From Cristatella mucedo (taxonomy: Eukaryota > Bryozoa > Phylactolaemata > Cristatellidae): a DNA stretch of 64,000 nucleotides. This document shows, piece by piece, positions 1 through 64,000 of the stretch (its first letter is position 1; every line of letters begins with the position of its first letter). The DNA lies in the NCBI GenBank assembly GCA_009760855.2, contig WPIO01000250.1:124001-188000 (forward strand), given 5' to 3'. Under the pieces are notes generated by a model. That model was given only the letters and a program-made list of their open reading frames with translations. It searched no databases and had not been told where the DNA came from. The position numbers and the translations under genes are program-made.

Positions 1-1035
1 CAATGCAGCTGTACTCAATCAAAAGTGGCAACGCCTCGGTGTCAATCATAGGGAAGAGCTGCGAGAGCAGGCGAGAAGACTACGATTCTGAACAACGGCT
101 GACAAGACGGCCGGGTCCAGCCGGCGTCATCCTTCCATACTCTGATTCAATTGTGGTATTCGTATCTCATCTCCTACGTGGTACCAAGACCCTCCCTTTC
201 ACATACTAGCAACCGCCCCTGACGGCTAGTGGGTGCAAGCTCGTTAGCTGTACGTCGCCGAATGTTCATGTGGGTAGTAAGTAGGAGCAGCAAAGGCTGG
301 CTGCACGGGTCAGGCAGAGGCGGGATCAAGCTGAAAACGTGCTTGTTGTTCTGAGATTAATGCCAGAGCATGAATGGAAATAACTTTCTTGTGAAAGCCC
401 GTGTCTCATTTCCTGAGTGAAGCCTTTCTCACATTCTTCTCGACATGAGCTAGATGGCTCTTGCTAGTGAGGCTATTCATCAGCTCAGCCAGGTGCAGGT
501 TTCTGGTGTGCGATAGAAAAACCGTCGCTTGATTGAGGATATCGTTATCATGCAGAAGCCACACAGTATAAGCCCTGACTTCCATCATTTTTCCTTAAAA
601 TCGTTTCTTTCAATCATGAACCTGTAGAGCTGACGTGCACACTAGGACATTACGAAGCTATTTCATTTCGAATTAAGATGAAATCCAAGTAGATAACATA
701 AGCAAAGGCAAAGGTTACCGGAATTATAAGACTTAGCATCAAAATTGTGTTCGGCTGGTGTAGCTGTAGTATCATCTGCACGTAATGAGGGTGTCACGTT
801 CAAAAATGACTTTCAACTAGAAGACCACGTAAGATAATTCTGAACCTACTTGCATTTGCTGCCCATTAGGTAGTACATCAACTTCGAGGTTCTTTCAATC
901 TCTTTTAGGTCCGTCGAGCTTTTTCTGGACACTATATCCCCCAAACCTACTCATTCAGCTTGGCATCAAAACAAAGCTCTTCCGACAATAATAATTTCAA
1001 TAAAATGGCATTTAGATAGCACCAGGTGATAGTTT
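1..1035. other. No gene recognised
   Basis: Short frames only (68 codons at the left edge). No domain, repeat or splice pattern that I trust. Confidence 0.5.
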
Positions 1036-1184
1036 AAATATAAATATAATTCATTTATATAGCGCCCAAGATAACTTGATCTCTATTCAGGCGCTTCACA
1101 TATGCCTCGGGGCTCGAGCCCACGACCTCAGTCAGACCTTGGTCGGGGCGAGCCCCGTAACCACTAGACCAAACCAGCTCGGCA
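1036..1184 (-). mobile_element. tRNA-derived SINE, family A
   Basis: On the minus strand: a tRNA-like head with A box TGGTCTAGTGGTTA and B box GGGCTCGAGCCC, a body, then a 3' end with GCGCC, AGAGATCAAGTTATCTT and GGGCGC before an AT-rich tail. The 3' end has the same hairpin layout as the LINE copies in this window. It is not a working tRNA gene, since no full cloverleaf or CCA-end stem can be drawn. Confidence 0.75.
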
Positions 1185-1189
1185 ATAGT

Positions 1190-2395
1190 TACATCTTTCG
1201 GTACTAACTTGAAATTTGCTCGATTAGTTTGCTGGGCCTCCAAGCGAGGTAAAATCCGTTGGCGAAACGGACTTCAGTTTGAATACTCTCGAAGGCCGAA
1301 ACTCACCACCGACTGAAGCCGACTCCCCCGACTAGACATGATTTAAATTCAGGCAACGAATCTGTGTCTCAATGCATTCACTCCTAGGTGAGCTGATCTT
1401 TCACCTACAAACGTTGCAAAAGATAACAAGTTTCCTTTTAAGCTTCTGTAGAGCCAGCCTAAAGAAATTTAGTTTTTTAAGAGAGTACACAAATATCCTA
1501 TTAAATACTATTTTATTGCTAGTCTTGTGAAAAGTCGTAATGTTCAGGCTTGCAGAAGCTGGCTGTGAATGACGGACCTGCCGCATTACTCGAATCTACC
1601 CCCTTGGTCAAACATTGTCAAGCAGGTCATTTAAGTTCTATGCTAAGAAGCTCAGGACGGCAGACCATTAAAAAATTTCTAGCTAGCAAATAATTTCTTC
1701 CTTCCTGGTCTAATTTGTTTGGTTATTTGTTTTAGATATTTGCTCTGAATTATTGACAAGTTCTTCCGAAAATCAACGAGGGCTTACCCCAATATTCTCT
1801 TTCTCAAAGCTGCTAATGCATTTGCCAGAATAGAGTACATCCGCTGCTTGTTGGATCTCGGTTTTATTCAGCTCGTCAATAAGCTTGGACGTTGCTTTCT
1901 TTAACTGATTTTGAAGAATAGATTGCTCGTTTGGGGGGCGTCGCTTGTGGCTACCAAATATCGATCCAAATTAAGTGCTGAATTATGAAATCTACAGTTC
2001 GGTCTTTGAGAATTTTATAACTATGCAGGTCAGCCAAACGTTGTGAATCGTATATGCAACCCATCAACTGATTGAGACTGGTACGAGCTTGTGAGAGCGA
2101 CGAGATATTTAGGGGTCAAGGCGAGTAATTTAAACACCCAGGGAAAGAAAAAAGCAGACTTGATATGCCTCTAGGCTATTGGTGTAGTCCACCTGTCAAC
2201 TAAGTTGTTCCAATAAACAGCTGATCACCCAACTTGGCATACACGGCTGAATCGTGGATTTGCTACCTGGCAAAGAACTAGCGTCCATCGAAGCTCCCTC
2301 AAATTATAGCATTACATTGATTGCCAACTGATTTCGTCAAAGTCAACTCAAAAATATAGAATATAGTTAGGCTTACCCTACTGGAAAAAAATAAA
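1190..2395. other. No gene recognised
   Basis: AT-rich sequence between two SINEs. No open frame above about 60 codons and no repeat that I could match elsewhere. Confidence 0.5.
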
Positions 2396-2400
2396 TACTA

Positions 2401-2565
2401 GCTGATTTCACAGCCTCTTTTTGTATAGCGACAGAAGAGCGTTTACGGCTATCACCGCCGCTTACAGTGGCTATAAAGGATCGCCCACAGCACGATTCGA
2501 ACCCATGACCTGCTGGCCGAGGTCGTGAAAAGTGCCTTACCTAGTGAGCCATTATGGCTCCCGCA
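2401..2565 (-). mobile_element. tRNA-derived SINE, family B
   Basis: Minus strand: A-box-like TGGCTCACTAGGTAAGG and B box GGTCATGGGTTCGAATCG, then GGGCGATCC and a body ending near AGAGGCTGTGAAATCAGCTA. Related copies lie at 22.7 and 23.3 kb. The body does not resemble the LINE hairpin tail of family A. Confidence 0.65.
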
Positions 2566-3148
2566 GAGCTGCAACAAGCGTTCTGCATCGACTAGAGATT
2601 AGCAAGACAAGATATTGCAGACGATCGAATGACATTCACATGGCTTGCTTTATCAGCTGCTCTGCTAATGCGAGCTTATATTGCTCCTTGCATCACAGAA
2701 GTTCAGTCAAGATGGCTTTTAGAAACACCTGTTGTTAATTGTGATCATCACCATCAGTGATTACCCATCGCATGCGAATAGTTCTATATCCTTATGTATT
2801 TAAGACTCAAGGTCACACTCTATAATGCATTTTCCCGGGCTATTAGAATGGAGGCCTTGGTCTTACTGAAAATTAAGTGCAAAAATGCTGCACCTAACCT
2901 TAATCAGACTGTATCCAAATTATCTTATAACTCGTTCCGATTACATGACGTCACTTTTAGAGAAATCAAAGGCAAAATTTTAGCACTACACTGGCAGCAT
3001 TGCTGGCCAGCAGAAATATATGTGGACATAAATACTCAATATAACGGAAGCTCCATATGCTAATCGGCCCTACATCAAGCGAAAAATTGGTACGACCTAC
3101 AGTGGTCTTTGTGTGCCTGTATATTAAAAGTCAGACCTAGTCTTTTTT

Positions 3149-3690
3149 TTAAAGCTTATCCTCAGTAGAACTTGCTACTTTAATGTGCGTGGTAAACCAT
3201 TGGTTGTTTGAACGAGGGTATGCGGTTTTCTTAGTTAGAGGAGCAAACTCGTCGAGCATATCAGCTAGTGTCGGGTTGCGGCAATCTACCAATGAGGAGG
3301 TTGGAAGGGGGATTGACAGCAGAGGTGACACATATATTCTCGTGCGGACAACATCAATTTCAACGGTCTTGAGATTTTGTGATTCACATATGAATTTAGA
3401 TAAGGAGTAGGACGGCGTGCATGGTACACTGATATTTTTGTGTGGTCGGATACGCTGAGTTCGGTATAAATTGGTGATGATAAAGTGAAGTTGTAGGAGA
3501 AAATTTTTCGAGTTTATGACCTTTGACACGATTAGGGCCATGCGTATTGGCTATATGAGATGGCAAATCAGTCAATGGGCCAAAGCCGAGGCTGATGCCG
3601 TCATATAAGTTATTGAAACGAACTTTAAAATCATCCATAGCGAGGAAAGAACGGATTGTTTCACATAAAATCAAAGTGAGATTACATGAT
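3149..3690 (-). mobile_element. LINE relic: endonuclease end and EN-RT linker
   Basis: Two overlapping minus-strand frames give pieces typical of L2/CR1 LINEs. MDDFKVRFNN resembles the endonuclease GDFN region, followed by a THG..RVKGHKL stretch. After a frameshift, SLVDCRNPTLADMLDEFAPL and PRSNNQWFT resemble the linker before the reverse transcriptase. This is the only clear endonuclease-side fragment; nearly all other copies are 3' ends. Confidence 0.55.
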
Positions 3691-3699
3691 ACCTATATA

Positions 3700-5070
3700 A
3701 GAAAGAACTTGGTTCCTTGAATTGATAGACTGCAATCACTATTCGTAACTTTTTTGCCTACCAAAATCAAAGCTATAGATATTAATGATTATAATTAGAG
3801 TTTAGACTCATTTGAGGAGGAATGCAAACGGCGCCAAATTAAAGGATTAGCCTGTCATAGCCGTGGCTCTACATTCAGTTTTGAGAGATTGATCTAGGAT
3901 TGTGGCAGAAGGAGAAACCTGTTACGTTTTTCTTTGCTAATGGTCGGACAGTTAATATCTATTTCAGCCGTGTCTCCGTTAAGACGTGGAGTTTGAGGCC
4001 TTTTTCAGAGACAATTTCGCTCAATTATAGCTGGTGAAATGAACATTAAGCATGAACTCCCACGACAAGTAGAATAGGGTCAGCTGAGTTAAAGCGGACC
4101 TTACGACCACTAGAGAACGGTTAGGATGTCAGAATATAACTGTAGTTAGCCAGCTATTTGATCTGTAGCTACAGTCATACCAATAGATGTATCAGCATCC
4201 AAAGAATTGTTCATAGGTTGTATAAATCGTTCCTTGTGATGTCTGCAGAAACCTACCGAATACCTGCCACACATATAATGCCGAAGCAAAGCGTATCATT
4301 CAGTAGTCAGAATAAGCAAGAAGCAATAAGCAGCAATAACTTCCTACATATTGAAATCAACAAGTGCCCCACAGTGGTATACCAAAGTATGGCACTAAAT
4401 ACTGTGGCTAGCATTGACTGCTGCATAGCAATATCCAAGTAGTACGGAATAAAGCTACACCATGATTGCAGTGGTAATCATTTTTCACATTTCATAAGTT
4501 ACTGCATCACTGTAGGCTCCAACGATATAATGCTTACCGTCAGTAGACCGCTCTCTTTTTTGCTTTGCAGCTGGTCTTCGATCTGTGGTAGAGCCAGGAG
4601 CCGCAACTTTGCGGCTTAGACCTAAATGTTTAGTGAAAAAACAAGTTAATCAGCCTCATTCCTTTAAGGAGCATAGCACTGCGAGGAGGATCACGTAGGC
4701 ATTACATTCGGTATTTTTTAGACTTGACATGACTTTTCTAGACTTGCAGGACCCAGCAAGAGAGCTCAATCTGACCGAGGTTGGCGCACGAATATCGCTA
4801 AAACATGGGTAATTGCAAGACAAATGATATGATGGAAACTTCAGATACCCTAGCTTCTTTGGCGACTCTAGCACAAACTGGCTTGCAGTACATTTACGAA
4901 GCTACTAGGCGTGGCACACCTACACGACAAAAAGACGGCATCTGGCCAGATGGCGAGCTAAAAAACTGCCGGGAAAGTTTTGTGTGACTCCGCTACCAAG
5001 TGCCAGCTAAAGTGAGCAGACTTTAATGATGACTGGTAGGCAATCTAGTCAAGGAGTTAGTTAAGGTTGG
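3700..5070. other. No gene recognised
   Basis: Two short plus-strand frames (4,158-4,442 and 4,805-4,987) have no recognisable family. The second ends shortly before the LINE at 5.08 kb. Confidence 0.45.
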
Positions 5071-5074
5071 CAAA

Positions 5075-6391
5075 ATAATGAGGATGGGCATCACTGGCAC
5101 TGCTCTGCAATGGTTCAGGTCCTATCTCAGTGGGAGACTCCAGAGTATTGACGTGAATGGACAAAGATCATTCGAGGTACCTCTTAAATTTGGGGTACCT
5201 CAGGGCTCCCTGCCATGTCCGCTTCTTTTCACGGTTTATACTCTCCCTCTTGCTGATGTGATTGCCAAGCACAATCTAGGCTTCCACTCCTCTGCGGATG
5301 ACCCTCAGTTGTAACTTTGCTTGAATCCATCCAAGCCTTCGAGCACCTCAAATTCTCTTAACTCAATTGCTGCATGTATTGATGACATCCCCACAAGGAC
5401 GGCAGTACATTTTCTAAAACTAAACGATGATAAAACTAACTTACTAGTTATGGGCAAACCTAGTGTGATTCAAAAATTGGAAAGGCTGACGCCCAAAATT
5501 GGCTCTGCCAGTATATCTCCTGTTGAATCAGCCCGAAATTAAGGTGTCATGTTTCACAGTGACCTCTCGTTAGACGACCACATCAGTTCCACAGTCAAAT
5601 CTGCCTTTTTTCAGCTTCATAAAATTGCTAAAATTCGGGCTTGTTTAAATAAACACACCACGTTGAATTCATTCCATGCATTTGTTACGTCCCTTCTTGA
5701 CTTCTGCAACTCACTGCTTGTTGGCCATCCAATATGTGCGATCAGGCGATTGCAGCTGGTTCAAAAGTCTGCAGCTAGGCTTGTCCGTCGTGAGATTAGC
5801 ACTTGCCACATTACTCCACTTCTCGCCGACCTGCACTGGCTACCAGTCAAGCAACGGATTGACTTCAAGGTTTTGTCGCTCACTTTTAGGTTCCTTCATT
5901 CTATGGCTCCAGCCTATCTTTCAGATATACTACCCCATCAGGCCAAGAATCGTACCACCCGCTTTTCGGAATCAAACAGTCTACCAATAAATCGTATTAA
6001 TCTCAATCCCTTTGGAGACCTTGCATTTTGTTCGCAGGCTCCCAATGCCTGGAACTCCCCCCAACTTGCGTCAAAACATAACTCAACTTGACCACATTTA
6101 AATAAAGCTTAAAAATACACCTATTTAGGTCAGCATTTAGTGGGTCCCTGTATATTGTCCTTCACATGCTTGTGCTCGCTGACACTGTTCATGCTGCCAC
6201 TAACCACATTTGCATGCTGACCCTGTGCATGTCACCCCTAACCATGTTATTCATGTTGTTTATTAAGTATGATATTACTCATCATTCAATTTTGCATTTC
6301 CCTTTGCAGAAAACGTAAAGCACATAGAATGAGATTGAGTTCTCTGCTGGTGCTTTATCGGGTGCATTATTATGATTATTATTATTATTAA
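5075..6391 (+). mobile_element. L2/CR1-like LINE, RT to 3' end, broken
   Basis: The longest copy. It begins in the reverse transcriptase (MGITGTALQWFRSYLSGRL, GVPQGSLPCPLLF). The catalytic box reads SADD where YADD is expected. The frame is cut by stops at about 5,312 and 5,540. The conserved C-terminal region follows (HITPLLADLHWLPVKQRIDF), then a 3' UTR and an (ATT)n tail. It is 5' truncated, as target-primed reverse transcription often leaves, and cannot encode an active protein. Confidence 0.88.
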
Positions 6392-6673
6392 TTGTTTTAA
6401 ATACAGTTACGCTAATAGCCGAGTAATTTAAATGGCAGCCATGGACTACGGTGGTATTTTGAAAATTTTAAGGACAGCAGGAATTGAAAAAGAACCCGTA
6501 AGTGCTCGGCTGAGTTCGGGGTCAAGACGGCTTCCAACGAGGAGATTGTTGAGCCTCTAGCTGCTCTGAGTAGCATGCCGAACCTCTACTTTTATTGTTA
6601 CAAGTGGCTACTATACAATGCTAGTTAACTTCTCATGCATTCTCAATCGCTGTTCCCAGGAACAACCACATAT

Positions 6674-7062
6674 TAGACTCTCCCTCTTGCCGATGCGATC
6701 GTCAAGCATAATCGTAGCTTTCTCAGCTTATACAGATGACAGTCTGCAGTACCGTTGCTTCGATTCCTTACAGCCGTGGAGCAGGTCAAATTCTCAACAC
6801 AGGCTTGGTGCATGTATGATGATATTCGCGCATGGAGGGCAGCAAACTCTCTTACATTGAACGACGACAAATCGACTGATATGTTATGGGCAAACCAAGT
6901 ATGACTCGGAACCTCGAAAACCAAGAGCTCAATATCGAGCGTATCTTCTGTTGAATCAGCACCTAATCTAGAGGCATGTTCAAGAGTGACATTTCATTAG
7001 ACGACCGCATCTGCCCCATAGTATATTTTGCATACTTTAAGCTAAATAATATCGTTAAAAAT
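6674..7062 (+). mobile_element. LINE relic, RT core
   Basis: Degenerate plus-strand piece overlapping the RT active-site region (AYTDDSLQY) and the segment before the C-terminal domain (TCTTCTGTTGAATCAGC). No 3' tail. Confidence 0.65.
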
Positions 7063-7069
7063 ATTCTTG

Positions 7070-8260
7070 AATCCGTAAACTGCCTTCGCAACTGCATTTA
7101 TCTCTATCTTCAGTAGCCTCGTGGCTTGTGCAGTATTACCACTGAAACGATTACGGCAATTAGTTCAGGACACTGGCGATTATTTTGAATGGGGAACACT
7201 TAAACGGAGTCTAGCCGGATTCTCTCTCAATGCTACAACCAGAGGTGCATGCTATTTCGACATGTTAGCACTTTCTTGATGGCTAAGACATACGCAAAGA
7301 GTAGCATTGAAAAACTGTACCCTCAGTCTCTTCTCTATGCCTATGCTACAGCTATCAAAAGCACTTCCCTTCTTTGGTTCGTTTCTAGCCGGCTGTTTCC
7401 ACAGCAACTTTCTCATAATTCAAAACTGATAATCATATGTTCTTTTCTCCCAGTGATGAAGGTCACACAATTTGCAAAAAGACTAGCTCAAGCTTAGCCC
7501 GAGTTATTACAAACTTTCGATCATATGGAAATATCTATTCACCTTGACTTAAGATAAGGCAGACGAACGTTTGTTAATATACACGTGAATAGCCGTGAGG
7601 GACCATTCACAGATAATCACATGGCATCGCCCACTTTTGCCTATTCTATGTTTTATACTATTAACCGTAGTGAATAGTATGGTTAAGATGTCAGAATGGA
7701 ACTTTAGCCAGCTAAGCATTGTTGAACTGCAACCATGTCGGTGTATTTAATTCAGCCTCATGAAATTTGTATGGGTTGTAATACTTTGTCTTCATTATAT
7801 TTGCACAAACCTGTTAAATACCAGCTACACTTAATATTCAGATACAACCTCTGAAGAAATCCGTAAAGAGTAAAACGTATAAATACAATGCTACACTGTG
7901 GTGTGGCATACTAATGATTAAACCCGGAGTCCATTGAAACTGGCTAATTTCCATTATGGGTTCCGTGTAAGAGACAACAATGAGAGTCGTAGCTCACTGA
8001 AAGTTTCAGATTTTCTCCTTTAACTTGCCTGTTTGCGTAACATGCATTAGGCGTGCCCGATTCATTGCATGATCATGTCCAACGTCTTGGAGCCAACCAG
8101 TGCACCGATGCAAACTAGAAGCACTGGAGCTAGAAGTACAATGATAAGCATTGACTGTTGCAAAGTGACCTGCCAGTACACACAGAAAGCAAATGGTGAT
8201 GATTTTTTACATCTCTTCAGTCCACTATCTATATCTTAAGACAACTAGACTACTAAAGCT
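7070..8260. other. No gene recognised
   Basis: Unassigned sequence between a LINE relic and the family B LINE. An 82-codon frame at 7.25-7.5 kb looks random. Confidence 0.45.
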
Positions 8261-8264
8261 GGCT

Positions 8265-8880
8265 ATGAATATGGCTACAAGGCAGTTTTTCAAGGCCCAG
8301 AAGCTTGGCCAAGTGCCTCTTTTGCTAAAACAGCTTGGATGGCTGCCTGTTGATCAACAAAGAAAGAGCAAAGTTCTTACCCCGATCGATAAGGCCCGTA
8401 ACGGCTTGGCTCCTCCATAAATAGTTGAACTGCTGCACCAGGTAATGCCTCTTCGCACCCTCACGTCCTGTATGGACAATACATTAGGTGCTCCATCCTT
8501 CCACTTAAAGACTTTTGGCGACAGAAGCTTTAGATCTGCAGGTCCTATACTGCGGAAGTCGCTTCCAAAATTCTTAGGCAACGACACCTACTCTCCTGCT
8601 GCCGACTATGGTTCATCCTTTCCAGCGGTCCTGAGCTGCTACATCTATGCTACTCACTACCCCAACTGCTCTCCTGACTCTCCTATGCTTCCATCTTTCT
8701 TTTTGTTGTGTGAGATGAAGTCTTGTGGCTACCGAATTCGTACCGAAAGCAGCTTAGGCTTTGAGTGAGCTATACAAAATTCTCCTGCCTAATACCCACT
8801 CAGTCTTTACGACTTTGTGGAGTTACAGATAGAGATTCGTTACATTCCTATGCTACCCTTCAGATCAATTTTTTAAATAT
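8265..8880 (+). mobile_element. LINE family B, C-terminal fragment
   Basis: Encodes a second, clearly different LINE C-terminus: LLLKQLGWLPVDQQRKSKVL, a stop, then MPLRTLTSCMDNTLGAPSF, LKTFGDRSFRSAGP and PAADYGSSFPAVLS. At least five further fragments of the same family lie in the window on the minus strand. Confidence 0.7.
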
Positions 8881-9177
8881 TTCTCTCTAACGAATGCTAC
8901 ATAAATCAGCTGAACGGGTCTAACCAATTCGAGTCATTGTTTGAAGTACGACTCAGTTACCAAATCCTTGAGTGAAAATGCATGAGCAAACATTAGAGGA
9001 TGACTAGTAGGGAACGGAGAGGCACACAGAGAGTTCAACTCTTGCAAGCTAAATTCACTTACTTAGTCAGCAGCTTAAAGCCGACTTGCTTAAACCGTTG
9101 TGGGCTGAAGCTGCATTGATCGGCGCGTTTCATAATACCAGTCTCGAAGGTTTTTTTTTGGAATCACATTTTTAAAT

Positions 9178-9776
9178 AGCAGTTGCCACATTACTCCACT
9201 CCTCGCCGACATGCACTGGCTACCAGTCAAGCAACGGATCGACTTCGAGGTTTTGTCGCTCACTTTTAGGTCGCTTCATTCTTTGGCTCCAGCCTATCTG
9301 TCAGATATACTCACCCATCAGGCCAAGCATAGTACCACCCGCTTTACGGAATCAAACCGTCTACAAATACCTCGCACTTTCCTCAAATCATTAGAAGACC
9401 GTGCATTTAATTCGTATGCTCCCAAAGCCTGGAACTCCGTCTCGACCTGCGTCAGAACATCCCCTGACCTGACCGCATTTAAAAAGAATTTAAAAACACA
9501 CCTATTTAGGACAGCATTTAGTGGGTCCCTGTGATTCGTCCTTGATGCGCTTATGGGTGCTGACACTGTGCATGCTACCACCAACCAAGATTGCATGCTG
9601 ACCCTGCCTATGTCACACGTAACCATGTTATTCAGTTCGTTTGTGCATCAAACATGATTTTACTCACCATTTAATTGCATTTCCCTTTGCAGCAAATGTA
9701 AAGTGCCTAGAGAGAGATTAGGTTCTCTGAGGGTGCTTTATAAGGTGCATTATTATTATTACTGTTATTATTAGAG
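9178..9776 (+). mobile_element. L2/CR1-like LINE 3' end
   Basis: 5'-truncated copy with an open C-terminal frame of about 107 codons (HWLPVKQRIDFEVLSLTFR onward), the 3' hairpin GTAAAGTGCC...GGGTGCTTTA and a short ATT tail. Confidence 0.88.
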
Positions 9777-9779
9777 TCC

Positions 9780-11995
9780 GAGTATCTACCATGCTCAACA
9801 TTATTAGTGATTTAAACATCTGTACATTTATCAGTAACTCTTAAAACCTATATACTTGGAGAGTCTAATATGTAGTCATATTAATCCCCACGGAGAGTTG
9901 TAACATGTTGCTGGCATTTCAAACTAAGGGCTCCACATGCCGACATCCATGCGGTCTATATTAAGGCCTAATTAGGGAGCTTAACATAGCAAGTGCCAGC
10001 TTCAGGACTGCACGGACACTCAAGAATTTCCATGGCTGTTGCAAATGACATCATAGATATAACTTCAAAGGAATACCAACCTCTTTGTACAGAACTGATT
10101 CAAAAAAATCAATACGAGCGAATACTGAAAGTTCTCAACACTATAAGGTTTTACGAAACAAGGAATTAAATCGGTAAGTAGGCATCTCAGCCGTGTTCAG
10201 TGCGTTTCATTAAAGGAAGGGAGTTTAATTAAGTGAAGTTTAATTCAGCCGGGAAGTTGGGTAAGCTCTCCCCACAGCGATTGCACAGATATGTGAGAGC
10301 ACTTTTGGAACAAACAGCTAAAATGTTGCAAACTTGTTAGTCCATAGCAACACCATATTTAAATCCTCAAAATCCATAGCGACCCGTGCTATTTTGCAGT
10401 TTTAAATCCAAATAACGTTTCTGGCTTAATTTGCCAACCTAACGTTGATCGATCAAACGTGCTGCTCTGGTTTGGCCAAGCTGTAGGGAGCTCCTCTTTA
10501 ACGACCAACATAGCATACTCTAGCATTACGGCATTCTCACTCCCGACACCAAGCGCTACTAGCTTTTCTCGACCTTTTCAGAGTTCTCATCGAAAATGGA
10601 AGGTCTTGCGAAAACCACTGGCCAAAACCGATACAGCTAAAAATTACCTAAAGCTTCTCTGCTTGCTGCTTTATAGTAGTCAAAGAGAAATTAGGTAGAC
10701 ATCTAAACCTTTACAGCTGGGTGTTTGATACTAGCTAAGGCATTAGCTATGCTAGTGCCTAGTATTCTGCTTATAAATTACGATCATGCACACCTATTGT
10801 CGCCTGCTTATGATTGTTCAAATGCATTCCCAGATGTTGTTGCTGCTGTGAAGATCCGTAAATTATGAAATCACAAAAGAAAAGCGTCCCAAACTGATTC
10901 TAAGAGCTGAGAACCAGCTCAACTGGTGTTTTTAGCAATGTCTCCAACCATTCAGAGCATTCTCCTTTAAGCCTTGCAGTGAATCTCTCAACCATAAGGA
11001 TAACCGGGATGCTATCAGTCCTCCGACCAAATGTATCGCTTTTCTATGGAATTGTCACCTAATTTTCTATAAAGCTTTATTAATAAGCGACATTGTGCCT
11101 GAAAATGACCTCGGCCGACTCTCAATGTCTAAGTTCAGGCTAAAATTGGTTGACCACCCTATCAGAGCAACGATACTAGAATGACATTCTTCTTATTCTT
11201 TCAGACACTGATAGCGATCATAACTAGATACAGGTTCGTATTACCTAACTTTCATTCCTCATTTTAACCCTTTATCAGTTACATCGAAGGAGTTTTTGAA
11301 TCAATTCTTGCGAGTCGGCCTGAAAAGTGTCAATCGCTTCCAGCGTTTCAAGTTGTTCCTTATATCAGATTTCTCTGATCTCACTTTAATTACGTTTGCA
11401 AGAATTCAATCTTTCCTCGTTATGAGCAATTTCAACATTCATTAGAGAGCTTATATGACACCTTCTGCACTTAATTTCGTGCACTGACTCACTCATTTTA
11501 ACCTGAGGCTAATGTGCATAGAGTGTTGGTCAGACAGTTGGTCAGATACGACCAAACTTTCTCTTGGATCTGCAAGCTAACCTCATCAACTTTAAAGCAT
11601 TGTGCGTACCAGCCTATAGTTAACGGCAGACGTTAAACTAGCTAGCTCTACTAACCCTATGATTGAAAAAGCAAGAACAATACAGTTCATTGACAAACAC
11701 GTGAGGAGGACTGTAGAATGAACTAGTAAATGTGAGCATAAACAAAATGTACCTTCTATTAAAACTTGGTTACATCCCAGATGCAAAATCCAAAAACTCC
11801 TACGTCTGAGATCGACCATCTACTTAGCCATTGTCAGGCTAGTTCCTTCCCTAGTCTAAGTTACAATGATCAAGCTAATCGTTTCTTTGGCTTCTTTGTC
11901 AACAACACTTTATCAACTCAGCACGTGGATAGCAGCAACTTTTCTTAAATTGAATAAGAAAATAATTAATTAAATATAGGCACAGCTATGTGATT
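9780..11995. other. No gene recognised
   Basis: The longest apparently repeat-free stretch left of the gene. Small frames at 10.46 and 11.6 kb lack recognisable motifs. Any exon here downstream of the CARD would have to accept phase 1; I found none. Confidence 0.45.
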
Positions 11996-11999
11996 CAGA

Positions 12000-12306
12000 A
12001 ATTAAAAGGTTAACCCTCAAAATCGGCTCAGCAACGATATGTCCTTTTGAATCTGCACTAATCAAAGTGTCGTATTCCAAAGGGACCTTTTAGTAGACGA
12101 CCTAATCAGGTTGATTGACAATCAAATCTGCTAACTTTCAGCCATATAACATTGCTAACGATTCGGGTCATTTTAGACAGGGATACCGAATCTAAATTGA
12201 CCCCTGCATTCATGACACTTCGTCTTGACTTCTGTAACTCACTGCTGGCTGGCCTACCGATATGTGCAACCAGGCTCTTACAACTCTTGTAAAAGTCAAC
12301 AGCTAC
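12000..12306 (+). mobile_element. LINE fragment, central part
   Basis: Degenerate copy of the region just before the C-terminal domain (AACCCTCAAAATCGGCTCAG to TCTGTAACTCACTGCTGGC). It is abruptly followed by a better-preserved second copy of overlapping sequence. Confidence 0.65.
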
Positions 12307-13112
12307 CAGCTCCACAGTCAAATCTGCCTTTTTTCAGCTTCATACCATTGCTAAAATTCGGGCTTGTTTAGATAGGGATACCATATCTAAGTTGGTCGAT
12401 GCATTCGTGATATCCCGTCTCGACTTCTGCAACTCACTGCTCCCTGGCCTAACGGAATCTGTGATCAGGCGATTGAAGATGGTGCAAAACTCTGCAGCTA
12501 GGCTTGCACGTCATGAGCGTCACAGTTGCCACATTACTCCACTTCTCGCCGACCTGCACTGGCTACCAGTCAAGCAACGGATTGACTTCAAGGTTTTATC
12601 GCTCACTTTTGCGTCACTTCATTCTTTGTCTCCAGCCTATCTATCAGATATACTCCCCTATCTGGCCAAGCATCGTACCATCAGCTTTTCGGAATCCAGC
12701 AGTCTACAAATACCCCTTACAAACCTCAAATCCTTTAGAGACCGTGCATTTAGTTCGTATGCTCCCAAAGCCTGGAGCTCCCTCCCGACCTGCGTCCGAA
12801 CATTCCATGACCTGACCACATTTAAAAAGAATTTAAAAACATACCTATTTAGGTCAGCATTTAGTGGGTCCTATGATTCGTCCTTAAGGTGCTTATGCCT
12901 ACTGACACTGTGCATGCCGCCACTAACCTCATTTGTATGCTGACGTTGTGCATGTCACCCCTAACCATGCTATTCATTTGGTTTGTTTATCAAGCACGAT
13001 ATTACTTACCATTCAATTGCATTTCCCTTTGCAGCAAATATAAAGCGCCTAGAGAGAGAATAAGTTACCTGAGGGCGCTTTATCGAGTGCATTGTTATAA
13101 TTTTTATTATTA
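12307..13112 (+). mobile_element. L2/CR1-like LINE 3' end
   Basis: Open frame of 183 codons (12,392-12,943) covering the C-terminal domain: LDFCNSLLPGL, HITPLLADLHWLPVKQRIDF, FKKNLKTYLFRSAFSGS. The 3' UTR, hairpin and an ATT-rich tail follow. Confidence 0.88.
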
Positions 13113-13149
13113 GCTAGGATTGTACGTCGGAAGCTTCAAAATTACCACA

Positions 13150-13610
13150 TCACACCAATTCTGGCCATGATGCAAAGGCTACCAGTCAAGCAAAGCATCG
13201 CCTCTAAGGTTTTGTCAACCACTTTTATATTGTATCATTATTTGACTGCAGCTTACCTTTTAGTTTTACTCCCCACGGCATCAAGTATGGTACTGAAAGT
13301 TTTTTTTCGAAATCTAAATATCCATTATTACCTCAGACCAATCTCAAAATCTTTGGAAAACGCATCGTTAGTTGGTATGATCCCGGAAAACCTGGATCAA
13401 ACTCCCTACTTGAGTCACGGCAGCTCCTGACTTGCCCAAGCCAAAAAAAGGAACTAAATGCACGTACATCTATCAGAGCATTTTTTAGTTCCACGTGATT
13501 CATCATTCTGATGGTTATGCCAGTTGAAGCTGTGCAAGCTGCCACTAACCACACATGGATGCTGATGCTGTGAATGCCACCAAAAACTAACGTGTTATTA
13601 GTTTCGTTTA
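13150..13610 (+). mobile_element. LINE relic, heavily decayed
   Basis: Begins at a version of LPVKQSIASKVLSTTF and ends in the TGCATGCTGCCACTAACC-like 3' UTR. Many indels. Confidence 0.55.
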
Positions 13611-13627
13611 TTTAGCATACCTAGCAG

Positions 13628-14222
13628 GTGCCCCACCACACCACTATTCGCCGACCTGCAATGGCTACCAGTCAAGCGACGTACATACTTCAAGGTCTTG
13701 TCGTTTACTTTTAGGTCTCGTCTTGATTTAGCTCCAGCCTATCTATCAGATCTGCTCCCCCAACAGGCCAGGCATAGCACCACCCGCTTTTCGGAATCCA
13801 ACAGTCTACAAATACCCAGCACAAACCCCAAATACTTTGGGGACCGTGCCTTTAGTTCGTATGCTTCCAAAGCCTGGAACTCATTTCCGACTTGTGTCAT
13901 GACATCCCCTGACTTGACCACACTTAAAAAGAAATTAAAAACGCACCTATTAATGACAGCAATAATGAGTCCCTGTGATTCGTCCTGTATGTTCTTATGC
14001 ATGCTGACGCTGTGCATGCTGCCACTAATCACACTTGTATGCTGACCTTGTACATGTCATCCCTAACCTTGTTATTCATGTCGTTTATCCAACATGATAC
14101 CACTCACCACTCGATCTTATTTCCGTTGCAGTTAATAGAAAGCACATAGAAAGAGACTGATTTTTTCTGAGGGCACCTTATCAAGTGTATTATTATTATT
14201 ATTAACAATATTATTATTATTA
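13628..14222 (+). mobile_element. L2/CR1-like LINE 3' end
   Basis: C-terminal frame (APAYLSDLLPQQARHSTTRF, KKKLKTHLL), 3' UTR and an ATT tail of about 35 bp. Third member of a run of LINE copies from 12.0 to 14.9 kb, all on the plus strand. Confidence 0.85.
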
Positions 14223-14489
14223 GTTATGCTTGCCGATCTCTAGTCAAATGCAATTAAGCTCTGGCTGTTTTCACAAAATTTTACAGCTATGGTAGTATGT
14301 CGCAAAAATTGCATTATCTTTTACCACTTTTTCTACCTGCAGTTGCTCGTTACCAAGCAGACCATAAGCTAAAATGTTCTGTCAAGCACTTATCGGTTCC
14401 TTAATTATCCAACCAAAGTTTCCCATCAAAAATTAATTCAAATTACGCTAAGCATTGTTCCCAACTGTTTTTCGTCTTAAATCGTTGAC

Positions 14490-14865
14490 GTATGGCTCTT
14501 CCGAACCTAAAATCCTGTAGAGACCGTGCCTTTTGTTGGTATGCAGAGAAATTCCGGAACCAGCCCGAACAAACGTCAAGTTATCCCTAGAGTTGACGAC
14601 ACTTAAAAATAACCTTACAGGTAGAAGTTAAGCATTTTTTGGTAATGTTGATTTTTCTTAGTGTGCGAATGCATGCTGACACTAGGCACACTACCGCTTA
14701 CAATGAAGTACATGTTGAATCAGTGAATGTCACAGCCAACTATGTTATCCTAAAAAATGGAGAGATCATTGTCGTGCATGTTGCCACTAAAAATATGAGC
14801 CGGTTTCTTTGCATCACATGCAAAGTGCTTAGAAAAAGATTGAGGTATCTGAGGTATCCAGTTTG
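14490..14865 (+). mobile_element. LINE relic
   Basis: Faint similarity to the end of the LINE (CCTGTAGAGACCGTGCCTTT, GCATGCTGACACTAGGCAC, AAAGTGCTTAGAAAAAGATT). No tail. Confidence 0.45.
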
Positions 14866-15114
14866 CAACTGCAATACAATAATATTATCACTCACTTCAT
14901 CGATTACCTTCTTGACTCAGCTATGCTTCACATTTTCTTTTAGTTTCCTTAGATAAAGTCTGTTGGCTATGGGATGTCTGGCTGCAGTAGGTTTAGCTAG
15001 TAGCTAGGCACAGAAGACTCTGGGTGACATTCGCTAACTCCTAGTGCTCCAGCCTAGTCATATGCAAAGATACGATGAATTTAATAGTAATCAATTACTG
15101 ATAATTAATTAAAA

Positions 15115-15300
15115 CCCGATTCACCTGGCCGATTCATTGAGGACTCACCAGGTCTCATTCTTCGAAGTCTTACATAGTCTCTCTTATCGGATACTCACCA
15201 GGGCTCACAAACCGGATACTCACTAGTACTTTATTGAATTTTCACTTGGATACAACACACATCATTTATTCGCCTGGTCTCAATTATCGGCGACTCACCT
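15115..15300. repeat. Degenerate minisatellite of splice-donor-like units
   Basis: On the minus strand, five imperfect units of roughly 25-65 bp each carry a 5' splice-site-like core: CCAGGTGAGTCGCC, CTAGTGAGTATCC, CTGGTGAGTATCC, CTGGTGAGTCCTC and CCAGGTGAATCGG. The first coincides with the potential donor at the end of the CARD; the others lie just past the stop and polyadenylation signal. Spacing is irregular and the units are diverged. Confidence 0.55.
15230..15235 (-). terminator. Polyadenylation signal AATAAA overlapping the stop codon
   Basis: AATAAA on the minus strand; its TAA is the in-frame stop of CARD exon b. A GT-rich stretch (GTATCCGGTTTGTGAG) follows about 12-30 nt downstream, as cleavage signals usually require. 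This would leave a very short 3' UTR. Confidence 0.5.
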
Positions 15301-15464
15301 GGATTTGTTTGGCGAAATCCTTTCCGTTCAATAAGATCGGCAAGTGTGGCAGCTCCGACCTCATCAAGACGAAGAGCAGCAACAAAGGCGCTGGCTCCTT
15401 CCTCCCCCTTCTTTAGCACGAGATAAACAAGGTGACCGGCTGCGCCCGTAGCCGTGGCCTTTGC
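15231..15464 (-). CDS. CARD exon b and probable C-terminus
   Basis: C-terminal half of the CARD. The acceptor TTTTTTTGTAG is at 15,465 and the exon starts in phase 0: residues 11-19 HLVYLVLKK, then GASAFVAALRLDEVGAATL and ADLIERKGF. This is the CARD helix 4-6 pattern (LL..L..KG...F..F..AL.....LA.LL), close in layout to Apaf-1's. Two endings are possible. The frame can run on to a TAA at 15,231, which lies inside AATAAA, giving a 78-codon terminal exon. Alternatively, splicing at the consensus donor CCAG|GTGAGT (15,299) leaves phase 1, but no next exon was found to the left. I prefer the terminal version. The intron to CARD exon a is about 2.2 kb and holds LINE debris. Confidence 0.75.
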   Translation of the reverse strand, partial: AKATATGAAGHLVYLVLKKGEEGASAFVAALRLDEVGAATLADLIERKGFRQTNPGESPIIETRRINDVCCIQVKIQ

Positions 15465-15714
15465 CTACAAAAAAAGGCATTGGAGAGAAAAAAGTCAAGA
15501 CGAGATTATTTGACCAGAGCTGAATCGCATCGACAAACACTCCTTGGTGAACATTACTTTATATTTTATGGGTGCACTGTAAGATTCGATTTTCCTATGG
15601 AGGCATTATAAACTATTCACAGCCTAAATCGTACTCTTCGTAGGTGTAGTTGTACATCTCTACAGCTCTTTTTACAGGGACCTGATCGATTATTTTTCGT
15701 ACTAACTGATTTCT

Positions 15715-15788
15715 CCCTGTGATTCGTCCTTGATGTGCTTATACATGCTGACACTGTGCATGCTGCCACTAACCATAAATGCATGTTA
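15715..15788 (+). mobile_element. LINE 3' UTR fragment
   Basis: Short piece (CTCCCTGTGATTCGTCCTTG to GCATGCTGCCACTAACCA) cut off by an opposite-strand LINE 3' end. Confidence 0.7.
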
Positions 15789-15977
15789 TAATAATAATAA
15801 TAATAATTCACTTGATAAAGCGCCCTCAGAGAACTTAATCTCTCTCTAGGCGCTTTACATTTGCTGTAAAGTGAAATGCAATGGAATGGTAAATAAAATC
15901 ATGCTTGAAAAAAATAAACGAAATGAATAATATGGTTAGAGGTGACATGCACAGGGTCAGCATGCAAATGTGGTTAG
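15789..15977 (-). mobile_element. LINE 3' end
   Basis: ATT tail, hairpin and 3' UTR of the LINE on the minus strand. It is the left arm of a foldback with the next feature, inside the intron between the two CARD exons. Confidence 0.85.
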
Positions 15978-16146
15978 TGGTGCATGCCACCCCTAACCAG
16001 GTTATTCATTTTGTTTGTTTGTCTAGCATGATTTCACTCACCATTCAATTGCATTTCCATTTACAGCTAATGTAAAGCGCCTAGAGAGAGATTGAGTTCT
16101 CTGAGGGCACTTTATCAAGTGCATTATTATTTTTATTGTTACTATT
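15978..16146 (+). mobile_element. LINE 3' end
   Basis: Plus-strand 3' UTR, hairpin (AAAGCGCCTAGAGAGAGATT) and ATT-rich tail; right arm of the foldback. Confidence 0.85.
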
Positions 16147-16149
16147 CTC

Positions 16150-17622
16150 TCTGAAGAAATCGCCTAGATGTCACGAAATCGGTAGCAGACTTTAGTGCAG
16201 GAATGAAACTTGTCAGTATGAATAACTAAACTCAGTTCACCCCTAGCATGCACCAGTGCTTCTTGTAATTTACAGAACCTCCTTGTACCTGCACTCAGCT
16301 GAGCACTGCTAAGCTTCCTGAACTCTCTAAACTTCCACAACTTACTGGACTCAGCCGAGCTCCCTGAATGCAAAGGCAACCTTTAAAGGATCACGGACAA
16401 ACATAGGGGACCGTATATGAGGTGAGTTGATGTCATATAAGTTGAGCAAGAGACAGCTTTCCTTGTAAGGATATCTATATAAGTGAATATAAAATCCTTT
16501 ACTAAGGTGCTGCTCAGGGACAAAGCATGAAACTTATAACCAGAAATGCCTACCGACTTAAAACAGGTACTTGCCAACACCGGAACGTCCAAGGCTGATT
16601 GGTCCGTTGTAATGCACAACCACATGCTTTGCGGATACCACTGAATGTATGAGAAATCGTATCAATATAGAAACGGACTCTTGGAAGTCATGCAATTTGG
16701 AAAATACATAATAATGGCAAATATTAACTATTGTTTCAGCAGTTTAAGAATTTGATTGTGCTACTTCTAACTCCTAATAGAGATTCCATTGGAAGATAGT
16801 CGGGACTGAACAGACGTCACAACGGCTTGCAGACTTGAAAGTGTGTATTGGTCGACTACACGACTAAAAATAATACGGATCAAGCAATGAACCTGGCATG
16901 ACGACGAGCCAGAGCACTAGCCAAGTAAGCCTACTGCTAGATGCTACCAAACTGATTCTCCTTTATATCGAAGCAAGGCCTGCTGCAGTACGACAGACTT
17001 ACATGGGCTAAACTGGGGCACATTTATATTACGAAAGCTATACAAATTGGAGCTGCACTGCAAGTGTAAAAGCCTACTTGCATTCCCCCAAGCATATGCG
17101 AAGTGCCAATACCCAGAGCTAATGCTCTAGCAGTGCTACTCTACTACCTAAAACTATTCTTGCTGCTGTTATCAGAGTAGTGTATTTTAGTCAACCGGCT
17201 GTGGATCCTGCTGAAAGGAAAATAAGCTAAATTGTATAATAGGCTTATGGTAATATTGTTGTGTATAATTTAAAAATCCGTTAACGTTTTGAAGGATGTG
17301 TGATAAAGGTTATTTTGGCAAATTGGGTCGCACTCTTTTTCAGTCACAGGCCTGGGACTGACCTAAGCCGAGGGGTTCTCAGATCACGAGCCAGAGATTG
17401 ATTTCAAGACCTGCATCAGGCAACAGAGCATATTCCAATGTAAGAGATAATTGCAGCAGCTAATTCTCTTTAACATCAAAATAAATGAGGGTGAGATCAT
17501 ATTTGTTAAGGCAAGCTTTTACATACAGCTTTGAATGACAAGGTCAACTAATCAATAGCTAGATCTGTCAAGTAGCTTTTGGTTTTGAGGGATGCTCGAA
17601 CGAACAATTTTTAATTGGTTAC
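16150..17622. other. Intron between the two CARD exons, unique part
   Basis: Nothing recognised apart from the LINE foldback at its left end (15.7-16.1 kb). Confidence 0.45.
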
Positions 17623-17780
17623 CTCTATTTCCTCTAACTCTGCGGTAATCAGCCCGTTTCCGGTTATCAGCTGGTTTCCGATCAGAGCACGTGCAATCTG
17701 CATTACTTGTGGCTTGCTCAGTTGATCAGCAATAGCTTTCATATTTGTCCTGATGGCATCATACAGACTTTGGTTTGGGG
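17623..17780 (-). CDS. CARD exon a (helices 1-3)
   Basis: N-terminal half of a CARD, a death-fold domain that recruits partners by CARD-CARD contact in apoptosis and innate immune signalling. The acceptor ATCTTTTGCAG is at 17,781. The exon carries two bases of a split codon, then 52 residues including LYDAIRTNMKAIADQL, VMQIARALIGNQLITGNGL and ITAELEEIE. The pattern of amphipathic helices, then LITGNGLITAELEEI, matches the CARD helix 2-3 region (usually G-L-T-x-x-E-x-E-x-I). The donor GAG|GTAACC leaves phase 0, as CARD exon b needs. The other two frames stop within the exon. Its acceptor phase (1) fits the Roc-COR exon, directly or through the 90-nt linker. A related death-fold family (DEATH, PYD) is less likely. 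Confidence 0.72.
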
Positions 17781-17784
17781 CTGC

Positions 17785-19160
17785 AAAAGATGTTGAAGGT
17801 TGTGTTTCAACAAGTCAGGGCACTTTATCAAGTGCATTATATGGAAGAAAGCAAAAGTAAAAAGCAAATGGCTTTTAAATACATTGAGTACTGGGCACCA
17901 AATCGGAAACATTTGACCAAAATTAATGTCGTTAGTAGCAAACAACTATTTTGGAAATGGTAATCTCCTGCTCATAATTACATGCTAGTCAGAAAAGGTG
18001 GTTATTGTTAAAAAACGTTAGCTCGATTGTATTTTGAACGTAATCCTCAGCAAGGGCCAATCAACTTGAAAACGGATGCCATGCCATAAGCTCGGTTAGT
18101 TTGAGCAGTTTAGGCATTAAATTCCTGCAGTAATTGCCGGCCAGCTCATGCCGACCCAAGATTTGCAGATGTAGCAATACATTTTTATATCCACGAAGAT
18201 AGAGCAGCCAAAGAATAGTTAATGACTCGGAAAAGCAACCATGAATCTCGCAATGTCCGTGTGTAGTGGCATAACAGGCTGCAATTGATGGATTGCTCGA
18301 GCTGAGGTTTATCCATGCTGAGCGGAAGTTGTCATTGTGGGCTTATTCCTAGGATCTGTTATAATTTTCTTTCCGGCTCGGAATTAAGCATATGACAAAT
18401 TTGCCTCATGCAAGATTTGCATACACATATATATTGCACCAACACTAACGCACACACACACACACACTCACGAGGACACACACATACACACACACACACA
18501 TACACACACACACTCGCACACACAGACACAAATGCACACACACATACACACAAACACGCACAAACACATATTACATTTTAATTTACATGTAGTTGTTATA
18601 TTATACAGCCAAATTTTGAAATGCTGAAGAGTAATACTGTTGCAGCTCTAAATATTTTTACTAACGCCTAAATTTAAGGTAAATATTGCAGGATTTCTCA
18701 GAAGTAACAATCAATAGGTAGGCTTTAAAGGTTGAAATTGTGATTTTGGTTTCAGCAAGTAGGTCTTTGAACGTTGCATGCTATGGCTAGTTTGGTACAG
18801 CCATCTCACAGTGGCGTAATAAGAAATTGTCTTACATTAACTACATGGGCTATTTATCCCTAATATTAAGCTCGTTATGTAGCCATTCTTAAAATCCATT
18901 AATTTTTTTCAGAACAGGAGGCAGCTTCTGTGACTGTTTCTCTGCTTTGCCAAATTTTCGGCATTAGTGAACTTTATCAAAAGTATTCTAAGATTAACTG
19001 CAGTGCATAAGCTGTGTCAGAGGTATCTGTACCTTAGCTCTAAGCGACCTGAGCACATGCCTAATTAAAGCACTGCTACGAAAAATCTAGCTTTGTGAGT
19101 TAAGCACCGGCTAAAAATTTCCTCCTTTAATAACAAAAATAAGAAAAGTACATTTAAGAC
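17785..19160. other. Intron upstream of CARD exon a
   Basis: Holds the CA microsatellite and a 25-bp LINE-like scrap (CACTTTATCAAGTGCATTAT at about 17.82 kb). No further exon seen. Confidence 0.45.
18450..18570. repeat. (CA)n microsatellite, interrupted
   Basis: About 120 bp of CA repeats with TA, CT and CG interruptions. The minus-strand reading as a Val/Cys-rich peptide is an artefact of the repeat. Confidence 0.95.
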
Positions 19161-19164
19161 AGTA

Positions 19165-19860
19165 CCTAAGAAAAATCAATCTCTTTCCGGGCACTTTAAA
19201 TTTGCTGGAAAGGAAGCACGATCTAATAGTTAATGGTAGAATGCTCAATTAGAAAGAGCATAACTTGGCTAGGGGAGAGATGCACATGGCCAGCATCGAA
19301 ATATGGTAAGTTACTACAAAGTGCAGATACAGCACACACAAACATAGGAAAACCGTTCAGGCACATCCACAAAAGGCTATGATTAATAGATGAGAGTTTA
19401 GCTTCCTATTAAAATGTAGTCTAGTCAGTCGCTGTCATGACAGAATTCAGATGTGTGTTCCAGGCTTAGGAGCAGACAAACTAAAGGCTCGGTCTCCAAA
19501 GGATCTTAGGCTTTACGAGATACAAGTAAACGATTAGAATCTGAAAATTGAATGGTATTATGCTTAGCCTGGTGGAGGAGTAGATCTGATAGGCAGGCTG
19601 AAGGCAGAAAATAAAGCGACCTAAAATTAGATAACAGAACCTTGAAGTCGATGCTTCACTTGACTGTAAACTGTGAACCCGTGTAGGTCGGCCAGAAGCT
19701 GTGTAATGAATCAACTGCTAGGCTCGTTACAATCCAAGCAGCAGTTTTGCATGAGCTGTAAGCGAGTGATAACACGGGTTGATTGACCAGCAAGAGGTGA
19801 ATAATAGAAGTCGATTTGGAATGTCACAAATGGATGAACCAGCTTAAATGTAGTATCAAT
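19165..19860 (-). mobile_element. Old LINE copy, 3' part
   Basis: Diverged minus-strand copy from hairpin region to mid C-terminal domain. Its 5' continuation is at 20,751-21,130, beyond an inserted plus-strand copy. A close relative of the same age class lies at 27.2-28.2 kb. Confidence 0.7.
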
Positions 19861-20747
19861 GTAGCCAGCATATCTCCAGTTGAATCAGCTCGAAATCTAG
19901 GTGTCACATTCCAAAACGACCTCTCGTTAGACGACCATATCAGCTCCACAGTCAAATCTGCATATTTCAGCATCATAACATTGCTAAAATTTGGGCTGGT
20001 TCAGATAAGGATACCACATCTAAGTTGGTCCATGCATTCGAGATATCCCGTCTCGACTTCTGCAACTCACTGCTCACTGGCGTACCGGCATGTGCAATCA
20101 GACCATTGCAGACGGTGCAAAACTGTTCAGCTAAGCTCACCTGTCGTGAGCATCGCCATTGCCACATTACTCCACTTCTCGCCGACTTGCACTGGCTACC
20201 AGTGAAGCAACGGATTGACTTCATTGTTCGGTAGCTCACTCTCAGGTCACTTCATTCTTTGGCTCCAGCCTATCTCTCAGATATACTCCCCTATCAGGCC
20301 AAGCATTGTACCACCCACCTTTTGGAATCCAGCAGTCTACAAATACCCCGTATAAACCTTAAATCCGCTGGAGACCAGGCGTTTAGTTCGTATGCTCCCA
20401 TCGTCTGGAACTCGCTCCCAACCTGCGTCAGAGCATCCCCTGACCTGACCACATTTAAAGAATTTAAAAACACCTATTTCAGACAGCATTAAGTGGGTCC
20501 CTGTGATTCGTCCTTGATGTGCTTATGCGTGCTGACACTGTGCATGCTGTCACTAACCAAATTTGCATGCTGACCCAGCGCATGTCACCCCTAACCATAT
20601 TATTCATTTTGCTTGTTTTTCAAGCATGATTTTAGTCACCATTTAATTGCATTTCACTTTGCAGCAAATGTAAAGCGCCTAGAGAGAGATTAGGTTCTCG
20701 GATGGTGCTTTAATAAGTGCATTATTATTATTATTATTATTATTAGC
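19861..20747 (+). mobile_element. L2/CR1-like LINE nested in an older copy
   Basis: Starts at GCCAGCATATCTCCAGTTG and runs through the C-terminal domain (LADLHWLPVKQRIDF, APAYLSDILPYQAKH) to the hairpin and a clean ATT tail. Several frameshifts. Its flanks join into one continuous minus-strand LINE. Confidence 0.88.
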
Positions 20748-20750
20748 GAT

Positions 20751-21130
20751 CGATAGTGGCAAGCATGAATTTTAGCATTGATATTGAGCTAAAAATAGGC
20801 TGACTTGACTGCAGAGCTGATTTGATCGACTAATGAAAGGTCACTTGGAATAGGACACCTAGATTTCGTGAAGATCCGATGTTAGGTGTGCTGGCAGGGC
20901 GAATTCGTATACTCAACCTTTGAAATTTATCAATCACACATGGTTTGTTCATGCTTGACAGTTGGTTTTATCATCGTACACTTTTAAATATTGCTGCTAT
21001 CCGTATGCAGATTCTATCAATATGTGCAGCATTGGAGTTGATAAATCGACATAATGATGGGCAGAGAGCGATCAAAGTGAAGGTACTACAGAGTCATCTG
21101 CATTAAAGTTAAAGTTTGGATAGTGCGTGG
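20751..21130 (-). mobile_element. Old LINE copy, 5' part
   Basis: Continuation of the minus-strand relic at 19,165-19,860. It parallels 27,850-28,220 in order and content (TTTTAGCATTG, GAAAGGTCACTTGGAATAGG, and a final GTTTGGATAGTGCGTGGC). Confidence 0.6.
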
Positions 21131-21269
21131 CTACCACACCGGAAAAAGGGGTAGTATAAACCGTAAAAAGAACTATACTAAGCAAACACAACTAAGGTAC
21201 CCCATACTTCAGTACTTCCTCGTGTGATTACTTTCCTTTTATATCAATCCACTGGAGTCTTCCACTGAG

Positions 21270-21885
21270 ATAATAGTTATTTTTAAATGTGGTCAAGTCA
21301 GGGGGTGATGTTCCGATGCAAGTCGAGATGAAGTTCCAGGCTTTGGGAGCATACGAACTACAGGCAAGGTCTCCAAAGGATTTGAGGTTTTTACGACAAA
21401 ACTGTTGGAGTCCAAAAAGCGAGTGGCATGATGCATGGCCTGGTGGGGAAGTAGATTTCAGACATAGGCTGGAACCAAATAAAGGAGTGACCTAGAAGTG
21501 AGCGACAAAACCTTAAAGTCGATCCGTTGCTTGACTGGTAGCCATTGCAGATCGGCAATAAGTGGTGCGACGTGGCAATCGCGACACTCACTACAGACAA
21601 GCCTAGCTGCAGAGTTTTGCACCAGCTTTAATAGCCTGATTGTAAATGCAAGTAGATCAGCATGCAGTGAGTTACAAGGATAAAGATGGATGTCACAAAT
21701 GCATGGACAAACTTAGACGTGGTATCCTTATCTAATCACCCCAATTCTAGCAATGCTATGTAGTTGAAAGTAGGCAGACTTGATTGTGGAGCTGATATGG
21801 TCGTCTAACGAGAGGTCAATTTGGAACATGACACCTAGATTTTGAGTTGATATCGGGCTCTTCTAGAGATCAAAACTCTCAATGC
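21270..21885 (-). mobile_element. LINE fragment, C-terminal domain
   Basis: Minus-strand copy from the conserved C-terminus (TTTTTAAATGTGGTCAAGTC) to the region before it (GAACATGACACCTAGATTTT). The 3' tail is missing. Confidence 0.8.
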
Positions 21886-22084
21886 AAACTGAGGCTAGAA
21901 GTATGTACTTAGTCCATTATTATACACTGTATGCTATGCAACGGCTCGTTGAAAACCCCTCTCGGTGAAAGCTGAGGGCACTTACGGGCATCCTTACTTT
22001 AAGTTTTCAACTTTGTCTCGAACTACTCTGACCCTCAAGTTAAAAGTTAGAGATTCCCTGATTATACAGTTCAATTTGTATAAA

Positions 22085-22200
22085 GGTAAAAGAGCTAAAA
22101 CGGCTATCACCAAAGTTTGAAGCCATAGTCGGCAGCAGGTAATTATTTGTCGTTGTACAAGAATAGTGGAAGCGAGTCCCACAGTCTAGGTCCTATTGGT
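22085..22200 (-). mobile_element. LINE family B fragment
   Basis: Contains GAAGCCATAGTCGGCAGCAG and GTCCCACAGTCTAGGTCCTA, matching the family B copies at 24.7 and 36.9 kb. Confidence 0.5.
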
Positions 22201-22204
22201 TTGT

Positions 22205-22415
22205 CTGATTCAACATGCTGACACTGTGCATGCTTCCTTTAGCCATATTTGACGTACTGGTACTCTCCATGTCACCTCTAACCACATCCATCGTACTTTA
22301 TGACATTGTGCATGTTACCACTAATCATTCGATCGTGAATTTTTTATAGTAAATGCCAAGTACCTAAAAAGAGATTGGGTTCTCTGAGGGTGCTCTAGAA
22401 ATGCACCTTCATTAG
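22205..22415 (+). mobile_element. LINE 3' end, decayed
   Basis: ACATGCTGACACTGTGCATG, then a worn 3' UTR and hairpin (AAAAAGAGATTGGGTTCTCT). Confidence 0.65.
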
Positions 22416-22462
22416 CGTAAAGGCATTACCAGGCTCCAGAGGTCGAAGGTCAAAGCTAGACA

Positions 22463-22560
22463 TAGCGAATCGCCCAACACAGGCTCCAACTCGGGACCTT
22501 AGTGAATGAAGAGTCAGAGCCAGAGCTCAGACGGAGAGTGCTCTATCTTAAAGCTCTTCT
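22463..22560 (-). mobile_element. SINE family B, partial head
   Basis: Contains the family B signature GAATCGCCCA and a decayed B box (CTCCAACTCGGGACCT on the plus strand). Weak and partial. Confidence 0.35.
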
Positions 22561-22679
22561 ATGACTCATTGTAATTGGTGATTGCCAGGCCAGTTATAAC
22601 TCTCACTGCCGATTTGTAAGAACTGCCTTTGTAACCCTCCACAACAGAAAAAAATTCACTTTTTATTTAAGATACTCAT

Positions 22680-22795
22680 TTAAATAGTGGCAGATGAGCC
22701 TTAACAGCTATTAGCACCGCATGCAGTTTGTAATAAAGAGATCGCCCACTGTACGAAGAGCAAGCAACGCTTGCAATTAACCACTAAGATAGTGA
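22680..22795 (-). mobile_element. SINE family B, degenerate
   Basis: Shares GATCGCCCAC and the body (GAGCCTTAACAGCTATTAGC on the plus strand) with the 2.4 kb copy. The tRNA-like head is eroded. Confidence 0.5.
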
Positions 22796-23269
22796 TATTA
22801 TTCTCGATGACAATCTTGACCTGCTTGCTTTAACAGAGAATGAGCTGAAATCGGTTAGCTGCATACTAACGGCTGATACTAACAGAAGCCACTGGCCGGC
22901 TGCTGTTTAGTTAAACTTACAGATAGATAAACGGTCAAGCTGCCGATAGTCATTAGCAAGACACAAAGCCGGGTAACAGAATAATTTCTGGCTATACAAG
23001 AACAGATGCGATGTAAGTTAGTTAAAAAAAAATTAGCTGATAAAACAACATACTCTATATAGCGACCTGCGAGTCTTATTTGCAATCACAATCGCTTGCT
23101 GTGGAGAATAAATAAATGCTCACGACAGTATTTTAACCAAGTTACTGGGTCGTGAAGTGGGAGCATCTTAAGACTCACCATACTTTAAATGGCAAGCCAA
23201 ATGACAAAGCAAATGAGGAAATGATAAGGAGAGAGTCTTGCACTAACAATATACAATAGCTGATTCAGA

Positions 23270-23414
23270 AGTATCATTTTTTAGCAGCAGAAGAGCTCTA
23301 ACAAGTATGATCACTGCTTTGCAGTTGACAATATCGGAGCACCCCCTGCAGTATTCAAACCCACGACCTCGGTTTTGAAGACTTCACGCCTTACCTGGGC
23401 TATCATGCCACGTA
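23270..23414 (-). mobile_element. tRNA-derived SINE, family B
   Basis: Minus strand: A-box-like TAGCCCAGGTAAGG and B box GGTCGTGGGTTTGAATAC, followed by a body with GAGCTCTTCTGCTGC that matches the 2.4 kb copy. Confidence 0.6.
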
Positions 23415-23429
23415 CAAATATAGAGGCTG

Positions 23430-24390
23430 ACTAAATTATTCTTTTTCTTTTCTGCATCGGAAATTTGAAGCCCGGGTGTAGGAACCATGTTTTTGGACTG
23501 AGCAGTGACAGGTGCCTATTTTGCACGTTGTTGTATTACTTAACAAGTAATCATTACCACCTACAGCCTCGATCAGTTGCCTTGCCACACGAATTAAGCA
23601 CTAAAGCACATGAACAGTTTGCAGGCAATGAGGGAGGGCACGGGATTTCGTTTATGCACTAATGTTAATCATTCGAGCGAATTGACTCACTACAGATGCA
23701 ATGTGTAATGCACTACAGAATAGCTGAAAAACCTAGTAGATAAACAAGATATATACTTGCCATGATGTGACACAAGTTATGCGAAGGCTTACAGACAGCA
23801 TATATTTTTTCTCTAGCATATTACTAGAGCTATTTGTAAGCCAAACTCGGAGTTAACATTCAGCCATCGGCTTCATATCCAGCACAGATCCGGCAGATTT
23901 CATCAATGGGCTAGGGAGGCATTTAGCCCGAACTTTTGCCTGGTGAATGTGCCAATAGATGCAGCAAGATGCTTCTGTGCATATAGGGCTACCGAATGGA
24001 CCGTCGATGAGCTGAACCGATCGGGCACAGCCTCCTAGGTAAACCACTACTTCAAATACCAGAATGTAAGTTCCAGCCTCTCGATATTTTCGACGTGCAC
24101 TAAAGATGGTAGTACACACAAGGAAACTACCACTGGAATCGGAAGAAGCACGAGGAAATGAGGGTGTCAGCTGACAGTCCTTGGAACGACGTCTGCTGAG
24201 AATAAAGTATCAAACGCCGACCTTAAAGGTGAAGACACAGATGATAGGCGAAGACACTTCCAGGCAGGGCTCCAACAGAAGATACAATTCTCAACAGCAT
24301 ATCATGCGACTGAACCTTTTGCAAGTGGTATGTACTGATGACGATTAACACACTATGAAGTTCGAATGCCGAGCAGTGGATAAGAAAACT
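23430..24390. other. Unassigned intron sequence
   Basis: A minus-strand frame at 23,853-24,119 (88 codons, with AGTYILVFEVVVYLGG) sits behind an acceptor-like CCATCTTTAG. It has no usable donor and no recognised family, so it was not called an exon. Confidence 0.35.
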
Positions 24391-24394
24391 ATTT

Positions 24395-24775
24395 TACTGC
24401 TTACAAGGTACAAGACAAGCATTGCTTCTAAGTACTGGCTGGTAGAAACCCAAGGATTGATGCGTCTGTAACTCCACAAAGCCATTAATATTATGTGGGT
24501 CTAATGCAGGAGAGTTTTGTATAGCACACTCACAGCCTAAAGCTGCTTTCGGTACGCATTCGGCAGCCAACAGACTTCGTCTCATGCAACGAAGAGAAAG
24601 GGGGAAAAGTAGAAGAGTCAGGAGAGCAGTTGAAGTTGTGAGAAGCATGGAAGTAGACGCTCATTACCGCTGACAAGGATGAGCCATAGTCGGCAGCAGG
24701 AAAGTAGTTGTCGTTGTGAATGAATTGTGGAAGTGACCCACAAAGCTAAAGCTTCAGTTGCCAGCGGTCTTTAAG
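24395..24775 (-). mobile_element. LINE family B, 3' part
   Basis: Matches 8.44-8.88 kb in reverse, including GCGTACCGAAAGCAGCTTTA and a CATAGTCGGCAGCAG block. A 5' deletion and frameshifts are present. Confidence 0.65.
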
Positions 24776-24859
24776 CAGAGGAATGGAACAGCTTATTTGT
24801 TGTCCACACAGGATCTGAGAGCATGAAGAGGAGGAAATGGAGGAATGGAAGAATCTGTC

Positions 24860-25115
24860 TGTCACAGCATTTAGTGGGTCTCTGTCATTCGTACTTGATT
24901 TGCTCATGAGTGCTGACTCTGTGCATGCTGCCACTAACCATACTTGGATGCTGACCATGTGCATGCCAACCCTAAACATGTCATTCTAGTTGTTTATTGA
25001 GCAGGCTATAACTAACCATTTGAGAGCGCTTCATTTGTTGTATATTTAAAGTGCCTAGAAAGAGATGAAGTTTTCTGAGGGTGCTATGTAAAACGTATAA
25101 TTAGTAATATTATTA
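24860..25115 (+). mobile_element. LINE 3' end, decayed
   Basis: ACAGCATTTAGTGGGTCTCT to a worn hairpin and tail (AGTAATATTATTATC). Confidence 0.75.
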
Positions 25116-25119
25116 TCTT

Positions 25120-25840
25120 AACAATAGCAATGTACAAAGTAACTATCACAGCATAAACTTGTGGAGTCTTTGGTCGCTCTAACGTGGCAAACTGGTCCAG
25201 TACAGTTTGAAATAAATAGTTTCCGGTGTTTCTTTTCTTAAGCTTAACAGCGCAACCTAAGGGAATTTTTTGTACTTAAACGAGGCAAACTGGTTCAATA
25301 TAGTTTGAATCAATATTTTCCAGTGTTTCTTTTTCGGTGCTTAACATGTCTTATTCCATTGATGCTTTCAGATAATACAGAATTATCTTATGCTTGCAAA
25401 AGGATAGTTTCACAGTTGGTAATTGATACAGCTACGGCGAGAAGAATTTGCAGAGTAACTCTCAAATTAGGAAACATGTCTTCTTCATAACTGAAGAAAG
25501 ACACGAGTGTCAGCGGTGTGGTGACTTTAGTGCAGAGTACAAACGTGTATCAAGAAGCATTTAACAGTTACACATTTCGTTATACAGCTTAGTTCCATCT
25601 ACGTCTGAACAATAGAAACTTCCAAGATCTACACCTTGCTAGTGGACTTTGGCTTTGCCAACTGATTTCAAAAGCTTCTCAACTTCCAATAGGAAAATTA
25701 ATTTGACAGCAAGACCATTGAGCCAAAACAATCTATTTTATTTTCTTGTCTGTGTCAGTCTGTGCTGCTCTTCATTATTTTTGGAATCCTGTCCTCCGCC
25801 ATGAGGTCTTTTTCCGATAATCTTGTGAGAGTTCTCCAGA
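25120..25840. other. Unassigned intron sequence
   Basis: Two imperfect copies of a ~60-bp block (AACTGGTCCAGTACAGTTTG and AACTGGTTCAATATAGTTTG at 25.19 and 25.29 kb). Otherwise nothing recognised. Confidence 0.4.
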
Positions 25841-25844
25841 CGGC

Positions 25845-26022
25845 TGACAGATTTGCATGCTGACCCCGTGCATATCACCCCTGGCCATGTTAATCATGTC
25901 GTTTATCGAGCACGATATTACTCACCATTCAATTGCGTTTTCCTTCGCAGCAAACCTTAAGAGCCTAAAAAGAGACTGAGTTCTTCGAAGGCGCTTTATC
26001 AAGTGCATTATTATTGTTGTTA
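25845..26022 (+). mobile_element. LINE 3' end
   Basis: 3' UTR from TTTGCATGCTGACCCCGTGC through the hairpin to CAAGTGCATTATTATTG. Confidence 0.8.
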
Positions 26023-26444
26023 AGTCAATGTCGTAATATGGAGTCTTTGTTAAACTGCAACTTTCCAATAATTCACATCCCCTTTTGGCATCTAGTAGTG
26101 ATTCCTGGAAAAGGTCTTCTCAAAGTCTTGACAACTCAAGCGAGTAAAGGCAATAAGAGGCGTCTTTGAACGTTATCTTTTTCCTGCAGTTTATTCTGAA
26201 TGCGGTCAATCTTCCTTAAGAACTGCACCAAAGGGCAACAAAGTAAACAATTTAAAGTTCAAAATATAACGTTGGAGACTGTAAGCTTTACTTCTGCTTT
26301 CAAGCATTCCACTTTTGTCCTCCAACAGTTGCTCAAAACAACCTACGATGCTGCTCAGTCTATCACCGACAGCTTTCTCAGCCTCCATTATTTGGGAAGT
26401 GGCCTTCGTTTCTAGAGTGGGCACTGGTAGCAGGAGCCATTGTT

Positions 26445-26555
26445 GACTAGTGATGTTACTCACCATTCAATCGTGTTTCCCTTTGCAGCAAATGTAAAGC
26501 ACCTAGAAAGAGTTTGAGTTCTCTGAGGGCTCTTTATCAAGTGCATTATTATTCA
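26445..26555 (+). mobile_element. LINE 3' end, short
   Basis: Last 110 bp only: CACCATTCAATCGTGTTTCC to GTGCATTATTATT. Confidence 0.8.
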
Positions 26556-26587
26556 AATCACGAGTCCGAGATTATGAAGATGGAGAT

Positions 26588-26613
26588 ATTGTGGGCGTGG
26601 CCGTGCCCACAAT
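26588..26613. repeat. 26-bp near-perfect inverted repeat
   Basis: Half-site ATTGTGGGC with a near-perfect mirrored partner. Eleven of thirteen pairs are Watson-Crick and two are G-U. Lies 135 bp downstream of the candidate linker exon's donor on the minus strand. Confidence 0.85.
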
Positions 26614-26747
26614 GCTCAGCCCCAGCCAGACTCACACCTCTCTGCTGGGCCTACGGGCAGGCTGAGTACCACCTCAGTAGGCTCTAAAAAAAACTCGCAA
26701 AAAGCAACTGCATTCCCCAGTGTGCCATCGCGGCTCACCAAGGTTAC

Positions 26748-26837
26748 CTTCCCATGACCTCTTCTTAGGTGCTGCCAATGAAGCTGGTAGGTCACTGCTG
26801 GCACAGGGCAGTAGGGCTGCAGCTTTGCCATCATTAC
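26748..26837 (-). CDS. Candidate 90-nt linker exon between COR and CARD
   Basis: This segment has a strong acceptor (CCTTCTTTCTTTCAG) and a donor (GAAG|GTAACC). It is 90 nt long, so phase 1-1 reading gives an uninterrupted Ala/Pro/Lys-rich peptide containing GNDGKAAALLPCASSDLPAS and APKKRSWE. Phase 1 is what the Roc-COR exon donates and what the first CARD exon accepts. A flexible linker here would be sensible, but no domain supports it and the coding call rests on splice sites and phase alone. A different frame through the same DNA stays open to a TGA at 26,616, so a terminal exon of another transcript is the alternative. Confidence 0.45.
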
Positions 26838-27164
26838 CTGAAAGAAAGAAGGAAGCATAGCGAATTAAACAATCGCATCACTTCAAAGAGGAAGGGCAAG
26901 GTGACTTAGCAGCAGCAAAAGAAGAAACCTTGGACTGAGCCATGTGAGCTGACTCATGCACAGCTGCACATACAAAGAACAAGAAAAAAAAGAGATGTTC
27001 TCTGAGGCACAGGCAAAGCTGACCCCACCAGGTGCATTTGTAGCTGAGACCTAAACTCTGGCATTAATTAAGGCACAGTAAAGAAAAAATTAATTAGGTC
27101 TATGAGTTAAGTACCGGCAACAACAATCCTTAAATAGTAATATAAACAATACATCTAATATAGT

Positions 27165-28220
27165 TCCCTTCGAGACTTTAATCTGTTTCTGGTCAATATA
27201 TATTTTCTGGAAAGATAGCACGATCTAGTGATTAATGGTAGCTAGCTCAATGACAACTAGCATAAGGCGGTTATGAGTGACATGCAAATGGCCAGCTTCA
27301 AAATATGCTTAGGGCAAAGAGCAAAGATTCAGCTCACATAAGCAAACTCAAACTCACACAGATCCACAAATTCTATGATAGACAGAGGACATTTTCCTTT
27401 CTATTTACCTACAGTCTATAGTCAGGCCCTTTCTTGATGGATGTCAGACATGGGTTCCAGGCTTGAGAGCATACCAACTGTATGCACGGTTTCCACAGTA
27501 TTTGGGGCTTTATAAGGTAATGATAAACGAGTGAAATCAGAAAATTGGATCGTACAATGCCTAAACTGATGGAAGATTATATTCTATAGGTAGACTGGAA
27601 TCATAAAATAAAAGGACCTAAAAGTAAGTAAGGAAACCTTGAAGTCGCCGTGTCGCTTGACTATGAGATAGTGCAGGTCGGAGAGAAGCAGTATCACGTA
27701 TCAAATGCGAGGCTCATGACAAACAATCCTAGCTGCAGACGCTTGCACGAGCTATAAGTGAAAGATTGCACCGGCCGGTAGACCAGCCGGCAGTGATCTA
27801 ACAGAAATCGAGTCGGGATGTCTCAAGTACGTAGACCAATCATGACGTGGTATTGACGTTTTGGCAAGCACAAATTTTAGCAATGGCTTGGTAGCTTCAA
27901 GGAGGCACACTTGAGTGTAGAGCTCATGTGATCGCCTGATGAAAGGTCACTTTGAAAAGAGGACACATACATTTCTTGCAGATTAAACAGGACGATTGCA
28001 GGTGGAGCTAATTTCGAGGTTTAGCCTAGCCAATTTAGTAATGGCACTTGGTTTGCCCATAATGATTAGGTAAATCTTACCAAAATTCAAATCAGAAATT
28101 CTGCTTACATCCCTGTGCACCTGTCATCAAAACACACTGCAGCATTTGAGTTGAGAGAAATCGACATATTGAAGGGCAGGTATCAATCAAGGCAAAGGTA
28201 CAACTGTCTTATATGCATAG
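27165..28220 (-). mobile_element. Old LINE copy, minus strand
   Basis: Long, strongly diverged copy from the hairpin region to beyond the RT-proximal block. It matches the split relic at 19.2-21.1 kb more closely than the younger copies. No open frame survives. Confidence 0.6.
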
Positions 28221-28224
28221 AAGT

Positions 28225-28800
28225 GAACGTTTGGATTGTTCCTGGCTTTTTTATTGTTCTCCTACCTTTATACTGTATTTAGGTTTCTTTAGTTTCGCTG
28301 TTTTTTGTCATTGCATTAGTAGGTTCTTTGCCAATTTTTTCTGTGGTACTATTATTTAGATATTCAAAAATCTTTGGCAAATTATCAACCCACTCTTTCT
28401 TTCTAACATAGTCTCCTATATTCACTTTCTATTTCCTTTTCACACTGTGCAATAAAGGCTCTTCTAGCTACTGTTCGATTCATTCTTTCAACAAATGCAA
28501 CTCTTTTCAGTAGTACCTTTTATCACGCGTGTTACATGCCTTTTCATTTCTTTCGTGAACTCTCCTTTAAACTCTGTTCCTGGATCTACCGTTATCTTCT
28601 TTGGCCATTGTAACGGGCCTTCTATAAATATCTACAATTGCTTGCGTTACTTCTTAAGGAGACTTTGTTTTAAGTGGTCTTGAATCTTTATATCTACTAG
28701 CAATACCAACCACATTCAAACCATATTTGTATCCAGAACTATTTGGTACATATAAAATGTCTGTTTGGTGATTTTCATTAGGTGCAACTCCTTTAGCGAA
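28225..28800 (-). pseudogene. Fossil integrase, Maverick/Polinton-like
   Basis: Minus-strand frames, broken by several frameshifts and stops, show a DDE integrase core. A first Asp lies in QTDILYVPN, followed by YKYGLNVVGIASRYKDSRPL. A second Asp lies in ITVDPGTEF. A Glu region reads as ERMNRT, and a final stretch resembles the usual end (NLPKIFEYLNNST). The YKY...ASRYK...PLKTKS block is characteristic of the integrases of Maverick/Polinton-type elements and some related elements. No other Polinton gene (polymerase B, capsid, ATPase, protease) or terminal inverted repeat was seen, so only this relic remains. A Ginger or Ty3/Gypsy integrase is the alternative. Confidence 0.6.
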
Positions 28801-28825
28801 ACCATTTAGAATTTCCTTAGGCCTT

Positions 28826-29705
28826 GATTTGAATACTTGACTTCAGCTCGTAATCTCGGTGTCATCTTCCAAAGTGAACCCTCGTTAGACGACCATATTA
28901 GCTCCATAGTCAAATCTGCATATTTTCAGCTTCATAACATTGCTAAAATTCGGGCTTCTTTAGATAAGGATACCACGTCCAAGTTGGTCCATGCATTCGT
29001 GACATCGTCTCGACTTCTGCAACTCACTGCATACTGGCCTACCAGCGTGTGCGATCAGGCGATTGCATCTGGTGCAAAACTTTGCAGCTGGGCTTGTCTG
29101 TCGTCAGCGTTGCAGTTGCCACATTACATGACTTCTCACCGACCTGCATCAGCTCCCAGTCAAGCAACAAATCGACTTCAAGGTTTTGTCGCTCACTTTT
29201 AGGTCGTTTCATTCTTTGGCTCCAACCTATCTCTCAGATATACTCCCCCATCAGGCCAAGCATCGTACCACCCACTTTTCGGAATCCAACAGTTTACAAA
29301 TACATAGCGCAAACCTGAAATCCTTTGGAGACCGTGCATTTAGTTCGTATGCTCCCAAAGCCAGGAACTTCCTCCTGACCAGCGTCAGAACATCCCCTGA
29401 CCTGACCACATTTAAAAGAAACTTAAAATCACACCTATTTAGGACAGCATTTAGTGGGTCCCTATGATGCGTCCTTGTTGAGCTTATGCATGCTGACACT
29501 GTGCATGCTGCCACTAACCACATTTGCATGCTGACCATGTGCATGTCACCTCTAACCAAGTTATTAATTTCTTTTGTTTATCAATCATGATATTACTTAC
29601 TATTAAATTGCATTTCCCTTTGCAGCAAATGTAAAGCGCCTAGAGAGAGATTGGGTTGTCTGAGGAAGCTTAATCAAGTGCATTATTGTTATCATTATTA
29701 TTGCC
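28826..29705 (+). mobile_element. L2/CR1-like LINE 3' part
   Basis: From a version of SARNLGVIFQSEPSLDDHIS through the C-terminal domain (APTYLSDILPHQAKHRTTHF, FKRNLKSHLFRTAFSGSL) to hairpin and ATT-rich tail. Frameshifts near 29.0-29.2 kb. Confidence 0.88.
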
Positions 29706-29709
29706 TCGA

Positions 29710-31595
29710 TAACAGTGAAAGGTAAGTAGTTCTTCACAGCTCGCATTGTACTGTTGCCAAGCCCAGCTGCCGACATCTTACACAAGCCATGCATTTCATT
29801 TTACTTACGAAATCTTTCGAGGTACTCGTCTATTTTCTCTTGCTCCTCTATTGAACAGGAACCTTAAAAAACCAAGCAGGCAATGCTAGTCACCCGACTT
29901 ACTGCCCAGTTCACCAACCGAGTCTGTTAAGATAAGAAATACAGGAAATAATAGTGCAAGGAAGAAAAACAGGCTTTTTTTAGTGGTCGTTTGGTTTTAC
30001 ACCTGTTTAACACTGTCAGCACAAAAAATCGGCTTTTAAACTTCACATTTTATTGGGTAATATGTCAAGCACTAGGTTCTGGGCCAATGGCAGAACAGTT
30101 ACTAGAATCCCACCAACAATTTGAGTAGGTCAAGTGAGCCAAAAATATGCTCCGATCACGAAGTCACGAAAGCTCAAAAACGATTTTCAATTAAAACATT
30201 CTTTGGAAACTAGAATTCGCACAATCAGCAGCCAAATAGTAGCAGCTGTGGCCACTTAATTTATTTATTTTTATTTAGCTATAAGCTTTGGTAAAGGCAA
30301 GCGATGTTCCCTTAATTAATTTCCGGAAGTTAAAAGAAATATGCCAAGGTCACATTTACCAGAGATTTCTGGCTGTGTGGAGAGACGATACCGGATAAAT
30401 TAATTATCTTGTATTGCATTTAGAACGGTACTAAAAAGAAAACAAATTGTTTATAAATTTCACGTATGTGTCAAACGTATCCTGTCAATCGGCATTCGAA
30501 AGCATGCATGCTGTCACTATACGCAAGCACTGAAAAGGCGTTTCACGAAATGCTGCGAGCAACAAGCTGGTTTTGAGCTTCTTCAGAAACGGGAGGTCAG
30601 GTAAAGTCGAAAAGTCAGCCGGGAGAGAATACAGCTTATGGATGATACGAACTAAAGGCATTGTCAACTTATATTTTCAAGTTAGCCAGAGGCAGAACCA
30701 GACCGCCCAAGTCAGGTGAGAACATTGCTAGTTGCTAAGCCTGACTAGGCAACAGTTCTAATAGGTACCCCGGAGCCAAGAATGAAGGGACACAAGATAT
30801 AAGCCAAACAGATGAAAGGCTGATTGCAATGGCTTGTCGAGTGAGTATTGGTCGGTTATAGAACTAGATCGCAAATACATGGACCATGGGGTTATGAAAG
30901 CGTGCAAAGCCTTCATTTTGCTATGAAACGTATTGCAATGCAGAAGCATTTACTGTGAAGTTTATATAGGCATCAACCAAAATGAGACTAAGCAACAGAA
31001 CTGGAATCCTTGCCAATACTACAGCATTACACAGAACGAGTTCATGTTTTGGTTAAGCATTCCAATTCCTGAATGATTCAATACGTACTAACGGAAAAGC
31101 CAATGTCGATGATCAACCTTCTCCTAAATCGTCGGCAGATTAGCTCCTAGCATAATCGGGTTTGAAGATTTACATGATCACTTCTTCAGCTTCACTTTAA
31201 GCACAATTGACAAGATTAGAATCTAGACACCTAAGGCAGCAGCACCCCTTCAACACTTCTGTCAATCATTAACAACCCCACAAGTCTCCCCACCCTAAGC
31301 GTCGTGCAGCATCTCAATGTCTACACTCACGGAGGCCACTAGTGACCTCATCCTCAATTCATCTTCCAATCCAAGAAGTATATCAATCTTCTAGACCGTA
31401 CAACCCATGTTTTAACTAAATGAAGCATAGATCTGCTGCCATGCATCACCTAGCATTAAGACACTGCCTTTAGCATTAGTACATTTCCCGGCCACTTCCA
31501 AAAAGGCTGCAGTTAGGCCACTAATAAAGAAAAAGAAAAACTAGATATAAAACCACTCGATCAGCATCCGTGCAGTCTCTATTCTAATGTTCGTC
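29710..31595. other. Unassigned intron sequence
   Basis: Apart from the small LINE relic at 30.5 kb, nothing recognised. 31.2-31.6 kb may be further eroded LINE upstream of the RT fragment. Confidence 0.4.
30490..30690 (-). mobile_element. LINE relic, end of C-terminal domain
   Basis: The minus frame reads FSTLPDLPFLKKLKTSLLLA, a decayed version of the LINE's PDLTTFKRNLKTHLFRTAF. Confidence 0.5.
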
Positions 31596-31599
31596 TCAA

Positions 31600-32090
31600 C
31601 GACGCAAGAACCAGTTGTGGCGGACCCGCTAAACTCGTCTACAGAGAAGCTTCAAACCTAGCAAGCACATTAAATTCTGGTTCTAGAACCTATCACTCCA
31701 CAGTGTAACCCTGCTTAGGGTTTACAAGGACATTCTCAGCAATGTAGACTTAGGTGAGCCCTCTCTACTTGTTTTGCTGGTTCTACGAGACCGGTTTATA
31801 CTATTGATCATAAATTACTTCTCGAGCAAACCTCACCTCGCCCAGGCATCACCGGCACTGCACTAAAATGGTTTAGTTCTAACGTCTCTAGAAAAATACG
31901 GAGCATTGATGTGAACGGAAGAAGATCAGCCGAGAACTCACTGAAGTATGGAGTACTCCGGGGCTCTGCGTGCGATCGGCTTTTCTTCACCGTTTATACT
32001 ATCCCTGACGCCCACGATATTACCAAGCACAATCTAGACTTTCACTACGTGATGTCGACGGCTCTCAGTGTACCATTAATATGTACTGTG
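31600..32090 (+). mobile_element. LINE fragment, reverse transcriptase
   Basis: RT N-terminal side (LRVYKDILSNVDLGEPSLL), then a piece parallel to the start of the 5.1 kb copy (SIDVNGRRSAENSLKYGVL, LFFTVYTIPDAHDITKHNLD). The active-site box is lost at the 3' break (CACTACGTGATG in place of the YADD region). Confidence 0.7.
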
Positions 32091-32304
32091 GTTAATAAAA
32101 CTTTCTCGTTTCGATAGGGCTGCTATATAAGTGTTTAGAATTTCTTCTGTGGTGGAGATATTTTGCAGCATTTCATGACAAGGGAGGGCCACATTTTTAA
32201 GTTTTGTCCCAGGTGGCGTAAGGTCTCACTATATCTCTGTTAATGTAGGAAAGCAGCATGAACAGCTTACTTACATCGGCTGACTTGACTGAATTTAAAA
32301 AGAA

Positions 32305-33004
32305 ACTACTTATGCAACTCACTGCTTACTGGCCTACCAGCATGTGCGATCAGGCGATTGCAGCTGGTGCAAAACTCTGCAGCTAGGCTTGTCTGTCGTG
32401 AGCGTCGCAGTTGCCACATTACTCCACTTCTCGCCGACCTGCACTGGCTACCAGTCAAGCAACGGATTGACTTCAAGGTTTTGTCGCTCACTCTTAGGTC
32501 TCTTCATTCTATGGCTCCAGCCTATCTCTACGACATACTCCCCCGTCAGGCCAAGCACCGTACCACCCGCTTTTCAGAATCCAACAGTCTAGAAATACCT
32601 CGTACAAACCTTAAATCCTTCGGAGACCGTGCATTTAGTTCGTGTGCTCCCAAAGCCTGGAACTCCCTCCCGACCTGCGTCGGAACATCCCCCTGACCTG
32701 ACCACATTTAAAACAAACTTAAAAACACACCTATTTAGGACAGCATTTAGTGGGTCCCTATGATTCGTCCTTGATGTGCTTATGCGTGCTGACATTGTGC
32801 ATTCTGCCACTAACGACACGTGCATACTGACCCTGTGCATGCCACCCCTAACCATATTATTCATTTCGTTTATTCTTTTCAAGCATGATTTTACTTACCA
32901 TTCAATTGCATTTCCATTCGCAGCAAATGTAAAGCGCCCATAAAGAGATTAAGTTCTCTGAGGGTGCTTTATCAAGTGCATTATTATTATTATTATTATT
33001 ATTA
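32305..33004 (+). mobile_element. L2/CR1-like LINE 3' part, well preserved
   Basis: Open C-terminal frame of over 110 codons (RLQLVQNSAARLVCRERRSC onward) interrupted once near 32,693, then 3' UTR, hairpin and (ATT)n. Confidence 0.9.
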
Positions 33005-33275
33005 CAAACGTATTTATTTATCACAGCTTTTACTGGGTCTGTGTTATTCATCCATTACGAGCTTTCGCCCTCTGAGGCTGTGCAAGCTACCACTGACAAT
33101 ATTTGCATGCTGACTCTGAGCATGTCATTTCTAACCATGTTATACTTGTTGCAATTGGGGATGCTACCACTAACCACTCGAACGGGCTACCTTTGCAGCA
33201 AATGTAAAGAGCCTAAACAGAGATTCGGTTCTCTGAGGGCTCTATATCTAATGAATTATTATTACTATTATTACT
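33005..33275 (+). mobile_element. LINE 3' end, decayed
   Basis: Directly abuts the previous copy's tail. 3' UTR landmarks GCATGCTGACTCTGAGCATG and GAGATTCGGTTCTCTGAGGG survive. Confidence 0.7.
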
Positions 33276-33795
33276 GTTACCTGCTGCAAAAAAGAAGCCG
33301 GCTGCATAGGTTTTCAAATGAAAGAGACAGCTTAGGCAGACAAGAATCCTGATAGGCAGACCAGTAATACTTCTGCAGCTATTAGGCTGACTGGGTAGGG
33401 TGACTCATCCGAGTCCAAGAGTGAGTTAGTTTACGGTCTGCTCAACGGCCGAAAACTGCACAGAACATTGTGGAGAGGTACACAGAAAAGATTTGTCTGA
33501 GTTTATACGTTAAATAAACAGTATCGTATGGGCACCAGCTCCAAAGAAAGTTGCAAAACATACCTAGAACCAGAGACTAAATCAGATAATACAATGGACA
33601 GATTAAAGTGCGACGCCCAAGGCAATGCACGATATCAGCCCATTAGTCAAACTGGAGTAGAGTGAAAGCAATAATAAAATCAGGACGTACGTAAATCAGT
33701 CTCCAAGGTCAACAAAGAAATGGGTAAACTTGTGCCCATTTGAAGGCTCACGAGGATTATCTCACGAGGAGAGCACTAACGATGTACGGTCATAC

Positions 33796-35614
33796 CTGGC
33801 TGTTGTAGATACATCCACATCGCAGGTATTTTGCAGTGGCACTTGTCGCAATGCCAGGTTCTTGAATGTCGTGGCTCAGCTCTACTTTTCCCGTTATTCG
33901 CCAGTTTATTCCAAGCCACTGGGCGTCCGTGAGGCTGTTGGTCCGTTGGTCTCTCCACGTATCTCGATTCAGGGCATACAAGCTTACATATCGGTGGGAC
34001 GCCTTTCCACGACATTGCCAAATTATCATAGATGCAGTCAAGCAAGGAATGTAAAGCTGTCCAGACTTCCTGCTTGCCAGATTTTGAAAATGCCACCAAT
34101 TCCAAAGCACTCTTGTTACGTCTCATTATTATACGTACATAATCCAGTTTGACGAGTACACCGTCCTTCCAATACGTTGGCTCAGCATTTTTCGAGCGCA
34201 GCCAGGACAACACTGAAGCCAGGTTTGTTGGAAAGAAAGCGAGTGGCATGTAATTTCCCAGGAAGCTGAGCTGCAAGCAAACAGGAGGATCTTTAGCGGC
34301 CTTGTTTAGCCACTCCTGCAGTGTAGAAGGGGGCTGCTCAAGGAGATTACCAGTCAAGATGTACTCATCCTTAGAAGTCGTGATCATGTGAAAATGTTGC
34401 ATAAAATTGCTGACAACATCGACATAGCTACTTCCCAGCAATTGTGCAAAGAAATTTCTATCAAGAAGCCCTTCACGATATGAGTCCATTAAATCTTTGT
34501 AATAGTCGTCAAGTTGAAGACTTTCAGAAGATTCGTGATGCAATACCTTCTTTAAATCGAGAACAATTTGCCGAGGTTGATTGAAAACGAAGTCTTTAAG
34601 GGATGAAGAGTCCTCTAACCATATAATCTGGGATGTAGATACGAGAATTCTAAGTATAGTTTTCAGTTTGGAGTCGTCCGGCTGTGGCTCCAACTGTTCA
34701 TACACTGACTTTCTGACCTGCTCCCATTCCAAATACGGTCGATAGTTGTCATCTTCTGACTTAAGGCCCTTTATTCCTTTCATAATACGAAACCATAATG
34801 CAGGATATTGCTCCGGGGCCTTTAGTTTTTCCTTGACTAATGATTCAAACTCAGATAAGCTTTTACCATTGTCTTTGCAGCTCACCGTTGTGAATGAAAT
34901 GTCAGCAGCTTTTATATTTTTAAGATGCCGTTTGAGGAAGTCGACGTTAGTTTTGGAGGAATCCGAACGTGATTCAAGTACTGTTATGTGATCTGCAAGC
35001 TCTTTTTCAGCATCCAAATGAATTTGGTTTACGTACTTATTCATCTCTTCTTCCACATTCTTGAGTTGGCCTGGTTCAAGACAATCGGAATGCGTGCCAA
35101 CTACGATAACTCGTATCTCTGTTGATTTAGCAAATATCGTCATAAGCCATTTGTTTACTTGCTCCTTCAGATCCTTAACGTTTTGACTAACGTCGAACGC
35201 AATTATGCAAAGTCCATTGGAAGGCAAAAATATTGGAACCACTGTTTGATAAATTTCATGTCCACCAAAGTCATTCACATTTATCATCTGATCCTCAAAC
35301 TTTACAAGTCTCTGATCTATCACACGAGTTCTATCGTCAGCTGCAGCAGTGGATGGCCGGCCGATGAGTAGCGACTGAACGATGCTAGTCTTTCCTGCTC
35401 CCGTGTCTCCAAGCATGTTGATAGTATCACAGAGTAGCCATACCTTCCCCTGAGTGATATCTCGGAAGTACTCTCGAATAGATTTAATTCCCTGGTCACA
35501 CACTGCTGCAGGTGGAAAAACCATTGGATTTCCGTCCAATTTGAGCCTGGTCAGTGAGGTATGAATAACTTCCTCTGGCAGCTCAGTTATATTGTTTCCA
35601 CGTCCAGGATACGC
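33796..35614 (-). CDS. LRR-Roc-COR exon (ROCO-family GTPase)
   Basis: Core exon of a ROCO protein. Roc is a Ras-like GTPase domain that always precedes COR, its dimerisation module. The acceptor TTTTGCTTTAG is at 35,615-35,625, and the exon opens in phase 0 with the end of an LRR (NNITELPEEV, then LTRLKLDGNPM). Exon residues 69-77 are the P-loop GDTGAGKTS, 115-120 the switch II motif DFGGHE, and 174-177 the G4 motif THSD. COR runs roughly from residue 265 (PALWF) to 535, with the typical stretch FNQPRQIVLDLKKVL. A Cys/His-rich tail (HCDKCHC) follows. The reading frame stays open for about 610 codons. It could stop at 33,776, but a donor CAG|GTATGA at 33,796 leaves phase 1 and matches the acceptors further left. 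No kinase follows, so this resembles the non-kinase ROCO proteins (MFHAS1-like) rather than LRRK. Domain identity is firm; the exact 3' exon end is less so. Confidence 0.9.
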
Positions 35615-35699
35615 CTAAAGCAAAACAAGAGAGAGCTCAACCGAAATTGTCAACAGAAAATTGTCAAAAAACGACTTGGCACTAGCAGAGCCAAATACT

Positions 35700-36240
35700 G
35701 TAATATTCTTTCATGCATATTATGCTAGTAGACGTAGCCGTAAAAATAAGCTGCTGGGCAATTATTTATCGTTACTATTACACATAGAATTCAGCAATGA
35801 GCAGTGAAATCCATACCTGACTGGAGATGGTTAATCACTAATTACATTGTTGTTTAAACTAATTAAATTACATAAAACCAAGGTTTTATGAGTAGACGGC
35901 ATACATTCTCTCAAGAAAAAAACAGCATTCAAGAGGGAATATAAAATCCATGTTAGCAGAGACCAATAAACTGTTATTAGTTTAGGCAATAAAGTCTGTT
36001 CTTCCTTACACCATGATGCTATTGCCGCTCCTTCAAGCGACTCAAAAGGCTCTAGTTTTCATTTAAATACTAAAAAATAAGTGGCATGCCAGGCATACAA
36101 TAAAAAGTAACTCACTTGCACAGTTCCATAAAAAGCCTAGTCATTGTACACACATTTTTTTATCCCTTTGGCTATGGTTTCCAGTACAATCTTAAATGTC
36201 AACAGCCAAAATGTATTTATATTAGCTTTTAAAGAGTGTT
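35700..36240. repeat. Diverged duplicate intron segment, copy 1
   Basis: Collinear with about 38,945-39,330. Shared blocks include CTGGAGATGGTTAA, TTCTCAAGAA, AGCAGAGACCAATAAA, GGCATACA, GGTTCCATAA-like and TGTTGACATTTAA-like stretches. Both lie in the intron upstream of the Roc-COR exon. Confidence 0.5.
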
Positions 36241-36244
36241 CCAG

Positions 36245-36708
36245 TGTGTTTTAAAGAGTGGCTCCAGCTGACCTCGCAAACCTACTTATCCAGCAGGCTA
36301 AGGATCATGCCATTTGCTTTTAGGAACTAAACAGTCCACCTGCACCCACCTCGTGCAAATCTTAAATCCTTTGGAGACCACGCCTTTGGTTCCTATGGAT
36401 ATGTGTCACGAAATCTATTAACTTGTGAAAACTTAAAAAGAGAACTAAAACTCGTATGTTTTAGATAGTATTTAGTGGTTCTGTAATTTGTCCATATCTG
36501 CTTAAGCCTGCTGACACTGCGCTAGCAGCCACTAACTACATGTGCATCCTGACAATGTGCTCGTCTCCTCCAACCATGTTTTACTTGTTTTTTATTGAGC
36601 GTGCCTCCACTAATCATTCGGTCGTGCTTTCTTTGCATCAAACGTTAAGTGCCAAAAAATATATTGAGTTCTCAGAGGGTATGCATTATTGTTGTTATTA
36701 TTATCATG
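36245..36708 (+). mobile_element. LINE 3' end, decayed
   Basis: GGCTCCAGCTGACCTCGC, TTAAATCCTTTGGAGACC, GCTGACACTGCGC and an ATT-rich tail. Many changes. Confidence 0.65.
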
Positions 36709-36864
36709 AAGAAAATGACCTTTAAGTGACCTACATATTTACTATGGAGCAAAGGTGCATTTTTGACTGTTCCTTCTGCCGATGCCGAATACCTGCCCGA
36801 GGCTTTGGGCATGTAGACGAGTCGGTAGAGCAGCTACTTGAATAAGCTTATTGAAGCAGCTAGT

Positions 36865-37345
36865 TGAATAAGTAAAATATTGAGTCAGGATAGCAGTTGA
36901 GGTAGTGAGTAGCATGGAAGTTGCAGCTCAGAACTGCTGAAAAGGGAGAGCCATAGTCAGTAGCAGCAGAGTAGTTGTTGTTGTGCAAGAGTTGTGGAAG
37001 CGATTTCCACAGTCTAGGACCTGCACAGCTACAGCTTCTGTTGCAAACTGTCTTGAAGCAGTGGCACGGAGCAGCTAATTCATTGTCCATACAAGGAGGG
37101 GGGCACGAGAAGACTGAAACTTGTCCAGCATTTCAGCCAGGTATGGAGGAGCTAAGCGGTGGCAGGCCTTGTGGGTCAGCGTAAGAACTTCGTCCTGTAT
37201 CCGTTGATCCACCGGCAGCCACCGTAGCTCTTATAGCTAATGAGACACTTGGTCAAACCTCTGGGTCTTGTAAAATAGCCTTGCAGCCATATTCATAGTC
37301 GGCGGCAGTGGCCTAGTTTCTTCCTGCTTGCGACCTAAACTTTTA
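36865..37345 (-). mobile_element. LINE family B fragment
   Basis: The minus frame encodes MDNELAAPCHCFKTVCNRS, SCAGPRLWKSLPQLL and TDYGSPFSAVLSCNFHATHY, matching the 8.3 kb copy (SCMDNTLGAPSF, ADYGSSFPAVLSCYIYATHY). Confidence 0.7.
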
Positions 37346-37349
37346 GCTG

Positions 37350-38155
37350 TATCGACTTTCATAAGGGTTTCACACTTGGAGAAACGCTAGATGATGTGAC
37401 AGCTTACCACCAAGCATTAAAGTGCCTTGAAGCTTATGTCGCCTGTTGTGCATTGAGCGATTATCAGATGCAGAGTGATCCCAATCTTTGCTTTTGAGTT
37501 CAGTGTTGAATAGCCCTTGGAGCCAACCAGAGGTCTTTCAGCAAGGCCTTCGGGATAAACGAAGGGTTTTAGCAACTAAGCAGCCTTCGGCAAAACCATT
37601 CGTTCATTTTCCCCAGAGTGCAAAAATTGTGAAAAATTAACGAAAAGCGTAAACAGATATTACGTGACGGCTTATATTTTTAACGTATTATCAGACAGAA
37701 ATAAGACCACACGTTCTTCTGAGATATCATGTCGGTCTTTAGCATTTTGCAGCAGGCAAGGATTTCATATCTTATGAGATAGAGGAATGGAAACTGTTAC
37801 TTATTTGTCACACCCATGTGAGAGTCCATAGCTGTGTCACTCTTGTCGAACTTTGGACTAAGCAACGTCAGCTATAATTAATGATTCTGTTAGGAAGTTG
37901 TGTCACGAGAGTCGTGCTGTGCAAAGTCTGAGGCATTATTTAAAGCTTAGCATTGTCGTCTGCACGGAGAAATAGCTGTTGCTAAGGTGAAAACCTGCTG
38001 CTGCTGCTGCTGGCTTTGCTTCCTCAGATCTGGCCCCCCTTACAACATTGACACGAGGTGCAGCTAAAGACTTGCTTTAAGCAGATTTCCTTGAACCTGC
38101 CTGCCCAGTGAGTGTGTCTAAATGTGCCTGAAGCCGCAGGAGTTTTGCGTGCTCG
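37350..38155. other. Unassigned intron sequence
   Basis: An imperfect inverted repeat near 37,550-37,605 (CGAAGGGTTTTAGC against GCAAAACCATTCG). No exon seen. Confidence 0.4.
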
Positions 38156-38159
38156 CCTT

Positions 38160-38365
38160 TCACGATCCTAGCGAGGACGAGCGAGCAAAGATTGTCTGTT
38201 CCCAAGAGGCCTGAAGAATGGAAACGGAACAGCTAATTCACTGCCGATAGCCAACTTTAAGACTCGTGGAGGCTGAAACTGGCGCAGCACTTCAGCTAGG
38301 TATGAAGGACGCAAGACTACTCCAGCCTGGCAATCACTCCTGACTGACCTCACGAATTTGCCTGA
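38160..38365 (-). mobile_element. LINE family B fragment
   Basis: The minus frame reads PSYLAEVLRQFQPPRVL, then IGSELAVPFPFFRPLGNR, the typical LINE C-terminal run of leucine-rich, Pro-Arg and Gly-Arg blocks. Confidence 0.6.
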
Positions 38366-38944
38366 TTTGACGTTGACAAAGAAGCAACACAGAATCTCTT
38401 AGGTACAAACACTTTGGTGGATTCATAAAACTATTCCATTGTCTGCTTGTTCTTGCAGACAGTGCTAAAGCAATTTCTAATTTGAGATGCTTCCATAACA
38501 GCCTACATGAAGCACTGATTAAGCAATTCAGTTATGTTACGGTACGATACATATGTCTTAATAGTTTGTATCATTCCTTCAAACAAGTAGCAGGCAAGCT
38601 AAGTGCCTGCAATTGTCCAACCAGCAAGCAAAGTTGTTAAGTAGCTATATTTATAGCACACGCTCGTCATCACAGTCGACCATGGATCATTTGGGTATGA
38701 GCCAAACTATGAAAACAGACCATAAGGAAATATAATTCTGGTAACTGCTGCAAAAGCATGAATGGGATAATTTTATCTGCATTGTCTAACCTGCCCTCAG
38801 TTGTATAAACAGCCATTAATTAATCGTATTACTGCAGAGTTAAAGTTGACTGGAGCTGTTCGTGGTTCGTTCTCAAGCCACTATGGAACAGTCAACAAAC
38901 TTCAATAGTATTAAAGGCGTGTTATGCCAAATATTTACAATGCA

Positions 38945-39330
38945 AGAGTTTTAGCATACTCTGTCATAGGAATAACGTATAGAGAGGCTACTAATGATAA
39001 CTTCAGTGACAAGCACTGGAATAAATGACTGGTTGGAGATGGTTAACTACTAACCAAATTATAGCTGACCTAGGTCTTCTGTGTATACAACGCAAATTTT
39101 CTCAAGAATAAACCAGAATTTACTGGAGGAGCCTAGTTTAATACAGCAGAGACAAATAAATTTGATTTAAATACTGAAAATTTCATATCAGGCATACACT
39201 AATGTTATTTATTTGCAAGGTTCCATAAGAGAGCCTTATTATTCTACACAAGTTTATCGTTTCTCTTGTTATAGTTTCAAGTATAATGTTTAATGTCAAC
39301 TGTTCAAATGTAATCGTGTTAATCTCTAAA
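38945..39330. repeat. Diverged duplicate intron segment, copy 2
   Basis: Partner of 35,700-36,240, in the same orientation and with the same order of blocks. Confidence 0.5.
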
Positions 39331-39385
39331 AGGTGTGCTAAACAAGGGGGCAGGTTTAGGTACTTAAGTTCTCGTTCTACAGAGT

Positions 39386-39405
39386 TCTCTCTCTCTCTCT
39401 CTCTC
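39386..39405. repeat. (CT)n microsatellite
   Basis: About 20 bp of CT, at the right edge of the duplicated intron segment. Confidence 0.95.
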
Positions 39406-40044
39406 ACTATGCTATGTTGAACTATAATTTCCAAGGAGCTGACACAGGCAGCTGTACTAGTGACTTGCCAACATTCCGCTTTCCCTGACCTAAAAGTTTA
39501 CAACTACCTCACTTGTCAACATCTTTAAAGTGCCTAGCAATATAATTAGACATCTTAAAGAGCTTAATTACCAGCTAATTGTTGTTAAAAAATGCATATA
39601 GTAGCTGTGAATGACTGCACAATTTCTCAATATTATCGATAATGAGCCCGAACCATTGACTAGAGAGAGGTCCAACCAGCATCGGTGCTGGCAGCATACC
39701 CACTAAGCTTCGGCACGGATTTTGGACGTCCGAATTTCAAAATGGCTTTTTGAGCTGTCCTCACTCATCGAACTGCCTGGCTAATAGCCTAAGGCTGCTC
39801 GGCACGTTACTCTGCACCTGTTACCTGCAGAGTAACACAGCGAGATCCGTTATTTCACTAGGTGCAGTTATCCCCACATTCTATAACACAGTGAACTATA
39901 TGCTAACTGTCGAGCAGGAAACAGAACAGTCACACAGAGATCCTGACCAATACAATCAAGTCAGTGGAGGGCTGAATTAAAGCTAATAAAAGAGAGCCAA
40001 ATAACAGACTCATTCAATTATTGGCATATGATTAACAGCTATCA

Positions 40045-41000
40045 CTACTAAAGCATATTAATATTAATAGTAATTCATTTGATAAAGCGCCCTCAAAGAA
40101 CTCAATCTCTTTCTAGGCGCTTTAGATTTGCTGCAAGGTGAAACTCGATTGAATCGCAAGTAATATCATGCTTGATAAACGACATGAACAAAGTGGTTAG
40201 GGGTGACATGCACAAGGTATGCATGCAAATGTGGTTAGTGGCAGCATGTAGTGTCAGCACGCATAAGCATATGAAGGAGGAATCACAGGGACCCACTAAA
40301 TTCTCTCCTAAATAGGTGTTTTTAAATTATTTTTAAATATGGTCAGGTCAGGGGATGTTCTGACGCAGGTCGGGAGGGAGTTCCAGGCTTTGGGAGCATA
40401 CGAACTAAATGCACGGTCTCCAAAGGTTTTAAGGTTTGTACGAGGTATTTCTAGACTGTTGGATTCCGAATAGCAGGTTGTGCGAGGTTTGGCCTGGTGG
40501 GGCAGTAGATCTGAGGGATAGGCTCTAGCCAAAGAATGGAGTGACCTAAAAGTGAGCGACCAACTTTGAAGTCGATCCGTTGCTTGACTGGTAGCCAGTG
40601 CAGATCGGCGAGAAGTGGTGCGATGTGGCAACAGTGACGCTCACGACAGACGAGCCTAGCTTCCGAGTTTTGCACCACCTGTAATCGCCTGATTGCCCAT
40701 GTCGGTAGGCCAGCCAGCAGCGAGTTACAGAAGTCAGGTCGGGATTTCACAAATGCATGGAGCAACTTAGACGTGGTATACTTATCCAAACAAGCCCGAA
40801 TTTTAGCATTGTTGTGAAACTGAAAGTAGGCAGATTTGACTGTGGAGCTGATGAGGTCGTCTAACGAGAGGTCACTTTGCAACATGACACCTATTTTTCG
40901 ACCTGATTCAATGTAGATGTGCTGGCAGAGCCAATTTTGAGCGTCAGCCTTTCCAATTTCTGAATCACACTGGGTTTTCCCATGACTAGTAATTTAGCAT
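40045..41000 (-). mobile_element. L2/CR1-like LINE 3' part
   Basis: Minus-strand copy with tail, hairpin, C-terminal domain (LLADLHWLPVKQRIDFKV) and the region before it (LQSDLSLDDLISSTVKSAYF). Two main frames overlap, so at least one frameshift. Confidence 0.88.
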
Positions 41001-41030
41001 CAGTTTATCACAAGATAAAGTGATAAACTG
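41001..41030. repeat. Perfect 11-bp inverted repeat
   Basis: CAGTTTATCAC, an 8-nt loop, then GTGATAAACTG. It sits exactly between a LINE family A copy and a LINE family B fragment. Confidence 0.9.
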
Positions 41031-41035
41031 ATAAA

Positions 41036-41165
41036 CTTGTAAACCACAGTCTACGAACTGCAGAGCTAAAGCTTCTGTCGCCAGCAGTCTTTAAGCAGAG
41101 GAATGGAACGGCTAATTCAATATCCACACAGGACCTGAGGGCTCAAACAGATTGAAGCTGATGCA
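41036..41165 (-). mobile_element. LINE family B fragment
   Basis: Contains GCTTCTGTCGCCAGCAGTCT and TTAAGCAGAGGAATGGAACG, matching the 24.75 kb copy. Confidence 0.55.
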
Positions 41166-41204
41166 ACAGTTCAGCTAGATGCGAAGAAGCCAAGCTGTGG
41201 CGGG

Positions 41205-41882
41205 CCATCCAGCCTCGACATATGCAACTCTCAGGTTGCTGGTCACTGGGCCTCTAATCAGGCACTTAAAATTGTTGCAAACTCTGTAGCTAATCTTGTC
41301 TGTCTTGAGCCTCACAGTTGCCACATCAGACCACTTCTCGCCAACCTGAGCTAGCACTCAGTAAATCAGCACATAAACTTCAAGGTTCTGTTACTCACTT
41401 TTAAGTCCCTTCATTCTTCGGCTCTAGCCTACCTGTCAGATCTCCTCTCCAACCCAGGCTAAGCATAGTAATACCAGCTTTTCTGTATCCAATCGTTTAC
41501 ATACAGCTGGTACAAACCTCACACATTTGGTCACTATGCCTTTAATTTGTAAGCTCTCATAGCCTGGAACTCACTTCTGACGTCGGTAATGACATTTCCT
41601 GATGGACGACATTTTAGACGAAGCTAAAACTGCATTTATTTATCACAGATTTTACAGTGTCGACGTGATTCTTTCTTTGTGTGCTTAGGTTAGCTAACGC
41701 TGTGCATGCTGCCACTAACTTTGTTTGCATTGCTGAACCTGAGCGTGTCAACTCTAACAAGGGAATGCTTGATATCATTGATATCACTAACCATGTGATC
41801 ATGCTTCCATCGCAGCAAATATAAAGTGCCTCGAAGAAGAGTAAGTTCTATGAAGGTGCTATACCAATATATTACTAGTGAT
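41205..41882 (+). mobile_element. LINE 3' part, decayed
   Basis: Follows the LINE from CTCGACATATGCAACTC through a worn C-terminal domain to hairpin and tail, with many stops. Confidence 0.7.
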
Positions 41883-42127
41883 CTTGTTATTACTGTTTGT
41901 TTTTAATTCAGACGGAGATGTAAGCTCCACAAACTGTCACAAGACTCTGAAGATGGTTAGTTCAAAACTAAAAAATCCGACTGCAACAGAACGAGATCAT
42001 TCAGCTTGATCTGCAAATTAAGAATTAAAAACACTCTATGTGTGTAAGCAGCCGAGGTTAAATTAAGGACACCTACTCTAGCTGAATGTCCCAGCATAAA
42101 AGCATTCATTTGTACTTAAGGACTTAC

Positions 42128-42235
42128 CCTGCCATGCCAGTCATTTGATAGGTCGAGATATTGAAGACTCTTCAAACCGAGGGTACCAGTAGGGTAAGTC
42201 TTCAGGCAGTTGTCATTAAGACTCAGCACCTGCAA
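42128..42235 (-). CDS. LRR exon, 108 nt, phase 0-0
   Basis: This exon encodes 36 residues with the LRR pattern LQVLSLNDNCL and LQYLDLSND. It lies between a good acceptor (CCTCTCTTTAG) and a consensus donor (G|GTAAGT). It is a multiple of three and phase 0 at both ends, so it can splice directly to the phase 0 start of the Roc-COR exon 6.5 kb downstream. The join would put about ten extra residues between LDLSND and NNITELPEEV, longer than a standard LRR loop, so an unrecognised exon or a non-canonical repeat is possible. The sequence differs clearly from the cassette exons, so this is an older, single-copy member of the LRR region. Confidence 0.8.
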
Positions 42236-42239
42236 CTAA

Positions 42240-43110
42240 AGAGAGGAAAGAAGTGTGAAGGTCAGAAGAAAGGATTATATGCATGATGATTTGTCGGAAG
42301 CCTCAGCAATACTGACGATCCTTGACAACCATCCGAATAATAAGCTGGAATTATTATTACAGTACCGGCAACGGAAACCCGAAATGGTTTATGGATTGGC
42401 AATGCATTTGACAAAGCAAACCTGCATGTACTTGGAGATAGAAGTGGATGGCAAAACTCAGGAGATGCTGGAGTAGCATTTCCGGAAGTTTATATCATGG
42501 CCGTATGCAAAGATTATTTGAAAGTCTCCACTCCTTATAGGAGACACTGCATAATATGCTCACGGAAGTACCACTAACAATGGTTTTGGGGCAGTATATT
42601 TAATGCTCGGAAATAGCAATAATAAATGTCTAAAAGCACCAAATTGATTCTCTGCTGGCCAAATAAAGAGTGAGTGCAAAGCCATAACGATCATGCGAAC
42701 ACATACTCGTTAGTATGAAGGCTTCATTGAGTTAAAAAGAATACTTCGTATAGTAGATTTGACCCTGCAAAGCCTGTTGATCATTTATTGACCGCTGAAA
42801 GTTGTGACTGAAAATAGGTCAGTGCATTTAGAACTGGAGATCATATATGTATTGGTCCCTGGTCCAAACTGAATTTGGCTCCTCTTCGTTCTTAATTCCA
42901 ATTATTCCTTTGCTCGGACTCCTTCCATACGCAGTGCCCTAGCTTATGACCAGTGGTTGCATACAGGAATGCATGAACAATTGTTTATGATTCATACACT
43001 TCTTAACTGCTGTGCTGCTGCGTGCACTGCTCTTTTTATGACTAATAGACACACTTTTCGAACAATAGCAACATAAATTCGAATACCGTATTAAAACCAG
43101 TAAAACCTAA
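42240..43110. other. Intron between live and dead LRR exons
   Basis: A 73-codon plus-strand frame at 42.26 kb has no recognised family. No further LRR found on the minus strand. Confidence 0.4.
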
Positions 43111-43113
43111 CGC

Positions 43114-43261
43114 TGACTGCATGCTTTCTCAGCCATCTGTCAGCTTGGTTAGGCCGCATAGAGAAGCATGAAGCCGATTCAGTGCATGATGCAGCTGGCA
43201 CGTGGACGGAGGAAGAGTGGCGAGATCCGCAGTTTTTTTTTTAAAGATCGAGATACCTCAG
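43114..43261 (-). pseudogene. Decayed LRR exon
   Basis: On the minus strand this reads LRYLDL, then after a run of ten A that shifts frame, LATLPPSTCQL, an extra His codon, and LNRLHASLCGLTKLTDG. The Trp codon conserved in the cassette exons is here TGA, and the donor position reads GCGTTA instead of GTAAGC. An acceptor (TTTCAAG) is still present at 43,262. It is 148 nt against 141 in intact siblings: one codon and four A are extra. This is a clear relative of the cassette exons that has died in place, probably from an earlier round of exon duplication. Confidence 0.75.
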
Positions 43262-44145
43262 CTTGAAAAAGCAACGAAAACTAGCCTTTTCAATTTCTCG
43301 CAGGCATTTGTTCTGGTTGCTTTAGACCTTCCCCTACTAGATAAAGTGAAGAACAATGAACCAATGTTCTGGAAACTTTCTCCTTCGCGTGCTTGATTTG
43401 GAAAGTCAGCAAAGTTCATATTGTGAGTAAGTAGAAATTAAAGCACCGGATAATAATAATATTAAAATCGCCGATAGCAGCATCACTATCTAAAGCTCGT
43501 TTACATAAATCTGTAAACCTAACATCTAACTTTGTTTGCGTTGACCTTTATAAGACGAGAAGGCATGTGGCAAAATGTGGGGTAAAAATAATTTCAGTAA
43601 GAAGCAGCATATCGGTGTCGCCAGTGAGAAGTAGAGTGATCAACACAAATGGAGAGTTGAGCTACGTGTGGCAAGCTCAAACTTATGTAAGTGCAGAAAT
43701 AATCCAGAGGCAGCTGCATGGCGAACCCCCTTCGTATATGCCTACTACAAATAGCGCCCCTTCGTGGCAAGGCGATTGCAGACAAAACGCTTACAGTTTT
43801 AGGTACATAGCAGCTTTAGTCAAGGATGGAAAAGGATTTTTTGGTGTGGCTACAAATGAATGACCAGTCCTATGAAAAACTAAGCATGCAGAAAAGTCTC
43901 ATGACTAATGATTCTGGAGAGGAGACATAACATTGCAATATTATGCGGGGGATAAACACGTAGCAAGGTACTGACTCTGACCAGGAACGCCTTGCTATGA
44001 CATCAACATCACATGGGCAGGCACTTGTATAAGGAATGATGATAATTACGAGTGGCTCTCGGATATCAGGCAATAGCTGAGCCTCGTTTCTTCCATGCAC
44101 CAATCCAACGATTACAATGGTGATATTTGGCTCCAGCTCTATGAA

Positions 44146-44279
44146 GGAGCCGGATTGGCCAAGTGGTTAAGCTGCTCGCCCCTACCCAGGTCCGGCTGAG
44201 ATCGTGGGCTCGACCCCAGTGGCATATGTGCAGAGCCGGAATAGAGATTAAGTTCTCTTAGGGGGGCAATATAATTGTA

Positions 44280-44280
<1 letters not shown>
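44146..44280 (+). mobile_element. tRNA-derived SINE, family A
   Basis: Plus-strand copy: A box TGGCCAAGTGGTTAA, B box GGGCTCGACCCC, GCATATGTG, then AGAGATTAAGTTCTCT in the 3' hairpin. It runs directly into a 98-bp TA microsatellite, which replaces the usual tail. Same family as the copy at 1.0-1.2 kb. Confidence 0.78.
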
Positions 44281-44324
<44 letters not shown>

Positions 44325-44378
44325 ATTATATATTATATATATTATATATATATATTATATATATATATATATATATAT
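44281..44378. repeat. (TA)n microsatellite
   Basis: About 98 bp of TA with interspersed ATTA interruptions, abutting the 3' end of a SINE and probably grown from its AT-rich tail. Confidence 0.97.
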
Positions 44379-44379
44379 T

Positions 44380-45685
44380 CCTCTGGCCATAAAGTTATTA
44401 AGAAATGGTTGGTGACTAATGCTGCATCAAGAATACCACCGAAAAAGTACATCTGATTTGGTCAATATTATAAATCATGTAGAAGTCGTTCCGTGCCATT
44501 GTTTATTAATAAATAATGCTGATAACATGCAATAAATCATATTCGTGTTTTTCAGTAGAATAAATTTGAGACATTTATTTAGATTGTGTAAACTATTATT
44601 GAGTTTGTTTACTAAAGTGTAATGCAAGGAACATGTGAAACTAAAGGAAAGTACTACAGAGTGAGTTCAAGGACAAAACGAACAAACCTTTAGTGATAGT
44701 GTGAAAAAAACAGCAGTGTTCGTGCAACTACTCTGTCGTAGTGCAACCTCCTAAAAAATACCTGAAGTAGAACTAACAGTGCCCTCAAAACTCATGGTAA
44801 AAATTGAGAGACACGATTTCGCTCTGCACAAGTGGTGCTACTGGCTGGCTCGCCAATAGGCAGTGCTGAAATCAAGCCACCAGTCACTTTACGACACTAA
44901 ATTCTAATCACAGAGCCACTAAGTAAGAGTTACTTCAAGCCGTCCTGAAGAGATGGACTCTCCAGCAGGGCTGCAATCAAAACGCCTCGTCAGTTGGATC
45001 CTCGTGGCAAGCTATAGGTTCGGTCGTTGGGCAGGTACAACTAGAAGGTCCCATTTTCTTTGGGACTGAGGGTATCAGAGATCAAAGTCAAAGGCACGGG
45101 GATCTTACAAACTTACTCAATTCACGCTAATTGCTAATACATGAACCGATTTAACGGTTTAATCTTTAGTTCATAGATGACCCACCTAAACATGGCTCAC
45201 AAATAATTACTAAAAAGTAACTTGCCGTGGACTGTCTGCTGAATGACAATTCCTATATAAAGCTTGAGCCTGACAGAAAGCATAGAGCTTAGTTATGAGC
45301 TATCCATGACTATTCACTCCAAGCTTTAAATTAATAATTTAATTCAGACCTAACAGTAAAGACGTTCATACAGGTCTTTCCCGATAATTCGGCCATGATG
45401 TCAGCACTAATGGCAACTCACAACCTGCCTCAGGTATATTGTAATATTAGTTATGTCAAGAATAAGACGGCTGCAATATATTGGAGAGGTCTCCAGAGTG
45501 CATAAGTTCACCCTGCAACATGTTCACTAAAACTGAAGGAGGTCAGCATAATAGGTAGTGCAAGTACCAGGTACAGTGTGAATCAGTCATCCAAAATTCT
45601 GATGCAAGATAAATACCACCAAGCGTTTCCTTAAATGCTACGTCAGATTATGACACGAGATCGTCTTTGCGGACCCTAATACGAG
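44380..45685. other. Unassigned intron sequence
   Basis: AT-rich, no frame above 60 codons, no repeat matched. Confidence 0.45.
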
Positions 45686-45687
45686 GA

Positions 45688-46208
45688 AATAATAATAATA
45701 ATAATTCACTTGATAAAGCGCCCTCAGAGAACTTAATCTCTCTCTCTAGGCGCTTTACATTTGCTGTAAAGTGAAATGCAATTGAATGGTAAGTAAAATC
45801 ATCCTTGAAAAACAAACAAGATGAATAATATGGTTAAGGGTGACATGCACAGGGTCAGCATGCAAATGTGGTTAGTGGCAGCATGCACAGTGTCAGCACG
45901 CATGAGCACATCAAGGACGAATCACAGGGACCCACTAAATGCTGTCCTAGATAGGTGTGTTTTTAGGTTCCTTTTAAATGTGGTCAGTTCAGGGGATGTT
46001 CTGACGCAGGTCGGGAGGCAGTTCCAGGCTTTGGGAGCATATGAACTAAATTCACGGTCTCCAAAGGATTTAAGGTTTGTATGAGGTATTTCTAGACTGT
46101 TGGATTCCGAAAAGCGGGTGGTACGATGCTTAGCCTGATGGGGTAGTATATCTGACAGATAGGCTGGAGCCATAGAATGAAGGGACCTAAAAGTGAGCGA
46201 CAAAACCT
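45688..46208 (-). mobile_element. L2/CR1-like LINE 3' end
   Basis: Minus-strand copy with an open C-terminal frame of about 93 codons (APAYLSDILPHQAKHRTTRF) and an intact hairpin and ATT tail. Among the youngest-looking copies. Confidence 0.9.
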
Positions 46209-46370
46209 TAATAATAATAATAATATTAATTAACTTGATAAAGCGCCCTCGGAGAGCTTAATATCTCTCTAGGCGCTTTACATTTGCTGTAAAGTGAAAT
46301 GCAATTGAATGGTAAGTAAAATCATGCTTGAAAAACAAACAAAATGAATAGCATGGCTAGGAAAGGGGCA
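46209..46370 (-). mobile_element. LINE 3' end, in tandem
   Basis: A second ATT tail, hairpin and 3' UTR begins exactly where the previous copy's coding part stops, in the same orientation. Confidence 0.85.
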
Positions 46371-46374
46371 AATA

Positions 46375-47940
46375 GCCAAAATAGGGACCAAAGACTCGTT
46401 TGCAAGACGACCCAACTTATTACTGTCAGCAAAACAAAAGAAGAGCAACTAACAGCAACTAAGAATAAGGAAACGAAAAAATAGTGCACGTTCAAGTGAG
46501 TGCTGCAATAATAATACGAAAGATACATGTACATTTGCCTCGCAGCTGATTCCTAAACATTGTAGAGCCACCACCTGCGGCTTATCTTCATAAAGCTTAC
46601 AGTTGTACCTGCCTATCAGCTGTAGAAGGCAGCCATTGGGATTTCCGGTTTCGATATAAAAGTAAATAACAGCTCGCCGAAGAAGGCAGTAAGTGAAACA
46701 AGTATTACGACCGATTATTCTAGGGAGATGATCCAACTTGGCGAAAATGAGCCACGTTAGGAGCCAAACGATGTGCTGCAGCTAAGGAGAGACTGGATGG
46801 AAATTATCTGAACATCCAAAGTGATAACTAGAAATGTCAGACTGCTGCTGCAAATAGCCCTTCACTTCCAACTCGAGTTGTCTCTAAAACCTCAGCATTA
46901 GGCACAGTGATTGGCTGCATTTGTTTCCAAGCGATGTAAGTGAGGCTAAGTCACCTGGTCTATACTGAACCACAAATAGCTTATTGTAACGCAACATGGT
47001 CGGATAGTAATAATAATAACCATAATAAAACATTTGATACAGTGCCCTCAGAGAACTCAATCTCTTTCTAAGATAAACCGCTCATAATCCAAGAAGAAAT
47101 TGTGTATGAACCATAAGAAATTACATTGAGCTACAACCACTGTTAAATTCTGCCATATTCTTAACGTCGGAGAGATTAGCCCTAATAGTGAGCTTCCGCG
47201 AAGTTTTAAAAGTGCTATGTGGGAACATTGACTGCAATATCAGATGCATCAAAAACTACAGCCTTCTGTCAGGCTGACACATTTTTATGTGTCCTACGTA
47301 CGGCATACCTCGCAGTCCTACAATTATATCTAACTAGAAACATTCCTCACTAGCCGCACATCAACCGTTTTTTTCATTCGAGGCCCTAAACTTCCCATAT
47401 CGCACGCAGCAGATTAATACTGAACTCTTTGAAACCATGCGTGTGTCTTCATTAATGTCATCTAAGTCTATCATCAAGATTAGGTTTACCAATCATAAAA
47501 AAGGATCGCATATGCTAGAGCTATTGGAAACATTTCAACAGGTCTTTTAGCTGTAAATCCAAAACGGATATTCATCATAGTATAGTGTAGGCATCATAGG
47601 CCAGTGTAGGCATTCAATGTTAGGGTAGCCTATCCTCACTATCCATTCAAGAGAAGGGTCAAATGAGGATCTTCTGAAATCCATCATAGGCTCGGACTGC
47701 CATTTTATAATCACGACTCAGGAACAGTTACTGCTTATTGCATCACTTCTAAGCAGCTGAATCTAGCATGAAAAACTTGTTGGGACGAGCTATGACCACG
47801 ACGAACGTTTTTCAAAGCAACGAAAACGTCGTTTGAAGTCTACCAACATACCAACGGAGTGAAGAATTGGAAACCGAGCAGAAACTAATAAAAATAGGTC
47901 ACTGCTATTATGTAGTAATAATAAAAATAATGCGTGCTAC
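46375..47940. other. Intron left of the cassette array
   Basis: Small LINE scrap at 47.0 kb. A minus-strand frame of 95 codons at 46,449-46,736 has no recognisable family or splice context. No LRR exon seen. Confidence 0.4.
47008..47080 (-). mobile_element. LINE 3' tail fragment
   Basis: Only the ATT tail and half the hairpin (GCCCTCAGAGAACTCAATCT) remain. Confidence 0.7.
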
Positions 47941-47941
47941 C

Positions 47942-50890
47942 TGAAAACGATCGCCGTATTACTAAACTTGAAAAGAGCATGCGTGGGTTAAATTGAAACC
48001 AAATAGGACGAAGTAACTACTGCTTGCTTTGGCGGTACCTCAATTAGCCGAGAAGAAATATTCATTTTGGCAAATCAAACGTCTTACTTGAATTAGTGAG
48101 CCCGAAACAATCGTTACTATTGCTGCTGACTATGACACAATGACAGCCTATATTTAAAATATAAAAGCTCAACTGTACGGTACATGCTGTTAACCTTAAC
48201 GTCATATTATCCTTCAAGTTTTTGCAAACCTAACGATACAATCTGTAAATGGTGTGTGTCAGCAGAAAGTATGCTTAAAATAAAACGTTCCCTTTACGAT
48301 GATGCAAAGGTCATTAGAGCGATGCAAAAAGAGTTATTTCATTTTGACGTTTCTTACGGCCGTAGGTCGCAAGGCAAAATTAAATTAAGCTGTTGTCACT
48401 ACAACCATTTTTTTTAGTGAGAAATACTTCGTTGGAATGTCAGCACAGCCAGGCAGGCTAAACGTCTCTGAAATTATCAGCATTCCATTTATTCAATTAG
48501 CTTTGGGGGATAGAGAGGTTTAAGCGATAGATTGAAAGAACGCTTTCGTTGTTATGGTCATTTATGGTTTCTCGATGCAACCCGCGAGTTTTCCTTGCCA
48601 GTGGCTGCGAAGTTGCGCCTGTTGCTTGTATTAGGCCGGTAAACACAATTCCACTAAGCTAAATGTTCTGCAAGTGTGTATGTCAGGTAAATACGCCCTA
48701 ACGGAATTTCAACCATTGGCTGCTAACCTAACAAAATACAGGGTTTGAGGTCTGTCTATTATTTACCAGGTGATTCAAAACAAGCATTCGTTTTCGAATG
48801 CCAAATAACCACAGGCTGTTAGCCCTGAATAAAACCTAAATGTAGTGCAGCATATTTACACCAGTTCATCCAATTCGCAACCAGCCTAGAACACCTACTA
48901 GGAGTAGCTCGATTTTTCTCACTTCCGATTATCATAGACGCATTTAACAAACGATAAGATCACCAGACTAAAAAACTTTTGGCGTATTATTTCAAGTACA
49001 AACTGTTTGATCGATGCACGAACTAATTTCAGATACCGTCGCGCCTTCTAGCACCTCTAATTCAGCCAAACTGAATACTGGCACAGCCGTAACGGCTGTC
49101 AAAGCTGCCTGTAAGCAGGCTATTTATACCGGCACGTTAAGTAATTTGATTCAGGGGTTCTTTCAAAACAGCACTCTTTAATACTTCAACAAGTACAATG
49201 GGATCGAAGGAGGATATCACGTGCCATATGAATCTATGGTTTATCCTGCTCACGTCCTAATTACGCTGCTTTTCTTTTTACATATAGGCCCGACATCATA
49301 TTCAAGCATTTAATTCAGACAACGACGAACGCAAATGTTGCTAACAGTAAAAGCTCCTAAACGTACCGTATAGATCGAAAGCGTGACTAACCGTTATAAA
49401 TTCTCAACCTAAAAGCTAGTTGCATGCTTTAATTGTAAATTACACAAAACCTTACCGTGTGGGCAAGCCAAGTCGCAAGTGGGAATGCTATAAGAAAGAA
49501 CCTTGCTAACGACCAAGGTTTAAGAACGCAGTGCGACAACGTCATTTTCTCNAGGAAAAGAGAGGACATGAGCCGTCACGAAAACAATTCTTTTTTATTA
49601 AAGACAGTCGTTTATACTACGCCGCTTTGGCCTTCGAGACCAAACGAGTTACGAAGAAATGAAATTGAAATATAGTTTGGATCTTTTAAAAATCCAAGCG
49701 TTTAAACTTTCCTTCTGAGCTTACCGACTTCATGCCTTCCAATCCATCAGGCAGGTTATTAAGACGATTCCTACCAGCTTCCAGAATCTTCAGTGCATGC
49801 AGCTGGCACATGGATGTAGGAAGAGTTGTGAGATTATTCTCACTGATAGCGAGCATCTCCAGCTACAGAATAAAAGGAAAAGTAATGCAATGTTAGAACC
49901 GCTCACGCTTGTTATCCACCAATCTTTAAAGAAAGCACGGCCAATTTCTCAATACAGGTAAGTACCAGGCACAAGACATACTGGTCACCTTAGCATAATG
50001 TTCATCTAAATCGCTAGTGAATGATCGATCGATCCAATCAAATGATGTTAATAAACCAGTTCTTACTTAGGCGGCGGTAATGCAAGACAAATAGCAAGTG
50101 GCATAGCTAAAGTTCCACTCACAGGCTTAAGAAACACTTTGACTTTCTAAGCTTGCCGAGAATCGTAAGCCGAGCAAAAAACATTATTAAAAATAGCGAA
50201 ACGTGACGTCAGTGCACACTTTAATTAGATGAGTAAGAATCAATACGAGGCTGTAGGATACTTGAGCATTTTCGCTGCACCTTGAGGATCACAAAGCCAT
50301 CTAAAGTGGCAGTATCAGTCGACAGATTTACGAGGTTTAGTTGCCCATTAGCTGTAGATTGAGACGAACTACAACGCGTGCTGTCGCATCAATTTAAATT
50401 GCAGTCCATCAAAAATGGCAGCCAGCGTAGAAAACCTAAAAAAGATTGTTGCATCGAGGGAACCTAATTCGGTAAAATTAAGAAACCTGTGTACTACAAA
50501 CTTCCTGCGAAGACTAAAGAAACATTCCATGGCACTGTTTTGGAATGCTTACAAGTGAATTACAATGGGCCTTAAGCAGTACTCCTGCGTACGGCTTTCT
50601 TCATTCAATGCAATTCTTCGCTAAAGCTTCTGAACGACCTCTGGAATTGATTGCGTTCAAATCCTAAAAGTACTTGTGGGAATGAGTCACTTGTCCTATA
50701 CAGAACACCAATAGGTTGCACTAGTCTAATAGCTCAAGTCATTCACCTCAGCTTCAAAAAAGCCATGCTGCATTCATGCTGAATACCTAAGATGACATGA
50801 TGTGGACAGTGAATTACCTAACACTGTTACCAGTAGTGCAGTTGCCTTTTCTAGCGATTTCAGTCACTATTTAGAGAAGTAAGTGCTACC
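47942..50890 (-). repeat. Cassette unit 1, diverged and rearranged
   Basis: Aligns with units 2-5 at both ends. About 0.8 kb present elsewhere (equivalent to roughly 51,050-51,890) is missing near 48,105. About 0.75 kb of unrelated sequence sits at 48,275-49,030, between homologous flanks (CAGCAGAAAGT on the left, CAGATACCGTCGC on the right). The right half is much closer to unit 2 than the left half. Confidence 0.75.
49725..49862 (-). CDS. LRR cassette exon, unit 1
   Basis: Exon of 138 nt (46 codons), phase 0-0, with acceptor TTTTATTCTGTAG and donor GTAAGC. It encodes two LRRs: LEMLAISENNLTTLPTSMC, then LHALKILEAGRNRLNNLPDG. It is the most divergent intact cassette exon. It is one codon shorter than its siblings and differs in both repeats, including LEAGRNRL where the others have LNLSHC or LNLSQC. 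It lies in the left-most and most rearranged unit, which fits an older copy at the edge of the array. An ambiguous base (N) at 49,552 lies downstream in the intron and does not affect it. Confidence 0.85.
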
Positions 50891-52785
50891 TGAAAACGAT
50901 CGCCATATAACTAAACTCAACAAGAGCCTGTGTGGTTTAAAGTGAAACCAACCAAGGACGAAGTAGTTATTGCATGCTTTGGCAGTCCCTCAATTTGCCC
51001 GAAAAGAAACATTCTTTTTGGCTTATCAAACCCCGTAGTTGAAAGTGCAAGGCCGAAAGTTGTAATATTACATGCTGGCCAAATAACACTATACTTAGTA
51101 AAGCCGTCTGTGTATTCATATTTAAGCTTTGCATTAGCAAGCATTAAATTGTATACAATCAATAAGTGTGATTAACCATTTCTACCTAAATCTTGTTTCT
51201 TGTATCACTACGAAAGTCAAAGAGTGACGCACGTTGAGTTTCTGAAAGGTGATGTACCACCAGTGACTTACCATTGTCTTTTAACCACCTCAAACGAGTA
51301 TTGAAGTGTCCTAACTGCGAGATTAAGCTCACGATTTTATTACTATTGTCTATTTAAGTGGTACCAAGAGAAAACTTGTCTGCATACATTGCTGATAATT
51401 GAGAAATCCGCTCAGCCGAACGCCCTACGACAGTAGCTGACGCGGCTTACGGACGGCCATGAGAGGTTTCGTCGACCTGCTATTTAGATACTAGAAAACA
51501 GCAGATGGGTCCGGCTAAACGTGTGTGTGTTAATTCAAGAAAAGACAAGACTAGGCACATCCGCACAAAGGAAGGCTCTTGTCACTAGGATCGAAAGATA
51601 ATACGAAGCTGCATATTTACATTAAGTTAAGACGTAATTTAATGTGCGTAAAAAATATGCTCAAACGCTATTAGACAGTTTGACGTCCGAACCATTTATG
51701 CTTTTACGGCATGTTAAAGCTTAAATCATGATGAAAGCGTAGCCCATCCTTAGCTAACAAGTAGAACAGAATCAGCAAATAATTTCGCGTCTCACTTCAA
51801 TACTTTCCTCCTATCCTTTATCAACTCAAACTGAGCTTATTTTACGAGCCAAATAAATCAAACCTCTAGGTCAATGTAATCGGTGAGTAAATAAGCGTGA
51901 CTATTGTTGTCGACATCGACGTATTAACAGCCTATATTTAATGTACAAAAGATCAAATGTACGTTACGTGCTGTTAACCTAAAAAGCAATATTTACTTTA
52001 ATTTTTTGCACACCTAATGGTACGATCGGTATGCCGTACGTCTCAGATGAAAGTCTTTTTTCCGATACCGTCGCATGTTCTAGCACCTCTAATTCAGCCA
52101 AACTGAACACCGGCACAGCCGTAACGGCTGTCAAAGCTGCCTGTAAGCAGGCTATTTATACTGGCACGTGGAGTATTGTCATTCATAGGTTCTTTCAAAA
52201 CAGCACTCTTTAATAATTCGACTGGTACAACGGTATCGAAGGAGGATATCACGTGCCATACGAATCTATGGTTCATCCAGCTCACGTCATAATTATGCTC
52301 CTTTTTCTTTTACATATAGGCCCGACATCATATTCAGGCATTTTAATCAGAAAAAGATGAATTCAAATGTTGTTGAAAGTAAAGGCTCCTAAACGTAACG
52401 TATCGAGCGAAAGCATGACTAACTGTTATACGTTCTCAATCTAAGAGCTAGTTGCATGCTTAATTTGAAAATTACTCAAAACCCTAAAGTGTGACCTTTG
52501 CAAGTTAATAATAGGAATGCTCTAAGAGAGTACCTTGCTAAAACGACGGTTAAAGAACCCAGCGCCACAACATCATTTTCTCGTTTCAGTAGTTTCAACG
52601 AATGTATGTAACCGAGTAAATGAAAGGACATGTGCCGCACTAAAACAATTCTTTTGAATTAAAGACCATCGTTTATACTACGCCGCCATGGCCTCTGAGA
52701 GCACACGACTTACAAGGGGAAAGGAATTCAAAATATTTAAAACGTTTCAAAAATCCTTGCGTTTCAACTTTTCGTCTGAGCTTAC

Positions 52786-52926
52786 CGCCTTCATGCCTTC
52801 CCATCCATCGGGCAGTTCATTTAGATGACAATGAGACAAATTAAGCTTCTTCAGTGCATGCAGCCGGCATATGGATGTAGGAAGCGATTTCAGACCATAG
52901 TTGCAACTGATATCGAGCTCCTCCAG
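52786..52926 (-). CDS. LRR cassette exon, unit 2
   Basis: Exon of 141 nt (47 codons), phase 0-0, acceptor TTTTATTCTGTAG, donor GCG|GTAAGC. It encodes two LRRs: LEELDISCNYGLKSLPTSIC, followed by LHALKKLNLSHCHLNELPDG and a short WEGMKA end. The second LRR and the 3' two thirds of the exon are identical to unit 4. The first LRR differs at residues 7-13, on the part of an LRR that forms the concave ligand face. In LRR proteins such repeats stack into a solenoid used for ligand or partner recognition. Confidence 0.87.
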
Positions 52927-55855
52927 CTACAGAATAAAAGGAAAAGCACTGCACTGTTAGAACCGCTCACGCTTGTTATCCACCAATCTTCAAAGAAAGC
53001 ACGGCCAATTTCTCAATACAGGTAAGTACCAGGCACAAGACATACTGGTCACCTTAGCATAATGTTCATCTAAATCGCTAGTGAATGATCGATCGATCCA
53101 ATCAAATGATGTTAATAAACCAGTTCTTACTTAGACGGCGGTAATGCAAGAGAAATAGCAAGTGGCAGAGCTAAAGTTCCACTCACAGGCTTATGAAACA
53201 CTTTGACTTTCTAAGCTTGCCAAGAATCGTAAGCCGAGCAAAAAACATTATTAAAAATAGCGAAACGTGACGTCAGTGCACACTTTAATTAGATGAGTAA
53301 GAATCAATACGAGGTTGTAGGATACTTGAGCATTTTCGCTGCACCTTGAGGATCACAAAGCCATCTAAAGTGGCAGTATCAGTCGACAGATTTACGAGGT
53401 TTAGTTGCCCATTAGCTGTAGATTGAGACGAACTACAACGCGTGCTGTCGCATCAATTTAAATTGCAGTTCACCATAAACGGCAGGCAGCAGAGAAATCT
53501 TAAGGAAAACTAGTTTATCGAGGTGGCTTAACTCAGTAAAATTGAGGGACATGTGTACTACTAACTTCCTGCGTAGACTAAAGAAACATTCCATGGCACT
53601 GTTTTGGAATGATTACAAGTGAATTACAATGCGCCTTAAGCAGTACTCCTGCGTACGGCTTTCTTCATTCAATGCAATTCATCGCTAAAGCTTTTGAACG
53701 ACCTCTGGAATTGATTGCGTTCAAATCCTAAAAGTACTTGTGGGAATGAGTCACTTGTCCTATACAGAACACCAATAGGTTGCACTAGTCTAATAGCTCA
53801 AGTCATTCACCTCAGCTTCAAAAAAGCCATGCTGCATTCATGCTGAATACCTAAGATGACATGATGTGGACAGTGAATTACCTAACACTGTTACCAGTAG
53901 TGCAGTTGCCTTTTCTAGCGATTTCGGTCACTATTTAGAGAAGCAAATGCTACCTGAAAACGATCGCCGTATAACTAAACTCAACAAGAGCCTGTGTGGG
54001 TTTAAGTGAAACCAACAAGGACGAAGAAGTTATTGCATGCTTTGGCAGTCCCTCAATTTGCCCGAAAAGAAACATTCTTTTTGGCTTATCAAACCCCGTA
54101 GTTGAAAGTGCAAGGCCGAAAGTTGTAATATTACATGCTGGCCAAATAACACTATACTTAGTAAAGCCGTCTGTGTATTCATATTTAAGCTTTGCATTAG
54201 CAAGCATTAAATTGTATGCAATCAATAAGTTTGATTAACCATTTCTACCTAAATCTTGTTTATTGTATCACTACGAAAGTCAAAGAGTGACGCACGTCGA
54301 GTTTCTGAAAGGTGATGTACCACCAGTGACTTACCATTGTCTTTTTACCACCTCAAACGAGTATTGAAGTGTCCTAACTGCGAGATTAAGCTCACGATTT
54401 TATTACTATTGTCTATTTAAGTGGTACCAAGAGAAAACTTGTCTGCATACATTGCTGATAATTGAAAAATCCGCCCAGCCGAACGCCTTACGACAGTAGC
54501 TGACGCGGCTTACGGACGCCCATGAGAGGTTTCGTCGACCTGCTATTTAGATACTAGCAAACAGCAGATGGGTCCGGCTAAACGTGTGTGTGTGTGTGTT
54601 CATTCAAGAAAAGAAAAGACTAGACACATCCGCACGAAGGAAGGCTCTCGTCACTAGGATCGAAAGATAACACGAAGCGGCATATTTACTTAAAGTTAAG
54701 ACGTAATTTAACGTGCGTAACAAACATGCTTAAACGCTATTAGACAGTTTGACGTCCGAACCATTTATGCTTTTACGGCATGTTACAACTTATATCATGA
54801 TAAAAGCGTAGCCTATCCTTTGCTGACAAGTAGAATAGAATTAGCCAAAAATTTAGCGTCTCACTTCAATACTTTCCTCCTATCCTTCATCAACTTAAAC
54901 TGAGCTTATTTTACGAGCCAAATAAAACAAACCTCTAGGTCAATGTAATCGATGAGTAAATAAGCGTGACTATTGTTGTCGACATCGACGTAATAACAGC
55001 CTATATTTAATGTATAAAAGATCAACTGTACGTTACGTGCTGTTAACCTAAAAATCAATATTTACTTCAATTTTTCGCACACCTAATAGTACGATCGGTA
55101 TGCCGTACGTCTCAGATGAAAGTCTTTCTTCCGATACCGTCGCATGTCCTAGCACCTCTAATTCAGCCAAACTGAACACCAGCACAGTCGTCACGGCTAT
55201 CAAATCAGCCTGTAAGCAGGCTCTTTATACTGGCACGTGAAGTATTGTCATTCATAGGTTCTTTCAAAACGGCACTCTTTAATAATTCGACTAGTACAAC
55301 GGTATCAAAGGAGGATATCACGTGCCATAAGAATCTACGGTTTATCCAGCTCACCTCCTGATTATGCTTATTTTTCTTTTACATATAGGCCCGACATCAT
55401 ATTCGGGCAGTTTAATCAGAAAAAGATGAATTCAAATGTTGTTGAAAGTAAAGGCTCCTAAACGTAACTCATCGAGCAAAAGCATGACTAACTGTTATAC
55501 GTTCTCAACCTAAGAGCTAGTTGCATGCTTAATTTGAAAATTACTCAAAACCCTAAAGTGTGACCTTTGCAAGTTACAAATAGGAATGCTCTAAGAGAGT
55601 ACCTTGCTAACGACGACGGTTAAAGAACCCAGCGCCACAACATCATTTTCTCGTTTCAGTAGTTTCAACGAATGTATGTAACCGAGTAAATGAAAGGACA
55701 TGTGCCGCACTAAAACAATTCTTTTGAATTAAAGACCATCGTTTATACTACGCCGCCATGGCCTCTGAGAGCACACGACTTACAAGGGGAAAGGAATTCA
55801 AAATATTTAAAACGTTTCAAAAATCCTTGCGTTTCAACTTTTCGTCTGAGCTTAC

Positions 55856-55956
55856 CGCCTTCATGCCTTCCCATCCATCGGGCAGTTCATTTAGACGACA
55901 ATGAGACAAATTAAGCTTCTTCAGTGCATGCAGCCGGCATATGGATGAAGGAAGAA
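55856..55956 (-). pseudogene. Broken LRR cassette exon, unit 3
   Basis: The second LRR (LHALKKLNLSHCRLNELPDG) and the donor GTAAGC are intact. The first LRR's start and the splice acceptor are missing. Against unit 5, 76 bp are absent, and this equals the shortfall of the whole unit (2,994 bp against 3,070). The junction falls at a shared AAGA-like stretch (GGAAG in the exon, GTAAG in the intron), which suggests microhomology. Because sibling exons are phase 0-0, skipping this one would keep the frame and simply drop two LRRs. A cryptic upstream acceptor cannot be excluded. Confidence 0.8.
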
Positions 55957-58850
55957 CATGCATGCTTATTATTCAACAGTCTTCTAAGAGAGCACGGCCT
56001 ATTTCTCATTACAGGTAAGTACCTGGCACAAGACATACTGGTCACCTTAGCATAATGTTCACCTAAATCGCTAGTGAACGATCGATCGATCAAATCAAAT
56101 GATATCAATAAACCAGTTCTTACTTAGGCGGCGGAAATGCAAGAGAACTAGCAAGTGGCATACCTGAAGTTCCACTCACAGGCTTAAGAAGCACTTTGAC
56201 TTTCTAAGCTTGCTAAGAATCGTAAGCCGAGGAAAAAAACATTATTAAAAATAGCGAAACGTGACGCCAGTGCACGCTTTAATTAGATGAGTAAGAATCA
56301 ATACGAGGTTGTAGGATACTTGAGCATTTTCGGGGCACCTTGAACATCACAAAGCCATCTAAAGTGGCAGTATCAGTCGACAGATTTACGAGATTTAGTT
56401 GCCCATTAGCTGTAGATTGAGACGAACTACAACGCGTGCTGTCGCATCAATTTAAATTGCAGTTCACCATAAACGGCAGGCAGCAGAGAAATCTTAAGGA
56501 AAACTAGTTTATCGAGGTGACTTAACTCAGTAAAATTGAGGGATATGTGTACTACTAACTTCCTGCGTAGACTAAAGAAACATTCCATGGCACTGTTTTG
56601 GAATGCTTACAAGTGAATTAAAATGCCCCTTAAGCAGTACTCCTGCGTACGGCTTTCTTCATTCAATGCAATTCATCGCTAAAGCTTTTGAACGACCTCT
56701 GGAATTGATTGCGTTCAAATCCTAAAAGTACTTGTGGGAATGAGTCACTTCTCCTATACAGAACACCAATAGGTTGCCCTAGTCTAATAGCTCAAGTCAT
56801 TCACCTCTGCTTCAAAAAAGCCATGCTGCATTCATGCTGAATACCTAAGATGACATGATGGGGACAGTGAATTACCTAACACTGTTACTCTTAGTGCAGT
56901 TGCCTTTTCTAGCGATTTCGGTCACTATTTAAAGAAGTAAGTGCTACCTGAAAACGATCGCCATATAAATAAACTCAACAAGAGCCTGTGTGGGTTTAAG
57001 TGAAACCAACAAGGACGAAGAAGTTATTGCATGCTTTGGCAGTCCCTCAATTTGCCCGAAAAGAAACATTCTTTTCGGCTTATCAAACCCCGTAGTTGAA
57101 AGTGCAAGGCCGAAAGTTGTAATATTACATGCTGGCCAAATAACACTATACTTAGTAAAGCCGTCTGTGTATTCATATTTAAGCTTTGCATTAGCGAGCA
57201 TTAAATTGTATACAATCAATAAGTGTGATTAACCATTTCTACCTAAATCTTGTTTATTGTATCACTACGAAAGTCAAAGAGTGACGCACGTTGAGTTTCT
57301 GAAAGGTGATGTACCACCAGTGACTTACCATTGTCTTTTTTTTACCACCTCAAACGAGTATTGAAGTGTCCTAACTGCGAGATTAAGCTCACGATTTTAT
57401 TACTATTGTCTATTTAAGTGGTACCAAGAGAAAACTTGTCTGCATACATTGCTGATAATTGAAAAATCCGCCCAGCCGAACGCCTTACGACAGTAGCTGA
57501 CGCGGCTTACGGACGCCCATGAGAGGTTTCGTCGACCTGCTATTTAGATACTAGCAAACAGCAGATGGGTCCGGCTAAACGTGTGTGTGTGTGTTAATTC
57601 AAGAAAAGACAAGACTAGACACATCCGCACGAAGGAAGGCTCTCGTCACTAGGATCGAAAGATAACACGAAGCGGCATATTTACTTAAAGTTAAGACGTA
57701 ATTTAACGTGCGTAACAAACATGCTTAAACGCTATTAGACAGTTTGACGTCCGAACCATTTATGCTTTTACGGCATGTTACAACTTATATCATGATAAAA
57801 GCGTAGCCTATCCTTTGCTGACAAGTAGAATAGAATTAGCCAAAAATTTAGCGTCTCACTTCAATACTTTCCTCCTATCCTTCATCAACTTAAACTGAGC
57901 TTATTTTACGAGCCAAATAAAACAAACCTCTAGGTCAATGTAATCGATGAGTAAATAAGCGTGACTATTGTTGTCGACATCGACGTAATAACAGCCTATA
58001 TTTAATGTATAAAAGATCAACTGTACGTTACGTGCTGTTAACCTAAAAATCAATATTTACTTCAATTTTTCGCACACCTAATAGTACGATCGGTATGCCG
58101 TACGTCTCAGATGAAAGTCTTTTTTCTGAAACCGTCGCATATCCTAGCACCTCTAATTCAGCCAAACTGAACACCAGCACAGTCGTCACGGCTATCAAAT
58201 CAGCCTGTAAGCAGGCTCTTTATACTGGCACGTGAAGTATTGTCATTCATAGGTTCTTTCAAAACGGCACTCTTTAATAATTCGACTATTACAACGGTAT
58301 CAAAGGAGGATATCACGTGCCATAAGAATCTACGGTTTATCCAGCTCACCTCCTGATTATGCTTAATTTTTCTTTTACATATAGGCCCGACATCATATTC
58401 GGGCATTTTAATCGGAAAAAGATGAATTCAAATGTTTTTGAAAGTAAAGGCTCCTAAACGTAACTCATCGAGCAAAAGCATGACTAACTGTTATACGTTC
58501 TCAACCTAAGAGCTAGTTGCATGCTTAATTTGAAAATTACTCAAAACCCTAAAGTGTGACCTTTGCAAGTTACAAATAGGAATGCTCTAAGAGAGTACCT
58601 TGCTAAAACGACGGTTAAAGAACCCAGCGCCACAACATCATTTTCTCGTTTCAGTAGTTTCAACGAATGTATGTAACCGAGTAAATGAAAGGACATGTGC
58701 CGCACTAAAACAATTCTTTTGAATTAAAGACCATCGTTTATACTACGCCGCCATGGCCTCTGAGAGCACACGACTTACAAGGGGAAAGGAATTCAAAATA
58801 TTTAAAACGTTTCAAAAATCCTTGCGTTTCAACTTTTCGTCTGAGCTTAC

Positions 58851-58991
58851 CGCCTTCATGCCTTCCCATCCATCGGGCAGTTCATTTAGATGACAATGAG
58901 ACAAATTAAGCTTCTTCAGTGCATGCAGCCGGCATATGGATGTAGGAAGCGATTCCAGACTCCAGTTGTTACGGATATCGAGCTCCTCCAG
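58851..58991 (-). CDS. LRR cassette exon, unit 4
   Basis: Exon of 141 nt, phase 0-0, acceptor GTCATTCTTCAG, donor GCG|GTAAGC. It encodes LEELDIRNNWSLESLPTSIC, then LHALKKLNLSHCHLNELPDG and WEGMKA. Compared with the unit 2 exon there are seven base differences. All lie in a 21-nt window covering residues 7-13, and each affected codon (five codons) changes its amino acid. The remaining 120 nt are identical. The acceptor differs in sequence from units 1 and 2 but is equally good. Confidence 0.87.
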
Positions 58992-61920
58992 CTGAAGAAT
59001 GACACGAAATGCAATGCAATGCTAGAACCGGTCAAGCTTATTATCCAACTCTTTAAAGAGAGCACGGCCTATTTCTCATTACAGGTAAGTACCAGGCACA
59101 AGACATACTGGTCACCTTAGCATAATGTTCATCTAAATCGCTAGTGAATGATCGATCGATCCAATCAAATGATATTAATAAACCAGTTCTTACTTAGACG
59201 GCGGTAATGCAAGAGAAATAGCAAGTGGCATAGCTAAAGTTCCACTCACAGGCTTAAGAAACACTTTGACTTTCTAAGCTTGCCAAGAATCGTAAGCCGA
59301 GCAAAAAACATTATTAAAAATAGCGAAACGTGACGTCAGTGCACACTTTAATTAGATGAGTAAGAATCAATACGAGGTTGTAGGATACTTGAGCATTTTC
59401 GCTGCACCTTGAGGATCACAAAGCCATCTAAAGTGGCAGTATCAGTCGACAGATTTACGAGGTTTAGTTGCCCATTAGCTGTAGATTGAGACGAACTACA
59501 ACGCGTGCTGTCGCATCAATTTAAATTGCAGTTCACCATAAACGGCAGGCAGCAGAGAAATCTTAAGGAAAACTAGTTTATCGAGGTGACTTAACTCAGT
59601 AAAATTGAGGGACATGTGTACTACTAACTTCCTGCGTAGACTAAAGAAACATTCCATGGCACTGTTTTGGAATGCTTACAAGTGAATTACAATGCGCCTT
59701 AAGCAGTGCTCCTGCATACGGCTTTCTTCATTCAATGCAATTCATCGCTAAAGCTTTTGAACGACCTCTGGAATTGATTGCGTTCAAATCCTAAAAGTAC
59801 TTGTGGGAATGAGTCACTTGTCCTATACAGAACACCAATAGGTTGCACTAGTCTAATAGCTCAAGTCATTCACCTCTGCTTCAAAAAAGCCATGCTGCAT
59901 TCATGCTGAATACCTAAGATGACATGATGGGGACAGTGAATTACCTAACACTGTTACTCTTAGTGCAGTTGCCTTTTCTAGCGATTTCGGTCACTATTTA
60001 GAGAAGTAAGTGCTACCTGAAAACGATCGCCGTATAACTAAACTCAACAAGAGCCTGTGTGGGTTTAAGTGAAACCAACAAGGACGAAGAAGTTATTGCA
60101 TGCTTTCGCAGTCCCCCAATTTTCCCAAAAAGAAACATTCTTTTCGGCTTATCAAGCCCCGTAGTTGAAAGTGCAAGGGCGAAAGTTGTAATATTACATG
60201 CTGGCCAAATAACACTATACTTAGTAAAGCCGTCTGTGTATTCATATTTAAGCTTTGCATTAGCAAGCATTAAATTGTATACAATCAATCAATAAGTGTG
60301 ATTAACCATTTCTACCTAAATCTTGTTTATTGTATCACTACGAAAGTCAAAGAGTGACGCACGTTGAGTTTCTGAAAGGTGATGTACCACCAGTGACTTA
60401 CCATTGTCTTTTTACCACCTCAAACGAGTATTGAAGTGTCCTAACTGCGAGATTAAGCTCACGATTTTATTACTATTGTCTATTTAAGTGGTACCAAGAG
60501 AAAACTTGTCTGCATACATTGCTGATAATTGAAAAATCCGCCCAGCCGAACGCCTTACGACAGTAGCTGACGCGGCTTACGGACGCCCATGAGAGGTTTC
60601 GTCGACCTGCTATTTAGATACTAGCAAACAGCAGATGGGTCCGGCTAAACGTGTGTGTGTGTGTTAATTCAAGAAAAGATAAGACTAGACACATCCGCAC
60701 GAAGGAAGGCTCTCGTCACTAGGATCGAAAGATAATACGAAGCGGCATATTTACTTAAAGTTAAGACGTAATTTAACGTGCGTAACAAATATGCTTAAAC
60801 GCTATTAGACAGTTTGACGTCCGAACCATTTATGCTTTTACGGCATGTTACAACTTATATCATGATGAAAGCGTAGCCTATCCTTTGCTGACAAGTAGAA
60901 CAGAATTAGCCAAACATTTAGCGTCTCACTTCAATACTTTCCTCCTATCCTTCATCAACTTAAACTGAGCTTATTTAACGAGCCAAATAAAACGAACCTC
61001 TAGGTCAATGTAATCGGTGAGTAAATAAGCGTGACTATTGTTGTCGACATCGAAGTAATAACAGCCTATATTTAATGTATAAAAGATCAACTATACGTTA
61101 CGTGCTGTTAACCTAAAAATTAATATTTCCTCCAATTTTTCGCACACCTAATAGTACGATCGGTATACCGTACGTCTCAGATGAAAGTCTTTTTTCCGAT
61201 ACCGTCGCATGTCCTAGCACCTCTAATTCAGCCAAACTGAACACCAGCACAGTCGTCACGGCTATCAAAGCTGTCTGTAAGCAGGCTCTTTATACTGGCA
61301 CGTGAAGTATTGTCATTCATACGTTCTTTCAAAACGGCACTCTTTAATAATTCGTCTAGTACAACGGTATCAAAGGAGGATATCACGTGCCATAAGAATC
61401 TACGGTTTATCCAGCACACGTCCTAATTATGCTTATTTTTCTTTTACATATAGGCCCCACATCATATTCGGGAATTTTAATCAGAAAAAGATGAATTCAA
61501 ATGTTGTTGAAAGTAAAGGCTCTTAAACGTAACTCATCGAGCAAAAGCATGACTAACTGTTATACTTTCTCAACCTAAGAGCTAGTTGCATGCTTAATTT
61601 GAAAATTACTCAAAAACCTAAAGTGTGACCTTTGCAATTTATAAATAGGAATGCTCTAAGAGAGTACCTTGCTAACGACGACGGTTAAAGAACCCAGCGC
61701 CACAACATCATTTTCTCGTTTCAGTAGTTTCAACGAATGTATGTAACCGAGTAAAGGAAAGGACATGTGATGCACTAAAACAATTCTTTTGAATTAAAGA
61801 CCATCGTTTATACTACGCCGCCATGGCCTCTGAGAGCACGCGACTTACAAGGGGAAAGGAATTCAAAATATTTAAAACGTTTCAAAAATCCTTGCGTTTC
61901 AACTTTCCGTCTGAGCTTAC

Positions 61921-62061
61921 CGCCTTCATGCCTTCCCATCCATCGGGCAGTTCATTTAGACGACACTGAGACAAATTAAGCTTCTTCAATGCATGCAGCT
62001 GGAACACGAATGGAGGAAGAGTTGTGAGCTTCTCGTCGTAACTGATATCGAGCTCCTCCAA
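61921..62061 (-). CDS. LRR cassette exon, unit 5
   Basis: Exon of 141 nt, phase 0-0, acceptor CATTCTGCAG, donor GCG|GTAAGC. It encodes LEELDISYDEKLTTLPPFVF, then LHALKKLNLSQCRLNELPDG and WEGMKA. The first LRR differs from units 2 and 4 through residue 20; the second LRR differs by only two residues. This is the most upstream complete cassette exon in the window. Another unit begins at 63,088 and runs off the right end, so further LRR exons are expected there. Confidence 0.87.
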
Positions 62062-64000
62062 CTGCAGAATGACACCAAAAGTGATGCGATGTAAGAACCG
62101 TGCACGCTTATTGTCCAACTTTCTTCTAAGGGAGCACGGCCTATTTCTCATTACAGGTAAGTACCATGCACAAGACAAACTGGTCATCTTGGCATAATTC
62201 TTACTAAATCGCTAGTGAATGCGTTCATCGTTACAATATACCAATATTAATAAACCAGTTCTTACTTAGACGACGGTAATGCAAAAAAATAGCAAGCGCT
62301 AAACTTGAAGTTCCAAGCACTGGCTAAAAAAACACCAAGACTTTCTATGCTTGCGAGGAATCGTAACAGAGGAAAAGAAAATTATTAAAAATAGCGAAAC
62401 AAGACGCCAGTGCACACTTTAATTAGATGAGTAAGAATCAATAGCAGGCTGTCGGATACATGAGCATTTTCGCGGCACCTTGAAAATCACAAAGCCATCT
62501 AAAGTGGCAGCATCAGTCGACAGATTTACGAGATTTAGTTGCCCATTAGCTGTAGATTGAGACGAACTACAACGCGTGCTGTCGCATCAATTTAAATTGC
62601 AGTTCACCATAAACGGCAGGCAGCAGAGAAATCTTAAGGAAAACTAGTTTATTGAGGTGACTTAACTCAGTAAAATTGAGGGATATGTGTACTACTAACT
62701 TCCTGCGTAGACTAAAGAAACATTCCATGGCACTGTTTTGGAATGCTTACAAGTGAATTACAATGCGCCTTAAGCAGTGCTCCTGCATACGGCTTTCTAT
62801 ATTCAATGCAATTCATCGCTAAAGCTTCTGAACGACCTCTGGAATTGATTGCGTTCAAATCCTAAAAGTACTTGTGGGAATGAGTCACTTGTCCTATACA
62901 GAACACCAATGGGTTGCACTAGTCTAATAGCTCAAGTCATTCACCGCAGCATCAAAAAAGCCCTGCTGCATTCATGCTGAATACCTAAGATGACCTGATG
63001 GGGACAGTGAATTACCTAACACTGTTACCAGCAGTGCAGTTGCTTTTCTAGCGATTTCGGTCACTATTTAGAGAAGTAAGTGCTACGTGAAAACGATCGC
63101 CGTATAAGTAAACTCAACAAGAGCCTGTGTGGGTTTAAGTGAAACCAGCAAGGACGAAGAAGTTATTGCATGCTTTGGCAGTCCCTCAATTTGCCCGAAA
63201 AGAAATATTCTTTTCGGCTTATCAAACCCCGTAGTTGAAAGTGCAAGGCCGAAAGTTGTAATATTACATGCTGGCCAAATAACACTAAACTTAGTAAAGC
63301 CGTCTGTGTATTCATATTTAAGCTTTGCATTAGCAAGCATTAAATTGTATACAATCAATAAGTGTGATTAACCGTTTCTACCTAAATCTTGTTTATTGTA
63401 TCACTACGAAAGTCAAAGAGTGACGCACGTTGAGTTTCTGAAAGGTGATGTACCACCAGTGACTTACCATTGTCTTTTTACCACCTCAAACGAGTATTGA
63501 AGTGTCCTAACTGCGAGATTAAGCTCACGATTTTATTACTATTGTCTATTTAAGTGGTACCAAGAGAAAACTTGTCTGCATACATTGCTGATAATTGAAA
63601 AATCCGCCCAGCCGAACGCCTTACGACAGTAGCTGACGCGGCTTACGGACGCCCATGAGAGGTTTCGTCGACCTGCTATTTAGATACTAGCAAACAGCAG
63701 ATGGGTCCGGCTAAACGTGTGTGTGTGTTAATTCAAGAAAAGACAAGACTAGACACATCCGCACAAAGGAAGGCTCTCGTCACTAGGATCGAAAGATAAT
63801 ACGAACCGGCATATTAACTTAAAGTTAAGACGTAATTTAACGTGCGTAACAAATATGCTTAAACGCTATTAGACAGTTTGACGTCCGAACCATTTATGCT
63901 TTTACGGCATGTTACAACTTATATCATGATGAAAGCGTAGCCTATCCTTTGCTGACAAGTAGAACAGAATTAGCCAAACATTTAGCGTCTCACTTCAATA

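Follow-up and report, generated by a model that had tools for sequence, protein, structure and literature searches.

The locus raises the question of whether one animal gene joins leucine-rich repeats (LRRs), a Roc-COR GTPase unit and a CARD. The window, as we call the whole stretch analysed here, comprises 64,000 nucleotides of Cristatella mucedo contig WPIO01000250.1 (positions 124,001 to 188,000), and all coordinates below count from its first letter, with splice sites marked by a slash. The minus strand of the window is likely to carry the 3' part of one LRR - Roc - COR - CARD gene, which belongs to a large family and would signal as proposed below. The interpretation given in the initial annotation was supported, and the gene layout that it had observed held.

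The central exon (33796..35614, minus strand) encodes the last LRR, a Roc GTPase and a putative COR region. It begins at a phase-0 acceptor (ctttag/GCG), and its frame is open over 606 codons up to a phase-1 donor (CCAG/gtatga). The three GTPase motifs that had been described as intact were all present on the minus strand, and each aligned to the Roc domain of LRRK2: the P-loop GDTGAGKTS (35384..35410), the switch II motif DFGGHE (35255..35272; DFAGHE in LRRK2) and the guanine-specificity motif THSD (35084..35095; THLD in LRRK2). The Pfam Roc profile matched at 4.3e-13 (50 bits, cut-off of 27), and the exon matched the LRRK2 Roc structure in the PDB at 1.7e-11. The exon therefore encodes a Roc domain that has all three of the motifs expected in the ROCO family. 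A PDB match to LRRK1 covered residues 2-429 with a single-sequence query (2e-6) and only residues 2-198 with a two-sequence profile. The COR-B score of the exon was 13.6 bits, below the Pfam cut-off of 27, and COR-A in the C194 paralog scored 17.5 bits, below its cut-off of 35.3. A structure prediction of the exon from one sequence had a mean pLDDT of 37.9 and was set aside. The exon ends in a Cys-pair tail, WHCDKCHCKIPAMWMYLQQP, which runs up to the splice donor (33797..33856, minus strand) and is kept in the paralogs. Beyond the donor there is an in-frame TAG (33776..33778, minus strand). As this stop starts 18 nt past a conserved donor, it is probably intronic.

LRR exons had been claimed on the minus strand, and phase-0 LRR exons were found 5' of the Roc-COR exon. 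The exon at 61921..62061 (acceptor CAG/TTG, donor GCG/GTAAGC, phases 0-0) encodes two LRRs in 47 amino acids, and the open frame around it matched Pfam LRR_8 at 8.8e-11. Further minus-strand 0-0 copies with two LRRs lie in tandem at 58851..58991 and 52786..52926, along with a more diverged copy of 46 amino acids at 49725..49862. The copy at 55856..55966 is truncated, having lost its acceptor and first LRR, and is probably skipped in splicing. These exons are arranged in a tandem array of units of about 3.0-3.07 kb with one LRR exon each, which extends from 49027 to 64000 and past the window end; two further LRR exons of the array lie outside the window. The last LRR exon seen ahead of the Roc-COR exon (42128..42235, minus strand; 36 amino acids, 0-0) has the acceptor CTTTAG/TTG and the donor AGG/GTAAGT. 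Judging by the splice phases, the LRRs would be joined N-terminal to Roc, as in the ROCO family.

Downstream, two minus-strand exons form a CARD when joined, in agreement with the initial annotation. CARD exon 1 (17623..17780) has a phase-1 acceptor (tttgcag/CC) and a phase-0 donor (GAG/gtaacc), and CARD exon 2 (15231..15464) has a phase-0 acceptor (ttgtag/GCA) and ends with a TAA stop at 15231-15233. Joined, they scored above the Pfam CARD cut-off (3.6e-6, 27.3 bits, cut-off of 23.9), so that the absence of a CARD match, which had been named as grounds for rejecting the idea, did not occur. Two of the three paralog CARDs scanned were also above the cut-off, and the third reached 23.4 against 23.9. 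Run against the PDB, a five-row CARD profile matched NLRC4 (7e-6) and Apaf-1 (0.005) at their CARDs, and the window sequence alone gave only 0.25. The site that the relatives use as the CARD exon 1 acceptor (ttgtag/AA or alike) is lost in the window, which reads ttgttgAA, so the phase-1 acceptor 36 nt downstream is needed; the second C173 copy has lost the relatives' site too. A candidate poly(A) signal, AATAAA (15230..15235, minus strand), overlaps the stop and recurs in C49 (18.7 kb), C215 and C173, all of them close copies. A strong donor (ccag/gtgagt) after 15299 offers an alternative end to CARD exon 2, making it a 0-1 exon; splicing could continue from there, in which case CARD exon 2 would not be the end of the protein.

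All of the proposed junctions had been reported as in phase. This was borne out for the LRR exons (0-0), the Roc-COR exon (0-1), CARD exon 1 (1-0) and CARD exon 2 (0-stop). The remaining element, a possible 90-nt linker exon of phase 1-1 (26748..26837, minus strand), has splice sites but gains no support from paralogs and had no match in a comparison with 63 loci. The introns of about 7 and 9 kb previously proposed fit this exon; the distance from the Roc-COR exon to CARD exon 1 is 16.0 kb. Within this interval, 35 frames on the minus strand reach 58 amino acids or more, and the six that were scanned had no Pfam match. Extra exons were also sought by blastn and tblastx against the paralog regions, and the matches listed contained only apparent repeats. 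In C194 the gap measures just 3.3 kb, and the part of it that is also present in the window gap resembles a repeat.

The strongest evidence came from the genome to which the window belongs (572 Mb). It contains about 35 Roc-COR loci, and the order seen in the window recurs among them. LRR exons lie 5' of Roc-COR on the same strand in phase-0 arrays, and at nine of the 35 loci (C167, C193, C150, C194, C49 twice, C357, C180 and C215) a CARD lies 3' on the same strand at a distance of 3.3-30 kb, 30 kb being the limit applied. Ten loci had at least one CARD no more than 30 kb away, and at nine of them the closest was 3' and on the same strand (P = 3e-5 at one in four, a value to be read with the copies being related and hence non-independent). 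The C128 Roc-COR exon is the closest to that of the window (82% identical), and the 3' end of C274 is 98.6% identical to that of C150. Both were considered as positive controls for CARD linkage, and neither gave a CARD match among the candidates scored.

Alternatively, the LRR-Roc-COR gene could terminate at the stop shortly after its Roc-COR exon, and the CARD could belong to a small separate gene duplicated with it as a block; we consider this quite unlikely. In its favour, no transcript was seen that links Roc-COR and CARD, the two are separated by a variable distance (3.3 to 30 kb), some CARD loci have no Roc-COR nearby (C69, C4 and C173), and most open Roc-COR exons gave no CARD match. 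The window's stop offset is common to seven of the 14 copies whose exon ends were read; three have another offset and in four no stop was seen. A stop falls within 13 codons of the donor in 10 of the 14, and of the six copies read that have a linked CARD, five show the common offset, which makes an unspliced end conceivable. The donor itself, however, is kept in all 14 (CCAG/GTA, phase 1, down to the silent third base of a Gly codon), whereas the common stop offset is kept in only half of them. CARD exon 1 also opens with an acceptor of the matching phase 1 in the window (at the downstream site), C49, C173/C215, C180 and C194, and four of seven copies lack an in-frame Met in the interval from the preceding stop to the CARD (three have one), both of which argue against a separate CARD gene. 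Likewise, no convincing coding exon was found between Roc-COR and CARD when C194 was compared with the window. Between C167 and C194, the two modules appear similarly diverged, with a dN of 0.40 and a dS of 1.16 for Roc-COR and a dN of 0.57 and a dS of 1.00 for CARD. A single LRR-Roc-COR-CARD gene in the window is considered more probable than two neighbouring genes.

More plausible, though still on the less probable side, is a variable 3' end, with family copies splicing to differing effector exons of which CARD is one of several; this would be compatible with the single-gene reading for the window. CARD matches were lacking for 11 of the 16 open Roc-COR exons, including C128 and C274; the exon end was read in eight of the 11, and each of the eight keeps the phase-1 donor. 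C274, despite its closeness to C150, had no match to the CARD exon 2 DNA of C150, but only the best 40 of 4417 candidates were scored, and a further DNA search scored the best 40 of 7572, because the queries contained repeats. For animals, PMC11378527 counts as many as forty combinations of domains in ROCO proteins. Against a variable end, no other 3' domain was found: the 13 Death domain matches in the genome (E up to 0.01) all lie off the Roc-COR contigs. Furthermore, the protein searches for CARD used single-sequence queries with 24, 37 and 27 candidates scored, so diverged CARDs may be missed, and the contig extends only about 11 and 9 kb 3' of the Roc-COR exon in C237 and C256, respectively. 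By comparison, it is unlikely that the window holds an LRR-Roc-COR-CARD gene in decay, as a pseudogene. The lost CARD exon 1 acceptor, the truncated LRR exon at 55.86 kb, an insertion of 5-6 residues in CARD exon 1 relative to the relatives, and the many broken family copies would fit with decay, as would a dN/dS near 2 over the final 86 codons of Roc-COR in comparisons with C193 and C128, a value based on few changes. Nevertheless, the 606 codons remain open despite an 18% residue difference from C128, itself open, the GTPase motifs are intact, and a usable phase-1 acceptor lies downstream at CARD exon 1. Selection was evident on both modules, with a Roc-COR dN/dS of 0.35 against C194 and a CARD exon 2 dN/dS of 0.25-0.40 against C150, C180, C194 and C49, but of 0.46 and 0.88 against two closer copies.

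If the window gene is a single LRR-Roc-COR-CARD gene, one transcript would carry a sensor, a switch and an output module. The LRR arc, made of exchangeable phase-0 exons, may bind a microbial or danger ligand, and the Roc-COR unit would respond to binding with a change in its nucleotide state or its dimerisation. This change would free or cluster the C-terminal CARD. A CARD filament could then be nucleated on an initiator caspase that itself bears a CARD, or on another CARD adaptor, and so lead to cell death or inflammatory signalling. The genome has two CARD-caspase frames, at C518 and C111. A NACHT profile search of the genome found no match, and the one NB-ARC match was below its cut-off and on another contig. 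The family may have an immune function. We regard as rather doubtful the wider proposal that the job of NLRs has moved to a Roc switch, with no detectable NACHT and with an expanded, recombining LRR-Roc-COR-CARD family, equipped with exchangeable LRR exons, that signals to CARD-caspases as a GTP-gated analogue of the inflammasome or apoptosome. Were it true, an animal lineage would have NLR-like receptors built on a Roc GTPase instead of a NACHT/NB-ARC ATPase, and the combination of a repeat sensor, a nucleotide switch and a death-fold domain would gain independent support as a repeatedly invented design. The effect of ROCO GTP switching on output would also become testable, as the CARD read-out is simple (filament formation, caspase cleavage), unlike the complex read-outs of LRRK2 and MFHAS1.

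A literature search on ROCO proteins with CARD, LRR or death domains, carried out largely without full texts, found no LRR-Roc-COR-CARD genes described; its leads were Trichoplax, brown algae and Aplysia. Nothing on ROC with CARD turned up in passages of a coral study that names MFHAS1 or in a term search of an article on sponge NLRs. Trichoplax adhaerens has at least 17 ROCO proteins, and its ROC-COR set includes LRR, CARD and death domains (PMC4104024). It thus resembles the present family as an expanded animal set in which ROC-COR occurs with CARD, although the text description available for comparison gives neither the LRR-Roc-COR-CARD order nor LRR exon arrays. The case for an unprecedented layout is weakened by these reported Trichoplax proteins, and the window gene would be a variant of an already known ROC-COR and CARD combination. 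In brown algae, LRR-ROCO genes form an expanded family of proposed immune receptors; separate exons of matching phase encode their LRRs and undergo duplication and shuffling (PMC11378527, citing Zambounis et al. 2012). The algal exons are described there as 72 bp long, with one LRR, in phase 2 and with no further domain, whereas the array exons of the window have 138-141 nt, two LRRs and phase 0, and several family copies have a CARD further on. By analogy, the LRR exon arrays suggest that LRR-ROCO genes may be preferred starting points for receptor repertoires that diversify by recombination. Bacterial conflict proteins also combine LRRs, a Roc-type GTPase (AP-GTPase) and COR in a proposed immune setting, but they are prokaryotic, and the part of PMC8195603 seen mentions no animal CARD. 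MFHAS1/MASL1 shares the LRR-Roc-COR core and has reviewed immune links, but it shows the simplest arrangement, LRR then ROC-COR, with no CARD mentioned in the available text (PMC4104024).

LRRK1 and LRRK2 share the same core and are the nearest solved structures; after COR, however, the proposed window gene has a CARD, and no kinase was among the Pfam matches of the pieces scanned. NLRC4 and Apaf-1 combine a CARD, a NACHT or NB-ARC domain and repeats, and thus a repeat sensor, a nucleotide switch and a CARD, and among natural proteins in the PDB it was their CARDs that matched the CARD profile best. Their CARD is N-terminal and their switch is an ATPase, whereas the window gene would have a C-terminal CARD and a Roc GTPase, in mirrored order. 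Because its nucleotide-binding domain is Roc, without NACHT/NB-ARC, the window gene falls outside the NLRs despite the parallel in layout. The family appears to pair shuffled LRRs with a Roc-COR GTPase and, in some copies, a CARD end, in an NLR-like layout with a different switch.

The exon at 33796-35614 of the window (contig C167:124001-188000, host genome 572 Mb) is 1,819 nt long, lies on the minus strand and codes for a Roc GTPase and a COR region, preceded by the last part of an LRR. CARD, Death and CARD-caspase genes in that genome suggest that the host is an animal. As the initial annotation had described, the GDTGAGKTS, DFGGHE and THSD motifs are intact; all are present in the Roc, which matched the Pfam Roc domain with an E-value of 4.3e-13. 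The nearest solved structures in a PDB search were LRRK2 (Roc, E 1.7e-11) and LRRK1, the latter aligned to residues 2-429 with the single sequence and only to residues 2-198 when a two-sequence profile was the query. COR-B in this exon scored 13.6 bits (Pfam cut-off 27) and COR-A in a paralog 17.5 bits (cut-off 35.3); COR in the protein is not secured by profile evidence. Between the COR region and the splice donor there is a Cys-pair tail (WHCxxC...IPGLWMYPRKP; 33797-33856), with matching ends in 13 paralogs, looser in one of them (C550). The best Pfam match of the tail was CRIPT, sub-threshold at 14.2 of 25.5 bits, and it is possibly a small metal-binding knuckle.

Two 3' exons, CARD1 (17623-17780) and CARD2 (15231-15464), had been proposed to form a CARD once joined, and this was confirmed by the HMM check. 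Joined in phase 0, they matched the Pfam CARD with an E-value of 3.6e-6 and 27.3 bits (cut-off 23.9). A profile of the window CARD and four relatives matched the CARDs of NLRC4 (E 7e-6) and Apaf-1 (E 0.005) in the PDB; the top match was a designed protein, and T4 lysozyme noise was present from E 0.017. The proposed junction phases agree for the LRR exons (0-0), Roc-COR (0-1), CARD1 (1-0) and CARD2 (0-stop). The extra 1-1 exon of the initial annotation fits a 90-nt stretch with splice-site letters (26748-26837), for which no counterpart was found among 63 compared loci.

The CARD1 acceptor in relatives is ttgtag|AA or similar. As the window reads ttgttgAA at that position, its CARD1 must, judging from the sequence, use the tttgcag|CC acceptor located 36 nt downstream in the identical phase. 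The usual acceptor is also lost in the second C173 copy, which has the identical downstream acceptor. The CARD copies at C173:105069-116475 and C215:40849-42842 have identical exon-1 protein, which suggests a recent segmental duplication; C173 carries LRR exons and gave no Roc-COR match in the genome search with the window exon. The sequence ccag|gtgagt follows CARD2 both in the window and in close relatives, which makes a further 3' exon possible. In C194 a stop directly follows the CARD, and in the window the stop codon of CARD2 overlaps AATAAA.

The host genome itself served as the comparative set for whether the Roc-COR and CARD exons belong to one gene or two. The Roc-COR exon gave 67 matches in 35 loci (16 open across the exon), and three protein queries and one DNA query gave 31 CARD loci, many being single weak exon matches with E up to 1; matches were merged into loci by hand. 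A same-strand CARD was present within 30 kb 3' of nine of the 35 Roc-COR loci, at distances of 16.0 kb (C167), 6.1 kb (C193), 13.4 kb (C150), 3.3 kb (C194), 11.5 and 13.6 kb (C49), 24.5 kb (C357), 14.8 kb (C180) and 29.8 kb (C215). The Roc-COR copy is broken in C357, C180 and C215 and split in one C49 copy, and the second CARD exon of C193 is interrupted. Ten Roc-COR loci have any CARD at all within 30 kb, and in nine of them the closest one is on the 3' side and the same strand (P = 3e-5 at one in four), a measure of consistency and not of independent events, because the copies are related.

The same order would be expected if two neighbouring genes had been duplicated jointly. Three results argue against this: the Roc-COR donor CCAG|GTA is kept in phase 1, silent positions too, at all 14 exon ends examined (14 of the 35 loci), a phase-matching acceptor starts CARD1, and the two parts have diverged alike between C167 and C194 (Roc-COR dN 0.40, dS 1.16; CARD dN 0.57, dS 1.00). 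The Roc-COR transcript may instead end unspliced at a stop past the donor, consistent with a stop within 13 codons in 10/14 copies. This stop is at one common offset in seven (C167, C193, C128, both C49, C150 and C274) and at other offsets in three (C107, C263 and C256); none was observed in C194, C237, C148 and C550, three of which have only 44-59 nt covered past the donor. The donor is better kept than the stop that follows it. In 4/7 copies, the frame running from the last upstream stop to the CARD contains no Met; in 3/7 it does. The sole stretch common to the C194 Roc-COR-to-CARD gap and the window interval also matches the window at 8.6 kb and C180, and was taken for a repeat.

No CARD match was found for 11 of the 16 open Roc-COR exons. 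The protein search gave none in C128, the closest relative of the window exon (82%), and C274, with a 3' end 98.6% identical to that of C150, had no match to the C150 CARD2 DNA among the best 40 of 4417 candidates scored. With 24, 37 and 27 candidates scored in the three protein searches, and two contigs stopping no more than ~11 kb further on, some CARDs may be missed. Part of the Roc-COR family likely has a variable 3' end; no other 3' domain was found behind Roc-COR exons, and the Death matches of the genome sit on other contigs. The Roc-COR dN/dS of 0.35 (one pair, C167 and C194, whole exon) indicates purifying selection, as does that of CARD2 (0.17-0.51) in 16/16 pairs with dS >0.5; five closer pairs gave 0.46-1.47. 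CARD1 is under weak selection (0.48-1.12, 10 pairs). The last 86 Roc-COR codons, compared with C193 and C128 (loci L052 and L053), showed a dN/dS of ~2 on few changes and are perhaps relaxed or diversifying.

The LRR exons were located where predicted, on the minus strand 5' of the Roc-COR exon: five symmetric (0-0) exons and one truncated copy in the window, with two further exons past its end at 64985 and 68445 (window coordinates). The array (L033; 49027-64000, continuing to window coordinate 68585) holds seven copies in ~3-kb tandem units, which within the window are spaced 2,994-3,071 nt apart. A genome search with one LRR exon (best 150 of 202 candidates scored, 150/150 matching) identified same-strand LRR exons within 80 kb 5' of at least 17/35 Roc-COR loci, with as many as 13 at a single locus among the matches listed; among these matches, LRR exons were 3' in 2/35 loci (one set being 5' of another fragment) and on the opposite strand in 1/35. 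The copies at 52.8, 55.9, 58.9 and 61.9 kb are 92-100% identical beyond 300 nt on the upstream side and as far as 900 nt on the downstream side, and differ more in the first LRR and the preceding 100-300 nt. Between the 52.8 and 61.9 kb copies, identity is 97% over the 300 nt after the exon and 97% in the interval from 600 to 900 nt upstream of it, 75% in the first LRR and 72% in the 100 nt before that LRR. Divergence is greater in the copies at 49.7 and 68.4 kb. The mosaic suggests that recombination or conversion, and not codon selection alone, brings in different LRR halves, because the divergent patch takes in intron. One reverse-transcriptase-type repeat (HITPLLADLHWLPVKQRIDFKVL...) occurs in many degenerate copies across the window (5085-6391, 9176-9774, 12293-13110, 40055-41005 and 45688-46361) and the paralog regions, and a similar fragment follows the interrupted CARD2 exon of C193.

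From the families involved, we infer that the LRR arc would act as the sensor, Roc-COR as a GTP-linked dimer switch and the CARD as the output towards a CARD-caspase. The genome has two candidate partners for it, each a single open frame in which the CARD and caspase matches are in register: one of 492 aa (L002, C518:1849819-1851132) and one of 528 aa (L001, C111:11328110-11329585). An exon-by-exon search of the genome gave no NACHT match (28 candidates scored), which is suggestive only, as intron-split domains could be missed in this way, and one NB-ARC match below the cut-off (6 candidates scored).

NLRs are present in many invertebrate phyla (PMC11508797), and reports describe ROC-COR with TIR in Aplysia (PMC9334734) and LRR-AP-GTPase-COR conflict proteins in bacteria (PMC8195603). 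ROC-COR proteins with a CARD have been reported in Trichoplax, a likeness to the window gene in domain content at least (PMC4104024). LRR exon shuffling in ROCO genes has been reported in brown algae (PMC11378527), and a literature search on ROCO proteins, limited in depth, returned no paper describing LRR-Roc-COR-CARD genes. The window gene is classed as a ROCO protein that is NLR-like in layout and not an NLR.
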